From assembly GCA_903813345.2 (NCBI GenBank), contig CAIIXF020000001.1, positions 29,377,915 to 29,441,914 on the forward strand: a DNA stretch of 64,000 bases. The letters run 5' to 3'. The stretch comes from Owenia fusiformis (taxonomy: Eukaryota > Annelida > Polychaeta > Sabellida > Oweniidae). Below are positions 1 to 64,000 of this stretch, piece after piece. The notes below the pieces were generated by a model. That model searched no databases. It had not been told where the DNA came from and saw only the letters and a list, made by a program, of their open reading frames with translations. Position numbers and translations under genes: made by a program. Positions within the stretch are counted from its first letter, which is position 1; every line of letters begins with the position of its first letter.

Positions 1-224
1 AAAAGTATTGGTAACACACATAGAAATCAAGAATTTCACAATACAACTGGTCATAAGGAAACAAATCCTAACATCCCAAACTAGGATCTAACATGAACAG
101 ACATGGTAATTAAGTAGACATTAGATTATTAACATTAGACATTGAGATTATACACAGGTCATTTCTGGGAGAGGAATGAGGCACACACAGATTTAGATGG
201 TACACCCAAGGGGATTTGACTTAC

Positions 225-335
225 AACATTCAGATTCATCAGATCCATCAATGCAGTTGGGTATACCATTGCACTTTTCTGTCCCTGGGATACATGTACC
301 ATCTCCACAACGATGCTCACTGGGATCACATGCAG
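225..335 (-). CDS. HSPG2: Exon: LDLa repeat 43, last in window
   Basis: Motifs are [20 protein letters not shown] and IDGSDESEC. Histidine replaces the usual aromatic residue, both flanking calcium aspartates are asparagine, and the tail is back to two residues. This most C-terminal repeat therefore stands apart from the long-tail block. Its gtaagt donor shows that the gene continues beyond position 1. Confidence 0.9.
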
Positions 336-3300
336 CTAGAAATGTGAGGTTTTAAACAAAAAATAAGCTTATAAGCGAAAAAAATGGAAAAAGCTAAAAT
401 CATGGGAATGAAAAACCACTTAAGTTCTTAACTTTTCTCTGAAAGAATAATTTCATTTAATTATTTTGTGAATACAAAAACTTACAACACAAAGCTTTTG
501 ATTCATCAGAACCATCTGCACAATCCCCTTCTAGGCCATCACATTTGAATGCAATATCTATACACTCACCATCATTACAACGGAACTTCTCTGGACCACA
601 TGCATCTACAGCTACAACATTCATATGTAAATAGTTTGAGAATTTTGTATCATTGTGTATGTGTGAACTGTGATATAATTTTATGTTCATGTGTTTGTGT
701 GGTGATGCTATGACGATGATGCACATTCTCCATGTTTATATACGAAGCATGATGCTATTAGATTTTATCAAAACTTACAACAAACTTCCTCTAATTCATC
801 TGAGCCATCGCTACAGTCTTCCTTTTGATTACATTTATCTTCTACATCAATGCACTCTCCACTTTCACATGTAAACTGATTTTCGGAGCATGTTACAGAA
901 GCTAAAACAGAATTGATGGAATAAAATGGAAAAGAACAAATAATATGTATCTGTGTGTAGATTAATTTTGATAGACATTCAGAGTTTTGTCTGAAATGAT
1001 TAAAAATTGAAAAAAAGTTAATCACCATTCCATATCAACAGATGGTATGAAGTAAACAACACCACTGTATTGAACATTATATTACAAAGAATTATTTAGG
1101 GTTATCAACATGGGGAACATGTTTTATTAAAGAATTTGATTTTTTCGCTTCAATTATATGTTTCATCACATTTTCCTTCTACTCTATTGTCACATGTTAA
1201 CTCATTAGTGGTACATGTAACAGCTGTGGCTGAAACATTGATGCCAAGTATTATGAGGATTTGAATTTGTATTGGTTATCGTGCCATTGAAAATATGTGT
1301 ATATGTATGTCACACAAAATCAGGGGGAAAACTGTATTATATTAACAAAACAACACTTATATTAGGAAAATCTCAAATTCAATTCCAATTTGTGTTCAAA
1401 ACTTACAACAAATATATTCAGATTCATCAGAACCATCAGAACAGTCTCCTTTCCCATCACATGATAAGCTACCATCTATACATTCACCATTAGCACATGT
1501 GAATTCACCAGCAGTACAAGTTATTGGAGCTGAAATGTGGTGATGGGACATTTTAATACAACGATCCACCAACTACATAATGATGAGGAGTGTATATCTA
1601 TTGGTACAACCATTAAAATGTTTAAATAGAGCAATTTCTAATATATCTACTCAATAAAAACCTTATCAAAGTTTTTCATATACATTGTTGATATGTGCAT
1701 TTCCTTGTCCTGCAGTATGTGTCTAAGAATATGTGTTTTGATAAGCATGCAATGGGAATTTATCTTGATATACCTGATTATCTCTAGGTAAGGAGCCATA
1801 TTTTATCCTTGTCCTCTCTTGTGAATTATTACCAACTCAATATTATACGAGTCACGTGGATATCCTAATTTAACATAAGCAGTTGTCACATAATACTTGG
1901 GTGCTAAAACATGGCAGTCAGTATGTTAGAGACATGAAATGTTACAGAAATGAGGTGCTGAATAGTATAAAGAACAAAACTACATTTGATGATATCTTGC
2001 ATATGATATTCCAATTCATTTTCACTTAATAACTCGACAATTCCACACATAAAATTAAAAAAAAAACAATAGGAATGAGATAACAATATGTGATAATAAC
2101 TTTGTTGAGGGAAAAATGAAAATACTTTGTTGCAAACTGGACCCAAAGACAAAGAACCAGATCTGCCCTATGCAAGAAAGTCATCAAATATACTTCATAT
2201 AATGATTGGTATCATCTCGAATAATATTTGATTAACAGAAAAAGAATTCAGAATTCAATGAGTATTGACTAAAAAATGAAAATATATTGACATTAATTGT
2301 TATTTAATGAAGGAGGACAATATATCCGATCGGATAGAATGAGTCTCAGTTTCCATATCCTGCAAATGCATGCTGTAGAAATACCCCATTACCAAAGGAA
2401 TTGACCATGAAAACTTACAGCATGTTGAAACAGCTTCATCAGACCCATCCATACATTCTATGGTCATATCACATTTAAACATTATGTGTATGCACTCCCC
2501 ATTGTCACAACGAAACTGTGTATCACTACATTCTATAAAATGTACAATGATCTTATCATTGCTTCATACAATGGTGATGGAACATACAGTCTAAAGTGTT
2601 TTAATATTCTCTCTTGAAATGAGTCCACATTTAAACATTATATGAATGCACTTGCCATTATCATAATGAAACTGTGTATCACTACATTCTATAATATGTA
2701 CAATGATCTGAGAGCTTCATCAATGGTAATGGAACATGGAGTTTAAAGTGTTTTAAAATTCTCTTTTGAACCGAGTCTAAGGCAAGTAAAGCTGAGGTGC
2801 TTATATAAGAGGAAACATACTGCAAGTAGTTTCCGTATCTTCATCTGATCCATCTACACAGTCCTTTAACAGGTCACATTTAAAGTATATATTAATGCAC
2901 TCCCCACTCCCACACTGGAACTCATTCTCTGTACACTCTCTCTTAGCTAGAATGGATCAATTCAAAAGACAATCATCCCATTGTTTTCTATCTGTTATGA
3001 GATTAAGCCATCTTTATAGCTCACAGTTACTATATTTCTGCATGTACAGGGTGATCAAGAAGAAATGAGAAGTGCTGTCATCAATGGAAAAGTAATACAA
3101 TATTTACTAAATATTTACATACATCATATAAACATCAACTCGATCAAGATGTTTCAAAAAAGAATTTTCTGAGTGGTACACTTAAACATTCTCGAGACAA
3201 GCTTAGTATAGGTGTTTCAAACTATAATTACAATATGAAACACTAATAATGCCAAGATACTCGCGTATATCACACATGCATTCCCCGAAGTATTAGATTG

Positions 3301-6300
3301 TTCGAAAAGAGAAAAGAGCACTTTTGCATTTACTTATCTCTCACCCTATACATATACTATTCTGTATCATATTTCCATCTGATTAAGAAGGAGAAAAAGA
3401 ACAGTGGGTGAAGGTCATTATTAACATTGGGGACAGAACTATATTATACCACTATATTATTCCACATGTTAACAACATACGATTTGATTAAGGCGACTAT
3501 TACTATCTAGTATTATAGTTCTTAACACAAACCAAACTTACGACATATTGTATTTGCTTCATCTGAGCCATCCATACAGTTTTCCTCACCATTACATTTA
3601 AACTGTAAATCTATACATTCACCATCATCACAGTGAAACATATCAGCACTACAGCCAGAGGACACTAAACAAAATGATGTGAAATATGAAATACATATTT
3701 TGAATGGGTCAACAGATTATGTCTTTAAGACAATGTATTTTGCAGTGATGTAATGAAATTTTCAAAGGAGAACATGATGAGGGTTTACAGAAAAAACTTA
3801 CTACAATAGGTTTCTAGTTCATCTGAACCATCGCTGCAGTCTTTTCGACCATCACATTTCTTGTTGAGACCAACACACTGACCATTATCACATTCAAACT
3901 GAACAGCAGTGCATTTTTCCAAAGTACTCGCTAAAATTATTGTTGAGAATAACCAATAAAAGCAAAAAGAAATGGAATTGATATTGGTTCTGAATATGTA
4001 AATATTACAATAGACTTCAAAACATGGCGATTTTTATCTCCAGATGTTCAAATTGTTGAAAACTTACGACAAGTTATTTCGGACTCATCTGAGCCATCAC
4101 TACAGTCATCATTACTATCACATTTCTTAATACCATCAATACACTCTCCATTGCTACATGTAAACTGATCAGCAGAGCATTCTACAGTTTTTGGGGCTGA
4201 AATATCCATGTGAAAAAATAAAAAACAATATTTATTTTTCAAATAATACGATATTCTCAACATTATCACTTTTGCTTCTTGTTTTCCATGTTTTGTGAAT
4301 AATCCAGTTTCTGATTTTTATTAGACTACCAAGTTCTTCAAATTTTCCCTAGTTATGCTATATGTTAGTTTTCTCTGGCTTTCTCTGGCCTGCTCAGTAT
4401 ATATGATTAAAGCTTACAACATGTAGATGGAGATTCATCTGAACCATCTGTGCAATCCTTATACTTGTCACATTTCCTTCTATTGTCTATACAATTTCCA
4501 TTGTCACATCGAAACTCATACCAACTGCAGTTGCGGGCAGTTTCTATAATATAATGGTTGAGGTATGCAGTAAAACACAGAACATTTTGATTAGTTTAAC
4601 AATACGACTGCTTGTACCTTTTAGAATGAAGCAGTTTTACTGAATGCACTATTCAATGTTATTGTGATATTATTATAATGCCAGTTTTGTAATATATGTA
4701 ATTGTCTGGAGCTTAAGAGACTTACGACAGTTGGCTTGTAGTTCATCTGAACCATCTTGACAATCTACATAACGATCACATTTCCTTCTCTTGTCTATAC
4801 ATTTGCCATCATCGCAGCGAAACTCAAAGAAAGTACAATTACGAGGAGCTACAATGTTCAATGTTCCAATCATTACGTTAACAGCAAACAGACCGAAACT
4901 AAGGTATCAATCCAATTCAATTCATTTTATAGAATTAGGAATTTCATGAAAATCAATACACATTTGTTCACGCTTCACATGTATTTCAAAATATGTTTGA
5001 TTGTGAGAAATCATTCTCTCATAAAAAGAACTTACGGCAGGTAATAACTGATTCATCTGATCCATCATAACAATCAGAATAAAGATCACACTTAAATCTA
5101 CTGTCAATGCAAAGTGAACCATCATCACATTGGAACTCAGTGGGGCCACACATAGATGTCACTGCTACAATATAACACCAGTTGAATATTAGGTACAAAG
5201 GTCCATTCATATCCAATCTAGTGCCTCTCTATTTATACTCTTTATATTGGATATAGTCGGATAAATCAAACCAGATGTATCATGTCCAGTCTCTGGAACA
5301 CTGGTGCCTGAGATTTTAGTAATGACAATCATAGTTACATTAAACATTAGGGCATACATTGTACAGTACAGATGCACCTGTCCAATGCAGCAGCTATTTG
5401 GCACACATGAGTAGAGTGAATATCTTATCTGGCTTTGATCATCTTATGACTTAGGCTTTAAATAGATCAAGATTATGCAAAGACTTACGACATATAGTTT
5501 CTAATTCATCCGACCCATCACTACAGTCTTTTACATCATCACACTTCTTTTTATTATCAATACAGTCACCATTATCACATGTGAACTCTGTAGAGCTACA
5601 ACTTGACACTAAAATATCAAATTGTACCATGTTTAAGCATGTGACACAACATCAAGCATGTTTCAAAGCTTTTAACAGGATTTCATTTTGTTGAGACAAA
5701 TGAAACTCCAAATGACATAATGACATGAAATACTCCATTACGTTTGTTCATCTCTGAATTGGGTGTTCAATGGAACTTCTTATTAAAAAAAGTTTGTAAA
5801 GAAACATGTAGTATGGACACTTGATTGAGCTCATGAATGAAGGAATATGGTTTGATAGAACTGAATGACTTACGACATGTCATTTCAGATTCATCTGAGC
5901 CATCACTACAATCTTTGGAATTATCACAGGTTAATGCAAGTTTTATGCATTCACCATTAGCACATCTGAATTCACTCACATCGCATGTTACAGGAGCTGC
6001 AATATCAAATAGATGCAGCAAAATCAGAGAGAAAATAGAGAATAAATTCCTACTCCACGGGAATCATATTCATCCCATATCCATGATTGACAATGCCACA
6101 ATATCTCATTATGAAAGACAATTGTGGATAATTTTTAAAATTGAGTAAATCTTTTTTTAAACATAATATCAGACATCTTCTGACAGTTTTGGATCTATAG
6201 CATAACTGAACTTACTACATTCTTCAGATTCATCTGATCCATCAGTACAATCATTCGTACCATCACATTTCTTCTCGATATCTATGCAGTCACCGTTAGA

Positions 6301-9300
6301 ACAAGTAAATGTGTTGCTTCCACAAACTTTCGGCGCTAAAATGTGGGAGCACCATAAATCACAATGATAAGTAATGATGATAAGTGATTGATGGGACCAA
6401 AGGTTTTGAATGAATCAAAACTAAAAGAACTGTCAATTTTATCATTTAAAGATTTAAATCCTTAATCCAAAACCAGATGATAACTTACAGCATGTTGCCT
6501 TTGCTTCATCTGATCCATCTTTACAATCACTCCAACCATCACATTTACGTTCAATACTAATACACTTTCCAGTGCCACAGCGAAACTCTTTCTCAGTGCA
6601 TTCCAATAAAGCTAGAATATGAAGCCAAATAGATTGCACAAGAATGCTCAAAATGTGTATCAGGGATTGATAAAAAAAGGTCTAAGGGTTTATTATGAAC
6701 AAATAGAAACAATACCATGGAGTAATAATGTATACAGGGTTATCTAAATTCATTGTCGGATTGGAATCCTATACTTTAATACAGGTCATATATAAACATG
6801 TAGAGGGCTGGTATTTATGTTAATTTTTAATTCAGATGTTTAAATTGGTTATTGGAATAATAAGGGGACTCACGACAAGTTTTTTCAGATTCATCTGAAC
6901 CATCAGTACAATCCTTTCCTCCATCACATTTCAATGCAATGTTAATGCACTCCCCTGTCTCACATCTAAACTGTTTATCTGTGCAAGTCCCTCTCACTAA
7001 AACACGTGGCATGTAGTTGTATACATATTTTGGGGGATTTTTGGATTTTGGAATGACGATATGTTTTGTCATATAGTTGTGATTTTTGCATTGGTTATCA
7101 TGTAATAATGTTGAGAGCAGGCCTTATGGCTTGATTTCATTGTGTAATCTTTTCATACAATGATGCCCTATATGGTTTCACATTTAGATAGGCCAGCAAC
7201 CTATGGTAACTATATGACTATATTATATATTCAATTCAAATATGCCAAATATATTTATTTATTATGCAACTCACAACAAGAAGTCAGAGATTCATCTGAG
7301 CCATCTGGACAATCTACAGCTTGATCACATTTCCAACTTATGTCTATACAGCTACCATCTCCACACTCGAACTGTTTACTTGTGCAATTTTGAAGGGCTA
7401 GGGAAATTACAAAGGTTTTAAAATAACAACATGACATTGTTTCTTTGATGTTTTCTAATGTCTGTGTTATAAAAAGTTTTATCTGTTACCTAATTCATCA
7501 TTCAATTTTTTGAATCGCCTAGATTATACTTCACTGAATTAATGGTTTCAATGAGATTTCCTTCAATGGGATATGAGTTTCTGATTCGGCTATGACTTAT
7601 CAATTTGATGAGTTGTGTCAATGTTATTCTAATATGCTCTAAACTTACGACAATTTGCCTCAGATTCATCAGAGCCATCAAAACATTCCTTAACCCCATC
7701 ACACAACCATTCAATATTAATACAATCCCCATCATCACACCTGAACTGCTTGTCAGTACATTCAACGGGAGCTATAATGTGGATTAAAGTTCATTAATCA
7801 ACTTCTGCTCCACGCATCCTGATGTAGGGATTCTACATGTAATTCTTCTTAAAAACCGTTTGACAATGTGTAAAATTAAAGCTTTAAATTGTGAAGTTCT
7901 TGAATAAAGCGGAGAATGTGTATGTTAATTACTTACGACAAGTTACATCAGATTCATCTGAAGCATCTTTACAATCGGGAGAACCATCACATTTCCATGC
8001 TAACTCAATACATCCACCATCATCACATGTAAACATTTCATTGCCACATTTGTTTGTTGCTACAGTAGGAAGTATTTAACAAATTAAATGAATATCTTCT
8101 TTAGAATAACTTTAGTTGCGCCATTCTCACGTTACCCATCATAGTTTGAACAATATATGTATGTTCTATATTGCAGATTGATATTAAGATTTGTGTACCA
8201 TATGGATCTGGTTTTTACCTTAGTCTTTATGGATTAAAACTGTTTTGATGTTAATGTTCTTCAATTCATGTTTGTACTTGTATTTTTGAGTACTGTTTAT
8301 ATGGTAAACTTACGACAGATAATATCATATTCATCTGAGCCATCTTTGCAATCTTCTGTTCCATCACATTTCTTAGTCAAATCAACACAATTCCCATCAA
8401 AACATCGGAAATCATTATCAGTACATTCAACTGGGGCTAGAAAGTGAAAATCCAAATTGATATCCCTTTATGATTATAATAATTATTTGTTCAATTTAAC
8501 ATAAAGAATAATGTTTAATACTAACAGATTGTGGTCAACAAACTTACGACATGTTGTTTCAGATTCATCTGAACCATCAGAGCAATCATCATTACCATCA
8601 CATTTCACTTTAGCATCAATACACTTGCCATTGTCACATGTAAAGGTATTAACAGGACACGTAATTGGGGCTAAAAGATTGAAATAAATGAGTATTTTAA
8701 GGGTGTTTTGTCAACCCTTCACAAACGTTTTATACTAGCCCTAATGTTACATAAATCAACCTCAAATTGTATACCAAAGGATTGCAATCTAGTTCATTTA
8801 AAAATGGATGATTCAGTGAATGAAATGCATGGCGACAAGATAGCAAGAATTGCACTACAGGGGACTTACGACACAAATCTTTTGCTTCATCAGACCCATC
8901 CCCACAATCATCATTGCCGTCACACTTTCTGAGAACATCAACACAAGCCCCATTGCCACAAGTGAACTCAATATCAGTACAATCAGTGGTGGGTGCTACA
9001 ATATCATTCCAATTCATTATAGCACATTCAGGAGGGGTTTCAGCTGGTAAATGGAGACGAGACACCACTCAATAAGTGTCATGTTATTATAATAACAGAA
9101 GTGACTAATACAAAAACAACAGGATCAAGTTGGCCGAATGGCTGTTGAATCCAAATGAGTTAAGAGATGAATCAGTGTAAATATTAGAGTTAACAACTTA
9201 CGTTGTTCACAAATTTCTGGTGCTTCATCTGATCCATCTTGACAATCCTTTGCCTTATCACATCTCCAACTAAGTTCAATGCACTCCCCATTTTCACATT

Positions 9301-12300
9301 GAAACTGAGTCTCAGTGCACACTAAATGTGATATCAAGAAAGAAAATAATGAGGGTATATCCTTGACTAATTTGTCAAGTCTGGACTAGTATTAAAAATG
9401 TAATGTTGTAAGCTGCATGTCTGTGTTTCTAAAGCTCTGGTTTATGAAGAACTCTTTCTAAAGTTGAGGTTTACGATTTTTCATAGGTGCGATGAAACTT
9501 TTAAAAACCTGACTAACATAATTATAAGCACATTCAAACAATAGATCTGTCTTCTACCACTGATGCTAAAATAACTCTAACTTACTACAATTTGACTCCC
9601 ATTCATCAGAACCATCTCTGCAGTCCTCTAGACGGTCACATTTATAATCAACATTAATACATTCCCCATTATTGCAACGAAACTCATCTTCTACACACGC
9701 AGCTATGTCTAAAATGTTCATGTTTCTGACTTAGATATTGAATATTTAACCTTAATGAATCCTTACGCTCTAAATCTAAAACAGGTGAATTAAAATCCAA
9801 CCTACTTATAAAGGAATTTTAAAATATATAAGGAATATGTACTTCTTTGGATGTGCATTTTCTTAATTCTAAATCACTCAATGTAATGTATGTATTTCAT
9901 TTTGTAATTCCTGACTTACTACAAGTTTCGGCTGATTCATCAGAACCATCGCTACAATCCACATTATCATTGCACTTCTTAGCGATGTTTATACATTCTC
10001 CATTATCACAACGGAAATCAGAATCACCAGTACAAGCTTTAAAACCGAATGATATGTTCTTCAGAATGTGAGTATAAATATCAATAAAACAAATCGATGT
10101 TCACTTCCATGGTTTTTCTTAATAATCAATTGGGTAATATGTTATATTTGTAACAACCAATCAGTATTAAGAGTCGAATAAAACTTACGACAATTTTCTT
10201 CCAATTCATCTGAGCCATCGAGACAGTATTCTATACCATCACATTTATAACTACCATCTATACACTCCCCATCATTACAGCGGAATTCACCAACAGCACA
10301 AACAATAGGTGCTAAAATATTATATCTCAAATATTGTAAAAACAACCAAAACCACACATTATATTGGTGTACGTGTCAAATATTCCACGAAGTTCTTCTT
10401 GTATTATGTAATGTTATAATGAAATTTAAAATGGTTAAACTTGTTTTTGAAATATCTTCTTGAGGAGTTGTTGACAGATAACTTAGTTTAAATGAGGTGT
10501 AGTATTGTGTTGGAGAAAATTCTGAATTAGACCTAAACTGACCTTCAATTGTTTGCGGTTGTATGTATGCATGTGGTATGTATGTATGTATGTGTATTGG
10601 ATGTATCAGTCTAGTATCAATAAAGCATTGCTTATTAGGTTGTGGTCCATCTTGGAACATATCCCGTGACGAATTGCACTTCACTGTTGTGACAGTTGTG
10701 CAATTTTTATTGAACAATTGTTCAATAAAATACCTAAATATAAAGTATAAATGAAAAGTATACTTACGACAGTCTGCTCCAGTTTCGTCTGAACCGTCAC
10801 TACAGTCAACAAAACGATCACATTTCTTAGCTATATCGACACACTGTTTGTTTTCACATTGAAACTCACTAGAACTACACTCTGACTCTACCGGTGTTGC
10901 TAAAATATCATGCAGCATAAAATATTGATTCCAGATCAATGACTATGTGATCAAAATACTAAAGTCAACATATAATTTTTTTGTCATTGATGTGACATCA
11001 GTGTTTGCAAAAAGAAAGCATAAAGGAAAAGCTTATGAATCTGACAAAGAGATTTAAACAATATATGTTTTGACAAAAAACAGGGTCAAAAGATAAAAAA
11101 TAAAATAATAGAAGATGATTGTGTAATATATTTTTCTCTTTGTCAAATTAGCAGGTACGGACAATACTTTACAAACATAGAAACTTATACTACGGAATAT
11201 GTTGGTGTCAATACTGAATGGACAAAATCCGATGGTGACCACATTTTCATTTAAAGTTTGTATCAGTTCTAGTAAGCAATCCTGACAAAATCTTTTATTG
11301 AACATTTTTGATAAAATCTAAGATAATTCAGATCCTATTTGATGCTGTCACATCATTTGAAGTTTTGCTGGCTGATTTGGAAATATTAAATAACTAAATG
11401 GGCAACAGTCACCATCAGATAAAAGGGAAATAAACTATTGCTAAGCATTGGTTTATACTATACTAAACTTAAACTAAATAAAGCGATCTATACTACATGT
11501 GATTGACTACAACTATGCCAAAAGAGCATGCATCCATAACAAAAATTAAAAATTTTAAAAATTCTTGGAAAAACTTACGACAAGTAGCTTCAAATTCATC
11601 TGAACCATCAGAACAGTCCTCACGGCCATCACACTTTCTCCTTACATCAATGCAGTCACCATTACCACATTTGAACTCATTATCAGTGCATGCAACTGTA
11701 ACTACAATAAGGGGAGCACAGGTCTTAGAGCATGCCACCTGAGACTACTTACAGTAAATACCAAATCAAAAAATGGATGAAATGAAAGCTTCAAAACTGG
11801 CAACTGAATACAAGATTCATTTGAACATGCAGGCACTGAGATTTTCAATAACAGCTTTCCCTGAAATGCCCTTTATATAAAGACAGATAAGGTATATCAT
11901 ATCATGGTTAAATGTTATAACTCATACTTGTCAAAAATTACATTAAGAAGATAGTTTATTCAAGGATTTAATAATTGTCTTGAACAGTCAATGCCCATCA
12001 CTGCTCCAAGCAAATAACTATATGTGCTAAGTCTGATAACTTTGATCACTAAAACTAAGTCACTCTTTGACAAGTACAAGTGAAACCTATTCTACTTATC
12101 ATTCACCTATGTTCTTATTTAGTGTAGACAACAAATAATAACCATCACAAGCAATGAAAGGAAACATGCATGAAGAATTCAAAGTGTACTCACGACAAGT
12201 AGCTTCAGATTCATCTGAACCATCGGAACAGTCCTCGCGGCTATCGCACTTTCTCCTTGCATCAATGCAGTCGCCATTGGCACATGTGAACTCAAAAGCA

Positions 12301-15300
12301 GTGCACTCTACTGCAGCTAAAATGTGGGAAACATTGTAAGCGCACATGCAGGGAGCTGATGAAGTGATATTCTATTGTTCCAAATATTTGTATTGCTAAT
12401 ATTCACATTGTTTGTTAAAAACATGCAATATGTCAACTGCTCAAACATTTTAATATTGAATTTTTCAAAACCTCTCAGCCATTTTGCCCAAATGATAAAT
12501 GCAATATTTAATGTTCATCCCATTTATGTCGAACCAGATACAATGCTGAATAATATTAGCAATATAAATATATGTATTGTTCATGTACTTTAAGTTCTTT
12601 TTTGGAGTACAATGAAGAATGATTCTATTTTGAACTACTAATAAAGCACTGTGATAAAGACAATATTGGAAATCCAGGAAATATGTTCCAAAACAAAAAT
12701 GACTAAATACAGTATCAGTATATAAGGGTTGTTTAGCATTTTAAATATACAGGGTTCATACATGGGAAATATCTGTATCTCCCTATGGGCCACAGGGACT
12801 GAGAAAGATACACATATTTCCCAAGGGATAAACCCTGCATCCAAATCCAAGCATACATAATAAACATATCCTATACCTCCATTCTACCTATTATAAGGTT
12901 TTTTAAAAAATGTTAAAAAGCTTAATTCTAGTTTTTGAAAATGGAATATTTCAGATAACACTTTTGAGTAAAAATGAAAAAATTCATGTTCAGTTTTAAA
13001 ACTGAGATAAAAATCTATTTTTAAAACTGTTATGAAGTGGGACAGGATTGACAAATGAAAAATGCCTCTGCTGTAGCAGGATATATAAATTCCACTCCCT
13101 AGATACATCATATATTCCCATGTGTTATCTACATGGGATACACATGTTCATCCAATGGTCATTTCTGTATAGTAGTCATTAAAGCCATTGTATGTGGCTT
13201 TACCAGTGATCAGAGAAAACTGAGTCATATTGACCACATATACACTTACAACATGCACTTGCTGACTCATCTGATCCATCTCTACAGTCCTCATACTGGT
13301 CACATTTCCTTCTGTTATCTATACAATCACCATCTGAGCAGCGGAATTCATAAGCAGTGCATTCACGAGGGGCTACAATATGGGAAGTTAACAGGGTATT
13401 CATAAGCGCAAACGCAAGGAGCATGAATCTATTTTGTCATATGATTCCTCGTTTTGATACTGAACAAAACCTGAATCATTAAACATCATAGATTTCAATG
13501 TTAATCAAAATTATTCACTCCTTCCCAACCAAGTATCTTATTCATAGACAAGCAGTCTTTAAATACAGGCACAACTCATTTTGGGATTTTGGGAGGAGAC
13601 CTTTGGATTGCATAGTGTGACACTGCATTTGAAGAATTGAAGATAACTGGTTGGGACCGAGTGAACAATCGCGCAATGCATGGCCCTGGCATCAAAGTCA
13701 CCCCCAAAACAGGTACTGACACAATCATAAAAAAAATTGTATAAGAATTTCAAGTCAGGTCAATTATAGTGTCATAGGTGATTGCTGTTAACCATCATTA
13801 ATCTTGAGCTACCTTCATTATTTCAATTTCAGAAAACAATAATTTTGTAAATATCATCTCTAACAGCGTTTGGACCAATGGTCAAACACATGTGTATTAA
13901 ATAAAACACTGAGACGTGATGTCAAAAGTATCTAAAGATTAATATCCTGGAAGGTTTTTAACTGTGAAATGCTTTAAATAGAAAACAATCAAGTTCTCAA
14001 GTCCACCAATGCAACTAGATAGCATGTACCCATGCATTCTTGAGTGCTCCAGCCCCTAACCACTTTGCATTTAAAAACAAAAATCAGGTTTATTAAAAAA
14101 TAGGGTTTTTCAAAAAGCAGAAAACAACAATTATTATTATCATCTCACTGTCATAGTTCTCATTCTGTGATTTGTTGAACAGGGATCATATGATACAAAA
14201 GATATCTTGCGATATTTCCCTGTAATCCTTGCTGTTCATTGGCAGAAAAGTGAGCCTCGTTTTAAAGAGCAAATATTCCATTCAACCTGTTTTTAATATT
14301 CCTTCTCTATAATGAATCCCTCCCTTTTCCATGGTTACAGAATAAGAAACACAACAGTGAATAATAAAACAAATATTTCATTCTATTGTCAAAAGAACAA
14401 AATATTTGAATAGTATGTTTTGGAAATAAGCAGCAACAAATACAATACTGAGGAAATTAATACTTGTTAATAGGTTGCAGAGATTCAAGATTGACTTACG
14501 ACATGTGGCGTCATTTTCATCTGAGCCATCACGGCAATCATCTCGTCTATCGCACTTCCTCCTGCCATCAATACACTGGCCATTGTCGCAGCGGAATTGG
14601 TCTGGGGTACAATCCCCTGATGCTGAAGCCAAAGAAAATGTTATGTTACTATTAATTTGAAATTGTAAATAAAACATAAATTATCCACATTTTTGTTTGA
14701 AGAAGTTCTTTTATTGTATGCATCATGTAGTGTTCGTTTTTTATTTCAAGTTTTTTGTCAGGGAGTAATGTTAAAGCCGATCAACTGGGGCTCAGAAAAA
14801 TTTGGTTGTGTGACAACTAGCAAAGGAATTCCTCTGTCATATTCATCTACACTATAGCATAGACTTGAAACAAATCAAATCTCTTATTTCAACACATTCC
14901 ATATGTATTGCTGAACACAATAAGTACCAGTAATAAAAATCTACATATGATAGTAAAACTAAAATGACTTACGGCAATCCTTTTCATCAGATTTGTCTTT
15001 GCAATCAGGTCGTCCATCACACTGCAGTCCGGCATCGACACACTGACCTCCAGTCTCACATCTAAACTGACCGCTTACACAGCGTGCTATTTATGGAAAT
15101 AACCAAGGAAAGCGTGAATGGCAAATCAATGTATAATATTATTCGAATGATGCACAGTGAGAAAGTGATCCTAAATTAAGTGCAGAGTAGGTGACCTTCA
15201 AATCTGTGTCACTGTAAAAAATCAGATTCCCGAAAACATTTTTTTCTGTACCAAATTCAGAAATCTGATAATTTTATACAGGGCACATATCGAAGAGGCA

Positions 15301-18300
15301 TCTAAATTTAGGCCAAAATCAGTACATTACTCGTAATACTTGTATTTCATGATTTTCAAATCTACCTCCATAATTATACTGCAATAAAATAGAGTTTTAT
15401 CCTGCAGTGATAAATACTATGATATCTCACCATAAGATAAAGGAGGATAGTTTTGAAAGTCAGTTCAAGCATACTGTACATTATATATGAATATTTCAAT
15501 GATGAAATAGCTGAACATGCATTCATGATTTCATTTCTACGTGAGAAGCAGTTTTAGAAGTTAAATAAGTTTCAATCATTCTGTGAACCATTTAATTTTA
15601 AGAAATGTCCCGAGGGAAGTTATGGCAAATGAGGCACAATTAGTGTGCGTAATGATAATGATTAAAAGCCACAATGAAAACTACTTAGTAATAACAATGT
15701 TTTGAAATATTAGATCAAATAGCCTTATTATTAAATTATGACAACTCAATTAAGTGCTATATTCTATATTTACTTATATGTATTACTTACTTTAATTAGA
15801 TGTTTCAGTGGGAGAAAGCATTCAGAACAGATAAGATACACACATAAGACAAGACAATACAAGTGGCAAGGAAGAATCATGACAAATACAAAGAGACGAA
15901 AGTAGAGATTGCATATACAGTAATATACCTACTACAATATAGGGCACAAACAATGTACATTGGAACAGCCGCATCCCTTGTGCAAATGTGAGTTTAGGCA
16001 CAAACTACTAAATCGATACCCCAAAAAGATCAATGTACCATAGAAAAAACTGATGATCATTTCCCCTTTCTAAATCATGTAAATATTTCAATGAATGAAT
16101 CCTTAAATGAATAATGTCTGTAATTTTGACATTCTGCACCTTTTCATCCAAAACATAATTTGTAATACCTTTGATATTGGAACTTTTTTCTGAAAATATA
16201 AAAGCTTGAAAAAAATCAACAATTCAGTAACTAAGGCTCTACCAAATGTCTCAAAAGTTCCAATAGTACAATGCAAGTGACAGAATATCTACATCTACGA
16301 CTAGTACATATACAGACTTACTACAACCCTCTTCGTCAGAATTCCGCTCATCATTACAATCTCGACGGCCGTCACACCGACGCCGTATATCAATGCAGAG
16401 GCCATTGTGGCACCGAAATTGGTCCAGGCGACATATTACTGAGGCTACAAGTCACATGGGACATTCTCTCACATCACACAATAACAGGCAGGGACCAGCT
16501 ATGAAACCTAGCGGCAAATTTGGGGAGATGGGTTTTTGGAGAGCTGGGGCAGATTGCAAATGGACATCATATTCAGCATGGATGGTCTGGTTGTCTTTTA
16601 ACTTATTTTATCAGTTTCAGGTTGGATTACTTTGGACTATTTTTCATTTATTTCTCAAAGTATTTTGATCTTATTTCTCAAAGTATTTTGATCTTATTTC
16701 TTTACGAATGTTGATTGGTAATGAGGTAGTTCCCAGGGTTTAGAGGGAGAGCCGCTAGGTTTCCTACTTAAGTAAGCAACTAACTTCCATTGCAGTTCTC
16801 ATGATTTCCAGAAACGAACGATAATATAGAATTGTTGAACAATAATCATGTAGTAGTAGTTAATTAATAGAACTTAAAGTATTCTAAGAGTATACCAAAA
16901 AGGCGAATGAACACCTAAAAGGATTCATGAGTTTGTAGTAGAGAGAGACAGCTAAGATTTGTAAGATACGAAAATTAAGAGGATAGCTATCATGAACATA
17001 GAGATTTGAAAACCTGAGGAAATCATGAGCTAGCCTACAATGGTTTGGTTAGTTCTAGTACTTACAGTTCACATGCCTCTGCAGCATAGACACCAGATAG
17101 ATTAATCACAGGACTGTATGATCTCCCCAGTTTTAAACACAACACAGCATATCACAAAGCCCCAAATAAATCCCAATATAAGCTGATCTTTGTATTCATT
17201 TAGATTAACCAATTACATAACTAGCCATGTTTTCTTTGGGACTGTGAGCTAGACTGAGAATGAAACATCCATTTGACAATGAAAAACCCATGTTAGGTCA
17301 GATGTGAATATGGAAAAGCAAACCAAAGCACTAAAAATGAGCCAAATGTGGCATTTGTAAGTTACATAAATAATATTGTAATTCCTATATGAAATATGAA
17401 AGATCATTTTTTGCCTTTGTGAAAAATCATCAGGGAGATCATTACAGTATGAAAGTCAAACTTGGACAATTTATACTCAACATATTTGTTCTAATACTCA
17501 ACGTTTTCTGTTTAATACTTGTTTCCAATAACTTTACATGACAATTTAAATCGTGATTGAGCTCAGGATACTGTTTATTCCTTATATATTTTTACAAAAT
17601 AGAATTTGAATGAAAAAGTACATCTCAAGATCAGGTCAATTCGCTGATGAAAAATGTATGCATACAACTACATATGAGATCATAAATGCTGAGTGGTGAA
17701 TCTAAAGGTACAAGTATATGAATGAATGAATGATGAGGGGAAATTCTACAAGCTCGACTTCCAGATAATTTAAATCATCAAGAAATTATTATAATTACTT
17801 AATCAATTATTATTGTATGAAAAATCACATCAAGAGATCATTTATATTTCTATGTATTAGTATTTAGTACTATATAGGAACTATTATTGGGAAACTATAA
17901 GGGTAACTTTCCCTTGAATATCACTCCACTTGTATCTTTTTGACATTATATCATTATTCTATGATACAATAATATGATTCCTCTGAGAACTCTTTTAATT
18001 TTTGTAAGATTCAATCATTCAATGTTGAAGCATCATGAGAAAAAGAATCCTATATCAAAAGGTACATTTACCAATAGTCCAGGTGGTCTACTGGAAGTAT
18101 TCCACTTTGGGGATACATTGCGTAATTTGTCCAAGTGAAATGAAATTCAGGTGAACTAAATGTTGGTTTAACATAGAGTGTTGGATAGTAAAATAACATT
18201 ATCATTTATCACTTTTCCTTAGAAGGGAACTATTGGAGTGGATGTGCTGCTATGTATTAACTTATTTTATAAATTTATTGAAAACATAATAACTAATAAA

Positions 18301-21300
18301 AATGAATAAATAAAATGAAAGATGCACTAAAAGTACTAACAAACAAAAATACTACTTAATTGTGAATCAGTGAATTAAATGAGAAACATAAATCATGCTA
18401 CTGAAATGTCTAAGCATTGGGAGGTCAATGGATAGAGATCCTACGTAATGAACTTGAATAAATGATATTGTTGAATGAATGAAATAACATGCAGTAATAA
18501 CTGAACAGTGTAGATTTAACTAAAAACATCAACAAAAACAACTATAGTCTTGGAGATATGAACAGTAAGGAGTGTATGGGAAAGGTTTAGAGAAAATGAA
18601 TTGTTATTTTACAAGCCATCAAACTATTGAAACATGTAAGACCATATTTTCAAGCAGTTTATGAAGTCCATTTTACTAAAAATGTCTTTCCTTAGATGCG
18701 TAAAATGCAGCACATGTAACTTGCTAAAAGTTGCAAACAAGCATTCAAGTGGACGAGATTTTATAATGCAACCACTCCTTGAATGTAAGTCTACATAATG
18801 CCTCATTATTCAAGAAGAAGGAACATAATAGAGCAAATTCAACTTGATTCTACATGCTTACATTTTATTTCGTTTCAGACACTGAACTGCTTGCAAATAA
18901 TGGCATGCAGGATATGCATAGACAGGGTGCTTAGATGAAGGCAGTGAGCTAAACCTCTCATACCATGCAATAACAACAAACATGACAAGTGCAATGAAAT
19001 GTAAATGATACAGTGCATAAATTACTATACGGAAGGCATAGTCTCATTGATCCTTTAAAATTAACAACTTACGACAGTCAAATTCATCGGTTCCATCTGT
19101 ACAGTCATATTGACGATTACAACGTTGAAGTACACTAATGCAATCTCCATTCTTGCACTGCCATTGGTCACTGGTACACGCTGGTTTTACTGAGAACAAA
19201 AACATAGAAAGCTATGCTACTACAACATTCTAGGGTATACAACAGCTGCAATCTGTTGCTATGCTTCATTGCGCTGCATTCTTTGGTTGCTATGAGCATC
19301 GCACATTCACGCTGCATTTTGTACCTCTTGTTGAGGAAACATTCATGTATTTACTTATTCCCCTCAAATAAGTACATCCACCTTGTTCCTCCCCTACACT
19401 AACCACCATCAAAGTGCAAACCATGCTTCAATTATTCAACTTGATCAACTCTTGAGAGATTAAACAAATACATGAAGTCGCCTAAAAGAGTGTTACGCAT
19501 ATCATTACAAATGCTTTCAAATGCTTTGCTATTACCAATGTTTTGCGCAGATTTATTAACACTATCAGCTGAGTGAGCTATTTGAAACCAAATTTTGCCC
19601 ATTTACAAAATATTTGCTTTCAAATCATATCGATCAATGAAGCGCCTTTAAAAGACGTAAGATACAAAAACGTTTGAAGACGAACTTGCATATTACAACA
19701 CATTTCTAATCCATACATTCTAAGGTCAATAGGTCTGTTCGTTGCAAAACATAACATTACAGTTTAGCCTAATAAATGACAATATTGCCTTAAGGTTTAA
19801 AGGGTCTTATTAAATAAATGTTCATTTTTGGATTATCAATTTAATTTATGTGTGAAAAATGGATTATCTATTTAAATGTCATCTACTGAAAGTAAGACCC
19901 TTTAATTCCAAAGTAAGAGTCATTTGTGTAATCATATATACAAAATAGTAACATTAGATTAGGAAACAATTCTCACGAAATCATACACACATAATCTTAG
20001 ACCAGTTGCCTACGTACCACAACCGACTTCATCGCTACCATCTGCACAGTCAGCTCTGTTGTTACATTTAAGACGTGCATCAATACATCGACTCTCATCG
20101 GCACACTTGAACTCTCCAGCACGGCATTGAAGGGCTAGAGGTAATAAAATCTAAACTAGTGTGCAGTTTTGATACAGCATATAAAATACCCATATCTCTC
20201 ATATAACATAACTGAGGGTAAGCAATACTTATCATATTCATATACATATATGAGAGTGACATGGAATTAAGAACTTGAGGTGATCTAATGCAAGTGAATA
20301 AACAATACAGTGAACATGCATCAGGTATTTCAGTTTGCTCTCCTTCAACCTATATATGGACTTGAATACATACAAAATATTCCATTCTATTAAGGTGAAT
20401 ACGTTTTCATCTTTTCCTCTTTATAATTGACACAGCCCTTAGGACAAGGGAAATATATGGATGGAAAGGTGAATACGTATTCACTGAAAATATGATGGAA
20501 TATATGGTTTATTGCATATTAAAGGAATGTTTCCCACTTACTTAGAAAATGTACAAAACAAGTGTATGCCTTTAAATCTACATTTAATAGTTCTGAATAA
20601 AAATCTTGAAGTTTTTTGTTTATGACATTTTTCTCTGCCCATTCAAGATTCAAGTTATGTTGTCAAGTTATGAAGCTGCAGAACATAATCTTGGTAGTAT
20701 ATGCCTTTCTCAACTGTGGTATACACTCTGTGGTATATATACAATAAAATAAGGCTGTAGATGGAGACTGCAGGTGACAGGGGAATATACAATCATCCTT
20801 TTAAATATCTTGAGAGATAGTGAGAAACATTCCAATGATATAATAAATCTGTCAATTGTGAGCTTCTAAGACACATGCTGCTATGTGTAATCAATATACA
20901 AAAGCATGGCTCATCATTATTAAAATAATGTAAGACAAGGCATTACCATGCAAAATGTCACAACCTGCCATTTGATACAGACACCAACTGCCAAGCACCA
21001 ACCAATTATAGCTGAACATCAACCACTAAACGCTGGACATTCAACACAAAAAGTTGGAGACCACAACAATATGTCACCACTTGTGGTGGTGACATAAACA
21101 CTGACATCATTTTAGCATGACAAGGTATTGCGAATATCAAAATTAACTACAATTTTCTGTTGTCTAATAATTGCATTTAGCTTTGAAAACAGAAAATCAT
21201 TTCATTCTGATTGCAGTGCTTTATTAGTGAGAATATAGAATAACATAGTCACTTACGACAGTCTTCTTCATCTGAACCATCAGGGCAATCTGATCTTTGG

Positions 21301-24300
21301 TCACAGCGACGTCGTTTATCGATACAGTCACCACTGGCACATTGGAACTCACTATCCCGACAACCCACAGCAGCTAGAAAAATATCATAATTTTATTTTT
21401 ATGATTCAAGCATTTTAGATCAATCGTATTTTATTCAAGCAATGGGTATTCCACTCAAACTGCTAAGCTCAACCCTTCATTACATCCACCTGAATTCTTC
21501 ATCAGAGATCTACTTTCAATCTTGATCTTACATCATGAAAACAGTTCCATAAGATTAATAACATTCAGGATTTTCAACTTGAAAGAAAACAAGTCTTTGG
21601 AACCATATTAACATAAAAATATCAAAATCTATCAAGACATTTCAAGTATTCAATAATGTAATTTTTCCAATAAGGTTAGCCTATAATGCCATTGGTGCTA
21701 GGCAGCAGTACCATACTTGTATATTTTTCAATAATGTCATAAATAAATGAATAAATAAATATGAAAAAAAACATAAATATTCATGAAATGTCATATGACA
21801 GTATTACACCCATTCAAATTAATGATCTAACGCATCATATCCTTTATCCCAAATCAAAGTATAACTTACGACAGCCAAATTCATCTGAGCCATCTCTACA
21901 GTCAACCCTACTGTCACATTTCCTATTTTCATCAATGCACTCCCCAGTGATACATTGGAACTGTCCCCGTCCACATGGCTTGGAGGCTGGAAAAAATAAG
22001 ATAAAATCATACATACATGAATATATAAACTACTGTATAAATAAGATGAGAGATTATTTAGAGGAAATAGATATTTATTAGAATAATACTTTTTGTGATA
22101 AGAAAGTGACTTTCTTACACTATTTCAAAGTGTGTACTATTTATTGAAACATAAAATATATTCAACTCAGATGAACACTGCACATATGGCATGTATAAAT
22201 TAATTAAACAACTATAATATTTATTAATGTATTATGAAAACTATGATGAATGTGGTATGAAAAATCCTGAAAGATAATGTATATTGGTGATTAATAAAAA
22301 GCATTGCGCAGTATTAGAAAATCGACAAAGTGTACATGGTGAAAATGATGTGTTGCTGGTGAATATGAATTGTGAGGAGATCATGGTGTGCCTGAAATAA
22401 ATAGAACTATATCAGATGTCAATATTATTCAATCCCTATAATATGATATCTGCTGGTTAATCAAAGCTGCCTCCAGAGAATCTACTTCAGTTATTTACAT
22501 GAAAGATTAATTAATACAGGGTGCCCAGTAAGTAATGATGCAAATGCCCTTAACATCATGGACACCTTGTATAAGGATGCTCTTGCTTGTTAACTGGGAT
22601 AAAGCTAATACATATACAGATCATAGCTGCGAATAATCTTTGATTTTCAGTTTCCTTCATGAATTCTTCAGGAATACGAAAATCAGAAATTATGCAGCCC
22701 TTCATAAAGTTGGACTGTCTTAAAAGCCTTGGACACTGAGATAAGTAAAGCAATGTTATTTTATTACAGAACAGGAGAAAACTTATAAATACATAAGGGA
22801 TTGAATAATGATCACATCTTCAGAAATGGAAATCAAATTTCTCATAATATGCAACACACATCAATAAATGAGAATTTAACAGCGCAAAATAGAACAGATA
22901 AAGCATAGCAGCGTGCAACATTTACGAATCAAACAGAACAATATACCATTAACATTGAATAACATGGACAGAAACTGGAAACAATAGATTAATATAACAA
23001 ATTATTTTGAGTCTAACCTTAAGCGTAGCTCCTGTAAAATATACACTTAAATCTTGAAATCAAAGAAGTTAATGTCAGCATGTCAAAAAATAGCTTTCTG
23101 AATTTGAATAAGCATCAAGTGTGTTTCATCCGCTTGATGAAAAGACACGTCAACAACCCAATTAAAATATTTCTTTGGACTGGGAAATAAACCATGATAG
23201 TTGATTTAGAACTTATGTGCATTTAAGAACTCAGGGACTTCTTTATTTGCTTTGTTTCTTATATAATGAGATCCAAAGCATGCAAAGTTGTCTATTAATT
23301 AAAGATATATACCAAGGAGCGAAATATGACAAGGAGCGGGTTTTCTAATCATTATTCAGTGTGTCAGTGTGTGAGTACAGTAGTAATCTGCAAGGCAAAG
23401 TGCTGTTAGAAAACTGCTTTGGCGTCAGCCCCATCCCAAATTCACACACATAATTCATTCACTGGTCCAAAAATTAGACCAGAGCAATTCAAATATAGAA
23501 AGGCACTATTAAAACTGAATAAAATCACCCCGAAGTCATTCTGTGACATTCAATTTTATAAATTTAGTTGTGCAATGTATATGCCTATCAATGTGTGGAC
23601 AACCCTAGCAGTGTTGTAACACGAGTTTAAACAGATAATAGGGAGGTATAGCTTGCATTTAATCAAAATGAAAACGAGTAATGTATTGAGTGTGCATGTA
23701 ATTGCATACAGTTGTATTGCTATTCAGCTTCAGTGCTCTGCTTAGAACGGGAGTATGTACAGAAATGATTTTCTTAGTGTTTCCTGAATATGCACAGTTA
23801 TGTGAGTTTCTTTGAGTACATTGAAATCATAAAAGTCAAAAATACATACATTCTGCATGTACAAGATTTGTTCAAAGAAATGTATATGGACTTAATAAAT
23901 CTATATACATTATACTGTATCTAATTTTCAAGCTTGTTTAAGATATTTGGAGATAAAACATGCATGTCTACTGTGCACCAAAACCAAAATGCCTGCATAG
24001 TATTCAATAAATATGCGTATAATCATTCCTGTAGACTTCAATGTGTAATTTCAAATTTCCTGTTCAAAACATAAAACTCTGAAGCTGAGCGGGTATTGGA
24101 ATGGTACAACAGTATGCACGCGCAACACATTCCTAAACAGACTCATGTACATGCTTAAATTTTTCTGTACACGTTTACATTGTGAAAGATAGCGCAAGCT
24201 TAACCTCTCTAATAAATAAACACATTGTCTAATCCCTCATTGGTAAGTCTAAAACACAGTGACACCCCTTTACCATAATATGAACATGTCCATTTAAGCA

Positions 24301-27300
24301 AAATGGACAAGTCCATGCATGTAGCAAGAGGTGTCTGAGGGGTGCCAGGACATGACACGGCACTTACGACAATCTAACTCATCAGTGTTATCGGGACAAT
24401 CAGATTTGCCATCACAACGATCCTCCAATGGGATACACAGGCCACCTTCACATCGATACTGATTTTCTGCACACGGAACTGAAACTACAACCCAACTAAT
24501 CAGCATCGAGCTTCCATCAGAGCATGGTAAAAACAAAAGATCAAAAGTATCTTAATAAAGAAATTGAAATTGATTTGTGTGCTCTTATATCACTTTTAAA
24601 AAACAATACATGCATCTAGAAGATGCTATTTCCCTAAAAGTGATCCAGAAATATATTTTTGAAGAAATGGATGGGAAAACTGGTCTCTGATGAATGCAGT
24701 TCTGTTAAAATCAATAAATTGTGTCCTCAAATGTTCCTTTCCATATCTTAGTTGTCTTTTTCATCTGAAAAACTCATGAATTATAACATTTCTCTATAAC
24801 ATCAAATATTAATTTGTTCTTGAACATCACAAAAAGAACAACTGCAATTTTCACTTTCAAAATTCAATTTTGAATTAAATATAACACATCATTATAGTAT
24901 CAATGCATGTAATACACCATGCAGTTTTGCATCTGGACCATTTTTAAGCTACCCAGAAAACATGCATACAGCTTTCCTCGGGTAAGTAGAGCTTAGGTCC
25001 CAATAGGCATTTTCACTCATATGCCATGTGGAATATTCCCCCAAATGACCAGCAAGTTATCTGTTCACCAATTCAACAGTATTTTATATTTTTCAAGTAA
25101 TTCTGAAAATGCAAAACTTGATGAATGCATATCATGAATGGGCCTACAGAAATATATATTTGTCAAATAATCTCAAAATACTTAAATTCTTGGTATTTAT
25201 ACAGATGCTATACATTATATGATTCAACATCTTAAATTATTCAAAACAAATATTTTGGGATATTCATGGTGGTGCTGCCACTTGAAAAATGCAAATGGGT
25301 GAACAGATAAATGTGAAAGAAAACACAATGTATGTAAGTGTAATAAAGCCATTCATTACTTAGTGGTTATTTCCCAACCTTGTTTCTTAATATTAGTTGC
25401 TGAAAAATCTGAATATTGCTATGACATGGATTAGTGTTCATTTATAATGACATTTCACGAGGAATTGTTAATATTTGTATTGCCAATCGACTGCCAAATC
25501 AACCATGAGCGAGACCTTTAAGTATTAATATTGTATTACTTCAATGATTTACACCAGCTTGCAATTACAGAATTTGATTGTGCAATTTCACATAAGAGAC
25601 TGGCCAGTGGACTTGGTAAACAAACCTATTCCTGGCCTGGATATAGAAGAATATTAAAGTTTGGGCTTATAGCGGGTAAGAAATAAAATCTTGAGTCTAA
25701 CAGCTCTTTGGTGATTTCTACAACTGATTTATGGAACTATAAAATGAGAGATAGTGAATAAGATTTCTTAAGATTCTCTGTGAGACTTTGCCGATGGTTT
25801 TGGCCAAGAATTTATTTCCCTCGAAATGTCATTATTGATGTACTATAATTGCAGTTGTATCTTATTCAATCTTATATGGGGTAAGCAATTTCCAGAATTT
25901 ATGTTAAATAATAAATAAACTAAGCTTATGAACTTTTGTTTTTCTTTATATAATGAAGCATTTAGGAATTTCAGATTCTATTTCACTTTAGTTAGTACCA
26001 ATGAGATTGAATCCTATACATAATGTTATACATTATATATACAACCACTGGATGATAGTATAAAACAAAAAACGATTTTATTAATAAGAAAAAATACATT
26101 CATAATTATACAGCATTATGTTCAGTATTGCGACCTAAAAGACCAAATGCATGCCAAGTCAGGAAAGTTTAATCTGGTCATCTTCAAGTTACTACAGCCA
26201 ACCGCAGCAAGTTTGGATTTACCTAGCATTATATAGCTTAGACCCAGATGATAAATATTCAATGCATTTCTCGTGCAGTTAAACCTCCATAACATAACTG
26301 TTCTTCTCATAAAAACCACGACTGTTGGATTTTGCAGGTTTAACTGTGGAAAGAATTGCAAAAAAATATACGAGTTCTATTTTGTCTTATCACATGAATT
26401 AAATAGTTGGAATGAAGTTATTTGAATTCTTATTTCATACATTATAAATTACATGCACTCTAATCTTCAAAGAAGGTGCAGATCTAACATTTGAAAGCAC
26501 AAGTGGAAACAACAAAGATGCTACAATACTCTGTCCTTTATAACGTCTGATACAATCAAGGATCAGAGCCTTTTACAAAATTCAACTTCATTCTAAATTA
26601 CTTAATCCACTCTACTCTAACAGACCCCTTGTTAACACAGGAGGTTAAGTGACTGTTTTCTCAAATGTCAATAGTAAGAATAACATTTTTTGAACAAATA
26701 CAAAAATAAGTAAATAAAAAAATCTCTTGATATTTTTGGTGCTCAGACATCGATCAATCTTATTCCGATTAATGGGGACAAAAAGAGAAAGACAGTTAAG
26801 CTGACCTATTGCAAATGCTTATCAAAAGATAAATCAGAAAGTGAGAATAAAAGACAATAATATTTTCACAAAGGAACATAATAAGTTTGTTTTTCTAAGG
26901 GGTCTGCAACATCTGGGCCTAAAGCAGTGGAGCACAGACTTACGACACTGAAGTTCGTCTGTTTTATCTGGACAATCTTGGCGACCATCGCAGCGCCTTG
27001 CTTCGGGAATGCACTCCCCACTTACGCAGCGGAATTCGCCATATTGGCAAACTTCATAAGAACAAATAAACAATAACAGTTATCCTTTGGGCTGAAGCCA
27101 CACAGTAGAATCACCACACACGCTAAAATCAATAGAAATCTAACTGGGGGTGGTTTCATTCATGATCTGAACTAATCGAGGAAGATAATAGAAACATACA
27201 TAATAGTCACAAAATGAAAGATATAATAAGATGAACTAAACAATAATAAGATGAGGTATAAAAGATACATACACTAATCAAACATTGCAAAGCCTTTAAC

Positions 27301-30300
27301 AACAAATTTTCCAAAGAATAGAATAGATATGTATGAACTTAAATATGAAAGCTCTCCAATACAAACTTGTAGGTAGCAGAGTTAGATATTCTTACTACTA
27401 AAGTGCTATATCGGCACACTTGGCTTGGCAAGAAAATGCATGTCAAGGGACTGACACCAAAAATTTGTACGATCCTCATGTCTGGAGTCATTTCAAAGAT
27501 CAATAAAATGGAATTGAAATATTATATTAGGATTAAAGTATGTCGATTTATATACCTGAGACCATAAATTGAGTTTCATTTTCCATTCTGTCTAAATTGC
27601 TTATTAACAAAAAATTATATCATCCAAATGTAAGGATCCTACAAGTTGATTGGTTCCTGGGTAAGCTTATAGGTGACACTAGAAAAGGTGACTTACGACA
27701 TCCAAGTTCATCAGTGTTATCAGGGCAGTCAGCTCTGGAGTCGCAACGTTGTCTTTCATCAATGCATGTACCATCAGTGCATCTAAATTGGCCACTTCGG
27801 CATTCTTCAACTGAAACATACATTTCAGGTATCATACTATTGCAAATAACAGGGCAAACAAATAAATGACCTGACAAATGAACAAATATAATAAATGACC
27901 AATCAAATGACTAAACAGAAGGCATGTTGTCACACTTACCACATCTTCGTTCATCAGATCCATCAACACAATCAAAAGCCCTGTTGCACCTGAGTCTAGC
28001 ATCAATACAGCTACCATCATCACAGCGGAATTCTTCAGCCCTACAGCTTGTCACTGAAATAGGATAATAAAAAGATGTATTAAAATAGTCCACTGTGTAA
28101 ATTCATTTAAATTCATACCAATTATAGTACAGAGCAGGTCTCATAAAGTGTTCTCAGCCCTTTCACAAGTGTAACACAAAGGTGGTGAAAACCCCATCAT
28201 TACAGGCAGAATACATGTAATTTACCATGAAAACATGAATGAAATCTGTGCATTTGTGAAAATATGTGCAAATTTGCATCACAGGTGGTTTTTGCCATTC
28301 ACCACCTTCAAACGGGTTGGATCTACATGGGGAAGATGCCACAGGAAGAGACTTCTTTCAGAAGATAAGAGACAAAAGCATATGGTTTCCCAATCACCTT
28401 CACCAGATAAAGGGAAGACTCATAAAGGGAAGACCTCTCTAAAGAGATAATCTCACATTAATTATAATTTCTATATAGCATTCACTCTCTTCAACAAAAT
28501 GACATATGGATATATATTATTCAAGCATTGTACACTGGGCCCAAATGGTTAATCTCAAATTGGTTTAAGAATCAGTGCAGAACAGATTGTCAGAGGAGTT
28601 GCTTGGTGATCTCTCTGACAATCCTCAAGGCTTTAAGTCTCTGTTTTATAACAATGAAACCAGTAAATATGTAAGCCAGGAACAGTAGTAATGACTTTAT
28701 TTGTGCCAATAATAAGCAATCAACAGGACGTTTTTGAAAGAAGGAACATGTACATGTATACGATAGCATCTTTGTGTAAATCAAACATCAGATTTTATAG
28801 ATATTCCACATTGAACATGCGAGAGTTTATTTCAAGATGTAAATGAAATCATTTAATAGTCAACCCACCCACCCAAAGGTTTCCAAATAAATCGAAACAG
28901 AAAGAACTTTCATTCTGACCATGGAACTTCAATCAATTCTGTTCAATGTCCAGACTTAATGGTACAGCAAATGACTGGATGTCTAAATACTTCTACAGAT
29001 ACTACTTGGTGCTATCAGAAAAACTCACAGTAGAACCCCCCCCCCCCTTTTCAACATTAGGGCACCCCAGTCAACAATCACTATGATGCAGCATCATGGA
29101 CAACTCTCCTATTATTAGATCTTTACATGGCTTCCTTAAACCTGAATAGCATTACTGTATACTACTGAACAAGTGTACCAGTTCTGATAAGTTTACCAAT
29201 TTGTTCAATTTGCAGTACCACTCATTCACCTTACTGACCTAAACAGTGTAAAGGACTCAAAGAATCTCTTTGAACATAAATTACCAAATTCTCTCCCACA
29301 CATTTATTATAATTACACAGAATGGTTCACTGAAATTATGTTATGAGGTTGTTTTAAACCTTTAAAGCTATTAGTGTTGCCAAAATGCTCAGTAATTGTA
29401 ATAAACTAAACCTGGATCACCCTTTCCTTCCAATGCTTAGTGTACTTAATAAAATTCTTCACAAATATTATCGTACCCTTGAGCTTAAAATTAGAAGTTG
29501 TCATTTTCAAGAATTTGGAAAAACTGAGTTGAGGTAAAACAGACAGAATTGGTTATTCAAACATGGTTGAGGTGAATGGGAGCATAGCACAGGGCTAATT
29601 TCTGCCTTTTGAAAATATCTGGAAGAAGAGTAAAACAGTCCGCAATAAAAGACTGACTAATATATATTTGCCGGCTGGTAGCCGTGTATCCCGGAGGGAT
29701 GATACAATGAGTGGGGATGCTGAAGTGTTTATCACCTAGCAACATGTAAACATTGTGCTCATCAACACCTTTCTCAGTCTGGGTTGCACTGACATGCAGA
29801 TAGTCTAACCCCGGGACAATACTGACAGACCCTGGCAGGATATTCTCATTGAAGTTAATTACTATTTTAAGGAAATGCCAGAATTGTCTGTGTTTAATAT
29901 CACAAAGGGTACTGAAGTATGTGCATATTCAGATAAAATTCAAGGAAACCATATGGACCAATAAAAAAGAACCGAGTCAAGGTGAACCTACTCAGGAAGA
30001 CAATATGTATTTAACTTCATGATTGTTATTATTTCATGTAACCAGATCTCAATTTCATGTAGTTTCTTGCAGGGGACGCCAGACTGGCATGTAATGTTCA
30101 GTTATACAAGGAATATCTCTTGCTGAGCTTTTATTGACTCATAATTCGCTCATAGAATGCTTAATAAAAGTATTTCTGATCTTTTCTCCAATGTTGATAA
30201 TGAACATAAGCAGATGAAGCTTATTTGAATTTTTTAATTTAAAATCAGGTTTAAATTATTATAACACTATTTATAATTATAAATAATTATTCCACAATTC

Positions 30301-33300
30301 CAATATTATCGCACTTCGGGGAAAGAGAAAAAGTGGGAGGTTGCATAAGAGATTAACTCAAGATTAACTTTGAAATATAAATCAAAAAATTATCTCCAGT
30401 TTGATACCTACCTCTAACTGTATATGAATATTGTAAAATTATTATTTAGCTCGAGAAAATAAAATAACAACAAAATTATTATTTTATGCTTCTCAAGAAC
30501 AATTTAAACATAGTGTTATTTAACTGTGATACAAGTATACACATTTTAGAAACAGCCTACTAGTATATCTTGGAATGTTCAAAATGATAAGACACGGCAT
30601 TCTTAAATGTGCCATATGTCCAAGGACCACCATGCTTTATATATGTCCTCTTAACAATTCTCATTCTACATATACTCTAAGGCAATATCATATTTTTATA
30701 TTTTGCTGTAGAATGTTTCCTCTATATCTCTATATATTATTCCCAATGCCTCCAATTCTGTATTTAAACATGTGACCTCATGAAGTTTCGCCAATATTTT
30801 ACAGAGGGGTGACATTTAGGAAATACTGCCTCTGCATGCTGACAGGGATAGCTTTACACATAAGGGTGATGACAGGGTTCACAGTATCTCCTCAACAGTT
30901 ATCTCCCCTCCTGAGGATGATGGAAGAAATATTGGTGCTGGTTAGAATAACTAGGTTGACTTCTTGGTATTTGTTTATTTAAGATTTTGATATATATTTT
31001 TTACAGCAAGTTCATTTTGTCATAACAATCATCTGCTTAATCATGTTTTGTATTTGTTGCTCTTTTCAAATGTTGCCCATCATCGGGTTCTTAATGAGAC
31101 AAGACATTTACTGATCCATATCTGATTTACTGGGAGATAAAATATCAGTACAAGATGATCAGCGCTAATTGTATGGCAACCAGTAAAATAAACAAAATCA
31201 TTCTTCATGAATAGTTTTTGAAAGTAATCTAATAATACCGAATATTTCTTGCAACCACACAGGCACTGTTTATGTGTAGACTACTAATAAAACTAAATAT
31301 ACCACCTATAAACACTTCTAATGATTACACCATTCAAACAACTAAGTAACATAAAAACTAAAAGAATAGCTTTTAGAACATTTAGAAAGCATTTCACTGT
31401 GTTATCTAGATAAGCCCCATTACATTTAACATTAACGATGACCTACTACCAATAAAACACTAAAAAATCAAGAAATACCAGCATAATGTCTATATATAAA
31501 AATCTTAGTACATGTAATATGTACGTGTATCTCATACTTGAGTGGGTTTGGGGTAGATATCACCCGGGAATATATATCGTATCTGAGGAGCGGGCAGGAT
31601 ATATTGTATATGTCCCGCTCCAGGCCAAATGCGGGCAGATATAATATATCCATCCCGCTCCCGGGAATTTTTCAAAAGTTTAAAAAAGTTTAAATATCAA
31701 AAGTTTTAATTTTTTAATTTCAAAATTTAATTTTTTTAAGTTTAAATGTTACAATTTCATTGTATTGAACAAAAAGAATATTACGAAAATGTTAAATATA
31801 AATATCTTGTCATTTGAAAAAGGTGGAAAGGGTTATATCTACCCTAAACCCACTCAAGTATGAGATACACCAGTTATGCACAGTCGGTTTGGATACATGG
31901 AATATCCCTTGGGATATGCAATACATATAGGTTATTTACTGGGAGGGATTGAATATGGGTTTTATTCCGAGGGACAATATGATATTGACCGTAGGGTAAT
32001 GTGATATTGACCGAGGGAGCGCAGCGACCGAGTGTCAATATCATATTTCCCAAGGTCAATATCATATTGTCCCTCGGAATAAAACCCATATTCAATCCCT
32101 CCCAGTAAATAACCTATTTATTCCATAATACATTCCTCCTTAAAATGTTACATTTGGATAATGCTTTCAAGGTTAAAAATAACCGGGAAAACCAAAAATA
32201 GGTTAATACGTTCCAATACGATTTTTGTCCCGGGGACAATACGATTTTTCCATGTAATACGCTCCAATACGATTTTTTTCCCGGGGACAATACGATTTTT
32301 TCATGTAATACGATTCAATACGATTTTTATTCCTTCATATTTCCCTGGGAAAACAGTAGTATTATGGAATAAATCTTGTATATCCCTCGGGATATTCCCT
32401 GTATCCAAAACCTCCCAGTGCATAACCCTTATGTATATAAGTGACCGACATTATATACTCTAAAATAAAGATAAATAGTTTCAGACCACTATAACCCCAT
32501 ATTCATATAACATACAGTGTATAAATCTCTTAAACTCCATCTCTTAACCCCAGTTTCATTTCCAACAGTAACTATTCCTCACAATTTATATTTTAGATAT
32601 ACCCTTAATCTCTTTCTTGAAAAATAAAGTTTTAAAAATAACCATGTCTCAATATTCTTCAAGAATAAGAAAAACTGAACATTTTAGGGAAAACATATTT
32701 TCTCAAATCATTCCTCAAATTCTATGCCAAAATACCCAACTGACCCATGTTAGCTCATGTTCCTACGAAAGCCATTTCCATGAAATGGTATAAGAAATAC
32801 TTGATGGCAGATGGCAGTCAATTTAAATGTGGGGGCGACTTTATAAGAAATCAAATATAGAAGACATTTTGAAATCTTACCACCAGTATTTGAGTTTTTG
32901 CCTGGATAGATTAATGAACAATTCATGGAAAAAACTGAAGTTGACACAATTATGAACAAATGATAATGTGACTTAATGTGACATAGAATGTCTGAGTTGA
33001 AACATATTCAGGTAAATAATGTCATGTATCAACATATGTAGACCATGGCATTCAATATGCTTCATACAATGTTTGATATCACCTAGACCCAATGCTTCAA
33101 CATACCGCCAGCATTGTTGTGAAAGAAAAGGAGAGATCCCATGGCTATAATAGGATGCAGGTTTATATTTCCCCATACTTAATTCTGGAATAGCATATTT
33201 TTGACAATACAACCAACAACAATAGCAAAAGATGAAAGTAAAATACAAAATCCGTTAATATGACTTGGACCACCACGTAGAAAGACCACTTGCTGCTCAC

Positions 33301-36300
33301 ATTTCATTATGAAATAATTGAGGATTCAAGTGAAGCGCCAACAAGCAGTCAAATGAATCTATCTGATCCCTTTAATCTCTATAATCCCCATTAAGGAGAT
33401 ATTACAAAACATTTTTGTTCAATTCATTTGTGCATTAGAGTTTTTATATGTTGCTATCAGTGGCGAGCATAATCTTGTATAAGATGATGAAAATGGTGAT
33501 ATTATTGCAGAATAATACATTCAAAAATCTGAATCTTATCATGATGGTTAAGAAAATATATACTCTTATAATCAATTGTTAATACAACCTATGAATAAAG
33601 AGAGGAGTGATAGGAATATTTGAACTTCATCTGGTTCATTAAGCATGCAACTCATGAGATGGAAAGAGAGTCATATTTTTTGGAAAGCTACCCTGAGCAA
33701 TAAATTGAGGAGGAACCACATTTCCTAGCAATTGTATTGTTCTTTTAATAATAATAAATTCATTGGTCTTTTCTTATTAACTAAATAATTATAAAGTATT
33801 CGAACATGACTGTATTCACGCCTTCTATAAACTGTAAACAAAGTCAACATTTCCCCCGGGTATATTCGCGAAGAGTACCCCTGGTAATACATGTAATGTG
33901 TGACATCATAACGGCGGGTTGTAGTTATGGTGGACCAAAATGAATATTCAAAACATTTTGGTGAGTTTTCATGTTCGAATTGTAATATAGACCCCAGAGC
34001 AGGGGTAATATTGTCGAATATGCCCCTTAGGGCAGGGCTAGGCACAAAAGCCTTCGAACCCCTCTCGCCCTTCGGTCATTCTGGTTACAGAAGACGTTTG
34101 TGCCTAGCCCTGCGGGTGTATTCGACAATATTACTTCTGCTCTTCAGTCTGTATTTCTTAATTATAAAGGTTTCAGTGAAGAACTTTGTGCAGATGCAGA
34201 TTTTTTGCAGAATGTCACACAACACATTGTATTTTATTCATGCTCTTTTGGGAACATTTTACTGACCAAAAACCCTACCTAAATACTCCTCATACTTCTG
34301 AATGAATTTCAATATTACCATATAGGGTCCAATGGGCAGCTTTTGAATGCGGACAAACTACCAATGATTAATAAAGAGTCTAACTCACTGAATATTTGTC
34401 AATACATTTTTGAAAAGTTAAGAAAAAATTAACATAATAAATCAATGTTGATACTTAATAGTAAAAATTAATGCATCATAAGTAAATTCATAATCATGAC
34501 AGTGAATGGTAATTTCTACTTTAAATGACATAAGAACATTTACTTACCAGGACACGTTAGTACAGTTTCATCAGAGCCATCAGAGCAGTCATTCCTGCCA
34601 TTACAGAGTAGTCTCCTATCAATACACTGTCCATTGTTACATCGGAACTGGATTGGACTACACGTCAGGGGTGTGGATTGGGTTGTCACTGGAGGTGCTG
34701 TGAACCAAACATCAAATAATGTTAACAAACATATCCAAATTTCAGATTTCATCTTTGCATTATCTATTTCAATTATAATTTCTGAATTGTTAGAGTCAAT
34801 CCATTAATCCTTTCTTTGTGTAAGCCTGGTAGGCCTGTAAACTTAGCCTGTGATTGGGCCTGGTACATTCAACATATGGTAAATTGTCATCCCTTGAACC
34901 TAGCTGACTTTACCCTTTCTTCCCTGTAGCATTTACTGGTTCCGCCTTGTTAACAAACCTTACCAGGCAATTTTTCGGAATATGCACATTTCGTTATCTT
35001 TTATTGCCACTGCCAAAAATTTTATTGCCAAAATCCAATTTTCCTTCTAATTTGTGATGATACAACAAAGACCCTCAGCTAAGTTGATTTTATTTATAGA
35101 TTTATTACAAAATTATGAGAATTTGTGGTTTCATCAGAGGGTTTCATAGATCTCTCCTAAATGTCTGGTTGTTTCCAACTGCTCATTAGAGGCCTTATTC
35201 TCAAGTAGGAATTCCTCCAATTTATGTAGACATAAAGTCCATATGTGATATATTCCCATAATGATGTCAAGTCATATAAAACCTCAATGAAGTTGACATT
35301 TTATAAATAAAACAAGAACAGTTTTTCACTGCATGATGTAATTACTTTTCATGGAAGTAGAAAGAAGTAATAACAGATGTGTCTTTTGAAATGACTTATT
35401 TTGTATGAATTGAGTCAATCAACAGAATTTGATTGATTGTAAATATAATGAAATATTAGTGACAGAGATTAAATTCTAGAGGGTGAGACACAACAAATAA
35501 GTAAACTCAGTCTGAAAAATATGTTCACCAACAATTTACTCAACTGAGTAGCCACTCAAAAAGGCAGCGGCTGTATATTCACTATTGATATTTCATCGGC
35601 TGTATATTCACTATTGATTATATCAAGTTTGTACATATTCTTTAGACTGATTTACAACAGTAAGAGGTACAAATATACAACATATATGTCAGTATAGGAC
35701 AAATACATAAAGTTTAACATGCAGTAGAAATAGGGAGTTATTGTCACAATATTGTTTTCACTTGATGACCATTGCAAAACAATCAAGTCTTGAAACATTT
35801 TGGAGATAAAGCTGTAATTTCTCAAGAGCTGTTTGTTTGTTTGGTTGGTAAGGCAGTCAGTAATGCCATTAAGAATGTTTTGCATTGGTTACAAAGTGTA
35901 ACACTTATTACTATAATATTACTAATTAGGTATGTGCAAAACATAAACTAAGTAAACTATAAAACATGTAAAACAATTCAGAGAGCAAATTCCCATAACC
36001 CTTAACAAATAAATGCATACAGCAGACATTTACTATGTATGAATAATGTGAGGATTTTATTTTTATAACTGGAAAATCATGAGAACATGTTCCAATTTCA
36101 GGATGGATGGGCTGCAGTGATGACTTTAATAGGGGGAATGATTGGCAACAGGGACTGGTTTAAAACATTTACTAACACATTTATAAATCTAAAACGGGTC
36201 TGTTTTTTGTCAATTCCAACTATTATACAGACATTGGACATTTTTGGTGAACTGATTACAGTAAGGTCACATAATGGGTCCTTGAAAACATAAAATAAAA

Positions 36301-39300
36301 TGAAAAACATTAAAAAAATGGTTAAGACTTGATTTAGACAATTGCCACATAAAAAGAAAATCTGGATTTGACTTACTGGTCAAAAACATTGTGGTTTTGA
36401 CAGAAACCCCATTTAACAAAATGAAAAAACATGGACACATTTGCCGGAATACTAGTGAAAGTGGCCACTGAAAATTCCATGAATCTAGGCTGAGATAAAA
36501 GTTGGATCTATAAGCAGTGGGAATGAGCAATTTACTATGAAAAATGAGCGATATGCGTAGCTTTGTATGAAGCATTGGATGAAGCCTTCTTGTTGCTCTT
36601 TTTAAACTCACCTCTTGAAGCAGGACTTTCATAATCAATAATTCCTCTGAGTGCATATGTCCTTCCCATAACCTCACCACCATACCTGGACAAATCTAAC
36701 TGGACATTTTCAATGATTTGCTCATCAAACACTGGAGCATTATATGTCTGGAACATGTCAGTTGATGTGTAGCCATCTTCTTCTGTTGCACTAGCCACTG
36801 CACCAACTGGAGTATCCTGGGGGTAGTGAACCCCGAGGAAGTCTCCCTTTCGTACCTCAAGTTTTTGAGGCAGATTAACCCTCTTCAATCCAAGGCCTCC
36901 AGGAAAGAGCTCAATTTTATGCAATAAAATAAATGTCTCAGCGGCAACCTGTCGCCAGATTCCAATAAATGCAGTTCCCTGTGCAGATGCGCGGAAATAT
37001 TCAAATGCTGTGACGCGACCATCACATACAAATGCATTGTTGAGCATGAGGCTTGCCCAGTTGTTGCCAGTACGAGGAAGTTGGTCTGGAGATCGACCGA
37101 TATAACGAGGGCATATAGCACCACCTATAACGGTTAGTGTATAGTTAGTGGCTTCATACAGAGTCAGTTAGCGTGTCCCTTATGGTGATTCTATAGAGTG
37201 TTTAATATGACCCTTTGCAAAAATATGAGCTTGTCCATTTGTAGAGAATGGATAAGTTCATAGAATGCATAATGAATAGGGTGCCATCTATATAATGTTG
37301 AAGTGCAAGTGCAGAATAAACACAGAATGACTAGAATATTCTTAACTATATTTGTGCAAGAAAATGAGATTGTTGCAAACTAAGGGAAGATCATATGATT
37401 TCATGAAGAAGGTGCAGGGTATATGTAAAGTCGTGTGTATTTCTTGAATCTCCAAAAATAAAATATATATGAAAAAGCTTATGTTTCGAATGATGGGAAA
37501 CTACCATCCTCAGAACATAGGCCTCCAGAACTCGTACCACTATCTTCCAAGGAAGGAACAAAGTTGATGATATCTGGAGCACTGCGTTGGGAGGATGGAA
37601 ACTATAAGAACAGCCTATTGCAAAGCTCAATTTATTTACATGGCTCGTTACTCAATTTGATATCATTTTGGAGTTGTATACAAGACTGTATTAGATACCA
37701 ACTAGGTACCTTATAATAGTACCACAATCATAAGCACTCAGAAATCATATGATCTTCACTCTTGTAAGACACTGCACAAAATTATGGTTCAAAAATCCCA
37801 AAAATAAAACAGAATATCGCAGGATACTGGGTACTATAACAACAATGTAGAATCATCACTCGGTTAAAACATCAAATCATGCGTGATATTCAACTGTAAA
37901 AAATAGTAGATTTTAGAATAGTGAAAATTATTTAATGAAGATATAAGTAGACAAGTGATATTAAAAAAATATTTTAAATGTATAAGTATTTTTATATTAT
38001 ATCGTAGTTACTTTAGTGGTATTGACAACACATCACAACACATTACAGTACAGACACACGACAAAGATTTGGATAACATTAGATGAACACAGAAAATAGT
38101 TAGTTCTGTTACTATATCACAAGTATTAATTCACCCAGAATGTTAAAGTCAAAGATTTAGTTGTTCTTGTTAAGAAAAGGTGTCAGCACCATACAATAGC
38201 AGGGTGACAGTTGATGTTACACAGAATGGGTTAACTAAACAAAAGAGGTAGCACAATCCCAGTGAACTTCAGACTGGGAATTAACCAACCTCTGCCAATC
38301 ATATCTCAGGTCTTCTACATTGATAACGGAATCAATTAGATAAGTAAGAAAACTAATGTTTGGATACACAACTCATCTAAAAATCAAATCTAATTTTGGG
38401 TATTAAAAACTCCTAAATCAAAAAATAACCTAAGTAATCTACAAGTAAAAACTCTTAAAAGAATCTTAAACAGTACCATAAACAAGTCATTGCTTTATTT
38501 TTTTTACCTCAATATAAAGGTGGATTTTATTTATTAAAGAATGGCTATGTGTTATCAGGATGATATATCATGTCTAAATGAGACTTAAACATGTACTTCT
38601 GTCTAGGGGGTTCTAACTTCACTTTATCATTATGTCAGTTTGACATGGGCTCAGTCTCAACCACTTGGTAACTATTTGGATCAATACAAGTAAGACTGAA
38701 ACCTCAAGTATTTTTAGACTAAACATATCTCAAGTTTTAGCCCTAATTAATTATATTTATTGGTTATGATTATTTTCTTTGATGATTTTAAGGAATTTGA
38801 ATTAGATCCAATACAAGCTTTCAGTTAGTCAGGGATATATTATAAACATTCACTGAAGTTTGAAAGTACGTAGCGCAACTATAATAAAATATTTATTTTT
38901 AAATGTGCTTGAAAGCCCATGTTATACCATATGTGTAAAAATAATAATATTTTGTTAAATTGGACAGTCAAAACATATATCTCTGTCTAAAGATTGAAAA
39001 TTAATGGTTTAAAACAATAGGGACTAAAAACCAATTTAAAAAATAATAATACAATAAGACCACTTGTTAAGAGTAAAATGTCATATCAGACCACAACTTG
39101 GTAAAATGAACTGGTTGAATATTGCTGTGCTAAATGATGCTCTTTCCATGTTTTCACTCTTATCACCCACTACATCATTACCTCAATTTCTTACATCAGT
39201 AATTCATTAACATATTCCATCTACTAACTCTTCATATACTATATTATGAAAAGAAGTTGCTTTTAACTAAGGGGATTAAAACACATTTAGATTTTTCAAC

Positions 39301-42300
39301 AAAATATTTGCAATTTGATTAATTTTCTTTTTATTAATTACTTATTTACTCATAAAAACATATTTTATTAATGGAATCAGAAAAGGGGAGGTGTTTGAAG
39401 GGTAATAACCCTACTTGACCTTGCTGCCCCTCCAGCAAAGTTTTAAATGAGGTGGGTGTGTGTCCTAATTATGAGCTGTCATCTTTATTGGAATCACCAG
39501 TAAAGATGTCATTATCTCCAATCATATCAATTGGTCAAATCTATTTTCTTGTTTTCAACAGGTAATTGATAATAAAAACAATCTGTTGAATAAAAGTAAG
39601 CTGTTGAAAAAACTTTTTATAGTGATGAATATAGGATCAATTATATTGACCATCTGACTACATGTACAAGTATTTATCAACATGAGGAGGGGTCAAGTGT
39701 CGTGATAAATAAACATTATTCAAAGGCTACTTTTAAAAGTCATAATCAGAGAATTTGAAAAAATCTCAATATAGATTCCACACTAGATTTTTTTCCTAAT
39801 ATAAATGTATAACTAATACCAATGCTAATGGCACATGAGAACCTATAATAGTGAAAAGGTTGAGGGAAAGTTGTATTTTATCAGGGCTCTGTAAATGATA
39901 TGATAAAATGGACTTGTTTCTGAAAAGTGTTGAGTGAAACACAGACTGACAGAAAGAACCACTTTTAGTCTGTGATTATGCTGTAAACAGAAATCAATTG
40001 GTTTTCAAATACTCAAGATAGAGAAACATCCACAGGAAATAATCCAAAACTAAAACTACCAAAAATCACGGTTGAAATATTTAAGTTGAAATGAAACATC
40101 CACATAGTATCCAAAACAAAAATGGACCATATTAAAGATCAAGCATCGGCAGATATTTGGGGACCTTTTTAAATTTTCAGCATTACCCCTTTATGAATAT
40201 GAATACAAGTGATCAGTCTAATGACAAATCAATCCACCAAAATCTAAATGAAAAACTAGGTCAATTTCTTTGTTTCTTAAAATCATCAAGTATATAACAT
40301 ATGTGTCTATTAGAAAAGAAAAGGCTACAAGACCATGTCGAAAATACAGAATAAAACTATATACCAAGCTGACCCATTCTGAAGTCCTTCACACTTAAGT
40401 TATTGCATCAATAGGTTGGCTTATATCACCAATATCAAACACAAACATTTTACTTTCCAAAGTCAATGAATTTATTTCTGAAGTCAACGAATTGCCTCTT
40501 GATACATTGTGTCAGTCATACTCTGCATAAACAATTGTTCCTCAAGGGCTCTCCATGCAATCAAACCATGGGGAATGGCTCTATTTATCTAATAACTTAT
40601 TCTCAACAACATAATGAACAGACGTTTCTCATTCAACATTTCACTCATATGTATATTATAGGTTATGTTATACGTAGAATCAATGATAGAGAGCTTCTCC
40701 CAAGGTATTGCTTTGAACCACCCATTTTACAAAATATAATTTGTAAAAATCCAGAACCAGCATTCCTTCATCCTCTGAAGCAGGTGTCCAGAATCTGTGC
40801 CTCCTTCTTCCCGATGCGCCGATGACGTGTACATGATTGCTGTCGCAGTGATGCGACAGCGAATCAAATTGCGAGTCTTTAATCGGGGAAACGCTAACTG
40901 CTTATCGCAGGGGGTAAAAAGAAAGAAGATATTCTGGATTTTGAAGCCCTGTGATCGGAGGATGGATGTCATTCCCTTTTCAAGGAAATATGGAGATAAA
41001 ACATTTTTTGTCCCCATGAAATAATTTGGATTTTTCATTCTTTGGCCAAATTACAAAACAATAGCCTTGCAATTTTGTCACCATCTATATCTCCGATTCT
41101 AGCTTCAATTTCTGTTTTCACTTAAGCCACTCAAATGATTAAAATGAGTTATCATTTGAGAAATCCTGATAATATTGAAGTTGAGGTGGGGGTGCTCTAT
41201 TTTAGGCAACACCTTTGAACCACTTGGTTCCTCACCTGATGATAAAGGTCTGATTTAGGGGCATAATGAACTTAACAGTCTTCAGCCTTTAGCCATATGG
41301 ACCAATTGAACATTGATTCTGTGGTTAATAGATATGCAGTGAGTTTTTGTGGTGAAGCAAAGTCCATAACAGTTTAGACACGATTCTCTGATTTTCTGAT
41401 TAATAATGTCTTCAGTAACAAGTTTAGAGCCAATATGCAACTCATCACTTGAAATCTGAATCCATCTGCTTGTATCAAACCCATACAGCAACTTGCATAC
41501 CAAAAGGTAACCTACCTGATGTTTTGTCTTCTTCCCATAGCCCTCATATCAGCCCATAATCAACTATTGAATAACATGATAAGGTTGAGTGGTTTTCATT
41601 GTTTTCAATTATGTATATACAAAGCATAAACTGTTTCCTGGACTGTATTTGGCACACAATTCATGATAATATAAAAAAATAGGGAAGTAGAGTGCCTGAT
41701 CTTATATCATGCTGGTAAGAAGAAATAACCTAGAAAATGGTCTGGCTTATGTTATAATACATGTATTGGGAGGAAGCCAAGTACTGTCTGACCTTCTAAA
41801 TCAGTCATATTGCTATACCCCTTGTATGCACCTTCAGACATCCAGAGTTATCTCAGAAATGAATGAATACCACAGTTCATCTGGTAAGAGAAATCTTCTC
41901 ATTATAATCATTTCATCATGATCTGCTTTCATTTTCATCATTTTAATGGTGTTTTGGAACTTGTGGGATCTTGGTCTTGCAAAGACTCTAGAATATAGTA
42001 AGCATGGAGGAATGGAGGCAAACTATGCTATGATAGCTATGTGTAGACGTGTCTTGCCTTCTTGCCCTTTGTAGTAGCTTACAGTTTATTCTCATTCCAA
42101 TGATGGGGATGATGCTTCAATATATTATCTACAGTACATATACATGTAGTTTATACTTTTAAATCAACATTTGCAACAAAACATTTTGTACTAATATGTA
42201 CATTATATACATTTTTCTTCATTGGTCTTCTGGTCTTGGGTGCTTTCTATTAGATTGAGTAAGCACCATTTCTTCCATTTTCTTATATATATATGGCATT

Positions 42301-45300
42301 TCACCCAATTCAACACAAAGCTGGGTTTGTTGATTAGCTTTTTATTACTTCAGAACTAATCATCTAATTCTCAAGGTTTCTAATGCTCTAACTATGTAAT
42401 AGCCGGCACTTTTGGAAGTCGAAGATAGAACTAGGTTTGTATAATTCTCAATGATGCCATGTACCTTTATTTTTAAAAATGCCAATTCTCACCAATAAAA
42501 ATCATATATAACAATAATACCTAAAAGATCAAGTCATTGTTTCTGATATTCCCAACCCTAATGTTGTATATGATGACATTCATAGTTGAGTGGGTGTATA
42601 GTAAGTATAAGTTCAACTCAATCCATGAATAATAGAGTACTGTGAGAATATCACAATGACATGATCCCACACAGAATTTCAGCTCTCATAAACATATTTT
42701 TCATGTATCCAAGAAACAAATGTCACTGCTACTGTCTTAATTTATTGCATCTCTTCCTATGTGTTAACCTATCTCATCATTACTCAACAGGGGTACTCTG
42801 TGTACCATCTAGGTATTTGTCTATTAGACTCAGTGATATGTAATTCATACTTAAAAATTTTTAGCGATGATAGCTCAATGATGTTTCTCCCTTGTATGTA
42901 AATGATGCTTATGTTGCATTTCATTTCATTTAAGAATGCTGACGATGACTATGCCTCTGTTTACTTTCTACATCATTATTTTTCTCTTTTCTATTTTGTT
43001 TTATGTTTTTGATATGATGACTGTGAGATATTACTCTAGGGCTAACCCTAACCTAACATGAATATGGCACAGTTAGACACGATCAGAAACAGGTGTAACC
43101 CCTCACCCTCCTCAGAACTCGATAAATCAAAATTATAAAATTGAGCAATAAGCATTTCATGAGTTGATCATACTGCGAGAGCATTCTGAAGATAGTTCTT
43201 AGTCTCCGGGAATCTTTGACCATGAAATCTAGATGACACACCCAAAACAAGAGATTTAGACAATTGTTCAAAAAGCTGAGTATGATGACAAAGAAACAAA
43301 TAATATGTGTGATAGCTTTCAATGGAACATTCAGAACTATTTTGATGTGTGTATTCATGGTCAAAAAGACAACCATGCACAAAAATGACATAGGTAACTT
43401 GGATGACTCTAAACATCTGCTTCCGAAAAAGGGTACTTCACCTCAAAGAATTGTCCTCAAATAACAGTAAAATTCAGGATAGTTTTTTCAAGGTAAATGC
43501 AAATCATTGCTTCAAAGTGAATAAAACCCTTTAGGTTCACAAAGGTTACTAGAAGTGCTACTTATCATCAGTCAACGAAACAACCAAGTCTTATACAGTT
43601 GGAAAACTTCAAATTACTTCGGGGTTTCAATTCCACATACCATATCTACTTGTGAAGCCTGAGTTACTATGTTAAGGGTAATTATATCATAAAATAAAAA
43701 ATGTTTAGAAGTAGAGAATCTGGCCTTGGTCCCTATATGACATATTCTACATGTGAATCATATATCTTAGTAGAGATAGAGCAATGCAAATCACCTTAAA
43801 ACCAAAGGGAATGGGTTCAATAGTTCATGGAATATTTCCACTCTTCCCTTCCCTGTATATCCTGGCTTCACTGTTAAATAACCAGGATAGAGAGACCCGA
43901 ACCACAGCAATGAACCATTAGAGGAACTAGAAGAGGAGCTTGTGGCCTCTGTTACAACAATAGATTATTTCTCCTCAAGTCTTATCTTAACATATTGTAA
44001 CTGAAAACTTGATGTTTGGTAATTGAGAAGTAAGCCAGTGGTAAGTTGTTGCATTATGTGTTACAACATTGTCTGATAAAAGAAAACAATCAATTTCTGG
44101 CTATAAAAATATTTTCAATGGTCTACATTATGCAACATGCTTGGCTGGCATGCCATGGGGTGGGTGGAAGATGACAAAATGGTGCCAGTAAGAGGTTTAG
44201 AGGAAGTTGTTAATTAAACCAAGACACAATGTACTTCTCTCGATAATCTCAACTTATTCAATATTATCACTAAACATGGGCTACTACTAAAACCATAATG
44301 ATAATATTGAACCAGTATGCTTCTAGGATTTTTCTGCAAAGCAAAGCTCTGGTTAATGATATCCAAAATAGGCTAAGAGTCAGACAATGAGATTTTTGAA
44401 AAAAAAAAAACTTTTTACATAAGTGGGCTAGTAGATACATTTCGGTGACGGCATTAACATTAGTATAGAAATTGTTTGAAGGATTTCAAGCATTGTTTAT
44501 TATAAGAGATGCCACACAGGGTTGCTGATTACACAGACTGACATGTGTATGTTGTAACTGCTGACTCTGATGGAAAAGTGCTGACAAGATATTCTTCATG
44601 TTTTAAGTAAAATCAATTGTGCAAAATGTATTTACTCAAATAACACCATAAGTCCATCTATGATCCATGTGACTTTTGTAATATTTCAGTCTGCATGCAA
44701 TAGTTTGTTGATTGGTTATACCATGACAGCAATACAGATGTATATGAAAATGTCCAAGTGCCTCCTCCATAAGAGATTCATAAGATTTCAGTTGCTCAAA
44801 GTTCAAATGTATCATAACCACTTTGGGAATGGAGATGTGCCTCTATAGAAAAATCGTTGTTATCTATTTTTTCAATGCCCACAAATATTAAGTTGAGACC
44901 TCCAAAGTTAAACAATAAAAACAAAAACCAACAAATATGACAGGAAGAAAAAGTTGTGAAAGAGCCACACAAAGAAGAGCAATCTGACATAGAAGGGCTG
45001 CATAACCTATATTATTAGTTTGAAAAGCATCTTATATATTCAATAGAAGATTATTTGGAACCCATTTGGAAGCATGGAAAAAATTGAAAGAAAAAAATGT
45101 TGCACTTATTTGCCTTCTTAGTCTATTAAGTGGGTGCTCTGATTTGATTTACTTTCTGTTCAAACACTAAATTGTCATTTTTATATCAGAACTTTTTGTT
45201 CACATAGCAGTCAAAACTACTACTTGCCTTAAATAAAATAAACATAAACATTGGTCCATAACATTAATGACTGCAATTCTTGGAATATGAAGGATGGTGA

Positions 45301-48300
45301 AAAAGTCCAGAAATATAGCTTTAGACATTTGGATTTTTACAGACAAAAATTAATTTTTAAACCAAAATATTTGATAGTCTAGACATTGTTTGGTACTTGA
45401 ACGATAAAGTATATATGACACATTTAAACTACATGTTGTAAATTTTAATATTCTGAAAGTGATCTTACTAAGTACTTTGAGTGGGGAGGGTCCAGGAGGA
45501 TAGTCTGGCAAACCCAGGGTTACAAAAATATTTGACAAATAAAATGTAGAAATATATGAAAGGTTGATATCCTAATGGAGAAGCCCTTCTAGCTTCATCT
45601 GCTAGCATATTTTTATGGTATTGTTCTTCAATCTAGAAATAAACTTTCATTGCTTTGAAGTGAAGTAATGTAAGGATGGCGAGTGGTTTGGGCGTCAGAC
45701 ATCATACTCCTAATGCTGTAACTCCCTATATCTTTGATTCAATTCCAATGACATGTAATGAAACCCTTTACTTGTTCGGAGGTATATTGCAGGCCAGGAA
45801 TCAATCTCCAATAACAAAATGGTACCCTTTAGTGCTAATATCTATGTATGGTGCATGAAAAAGAAAAATTATTATCGTTCGAATAATTTGTGGCAGGGTG
45901 AATTCAGGCTTTAATTGTTTCGTTATCTAAAGTGCTATAATTCATGACAGTTGAGATCCACCATTCACAACAATCTTGAAAAGGTTATCGATTTCAAACG
46001 TTTACATAAGGTTAATTTTATGAAAGTACATGTTTAATTGTTCAGTTATTTATAATACAGGTATCACCCTTGGTATACACAACTACCGATAATGGACAAG
46101 GCAGGTCTGACAGTGTGATAGTGTTACAGGGATGGTGTTATGGTTATTTTTGAATCAAAATTCCATATCACTTGCTTACTGACACTTCACATAAAAATTT
46201 GACACGAAAATGACACTATTAAAGGCAGAATCAGATCTAGCAATGATCATCATGATCTTGATAAAAATTAATTCAATTATAGAAACTTTTGGGATCATAT
46301 CATTCCATATCATGTTTTCTAAAAATGCCCAAAGTATTTTATGAAAACTTAATATTTTTACAATAATGGATTCAATTGTCTATAATATGGTTACCATTAT
46401 AACCATTTGGGAGAATTTATACATTTTCACTCCATTTTTGTATTTTGAATATGAAATAACTTCAACAATTGATAACATATCAAAGATCTTCTGGGAGATA
46501 TTATATTTGAGCTTGTAAGGGATACTTTGGTATCCTTGCTTGCTCAGAATTTTGTCACCCCCTATAGATCTGATTCTGTCTTTAAGCATGGTTGTTACAG
46601 GCTTAAATTAAGATCAGAAAATAGATAACTAGATCAAAAATCCTATAAAAGAGACAAATACTAAAGAAACATTGGACAATACAATTCATTCTCAAAACAA
46701 AACCACTTAGATTAGATGGGGCATTTTTATTTCACCACAGCGAGGTGCTGATCTGCATTTCCATACCTAGATACACTAATCACCTGATAAAAAACTAATC
46801 CCAAATATGTGAAGTGCACCCACAAAAGCATTATTTGTAGAACAACAAACACCATTTAAACTGTCTGAAGTAAGTTTAGTGTAAAGAGGCACTTCACTTT
46901 AAAAGTTAGTCCCATTAAACACTGATAAAGAAAAGCTTTCACCCTGTTAAATGTATAGACAATTGACCCGAGTACAAAATCATACAATGTTAATTGAGTG
47001 ACCTTATTGTTATTATTTTGAAGTGTGAAAATGCATATATATAGCACTTAAAATGAAAAGTAAAACTAGAATACTTAATACATGTAATTGTGTGAAGTAG
47101 ACTTGTTTAGGATTTACACACAAATACCTGAAGTATTGAATTAGTACTATTCAATTCATTTATAAGTATCTGATATGTTATATGTGTCATGAGCCAAAAT
47201 AATCGGTAAATATAGTCTGGAAATTCCAAATGGTTTCCTATAGATAAAAAATAGCCAATGCAAATAATGCTGAAACCTATTAATGATGTTGTTTGACCCA
47301 CACGTCCCACCCGCTATCATGTAATTCCTCTGTATTATGATAAGAAAGGTCTCAAGATATCTTGAAGAGGTGTTATCTGTAAATGTACAAAATAAGGTAA
47401 CATCTTGACTTCTCATGACTATGTGGTTTCCTTTGTAATTTCCTCTAAAATTATTGTCAAATGTATTCTATTGATCTGGACCATCCTTGGTCCAAGCGTA
47501 TTCACTTCTTGAATTGAAAGAGCAATGAATCCTTTTAATGAGGAATCTGGACACCAGTAAATACGATTTGTGACTCAGTAGAAATTATCTCTGTACAAGT
47601 TTATATCCACAAACTACTTGTATTGAGTCTGATTCTCTTGCAACCCATCAATTTAAAAATACTTAATAAAATGCAAAATACACGAAGGTAGAATGAATAA
47701 CTAAAGAAAAGTTTTTTCAAAGAGATGTACTATTGTTCATGAAACTAAGGTTTGAATATTTCTAAAAGTGATCTTAAGTGATGTCAAAGTTTTATTTTAG
47801 ACCTATCAATACTTGTCAAGGGAGGGCATAATTATGATGTTGTCAAAGGACCATAATCCAAGGCCTATAAACATGTGGTCATGTTACCACATATATGTAC
47901 AGTACTCTGTTCTAATCACTGATATCTCAACAAAATCACAAATATAAAGAAAGGATCATGATATAATGCAATAAACAAAGAACAATGGATGTCATGAGAT
48001 CTTCAGCAATAACTCATGAATTATATTAAGTCTGGTACTCTTGACTTATTAAATATTTTTGACATTTTCAATAACCATTTCATGATTTAGTTGATGAGTG
48101 ATGAGAGAATGTCTGATCACTTAGGTATCTTATCAATTGTGTGAAGTTGCATGTTTTTGAATGTTCCTGTCTGTTTAACATGTAAATGGAATTTCATTGG
48201 TTTTCTGAGAGAAGACAGAACACTACAAGAGATGGCGTCAGTTGTTCAGGGTAGTGCAAGTATTTAGGGAGGCAGAGGTAGGAAGATTTGAAAGAAAGCA

Positions 48301-51300
48301 TGACAGTATTTTACTTGCCATACTGTACTTATAAATCAAATTGCTATTACAATACATAATGATAAAAATTCATAAGAATCGAAAGTGGTATGCCTTCAAA
48401 TCAACCCCTGTCTCTTTCAAATAAGTAATGTTATGAATGATCAACCAGTAATGCAAGACATATATTTTTAAAGTTGTAACTTGCCAAGTTTTTATAGTAT
48501 TCTTGCAACACATATTTGCTTAGACTGCAATTTAATTGGCACTATTCTCTAGTTATCCTTATATCCTTAATTTAGTGCTTTTATATTTGTCACAGTTTTA
48601 GAGTGGCTAAAGTGGTACTTCCAGTAACTTGTCAGTTTGTATTGATAAACAGATGGGCATACATGCATCACCAAGTAGATGATTAAAAGCGAACCATTTG
48701 ATAAGTGGTGGGGAGGGAGTAACCAGAATAAGTGGTGGGGAGGGAGTAACTGACCAGAATATCTTTACTAAAACTACAAATCAAAGCTAAAAATATGTAT
48801 TTTCTCACTATAAGACAACTGTTGTTGTTCAACTTGAGCCATAAATGCTTCATTCCTTCAATATTCCTTCAAGCCAGAAAAAGGTTACAAGCGACTCCCT
48901 AAATATCTTCTGGTCAGTCCCTAAGTTACAATTATGTCTGTTCATGAATTTCAAATTACTGTATCAGAGGGTAATTAAAACCTCATTGAAGTAAATTATT
49001 CTAAACGTTGGTGTCCTAATCAGTTCTAATTAATCCCAAATATCTGCTCTGTAGAGTATAAAGATCTGAATGTTTAGAAATTATTATGGAAATTATCTAA
49101 AGATATGAGATTTCCACACATGTTAGTGGGGATGGTTTGAAACGAAATTAACTTAGGAATGACCTAAATGAAAATTATAAGGCGTTGTCCTCAATGAAAA
49201 TTATAAGGTGTTGATATCTCAACTATTTTTGAGAGCTACCAACAGAACATAATTCAAGTTGGGCTCATTAACAAAGAGTTCTGTTTATTTATACTCCATC
49301 CAATAAATTAAATATTTTTTGACTTTTTTAAACAGTTTAATATCATCCATTAATCAAACTTAAAGATCATTCATGACTCTTTTCTATCATGGAAACCATC
49401 AGAAATACATCTTGTGTAATGTTTCAGGTTTTATAACTGTTATAGGGGGTAGCATGATTTGAAGGGTCAGTTATAATGAGAGACCATCAACTTTCACTCC
49501 AACTTCACCTCATGATGAAATTCTATACTTGTGCTTTAACCTATCAAGACATCTGCTCCTGGTTAACCTCTATATCTATTGGAGGCACCTATTTAACCAC
49601 CTCCCACTTCTCTCTTTAAACCTCATTCTATTACTCAACACATCTTTATGTTTTGCTACTACTGTAGTTCAAATATAGTTGAGAAGGAGAGATGTCATGG
49701 TTTGTCAAGAAGTGAAATCTTGGATAATGAATATAATTATCCCAGACTTGATTCTCCTTTTTAGAGAGTGTTATTCTGACCTATGTATTTACCATAAGAA
49801 ACAAAGCAATTATCCTTGTCAAGCAAATTCTCTATGCAAATAATGGTCTATATTTACACTCATAGTTCATCCTCTTGTTAAGTTTATGCCAAAGGGGTCT
49901 TTCCATAAGTTCAGGCCCTTCGAAGTCCTTGGGGATTGAATTTTCTATAAACACTTATCAAAAAGGAAACTCAGGAGTAAAACTGCTGAAAAGGTGCTTT
50001 CAACACAAAAAGTAGTAAATCAGTCAGACATACCTTGAGGTAGCAGACTATACAAAATTCAATTGACTGTTTGTTTGCTACTTCTAATTGGACATGGAAA
50101 CTCCATTGATTCTGATAACGCAGAGTATAACCAGATTCTAGGGTTTTGAACTTTTAGATATTCTCTAAATCAATAATTTTGCCATAATTTAATCGCGGAC
50201 TATTGTGACAGTATTTCTATTGTTTTACATGAACCTGAATTGTTTTTCATTTTTCTTACATATGAACTCCCTTTGTTGTCATATAAGCATATAGGCACTT
50301 TAATAATATAGCATAATATAAGTATTAACTGGACTCGACCTGGTCAAATGTGTAACCCTGCATATTAAGATTCTATGTGGTGATGTGTAACATGGAAGGA
50401 GCATCAAATACAGCAATGTTCCTTTTTGTGTGATTTTAAATGCGTTCAAAATATGTTCACGTCAATCATAAATAAAATTCAGACTATACAGAATAGAGTC
50501 TAATCCTATACTCCCTCCTATTAATGAAATATATGTCTAGTCAATAAATGTCTAGTTAAATAAGTGTACATTGTATATCTCTATTGTGCCAAATAAAATC
50601 GAGATTTGGGATTGAAAACAAGTATTCTTTAGATGGCAAAAGCTCAAGGGTGAGCACTGTGCTCTACATCAATGGCACATAAACTACTCATTAGAGGTTA
50701 TCATTAGTTTTCATTACAGTTATTAGATGACTTACAATGATGGGTGTTCACATAAGAAACCAAAAAGATGACTTTTTGAACTTTCGTTAAAAATGTTGGA
50801 TCAACAATTATGTATTTATAAGGCAAGTTGATAGCACTGCATTTTTTATATAAACAAACCTAATGAAATAATACAACCTAGGTTCAAAAATGTAAAATAA
50901 CAAAGTAAACTTAAATTATAAGACACAATAAATCTTGTATGATGTTAATATCTTGGAGGTTTTGCTGAATTCAGGGTGATAATTCAACCAATCTTCACAC
51001 ATTCAGGGCTTCAATGATTTCTTTAAAGGATATCTCTCACCTTTTTATTAAGGTATCATATCATATTTTCAAGAGCATTGTGTATTCTACCAAAAAATTG
51101 CTTTATACCAGAAGGAAAAAATATGGGTGTTGCTAAATTGAATAATGCATGTCAGTATGATGTACTTCATTAAAATAGATGAATCCTGATCCATTTTAGT
51201 ATAACAAGGCCCTGAGTATGTGAATATGGTCAGACCTGATTTTACAGTATACCTGAAAATCCAGGAAAACTGGCTGCACTGTACAAGCAAGTGCTCCTAA

Positions 51301-54300
51301 GCTTCTCAAATTAGGGGACAAATTCAAAATGCAAATTCAAATGTATATTTTATTTAATTCAGAACATCTGGAATTATGAACCAGGATAATGTAAACCGTT
51401 CAAATGTGGAATACAATGAACCCTCACCAGAATTTTGGCAAATGCACATTTTGTATTTTATAGTTGGTTGTGACATACATCTGAGTTTACATTGAGAAAG
51501 ACATCTGATCCAAATGAACCAGTTGAAACTAATGCGCAGATACCTACTGCAGCAATTGGGTTTATATTAGGGAGCATTGCATGACATCACAATGATCACC
51601 TCAACTTTTCAAACAATGAATGACTATTAAATTCTAATTATTCATGACAGAGAACATCTGATCAGAATAGAACATTATTTGTGTCAAAATGTCAGGCTGA
51701 AGTGTATCACCATTTTTTAATATCTTTCTTTTTGAAGTTGACAAAGCATTTTTGTTGATTGACCATGAGACAAACTGCAATTGTTTGAGTTAAATCATCA
51801 TAAATTCAGACACATTTCTTTATATCTTGGGAAGCAGTTTGAAACATTGAGATGATCTTAAAAAAAATTTAAGTGGTTACCAGACCTGGGGCTCTGTGTC
51901 CTACCAATACATATATCACATGTAGTTATACATATATCACACTAAATGTACAAACCCATCCTTGAAAATTAACTCTACATGGGTCTTATCATTGAGTTCT
52001 CAAATAAACAGAGGTCTGCACTCCTAAATCTATAAAGTCTACCATTCTCAATAGCCACACATATTTCTTCTGAGTGACTAAAAAATTAGAGACTATTTCT
52101 AGTTTATATTACAGTAGGAGGGTGTAAGGCTTGATTTAGGACGTCTGATTCTCATTAGAGCCTGGCTTGCACTCACATTAGATTATCTTTGACACTATAA
52201 TTAACAAAAACAATCCATCATTTTTGTATTTTTTTGCAAGTTGTGTTAGATACACAGACCCCCAGTTATGCATAATTGCTCACAGGTTTCCATATGTCAT
52301 TTATCTAACATTTTGACAACTTGGGACAATTTATCTGAGCTATGAAGATTTCTTCTAAGCTCCTTGTTTTCAGACTTTATAGAATGAAAAATAAATTTTG
52401 ATATTCAATTTTTCATTTTCATAAAGAACAGTTAAACGATGAATTACCAGTAATATGACACGTACTAGACTGTCAAATGCACCAGATAAGAAATGAAAGA
52501 GAACAGGTAACTATAGAGAATTATAGGTTGTGTTAAATTTCTCTTGAATGACACTGCTGTTTTTGTAGATTGTATTTAGGGAACTGTAGTATAAAAGTCC
52601 TGACTATGCTAACTTATAGGGGTATACTAATGTGAAAACATGAATGTCTTACAAGACGATTGACAAATGAAAAAACAAACAAGACTTTAAAAAATCACTT
52701 GTTTAAAGTGATTAAGACAAGTGTCTGAAACATGTAGGAGGTGTGTGTTTGTACATAATAAAGAGTGATCCCATATATATGTGCATTATACAGTGCCATA
52801 TAACGTAAGACATAGAGACAATAAACATATGACCTACCTGCAAGAGGCCTAAATGTAAATCCCTTCTGTGTGACTGGGTATGTATCCACGAACCCTCTTT
52901 GTAAAGCTGAATTGATCCTTTCAAATAACACGGGCCTGTTGTAATATCCTTTTGTTCCTAGATCTAAAGTGACTATGAGACTCCCAGGTCTGAAAATGAA
53001 AAGCAAAATGGATCAAACCTTGTAAAGAGGAGATCAGCCTTAAGGCCCGGTCACACCGCCTAAACGTTGCTGGAGCATTCCTTGAACGTTGAAAAAAATC
53101 ATCAACGCTCGTAAACGTTCACCACCGTTTAACAAAAGTTGGCATCCGTTAAAGCAACGCTGTAAACGCTCGGCCAACGCGGATGTTTCTCGAGTGGCCA
53201 TCCTAACGCTCCAAAAGTTTTGAGCTGCTCAAAATATTGCGAGCGTTGAAAAGGAACAATTTTACGCCCTGACAAAGTTTATCACCGCTCCACCAACGCC
53301 CAGTCAAAGTTTGGCACCGCTAGACGCAAGTTTGTGGACGCTTGAATCCGCTAGACCAACGCAGAAATCTTAAACGCTGGACCACCGCTGCTTCACCAGC
53401 GTTGCCCGGGCGGCGATTAAACGTTGCACAAACGTCGGTGGAGCGGTTGTTAGCGTTTTATCAGCGTACACGGGGTTGTTGGAACGGTGTCGGACGTTGT
53501 CGCAGCGTTCCATGGCGGCGATGAACTTTGCTTTGGCGTTGGTATAGGTGTCGGAGCGGGACCAGAATTTAGCTATAAATACGTGGAGAAATGCACCACT
53601 GTGTAGAACACTGTGGAGACACTTGTGCATTTTACATTTGATATATATTCATGTCTGGCATTTCAATTTTTTGCATTGTAAATTCCTAAATTAAGCGCTC
53701 AAAGTTTGTGATTTTGGATTTTAAAAAGGTGAATTGTGCGATTTTTGTTTTTCATTAAATGTTAATACAAATAGACTTTTACTGAGACCTTTATTCAAAT
53801 ATAGTATATACCTAGTGTTTTCACGTCAAGCAATTCAATAAATTATCTGTGAATTTTCTGCGCAGCTTGTAAAATGTTGCACTCGTCATGGTACTAGTAT
53901 TATATAAAAAGTTGATGCGCGCACAGCAATGCAAAAATTTGTCATGCATCATGATTATTACTTTGCTGTAAATGTTATTTGACATTGTTAAAGCAATTTG
54001 AACGTAAATCGGTTCCAAGTAATGGAAATGCAACGATTAAATTGTGATATGTTTGTTTGAAATGATATGAGAGATTATTAAAGAAAATTGTAATGTTATT
54101 CATTCTTAATGTCATATTACATTAATAGAAGCACTTTAGATTTAAAACATTTCTTCTTTAATCCTTGAAGGACTTTTGTTAAAGTTACAAATTCCAATAA
54201 AGGTCTTTACTCTTAAACACTTCCCACTTGAAATAATTTCCCAGTAGTCAAACGCGATATGCTGCTAAACCAACGCTGCTGCTATTTATACCCCCGCCGA

Positions 54301-57300
54301 GGCAACGCTCTCATGCGCAGAACGCCGCTATACCAACGCTCGCATTACCGCTAAACAAACGCTAGCTACCGCTCGCAACCGCTTAACCAACGCTAAAGCA
54401 ACGCCGGCTTCAGCGGTGCACCGCTAAGCCAACGCCCGTGTTTTTGTTTTTTTTTCCCCATTTTGTGCGCGTTGACGAGCGTTGATGAATTTTTTCAACG
54501 TTCAAGGAACGCTCCAGCAACGTCCGGGCGGTGTGACCGGGCCTTTAAAGCAAGAAATCCACTCATCTTATACAAAATGAAGCTAGATTTGGAAATATAG
54601 TGTCTATACATCAACTAAAAAGAATGACATTCACTCAAATGCATCCTTGGTCCAAGAGTATTCCAATTCATTCCATATGAGCTGTGACAGTGAATGCCTG
54701 ATCTTGAAGGTTGCACAAATGGTAATATACTGTAAAATTGTTCTTCTTATGAGGTAACATTGAATTTTATACTCACCTAAATTGTATGATATTGCAGACT
54801 TGTTCCCCTGGTATCTGAGTATATAAAGTAAGAATGGCCCGACAGAGCTCGTTGGCTAACTCCCGAAAACGGTAGCTATCTCTGTTTCCTAAGTCAGACT
54901 CCCATTTAAGTGAGGTAAAGTTTAATGTAACCCGGAAATATTCTGAAAATAAAAAGAAATAAAGTGTTAAATCTTTCGATAATAAATTAAATGATAATTT
55001 GTTTTATTGTTATGACTCATCTTAAAAGGCAGGCCTAATAATGAAAAAATAAGAGGGACATTCAAGGCTATTAAAACAGCCTACTATAAATAGAACATGT
55101 ACACAGATATCTACAAACTTACATGTATTTTAGGACACCCCATACTTAAAAAATAGATGGTTTTAGAAACCTTGGAAAATTGTACCCATTTGGTTCTAAA
55201 TCATTAATAGTTAACCTCAAACACAGTTGTGTTTATTTTTCCAACCCTTGGTTTACATGCATGTATTTATTACTGACCAAGGAAATGGATAAACTTAATT
55301 TAAGGTAAAGAGTTACAGATGGAAGCAAAATGGTATTTTAGCCAAGAGGGGCTTGAAAAATATCCCTTAATTTCAAAATCTGATTTCTGTTATTTCTCAA
55401 ATTCTTACAATCGCTGTATCATATTTCAAGAAATTGCAGAAATCTTACTAAATATCATAGGTGAAAGGATTATACTTTGAATTAATGATTTTTCTATTCA
55501 TATGTCCTAATAACTCTTACTACATTTAACCACTTGTTATTTTCAGTCAGGAAATAAGGTTTTGATGAAATGGCAGACTGGTGATAGATGAAGACTAATT
55601 GAACATATTTTCTATTTATCCTTCCAAAAATAAAAAATGATAGCTCTACCTTTTACATAAAACATAGAAAAGACATGACACGATTGGGATCAGTCTATAT
55701 ACAGTGTATTAAGATGGTGGGTCAAGTGGTATGGCTTTTGAACCTGGTAGCGCATGATGTCAGCATTACATGTAAAAGTTCCAATTAAGATCACCAGATC
55801 TCAAGTGCTGATCACGTCATGCCTTACTATACTTATAAACTGCCATAGAACCTATATACTCCATTTGTTAATAGTTTGACGCATTTAATGCAATCATTAG
55901 TTTGTAATTGTTCAAATGCTGAATGCTGTCATGTCAACCTATCTTATTCAAAAGGCCCATTCAATAGTTTATGTCAGATACTGGGGAAAAGTTGACATTT
56001 GAGTTGTTGAAAGCTTGAATATGTGAAGAATTAAAAATTATATCTGATTTTATATCTTCTCTCATTATCTGGCAATCGAAATAAAGTTGCTGAGGTAACC
56101 ATTTTGAAACCATAATGACCCCCAGAAGATTGGAAACCAAACAACCCCAAGAAACTTGTAATTATGCAACATCATGTGTATGACCATAACTAATAAACAT
56201 GATAATCAAGAGGCTTTTTAATATACAAACAATGTGAAAAAATAAATTAATTGAAAATGTATTTCTGTAAGAGATCATTGGCCAGGTTTATATAGGGCTT
56301 GACCACTTACATTACCTTGATAGCACTACACCTAGAAATACCTCCCTGTAAGCAGTATAGTCTAGTGTAGAATATGAAGTGCACAGTTGGACCATTTTTG
56401 GGCCAAAAAATCAACATCAACTGTACTCCATAGTTAAGTAGTTTAAACCATCTATTTCGTTCACCAGTTTAAAACATAAGCTAATCCCCAACAATATCCC
56501 AATTATTAGCCAATATCTGTGCCGATTTCAACAAAACTGGAAAAGCTCCTATGTTTCAAATTTAAAATAACTCCATGGAGTAGCAAATCCCACTGAAAAA
56601 ACATTTAATTAAATTATGTGATAGAAATAACCAGGAAATAGAATAGTATTGTTTTCTTTTGGGAAAATCTACACCCATTATGTGACATGATGCCATATAT
56701 TAAATTCTTTCTTGAACAGAGGTCTTATAACCATAAATAAGTGTATAAAAGTTGGACCAAATTCCATAATTTGATCCATAAATGGTATCTAAGTTATCAA
56801 AAATTATATTTTTTATGATAAATGGCTTTCCATTTTGAAATTCAGTGGTCACCTTGAACATTTCTTCTTAACCGGATCTCCTATGTCCATAGTCAACAGC
56901 AACGAACTGGTATTTGAGTTATCCAAGATTATATTCTTTTACAAAAAAGTGACAATTTGAACTGAGCTGCCATATTGGGGATATTCCTTCTTGAGCATAG
57001 GTCCTACATTCATAAATATAAGCGTAAAAAATTTGAACCTAATCCGTTAACTGGTATTTGAGATATTGCCTGGACAAACAAACAGATGGAAGAACGGACA
57101 GACAAAGAAGTTGTCCTACAAACTTTGTCCGAGAGGAAAATAAATGTATACAGCCTGGCATTTCACTCATACAATAGTAAACTGACTTTTGGACAATTAG
57201 AATGTGATCAATGAAATCAAATAATTTTACAATCCATATACACTTATCATACATAATAATAAACGCACTTCACAGATATTTTATCAACTTTTGATTCAAG

Positions 57301-60300
57301 ACTTCAAACATTTCAAAGATAGTAGCAAGATAAATATGGCGTTATTCAATGTTATAATCATGTAACATGGTGAGCACATATCAGAAAAATATGGTCAAGA
57401 ACTCAATTGGCACATATGAGGCAAGTCCAGAAATGATCTTTTAAAATGTCCAATAAAATATCTTTTATGACAATGATTATATGACTTCGTACATTTCTTC
57501 TAAGAAAGGTGGTTCTAAGAAAGGTGGGAATGCTGCCCTAATTGTTTATACTGTACCTGCCTCCAGTGCTTGTTCAGGGTAAGAAAATCACAAACAAAAT
57601 GTTACCTAAATTACTGTTGCAACATTAAACAAGCAAGCGCTGGAAGGAATATTCGTGGTACAATTTCAGCTGAGTAGCCTTTGATCCACAGCTAAACATA
57701 GTCAGCTGTGATGAGAAAGGTATATTCTATATGCACCTTACTGTTGGTACAGGTAAGCCAAATCATTGTAACATCCATTGGCTTATTCAAGCAAACTCAT
57801 GACGTTTCAATCCATAAAAGAGGACGGAAACCAGCTTACAGATTCAGATGTCAACTTCCTATTACATTTAGAAACTGAGATGAGACGTCCAAGGTAAACT
57901 GATAAACTGAGAATGAACTGGGAAGCTAAGATTGTGAACCCAAATGAGAGTTAAATTGGTTATATAATAGTTTGCAAGCTCAGGTTTGGACATGAGGTTT
58001 TGCCATATTGTGCCTAAACACTTTATATTAAGTCCCTTGGTTAGATCTATATTTTCACATACGGTAGCTTTTACCCAAAGCTAAACTTGCCACATCATCC
58101 TTATTTTTTCTACCTTGATACTACTGTATATATTCCTGCCAAGTATAAACTAAAGCGACCAGTTGCTTATGCAGACATCATATCCATTTGTAGATAAAAA
58201 TTATATCACTCAGAAATCAATGTACAAGATGTTTATGAGGAAAAAACAATAAAAATATGTTAATTATAAAACCAATTTCTTTTACAAAACCACGTTTTTC
58301 TAGTTTTAATGAATCTCTCTTGAACAAGTTATAAAATACTTGAGGAAGGAAACTGCCTGGTAGAGTGATTGCTATGATTGGTGTGATTGGTAGGTACTTC
58401 AGACAATTCTTGCCAGGAAGCAAGAACTCCAGTGGTTTTAGAATCCAAAATGTACTCTTGAGAGTGAAAGGTCAATTAGAGGGGGTTTACAATCTAAGTG
58501 ATTCCCTTTAGAAAAATCTTCATTTTCTTATGAAACTCATTAAAACATTGATTTCAACTTAATGACCATTGATTCATTTGTCTGAACACAAAAACTGACA
58601 CATTATTTGAAGGAGTAAATATTGTAGAAAATGTTACTCAAAACAGAAAGGTTATGGTGTATATTTATCTGTCTCCAGTAGGTGTGATAAGAATCTCAGC
58701 TAATCAGTAGAAACCTAAAACCCTTTACCCCTGAAAAGCTCTTGCTGATAAATTCTTTACCAGTTCAACATCCTTTTTGAATAAAAGCAGATCCCGAATG
58801 AAATATCAATAGGAATATGTATGGTAGAAATAACAAATGAATTCTCCAGTTCTTTAAAATGGAAACTGAACCTATCAACAGTCAGGATATCTTGTTCTCT
58901 GGTTTATTTAACAAATTGTTTGACTTTGCAGAGAGAGAAAGAGAGAGTGAGTCAGTGCTTCTGTATGTAGAAAGGACTAGCCACTTGTATGAATATTCCT
59001 GGCTCAAAGCAGCATTTTCTCAACTACTAATTCAGCCTCTTCAGACCATCAGTCTGAGAATCAGGATTTCTCCAAACCACTTGCCTTTTCAGGCCAGAAT
59101 CAGCATTTTCTTAAATACAAACATTTTCAGCCCAGACATTTTCCATGGTTCTAGCCCTTTCAGACCAGAATCAGAATTTCTCCAACTACTAGTATTTATT
59201 CTAATGTTCTTCACATTTTTCTACCTTGCATCTACCCTGCGTGCAGAGTCTAGTTAAACTACACTCTGCCTAGTAGAGACCATATTACAGTTTAGTAGCC
59301 CCGCCCCCACGACGGGTACCGGTGACAGTTTGGGTAATAAATCACTTCTGACCTACGAGCTGACCTTTCTTCCACCAGTCAGCGAGCTTGAAGAAACATA
59401 CGCCAAATGCCTTCTAATTAAATATGCGCATGCCATTGGTCAATTCCGGGCTCAACGATGACGTAAGAAGGAATGACCATATATAGAACGTCGGTCAAAT
59501 TTGGCCGACGAACACTGATTGGCGCGGTGAGTTCACAGGTTTATTTTAGTTTGAAAGAGTGAAGACGAAGCTCTCTTTTAAGAAGTGAAGTCAAACGAAT
59601 GCAAAGGGTACCTTGCATCATAAATGCTTGTGAATACTAGTATTTTCAAAATTTTCCAACAACTAAATACCTTAACCAACATCAACATGATAAAAGCAGA
59701 AAAGGCAGATGGAACCCAGTTCTACATATCTGACAGTGTATTTGCAATGAACCAAAGTTCCACTGCTCAGTGGTGGATATACCCAATGACTTCCCCAGCC
59801 TGGACTGGGTTAACCACAGGTACTGTAAAACTACTTCCTGGCACTTACTGTATAGAATATACTATGTAGATCCCAACATTCTGATCTCTCACAATAGGTA
59901 AATCGTGGTAACTGCTCAACTCAAGTCAAGAGAACATCTTGTGTTCCAAGGTACAAGCAATTAGAGACTTTACAATTAGAGATATATGATGATCTTGGAG
60001 GAGATTTGGTAAGCCATAAAAATGGGGGTAATAAAAGAAAGTTTCAGACACAAAGAAAGATATCAATAATGTGCCCATATATTCATTGAACCACAACATC
60101 TACTAATCAAACAAACAAATGAACATCAAACAAACAATGCTTGAGAAGAGTTTTAGTTTAGTTTTCCAGATAAACAGTAGCATACCAACTATGTTCAAGT
60201 GTCCACTTGAAGTTGTTCCCTTCTGGAATCACACTATGGAATGGTACACTTGGGAAAAGAATGCTATTAGAGATACCATAGCTGGACCTTGATTGGATAT

Positions 60301-62171
60301 TATCAAGAAGTCATCTCAGTTTGAAGACTAAACCCATCTTTCACCCCATGCAGACAGATCACCTAAAATTACATTCATATGATGTGAGACTCGACATTCA
60401 CCAAGAAACTTGAAATAATTTGTCACCCATGAACAAATTAATTTTTTACTGCTTAATAAATGGTGAATGACAGTCACATTAAGTTCTATAAGCATGAGAA
60501 TAGCATGACGTCTTGATATTTCAAGGTAACTCATTTGAAATGTGATGGCGGTGATTGAAATTACGATGTGTACATCACAAATCAAATTTTCCGAAACAGA
60601 AAAAAATGAATAAATAGTTAGGCCTGCAAGTCCAATTCTCCATGGTAGCATTATCATTGGTCTCGTATATGTCATACAATTAATATTTAAAACACAACTA
60701 TTATTCAAACTTTTGATCGGACATTAGTATGATATTACTTACCTTGAAGTTTGAATAATAGTTGTGTTTCAAATATTAATTGTATGACATACACGTGACC
60801 AATGTTAATGTTACAAGGGGGAATCGGACCTGTATATTTCTTGGTTTTTCAAAGAAATCCACAAATATTTCTTGACGGTTTTATCTTTACATTGTAAGCT
60901 CAATCAACGCAATCTCTATTCAAACGAGTAACCTTGATATCAAGACGTTGTGCTATTTTCATACTTTTAGAACTCAATGTGACTGTCATTCACCATTTAT
61001 TAAGCAATAAAAATTAATTTGCTTCATGGGTGGCAAAATGGTTCTAGTTTCCTGGTGAATGTCGAGTCTCGCATCATACGAATGTAATTTTAGGTGATCT
61101 GTCTGCATGGGGTGTCTTTGCTACTCAGAGGAAGGGTCATATCATGTTAAAAAAACAATAAGATATGTTTAATTCTATATATGTTCCAATCAGGTGCTAG
61201 TACATTCTACACTGAGTAAATCTCAGCACTTGACTAGTGTGCCATAGACCAATACAATATTATACATGTATAGCAGTATCAATAGGTACATTTTACACTC
61301 TAATCACCATATGGTTTATCAGTTTTGTATGATTATTTTGTTATTCAAAGTCATCACATGTCAAAACAATTAGGGTCCTTGGCACACGCTGATGCCTGAT
61401 ATACTAGAATCCTTGTGCCATATTTATATGGTACATTGTTTTGGTAATACATTTCTCTTATTTCCAAATTTTGCATCTGGGTTGTTTCATTATTTGAAGA
61501 ATTCTCTCTCAGACATAAATGTTAATGTGACACTGTCTGTATTTATATAATCACTATTGTTGAGTAAAAACAAACATCTCACTTTCATGCTTTAGGAGGG
61601 TTGTTGGAGGTATATTATATGACAACTTTCTTTTGACTAACTGTAAATTGGATAGGTGAAGATAGAGAGTGACTATTGACTAAAATGGTTTCTACAACTT
61701 CAGAGACAAATGTTTTTGATTTCTAGAAGGAAGTGGATTCTTTTTTCAAATATTTTTTGAAATTCAAGATTTTACAGGAAGTCAGCCCTTTCACTGGTAT
61801 CAAGCACAGGTGGTTATAAAGTCTGCAACAGCAGATGGAAAACATGCAATTTTCAGTGAAAATATAAAACTGGCGTGTTTGTGAAAACCAGCAGGCAGAT
61901 TTTGGCGGTTATATTTGCTAGCTGCCACTTTCAAATAAAAAGGCGGGAAGTGTATGTTGATATTGATGTACTTGCCTGGGTAGTCTACTCCTAAAGTTGG
62001 CTCAAATGGAGACGGAGTGGTGGTCTCAAGTCCACTCCCCTCTTCATCTGGTCCAGAGCCAGGTTCATCTCCTTGAAGAAAGTCTTCATCATCTATTAAA
62101 GTAGGCTTATCAGCTAAGTTAGGCTTTTTAAGTGGCTCAACATCATTATCAGCAAATTCAAAGTCTTCTTT
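225..62171 (-). CDS. HSPG2: Perlecan-like basement-membrane proteoglycan, partial gene (47 exons in window)
   Basis: Gene-level entry; the individual exons follow. Joined on the minus strand, the exons keep one open frame of about 2,090 codons: an acidic SG-containing linker, a SEA domain, a 171-residue unrecognised domain and 43 LDLa repeats. The closest known architecture is the N-terminal part of perlecan, a secreted heparan sulfate proteoglycan of basement membranes, where SG sites precede a SEA domain and then LDLa modules. The SEA start (YFRVTLNFT) and the later [12 protein letters not shown] resemble vertebrate perlecan domain I. The first visible exon starts in phase 0, so the signal-peptide exon lies beyond 64000. 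The last visible exon ends in phase 1 with a good donor, so the gene continues left of position 1. Vertebrate perlecan has only four LDLa modules. The alternative is another SEA plus LDLa matrix protein, which the unseen C-terminal part would decide. Confidence 0.8.
486..611 (-). CDS. HSPG2: Exon: LDLa repeat 42
   Basis: Motifs are [21 protein letters not shown] and [11 protein letters not shown]. One extra residue lies between cysteines 4 and 5 (GLEGDC), next to the calcium site. Acceptor catgttgtag, donor gtaagt, phase 1 at both ends. Confidence 0.92.
779..901 (-). CDS. HSPG2: Exon: LDLa repeat 41
   Basis: Motifs are [20 protein letters not shown] and [11 protein letters not shown], with CN in place of CD. 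Between this exon and repeat 40 lies the decayed copy at 1150-1229, whose VTC start resembles this one. Phase 1 at both ends. Confidence 0.92.
1150..1229 (-). pseudogene. Decayed LDLa exon
   Basis: After a good acceptor (gtttcag) the frame reads [25 protein letters not shown] and then a TGA stop, written here as the start [12 protein letters not shown] and the end KCDETYN. The first two cysteines are recognisable. The GxCI block is lost, and the calcium half with DCxDGSDE is absent. No matching donor is seen. It lies in the 505-bp intron between repeats 40 and 41. Retaining it would truncate the protein. Confidence 0.75.
1407..1529 (-). CDS. HSPG2: Exon: LDLa repeat 40
   Basis: Motifs are [20 protein letters not shown] and [11 protein letters not shown], with complete calcium ligands. 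Acceptor cacatttcag, donor gtaagt, phase 1 at both ends. Confidence 0.93.
2419..2532 (-). CDS. HSPG2: Exon: LDLa repeat 39 (source of a partial duplicate)
   Basis: Motifs are [20 protein letters not shown] and [11 protein letters not shown]. Glutamate replaces the aspartate before the fifth cysteine. Its N-terminal half and adjoining intron are copied directly upstream in the gene (2626-2776). Acceptor cattttatag, donor gtaagt, phase 1 at both ends. Confidence 0.9.
2470..2776. repeat. Direct tandem duplication, about 155 bp, two copies
   Basis: Copy 1 (2470-2625) covers the N-terminal half of the repeat 39 exon plus its upstream intron. Copy 2 (2626-2776) repeats it head-to-tail with scattered changes. 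Both copies contain actgtgtatcactacattct followed by tgtacaatgatct, and both end in gagtc. Confidence 0.85.
2626..2688 (-). pseudogene. Truncated duplicate of LDLa repeat 39 exon
   Basis: Reads [21 protein letters not shown], almost the N-terminal half of repeat 39, given here as ECSDTQFHY then [12 protein letters not shown]. The second cysteine has become tyrosine. After FKC the sequence runs into copied intron, with no calcium half and no donor. The tataattatag-like acceptor side is still present. Confidence 0.8.
2821..2946 (-). CDS. HSPG2: Exon: LDLa repeat 38
   Basis: Motifs are [20 protein letters not shown] and [12 protein letters not shown]. Its tail is the longest, with five residues between SDE and the last cysteine. 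The donor is gtatgt, unlike most of the array. Phase 1 at both ends. Confidence 0.91.
3542..3664 (-). CDS. HSPG2: Exon: LDLa repeat 37 (altered calcium ligands)
   Basis: Motifs are [20 protein letters not shown] and [11 protein letters not shown]. Two calcium-ligand aspartates are asparagine: CN for CD, and NC for DC. Only 137 bp from repeat 36. Donor gtaagt, phase 1 at both ends. Confidence 0.92.
3802..3930 (-). CDS. HSPG2: Exon: LDLa repeat 36
   Basis: Motifs are [20 protein letters not shown] and [14 protein letters not shown] replaces the usual CID after the third cysteine. Acceptor ataattttag, donor gtaagt, phase 1 at both ends. Confidence 0.92.
4068..4196 (-). CDS. HSPG2: Exon: LDLa repeat 35
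   Basis: Motifs are [20 protein letters not shown] and [11 protein letters not shown], with complete calcium ligands. The linker before the first cysteine is PKTVE. Acceptor gatatttcag, donor gtaagt, phase 1 at both ends. Confidence 0.93.
4418..4543 (-). CDS. HSPG2: Exon: LDLa repeat 34
   Basis: Motifs are [21 protein letters not shown] and [11 protein letters not shown]. Next to repeat 33 and similar to it, probably a tandem pair. Acceptor atattatag, donor gtaagc, phase 1 at both ends. Confidence 0.92.
4726..4848 (-). CDS. HSPG2: Exon: LDLa repeat 33
   Basis: Motifs are [21 protein letters not shown] and [11 protein letters not shown]. It resembles repeats 34 and 13 through EFRC and RRKCDxYxDC. 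Acceptor cattgtag, donor gtaagt, phase 1 at both ends. Confidence 0.93.
5036..5164 (-). CDS. HSPG2: Exon: LDLa repeat 32
   Basis: Motifs are [21 protein letters not shown] and [11 protein letters not shown]. One extra residue (leucine) lies between cysteines 2 and 3. Donor gtaagt, acceptor tatattgtag, phase 1 at both ends. Confidence 0.92.
5489..5608 (-). CDS. HSPG2: Exon: LDLa repeat 31
   Basis: Motifs are [20 protein letters not shown] and [11 protein letters not shown], with a lysine run before the fourth cysteine. Acceptor gatattttag, donor gtaagt, phase 1 at both ends. Confidence 0.93.
5874..5996 (-). CDS. HSPG2: Exon: LDLa repeat 30
   Basis: Motifs are [20 protein letters not shown] and [11 protein letters not shown], with complete calcium ligands. 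Acceptor gatattgcag, donor gtaagt, phase 1 at both ends. Confidence 0.93.
6216..6335 (-). CDS. HSPG2: Exon: LDLa repeat 29
   Basis: Motifs are [20 protein letters not shown] and [10 protein letters not shown]. Its tail has three residues between SDE and the last cysteine, intermediate between the two classes. The acceptor cacattttag is shared with repeats 14 and 25 neighbours. Phase 1 at both ends. Confidence 0.92.
6489..6611 (-). CDS. HSPG2: Exon: LDLa repeat 28
   Basis: Motifs are [20 protein letters not shown] and [11 protein letters not shown], with complete calcium ligands. Acceptor catattctag, donor gtaagt, phase 1 at both ends. Confidence 0.93.
6874..6996 (-). CDS. HSPG2: Exon: LDLa repeat 27
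   Basis: Motifs are [20 protein letters not shown] and [11 protein letters not shown]. Donor gtgagt, acceptor cgtgttttag, phase 1 at both ends. Its DKQFRC start is shared with repeat 25. Confidence 0.93.
7275..7397 (-). CDS. HSPG2: Exon: LDLa repeat 26
   Basis: Motifs are [20 protein letters not shown] and [11 protein letters not shown], with complete calcium ligands. Donor gtgagt, acceptor atttccctag, phase 1 at both ends. Confidence 0.93.
7649..7771 (-). CDS. HSPG2: Exon: LDLa repeat 25 (altered calcium ligand)
   Basis: Motifs are [20 protein letters not shown] and [11 protein letters not shown]. Glutamate replaces the aspartate before the fifth cysteine. Phase 1 at both ends; acceptor cattatag. 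Confidence 0.93.
7937..8059 (-). CDS. HSPG2: Exon: LDLa repeat 24
   Basis: Motifs are [20 protein letters not shown] and [11 protein letters not shown]. Alanine replaces the conserved glycine of DGSDE, the only repeat here with DASDE. Phase 1 at both ends, donor gtaagt. Confidence 0.93.
8314..8436 (-). CDS. HSPG2: Exon: LDLa repeat 23
   Basis: Motifs are [20 protein letters not shown] and [11 protein letters not shown], with complete calcium ligands. Acceptor cactttctag, donor gtaagt, phase 1 at both ends. Confidence 0.93.
8548..8670 (-). CDS. HSPG2: Exon: LDLa repeat 22
   Basis: Motifs are [20 protein letters not shown] and [11 protein letters not shown]. The first loop is one residue shorter than usual. 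It is only 111 bp from repeat 23. Phase 1 at both ends. Its CDGNDDC core is shared with repeat 21. Confidence 0.93.
8870..8995 (-). CDS. HSPG2: Exon: LDLa repeat 21
   Basis: Motifs are [20 protein letters not shown] and [11 protein letters not shown], with complete calcium ligands. Acceptor attgtag, donor gtaagt, phase 1 at both ends. Confidence 0.93.
9202..9321 (-). CDS. HSPG2: Exon: LDLa repeat 20
   Basis: Motifs are [20 protein letters not shown] and [13 protein letters not shown]. The exon runs two codons (EQ) past the last cysteine, unlike the others, which end one base after it. Donor gtaagt at that later site, phase 1 at both ends. Confidence 0.92.
9586..9708 (-). CDS. HSPG2: Exon: LDLa repeat 19
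   Basis: Motifs are [20 protein letters not shown] and [11 protein letters not shown]. It is a standard long-tail repeat with full calcium ligands. Phase 1 at both ends, donor gtaagt. Confidence 0.93.
9920..10036 (-). CDS. HSPG2: Exon: LDLa repeat 18
   Basis: Motifs are [20 protein letters not shown] and [11 protein letters not shown]. The first cysteine is the first full codon, so the inter-repeat linker is minimal (117 bp). CN replaces CD. Phase 1 at both ends; acceptor cggttttaaag. Confidence 0.91.
10189..10311 (-). CDS. HSPG2: Exon: LDLa repeat 17 (altered calcium ligand)
   Basis: Motifs are [20 protein letters not shown] and [11 protein letters not shown]. The aspartate before the fifth cysteine, a calcium side-chain ligand in LDLa modules, is tyrosine here. 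Phase 1 at both ends, donor gtaagt. Confidence 0.92.
10705..10730. repeat. Perfect 26-bp palindrome
   Basis: The two 13-base arms, ttttattgaacaa and its reverse complement, meet at an AATT centre with no spacer. It lies in the intron between repeats 16 and 17. No function is assigned. Confidence 0.85.
10768..10899 (-). CDS. HSPG2: Exon: LDLa repeat 16
   Basis: Motifs are [20 protein letters not shown] and [16 protein letters not shown] lacks the usual glycine before the third cysteine. It has a longer N-terminal linker (TPVESEC), making the exon 132 bp. Phase 1 at both ends. Confidence 0.92.
11579..11701 (-). CDS. HSPG2: Exon: LDLa repeat 15
   Basis: Motifs are [21 protein letters not shown] and [11 protein letters not shown]. 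It is the recent sister of repeat 14, with complete calcium ligands. Acceptor ccttattgtag, donor gtaagt, phase 1 at both ends. Confidence 0.94.
12194..12316 (-). CDS. HSPG2: Exon: LDLa repeat 14
   Basis: Motifs are [21 protein letters not shown] and [11 protein letters not shown]. It is a close match to repeat 15 at both protein and DNA level, so this pair is a recent duplication. Donor gtgagt, acceptor cacattttag, phase 1 at both ends. Confidence 0.94.
12317..13249 (-). other. Intron between repeats 13 and 14
   Basis: No exon is supported in these 933 bases. Apart from the 88-bp inverted repeat at 12750 it is plain AT-rich intron. Confidence 0.8.
12750..12837. repeat. Short inverted-repeat element (88 bp)
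   Basis: The ends are cagggtt and aaccctg. Further matching segments (gggaaatat with atatttccc, gtatct with agatac) form an imperfect hairpin. It looks like a small non-autonomous element in the intron between repeats 13 and 14. Confidence 0.6.
13250..13372 (-). CDS. HSPG2: Exon: LDLa repeat 13
   Basis: Motifs are [21 protein letters not shown] and [11 protein letters not shown]. RRKCDxYxDC is shared with repeats 33 and 34, about 9 kb downstream in the gene, so close relatives are not always neighbours. Phase 1 at both ends. Confidence 0.93.
13373..14499 (-). other. Intron between repeats 12 and 13
   Basis: AT-rich intron with no LDLa relic and no element that I can recognise. Confidence 0.8.
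14500..14622 (-). CDS. HSPG2: Exon: LDLa repeat 12
   Basis: Motifs are [21 protein letters not shown] and [11 protein letters not shown]. It is the first member of the long-tail block (four residues between SDE and the last cysteine). The acceptor ctttggcttcag gives phase 1; donor gtaagt. Confidence 0.93.
14973..15086 (-). CDS. HSPG2: Exon: LDLa repeat 11
   Basis: Motifs are [21 protein letters not shown] and KDKSDEKDC. One extra glycine lies between cysteines 2 and 3. It is the last short-tail repeat before the dense long-tail block. Acceptor ccataaatag, phase 1 at both ends. Confidence 0.91.
15087..16321 (-). other. Intron between repeats 10 and 11
   Basis: Intron with no exon-like cysteine pattern on either strand; nothing else recognised. 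Confidence 0.75.
16322..16444 (-). CDS. HSPG2: Exon: LDLa repeat 10 (odd calcium loop)
   Basis: Motifs are [21 protein letters not shown] and [11 protein letters not shown]. The loop between the fifth cysteine and SDE is lengthened (NDERN where repeats normally have xDG), which may disturb calcium binding. All six cysteines are kept. Phase 1 at both ends. Confidence 0.9.
16445..19072 (-). other. Intron between repeats 9 and 10
   Basis: 2.6 kb of intron. The only structure seen is a 23-bp tandem repeat near its right-reading start (16648-16693). The plus-strand open frames here are short and show no domain. Confidence 0.75.
16648..16701. repeat. Tandem repeat, 23-bp unit, about 2.3 copies
   Basis: The unit ttatttctcaaagtattttg plus atc occurs at 16648 and 16671 without change, followed by a partial third copy. 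Confidence 0.9.
19073..19189 (-). CDS. HSPG2: Exon: LDLa repeat 9
   Basis: Motifs are [20 protein letters not shown] and TDGTDEFDC. Tryptophan replaces phenylalanine before the second cysteine, CN replaces CD, and DGTDE replaces DGSDE. Short-tail class, phase 1 at both ends. Confidence 0.91.
20018..20134 (-). CDS. HSPG2: Exon: LDLa repeat 8
   Basis: Motifs are [21 protein letters not shown] and ADGSDEVGC. There is one extra residue between cysteines 2 and 3, and CN replaces CD. The donor is gtacgt, unlike the gtaagt of most array exons. Short-tail class, phase 1 at both ends. Confidence 0.9.
20135..21256 (-). other. Intron between repeats 7 and 8
   Basis: No exon seen. It contains a small hairpin at 21071-21095 (10-base arms atgtcaccac and gtggtgacat) and otherwise nothing recognised. 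Confidence 0.7.
21257..21373 (-). CDS. HSPG2: Exon: LDLa repeat 7
   Basis: Motifs are [21 protein letters not shown] and PDGSDEEDC, with complete calcium ligands. Short-tail class, with a basic KRRR patch before the fourth cysteine. Phase 1 at both ends, donor gtaagt. Confidence 0.93.
21870..21986 (-). CDS. HSPG2: Exon: LDLa repeat 6
   Basis: Motifs are [21 protein letters not shown] and RDGSDEFGC, with all usual calcium ligands present. Short-tail class. Acceptor attttttccag, donor gtaagt, phase 1 at both ends. Confidence 0.93.
21987..24367 (-). other. Intron between repeats 5 and 6
   Basis: 2.4 kb without a supported exon. A short acagggtgcccag segment near 22515 recalls the ends of mariner-type elements, but no partner end was found. 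Confidence 0.7.
24368..24484 (-). CDS. HSPG2: Exon: LDLa repeat 5
   Basis: Motifs are [20 protein letters not shown] and PDNTDELDC. Tyrosine replaces the usual phenylalanine before the second cysteine. Short-tail class, of the DNTDE subfamily with repeats 3-4. Phase 1 at both ends; flanked by introns of about 2.4 kb on each side. Confidence 0.92.
24485..26943 (-). other. Intron between repeats 4 and 5
   Basis: 2.5 kb of AT-rich intron. Minus-strand open frames of up to about 80 codons lack any cysteine pattern or splice context and are taken as chance. Confidence 0.7.
26944..27051 (-). CDS. HSPG2: Exon: LDLa repeat 4
   Basis: Shortest LDLa exon (108 bp). Motifs are [20 protein letters not shown] and PDKTDELQC. 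The assumed acceptor is ttcttatgaag. It has a weak pyrimidine tract but gives the required phase 1 and places the first cysteine two codons in. A slightly different start cannot be excluded. Confidence 0.88.
27697..27810 (-). CDS. HSPG2: Exon: LDLa repeat 3
   Basis: Core motifs are [19 protein letters not shown] and [14 protein letters not shown] replaces the usual DGSDE, a variant shared with repeat 5 (and DKTDE in repeat 4), so repeats 3-5 look like a subfamily. Short-tail class; phase 1 at both ends; donor gtaagt. Confidence 0.92.
27940..28053 (-). CDS. HSPG2: Exon: LDLa repeat 2
   Basis: Core motifs are [19 protein letters not shown] and VDGSDERRC. It belongs to the short-tail class (two residues between SDE and the last cysteine). 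CN replaces CD at the first calcium ligand. It is separated from repeat 3 by only 129 bp, the tightest spacing in this zone. Phase 1 at both ends; acceptor tatttcag. Confidence 0.92.
31525..31870. mobile_element. MITE-like element, 346 bp, with about 34-bp terminal inverted repeats
   Basis: The left end gtgtatctcatacttg reappears as the reverse complement at the right end, and the match runs on through agtgggttt and gggtagatat with a single visible mismatch. The interior has pairs of cccgctcc and gagcggg blocks and an AT-rich part. There is no open frame, so it would depend on a transposase supplied elsewhere. No target-site duplication is obvious. Confidence 0.8.
31871..32431. mobile_element. 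Nested inverted-repeat element with a perfect 62-bp palindrome
   Basis: Outer arms are imperfect: about 31872-31916 has ttatgcac, ttggatac and ggaatatccc, mirrored at about 32385-32430. Inside are perfect 62-base arms (31929-31990 and 32054-32115) starting aggttatttactgggaggga. A 51-bp tandem repeat follows. It directly abuts the MITE on its left. No open frame of note. Confidence 0.75.
32204..32330. repeat. Tandem repeat, 51-bp unit, about 2.5 copies
   Basis: Units begin taatacg at 32204, 32255 and 32306. Each contains ccaatacgatttttt-like and cccggggacaatacgat segments. The repeat lies inside the nested inverted-repeat element. Confidence 0.85.
33996..34143. repeat. Imperfect palindrome with about 50-bp arms
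   Basis: The left arm (33996-34048) contains gtaatattgtcgaata and gggctaggcacaaa. The right arm (34097-34143) holds their reverse complements tttgtgcctagccc and tattcgacaatattac. The loop is about 48 bases. It is probably a small transposon-derived element. Confidence 0.8.
34548..34697 (-). CDS. HSPG2: Exon: LDLa repeat 1
   Basis: First and longest LDLa exon (150 bp). It opens with a proline/threonine linker ([12 protein letters not shown]) joining the unknown domain to the array. It has six cysteines, [10 protein letters not shown], and a calcium half [18 protein letters not shown] in which asparagine replaces the first aspartate ligand. Four residues separate SDE from the last cysteine, like repeats 12-42 and unlike its direct neighbours. 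Phase 1 at both ends; donor gtaagt. Confidence 0.93.
34698..36611 (-). other. Intron between unknown-domain exon and LDLa repeat 1
   Basis: 1.9 kb of intron. A short direct repeat (cggctgtatattcactattg, twice near 35568-35617) is the only structure noticed. Confidence 0.75.
36612..37124 (-). CDS. HSPG2: Exon: 171-residue unrecognised domain between SEA and LDLa array
   Basis: One exon, phase 1 at both ends (acceptor accgttatag, donor gtgagt), encodes a whole domain. It starts [15 protein letters not shown] and continues [20 protein letters not shown] and [32 protein letters not shown] comes next, and the exon ends [11 protein letters not shown]. It has two cysteines, which could pair. Alternating hydrophobic stretches with the AFIGIW and DFLGVHY blocks suggest a secreted beta-sandwich (jelly-roll-like) fold; this is an inference and I cannot name the family. 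Joined to its neighbours the frame stays open: FRPLAG into GAICPRY, and SPASR into APPVTTQ of LDLa repeat 1. Vertebrate perlecan has LDLa modules directly after SEA, so this domain is extra here. Confidence 0.85.
40835..40865. repeat. Short hairpin with CG-containing arms
   Basis: Arms gattgctgtcgca and tgcgacagcgaatc pair with one bulge around a gtga loop. It sits in a short patch richer in CG than the surrounding intron. Confidence 0.7.
45671..45755 (+). mobile_element. Decayed tRNA-derived (SINE-like) sequence
   Basis: ggatggcgagtggtttgggcg resembles the 5' part and A box of a class II tRNA (leucine type: GGATGGCCGAGTGG, then a cagac stem). The B box is present as gattcaattcc about 55 bases later. 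The stems are broken and there is no CCA-type end, so it is unlikely to be a working tRNA. Confidence 0.5.
48701..48752. repeat. Tandem duplication, about 27-bp unit
   Basis: ataagtggtggggagggagt followed by aac is found twice in direct order, with ccaga as spacer. It is G-rich on the plus strand. Confidence 0.85.
52838..52989 (-). CDS. HSPG2: Exon: SEA domain, C-terminal half
   Basis: Translates (R)[16 protein letters not shown], then [14 protein letters not shown], then [26 protein letters not shown] is the central SEA strand. Its G-S-hydrophobic triplet resembles the GSVVV autocleavage site of mucin-type SEA domains such as MUC1. [10 protein letters not shown] matches the last strand of perlecan SEA domains. 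The exon enters in phase 2 (acceptor ttcattttcag) and leaves in phase 1 (donor gtaggt). It is followed by the longest intron in the window, 15.7 kb. Confidence 0.88.
52990..54776 (-). other. Intron splitting the SEA domain, mostly one foldback element
   Basis: 1.8 kb intron. About 1.5 kb of it is the inverted-repeat element at 53043-54544. The remaining edges are plain intron. Confidence 0.85.
53043..54544. mobile_element. Foldback-like transposable element, 1.5 kb
   Basis: Ends are aggcccggtcacaccgcc and its reverse complement. Matching continues through aacgttgctggagc, ttccttgaacgttgaaaaaa and catcaacgc. Both ends (about 53043-53540 and 54250-54544) are built of irregular short repeats around ccaacgct and aaacgct, far richer in CG than the flanks. 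The middle is AT-rich and lacks a transposase-like frame. TTA occurs directly outside both ends, a possible 3-bp target duplication. Confidence 0.85.
54777..54942 (-). CDS. HSPG2: Exon: SEA domain, N-terminal half
   Basis: Translates from [14 protein letters not shown] to [10 protein letters not shown], entering in phase 1 and leaving in phase 2. [10 protein letters not shown] is the first beta strand of a SEA domain with an N-glycosylation sequon (NFT). [11 protein letters not shown] and [10 protein letters not shown] match the helix and the loop that follows it in perlecan domain I. The acceptor is ttattttcag and the donor gtgagt. The next exon completes the arginine of QFRPGS, so the intron falls directly before the possible SEA cleavage site. 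Confidence 0.88.
56710..57120. repeat. Degenerate tandem repeat, about 140-bp unit, about 2.6 copies
   Basis: Related blocks recur: cttgaacagaggtc, cttgaacatttctt and cttgagcataggtc at unit starts, then aatggtatctaagttatc, aactggtatttgagttatc and aactggtatttgagatatt. A cagacagac-like tail follows at 57080-57110. It is probably a dispersed invertebrate repeat. Confidence 0.6.
59010..59195. repeat. Degenerate minisatellite, unit about 35-50 bp
   Basis: Segments such as ttcaggccagaatcagcatt, ttcagaccagaatcagaatt and tctgagaatcaggatt recur in one direction, each followed by ttctcc or ttcttaa. The 132-codon plus-strand frame over it shows no known domain and is explained by the repeat. Confidence 0.65.
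59298..59526 (+). promoter_or_regulatory. Promoter-like cluster: GC box, CCAAT, CRE-like, TATA
   Basis: In order on the plus strand: gccccgccccc (59298-59308), ccattggtc (59433-59441), tgacgtaa (59459-59466) and tatatag (59480-59486). A near-perfect 20-bp palindrome gtcggtcaaa/tttggccgac follows (59490-59509). A start site would fall near 59510, just before a donor-like gcggtgagt. The area has more CG than its flanks. It could be an antisense or cryptic promoter, or part of an old LTR; no downstream gene is supported. Confidence 0.4.
60342..61114. mobile_element. Large hairpin element, 773 bp, arms about 370 bp
   Basis: The left arm begins caccccatgcagacagatca and the right arm ends with its reverse complement. 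Matching recurs across the arms (catgggtg, tggtgaatgacagtcac, gtcatacaattaatattt, ctattattcaaactt) up to a spacer of about 34 bases at 60713-60746. The arms have diverged by substitutions and small indels. There is no transposase-like frame. Confidence 0.85.
61976..62171 (-). CDS. HSPG2: Exon: acidic linker with SG dipeptides before the SEA domain
   Basis: This 65-codon segment begins [10 protein letters not shown] and ends TLGVDYP. It is rich in D and E and carries two SG dipeptides in acidic surroundings ([15 protein letters not shown]). These are the kind of site to which glycosaminoglycan chains are attached, and perlecan has SGD sites in the same place. A short [10 protein letters not shown] stretch may be O-glycosylated. 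The acceptor is tgctttcag, giving a phase 0 start. The exon ends CCAG followed by gcaagt, a GC-type donor. Splicing there in phase 1 joins in frame to the SEA exon at 54942, forming a GAA codon. No GT donor nearby gives the right phase. Confidence 0.75.
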
Positions 62172-64000
62172 CTGAAAGCAGAACAAATATTGATTACCTT
62201 ACAATCATTTTTGTTTTTTGCCGAGAGCACAAACTTTTTCTACCTTTAATGCAATCATCTCAAAGGAGGAATTTTCTGCCCCTATTGACTCCATATCCTC
62301 TCCCTTCATCTAGAGCTTGTATTTTAATAACATCAATGACCCTGCCTATCAGAGTTTGAGTACGTTTTCATTAATTTTAGAGCAGTGTGGATATCTTGCA
62401 CGTTTACATAATATCCAAACCAAGCATTTTCTTACAAAATCACACGCCCTTGCACAAAGAAAATTGCAAACTTCTCTTTGAAAAACCAGGTTTTATGAAT
62501 CTTATATTTAAGTAAGGGAAATAACATGCATTCAAAGCACAAACGCATTCATATTCTCTATATGGTAAATGGCAGTTTGGTTACCATCTGATACTGAAGA
62601 AATCATGGAATATCAATGGATAGGGAACAGAGTACTGAAAATATTCTATAATTCATTGCAGGGGAACAATTTCCGAAATGGGTCAAATAATCTGGTCAAT
62701 GTCTCCTATGATACCAGACTGGTATTAATTTCTGTTCTGTTGATGAAAGAAATGATTCTAAATAATTGACTCAAATAGCCTCTAAACTGGTTCACACAGA
62801 GCATGTTGGAAATGATGTTGTGGTAGGTGGTTTCATCAGGTTACTGCATCACGAATCAACCAAATCATGACATGCTGGGATACATCATAAACTGTAGAGG
62901 AAGATATATATCCAGCAATATCTGATGAACAGGAGACCCAGATCGCTTTATAATTCAACAACTCCCACAAACTGATCCAAGATGGGATATTTGACCAGGT
63001 CACCCTATACTACAGAGGGTATGGTTTGTTATGGTATCATGCCCTACTCCATCAACATTCATCTTATCAACAATTCTAAACTAATAACTGTTCTTCATGA
63101 AAACAAACAATCTTAAGCAAGTAAAACTCAGTTTCATTAAAAACAGTTTTTTGGCATGGTTAGAAGAATCAAATGTGTGTTAAATTATCCATGTCTACCA
63201 ACATTTTGAATTTTGACCACCAATACAGACACACTAAGTATGCAATTACTTACACAAACCGGTATCTAAAATTGCATAGTTATATGAGGTCAATCATCTG
63301 GCAACCCCTTGACTTAGAGGGCCTTCAAAAACTAGTACAGTATACAGTTTTGGCAATAAATAATAAGTCATGGATTTACTGAAGTGAGGTTTGCCGGTTT
63401 TCCCATGCTAAAAATAAAATAATTTTCAAGAGGCCATATATCAGTGGATGAGAGTATACGAATTGTAAAATATACAAATTTTAGGAGATACGTACGTCGT
63501 ATCTAGATAATATTGATAACCATGGGGTTTCAAACCACCATGGTTTGGTAACTCATTTATGTTTTGCCCAAACTATATGTGTATCCATTTGCAATGATCA
63601 ATTTATGTATCTATGGAAACCATAAAAAATTTTGTTTATGGTTTCCATACATACTGTAACTTATCTTACATAATGTTTGAGCTACCAGCTGCCATCCCAG
63701 CAGAATTTTTCAAAACAATTGAAAGACACAATGCACTACTGAAACTATATCAAAGGCCAACATTTGGGTGGTCTTTGACTTTTGAACTTTCAAGGCAATT
63801 ATCCATAATTCCTTGAAAATAAAGGGAAAAAATCTTGGTAAATATTTCTCAAACCCATGACACAAACCATTGGTATTAATTTCTAAGGATTCTCTGAGTG
63901 AGATCACTTTCTCTTATTCTAAACATACCAAAATCTAAATAGACTTTGGGAACAGAGAGATGTCTCTTGTTTCTGCTCTTTTACTTTATCATTTCTAAAC
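62172..64000 (-). other. Intron upstream of the acidic exon, to the window edge
   Basis: No signal-peptide or other exon could be supported on the minus strand, so the preceding exon lies off the window. It contains the small hairpin at 63612-63649. Confidence 0.65.
63612..63649. repeat. Hairpin with perfect 15-bp arms
   Basis: tatggaaaccataaa and its reverse complement are separated by 8 bases. A similar ccatgg-rich palindromic patch (aaccatggggtttc, caccatggtttgg) lies 80 bases to the left. Confidence 0.85.

Follow-up and report, generated by a model that had tools for sequence, protein, structure and literature searches.

The minus strand of the DNA analysed here carries what is, judged by domain order, strand and exon phase, a perlecan gene. 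We consider it probable, though with moderate confidence, that its domain II has been enlarged by tandem duplication to 79 intact LDLa modules acting as a long spacer. The window, a stretch of 64 kb (contig CAIIXF020000001.1:29377915-29441914), contains, on its minus strand, 43 intact LDLa exons together with one broken copy, in agreement with the count in the initial annotation. The window cuts the array, however, so that 43 is about half of it: once the flanking DNA was included, 81 LDLa matches, 79 of them intact, were identified on the minus strand and numbered 1-81 along it. Past the window start follow 34 further array modules (33 intact), then an Ig module, then three LDLa. A chance origin is ruled out by the strand, reversed and shuffled controls, in which, at a threshold of at least 15 bits over 144 kb, all 81 LDLa matches fell on the minus strand and none on the plus strand, in the reversed sequence or in five 2-base-block shuffles. 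Rfam gave no match at gathering score in the 64-kb window. Markers of an arthropod source were not found: there was no match to the insect odorant receptors 7tm_6, none to the cuticle family Chitin_bind_4 and no exact run of six TTAGG, but the two family searches gave no match in a control genome either, so that they do not establish absence. COX1 was not detected in the assembly. The annelid erythrocruorin linker family PF16915 had three above-cut-off matches, each spanning roughly half the model and one interrupted by an in-frame stop, and an annelid origin is accordingly likely. The outer limits first proposed for the array are splice positions, module 1 having its acceptor at 34697 and the exon of module 44 ending at 225. 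The features are as follows, in window coordinates except for the last two lines.

61976..62171, minus strand, Ser-Gly acidic N-terminal exon (phase 0 acceptor, phase 1 GC-type donor)
36612..37124, minus strand, candidate 513-nt phase 1-1 exon with an unnamed domain
34548..34697, minus strand, LDLa exon 1 with a short T/P linker (Pfam PF00057, 54.3 bits)
27940..28053, minus strand, LDLa exon 2
27697..27810, minus strand, LDLa exon 3 (phase-free best acceptor elsewhere)
26944..27051, minus strand, LDLa exon 4 (phase-free best acceptor elsewhere)
24368..24484, minus strand, LDLa exon 5 (phase-free best acceptor elsewhere)
21870..21986, minus strand, LDLa exon 6
21257..21373, minus strand, LDLa exon 7
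20018..20134, minus strand, LDLa exon 8
19073..19189, minus strand, LDLa exon 9
16322..16444, minus strand, LDLa exon 10
14973..15086, minus strand, LDLa exon 11
14500..14622, minus strand, LDLa exon 12
13250..13372, minus strand, LDLa exon 13
12194..12316, minus strand, LDLa exon 14
11579..11701, minus strand, LDLa exon 15
10768..10899, minus strand, LDLa exon 16
10189..10311, minus strand, LDLa exon 17
9920..10036, minus strand, LDLa exon 18
9586..9708, minus strand, LDLa exon 19 (alternative acceptor 9729)
9202..9321, minus strand, LDLa exon 20
8870..8995, minus strand, LDLa exon 21 (alternative acceptor 9067)
8548..8670, minus strand, LDLa exon 22
8314..8436, minus strand, LDLa exon 23
7937..8059, minus strand, LDLa exon 24
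7649..7771, minus strand, LDLa exon 25
7275..7397, minus strand, LDLa exon 26
6874..6996, minus strand, LDLa exon 27
6489..6611, minus strand, LDLa exon 28
6216..6335, minus strand, LDLa exon 29
5874..5996, minus strand, LDLa exon 30
5489..5608, minus strand, LDLa exon 31
5036..5164, minus strand, LDLa exon 32
4726..4848, minus strand, LDLa exon 33
4418..4543, minus strand, LDLa exon 34
4068..4181, minus strand, LDLa exon 35 (alternative acceptor 4196)
3802..3930, minus strand, LDLa exon 36
3542..3664, minus strand, LDLa exon 37
2821..2946, minus strand, LDLa exon 38
2627..2686, minus strand, broken LDLa copy, module 39 (match cut short at 20 residues, donor not found, Tyr in place of the second Cys)
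2419..2532, minus strand, LDLa exon 40
1407..1529, minus strand, LDLa exon 41 (phase-free best acceptor elsewhere)
779..901, minus strand, LDLa exon 42
486..611, minus strand, LDLa exon 43
225..335, minus strand, LDLa exon 44 (array runs on outside the window)
Contig positions 29362516-29377856, minus strand, modules 45-78, outside the window
Contig positions 29360165-29360774, minus strand, modules 79-81, outside the window, after the Ig

The main array before the Ig comprises 76 intact, frame-neutral LDLa exons, and the LDLa exons together code for about 3450 aa. The earlier statement that each module is exactly one exon holds within the window but fails outside it for modules 79 and 80, which occupy one common exon. 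Because the exon models were picked with a phase filter, phase was assessed separately, without the filter, for the 78 intact LDLa exons in and outside the window. The first donor was in phase 1 in all 78, and the best-scoring acceptor in 70 (39 of 43 in the window, with four misses), against roughly one third per phase (994/956/889) at the 2839 positions with a scorable site among 3000 drawn at random. The eight modules missed at the acceptor (3, 4, 5, 41, 47, 49, 58 and 61) also have a phase-1 acceptor, which was taken in the final models, and the proposal of phase 1 on both sides is borne out, as is that of lengths divisible by three (43/43 final models in the window). The final models use the nearer phase-1 acceptors; the alternative choice lengthens modules 3, 5, 19, 21, 35, 63, 64 and 70, both sets of choices being frame-filtered.

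The assignment to perlecan follows from a domain order that runs from a candidate signal-peptide exon through the Ser-Gly acidic exon, the LDLa array, an Ig, three LDLa, a further Ig, laminin B/EGF, an Ig series and LamG/EGF to a stop. The Ig after module 78 matched PF13927 at 33.9 bits (cut-off 30). In domain III, laminin B was detected in one of the three candidate exons scanned (PF00052, 45.7 bits), the other two falling below the Pfam cut-off, and laminin EGF scored 34.8 bits (PF00053). One Ig exon of domain IV was confirmed by Pfam (PF13927, 61.4 bits), and the remaining Ig modules, whose number was not counted, were recognised by eye in the translations. In domain V, LamG exceeded the cut-off in two of three exons scanned (the third scoring 18.8 against 24 bits), as did one EGF exon, and the other EGFs and the terminal stop were seen in translation. 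The alternative, a C-terminus without perlecan Ig and laminin G domains, was looked for and not seen: with a stop codon preceded by an Ig series and LamG/EGF exons, a gene lacking the perlecan C-terminus is ruled out and the identity initially proposed is supported. At the other end, the N-terminal exon has acidic Ser-Gly motifs (14 residues, letters omitted) that are candidate sites for heparan-sulfate attachment, and its ORF gave no Pfam match, SEA included. Three hydrophobic start candidates lie between this exon and position 74000 (window numbering continued past its end); the one at 73437, picked by eye, has a phase 0 donor that fits the next exon, and a second, at 71633, is also phase 0. 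The exon at 36612..37124, whose unnamed domain has paralogues elsewhere in the genome, is a candidate member of the perlecan transcript by strand, position and phase.

The array is best explained, from sequence comparison, by tandem duplication of exons together with their introns. Tandem blocks that include introns were found for modules 47-52 versus 49-54 (2548 bp at 86.5% identity), 67-69 versus 69-71 (1004 bp at 93.8%) and 64-66 versus 72-74 (805 bp at 90.3%). For recent copies, sorted into seven groups that overlap in part, pooled dN/dS was 0.07, 0.09, 0.11, 0.12, 0.16, 0.22 and 0.24; these values combine pairs that are not independent and carry few substitutions, and gene conversion could give the same appearance of constraint. 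In 6/7 groups the exons resemble each other clearly more than do the flanking 80 nt of intron; in the group 47/49/51/53, exon and intron identity are similar (0.938 versus 0.925), so that selection is hardly seen there. In 28 older modules, pN was 0.295 against a pS of 0.697. These patterns point to purifying selection acting on most of the copies.

The DE calcium motif and all six cysteines are present in each of the 79 intact modules, and net charge over the 81 matches is -471, about -6 per module. In LDL-receptor type arrays, lysine docking uses an aromatic residue that sits next to the acidic calcium cage, two positions ahead of the fourth Cys. This position holds W, F or Y in 15 of the 79 intact modules, R in 38 and a residue other than W, F or Y in 64. 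Since most modules lack the aromatic docking residue of an LDL-receptor type ligand-binding array, lipoprotein binding is doubtful for most of them, which weakens their earlier description as lipoprotein/ligand-binding modules. Under the reading we favour, domain II would have been enlarged through successive tandem duplications of phase-1 LDLa exons, and those exons would mostly be spliced in together. The product would be a long, calcium-stabilised, very acidic string, placed between a heparan-sulfate-bearing N-terminus and a basement-membrane-binding Ig/LamG C-terminus as a putative length-setting, multivalent spacer. Unequal crossing-over would be the main source of variation in module number, and splicing a possible additional one.

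Splicing might instead be the main source, with the LDLa exons serving as cassettes whose inclusion by tissue or stage sets perlecan reach and valency, a tentative reading that we regard as less probable. All 78 intact LDLa exons have a phase-1 donor, a phase-1 acceptor and a length divisible by three, and any subset of such symmetric exons keeps the frame. Symmetric phase-1 exons are, however, usual for extracellular modules, so that this symmetry permits skipping and does not indicate it, and the donors, for the most part GTAAGT, are uniform and reveal no group of weak exons. The fly perlecan gene trol speaks for cassettes, at least in the parts of the sources available: 23 isoforms from three promoters are predicted (PMC8405445), 25 splice variants of 2853-4489 aa are given (PMC10328508), and skipping of a 468-nt exon is described (PMC13423992). 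Combinatorial splicing of the 76 array exons into a basement-membrane proteoglycan whose length and valency could be adjusted widely, mucin-like linkers rich in Thr and Pro being further optional segments, is an extension that we consider quite improbable.

Part of the young block could also be drifting, with unequal crossing-over adding and removing copies and module number being without consequence. The near-identical tandem blocks and the group 47/49/51/53 are consistent with this, as are the broken modules 39 and 62, which imply that not every copy is needed; yet 79/81 copies are intact and dN/dS stays at 0.07-0.24 among the recent-copy groups, which makes drift unlikely. It is highly improbable that the array is split over more than one gene or transcript, such as a separate LDLa protein ahead of perlecan. 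There is room for other starts in the 25-kb gap at 61976-37124 and in the 6.5-kb intron after module 1, but the modules run on one strand and in one phase, their spacing unbroken as far as the Ig and the final three LDLa that belong to perlecan itself, and a Pfam scan of eight further window ORFs gave no match at E 0.1. We infer one message across the array from the order, strand and phase of its parts, and an enlarged domain II remains the preferred reading.

Human perlecan (HSPG2) has the same order of LDLa, Ig, laminin B/EGF, Ig series and LamG/EGF; it likewise carries N-terminal Ser-Gly acidic sites, and its domain II accounts for only a small share of the protein. The Owenia gene differs from it in having an Ig before the last three LDLa and perhaps an unnamed extra exon before the array, and no SEA was recognised in it (the N-terminal exon ORF was scanned, the 25-kb intron not exhaustively). 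Megalin (LRP2) likewise has many LDLa, 36 LDLa stretches being matched in each LRP2 chain among those listed, but it is an endocytic membrane receptor and not a matrix proteoglycan. The four LDLa of vertebrate perlecan cited in the initial annotation agree, for human, with the domain II described in the accessible part of PMC6266596, against 79 intact in Owenia; the same text gives fly and worm perlecan as lacking domain I. Drosophila trol, which lacks domain I, resembles the Owenia gene in its domains II to V and has many predicted isoforms (PMC8405445 and PMC10328508, in part); its longest variant, 4489 aa according to the latter, compares with about 3450 aa in the Owenia LDLa exons alone. 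Trichoplax perlecan, as far as the excerpted text of PMC4398486 goes, shares LDLa followed by one Ig in domain II and domains III to V in order, but has three LDLa, a number that source calls the same as in human, and has expanded Ig modules instead (about 36 in domain IV). No perlecan with tens of LDLa was named in titles or abstract openings among the matches listed, which cover few subscription papers. An array that appears to have expanded through duplicated exons, most of them still constrained, offers a natural test of whether basement-membrane linker length is selected and, because the usual ligand-docking residue is missing from most copies, of the role of LDLa modules in perlecan.

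The perlecan-like gene lies on the minus strand of contig C1 in a 498 Mb assembly (G000) of 525 contigs, the window being G000:C1:29377915-29441914, and was analyzed together with 70 kb of downstream and 10 kb of upstream DNA. Positions (w) are defined as the C1 position minus 29377914, such that negative values and values above 64000 fall outside the window. LDLa modules, numbered in gene direction, were identified using a profile made from 28 modules of the window, with a limiting score of 15 bits. This search returned 44 matches in the window, and 81 once the flanks were added. Over the same 144 kb, no match reached 15 bits on the plus strand, in the reversed sequence or in five shuffles, the top score among these controls being 11.5 bits. 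The initial annotation had reported 43 intact modules in the window, which is the number obtained after subtracting one truncated match (2627-2686) from the 44. Two copies in the otherwise intact array are broken:

window 2627-2686, minus strand, module 39: match stops after 20 residues, no donor
w -8643 to -8533, minus strand, module 62: fifth cysteine absent, no donor

The 79 intact modules comprise the 43 of the window, another 33 further along the main array and three located after an Ig domain. A 7.3-bit match at window 1165-1215 on the minus strand, under the cut-off and left out of the count, is followed by an in-frame stop in its translation and is perhaps a decayed copy.

The intact modules occupy 78 exons. 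The proposed arrangement of one module per exon holds for all but modules 79 and 80, which share an exon. Exon phase was assessed with no frame filter, each module being assigned the nearest donor-like site downstream and the acceptor of highest score upstream. Phase 1 was obtained for 78/78 donors and 70/78 acceptors, versus about equal phases at random positions (3000 drawn, 2839 with a site; phase counts 994/956/889), in agreement with the phase 1 boundaries previously described. For each of the eight acceptor misses (modules 3, 4, 5, 41, 47, 49, 58 and 61) a phase 1 acceptor is also present. The exon models total 10,350 nt, or 3450 aa (43 exons and 1744 aa in the window), and their lengths are all divisible by three because the models were chosen by phase. 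Cassette splicing would be conceivable for every LDLa exon; none of the sequence features examined indicates it.

Downstream of the array follow, in order, an Ig domain, three LDLa modules, a second Ig domain, laminin B and laminin EGF exons, a series of Ig domains, and LamG/EGF exons closed by a stop codon at w -57958. This C-terminus bears out the perlecan-like identity first assigned to the gene. In a Pfam scan of 10 downstream exons, eight matched at an E-value of 0.01 or better, one LamG exon among the scanned sequences matching under the curated cut-off; the two exons with no Pfam match were taken by eye as laminin B parts. The first Ig domain, on two exons (w -16290 to -16966), stands between LDLa 78 and 79 and therefore sets the last three modules apart from the expanded array. 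At the other end of the gene, the N-terminal exon carries acidic Ser-Gly motifs, candidates for heparan-sulfate attachment:

window 62171-61976, minus strand, Ser-Gly exon: phase 0 acceptor, phase 1 donor

Its donor at window 61976 is apparently GC (AG/GCAAGT) instead of GT. Three hydrophobic start candidates lie between this exon and w 74000. The one at w 73437 (MAGTAVLSPLRTLWLVAFSLLLVQTLADSAS), picked by eye, has a phase 0 donor that fits the Ser-Gly acceptor, yet it is provisional as the gene start because another of the three, at w 71633, is likewise phase 0. Coding sequence would extend over about 131 kb (C1:29319956-29451351), where we infer the joining of the exons into one gene from their order, strand and phase. 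One further candidate exon lies within the window:

window 36612-37124, minus strand, 513 nt, phase 1 on both sides: encodes a domain with paralogous matches in the genome

Searches of Pfam and PDB returned no match for this domain, and the genome holds 30 further matches, 20 of them in two clusters on other contigs (C2:26.40-26.47 Mb, 12; C6:25.96-26.10 Mb, 8). The exon may represent an extra perlecan domain or a piece of a nested gene. LDLa exons 1 and 2 are separated by a 6.5-kb intron, which contains a 51-bp tandem repeat (window 32204-32328; 2.5 copies, 93% matches).

Self-comparison revealed blocks of the LDLa array copied together with their introns: modules 47-52 versus 49-54 (2548 bp, 86.5%), 67-69 versus 69-71 (1004 bp, 93.8%) and 64-66 versus 72-74 (805 bp, 90.3%). 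These divergences appear too large for misassembled alleles posing as copies. The repeat unit of modules 47-54 is an exon pair, one member of which carries a Thr/Pro-rich, mucin-like linker before its LDLa; the linkers of exons 47, 49, 51 and 53 span 32, 52, 77 and 72 residues (w -749 to -3668), unequal lengths that suggest repeat-length change within exons. Pooled dN/dS was computed for recent copies arranged in seven groups that overlap in part, with non-independent pairs and few substitutions: 0.16 (47,49,51,53), 0.07 (48,50,52,54), 0.12 (56-58), 0.11 (59-61), 0.09 (63-66,72-74), 0.24 (67-71) and 0.22 (63-74). Exon identity exceeded that of the adjoining introns in 7/7 groups, barely so for 47,49,51,53 (0.938 vs 0.925). 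Gene conversion is a possible contributor to the low dN/dS among recent copies. For a set of 28 equally long older modules, pN and pS were 0.295 and 0.697, respectively, and the three codon positions differed at 0.315, 0.297 and 0.493. The most likely reading is a perlecan whose domain II grew through exon duplication into a long string of LDLa modules, most of them retained under selection and most of them included by splicing.

None of the 79 intact modules has lost any of the six cysteines or the DE calcium motif, and the net charge summed over the 81 matches is -471. The site two residues N-terminal of the fourth cysteine, which we take to be aromatic and a ligand contact in LDL-receptor modules, is here R in 38 of the 79, followed by L (9), K (8), F (6), W (5), Q (4), Y (4), D (2) and V, E and G (one each). 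R occupies it in 25/27 counted modules of 47-74 (broken 62 omitted), an aromatic residue in 11/30 of modules 16-46 (broken 39 omitted), and Y, Y and W in the last three. Most modules thus look calcium-stabilised, strongly acidic and, because the residues at the docking position are mostly non-aromatic, not made for classical docking, whereas the three modules that follow the Ig retain an aromatic residue at this site.

Matches to the family PF16915 in the assembly point to a probable annelid origin of the DNA. A genome-wide LDLa search placed at least 55 matches in the perlecan-like gene, among 150 scored of 450 candidates. Another LDLa-rich locus, on a further contig (C7:21.39-21.45 Mb), presents at least five matches inside a single 390-aa open frame; one-module exons are therefore not a genome-wide rule. 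LRP2 chains in PDB contain 36 LDLa stretches, under half of the number in the perlecan-like gene.
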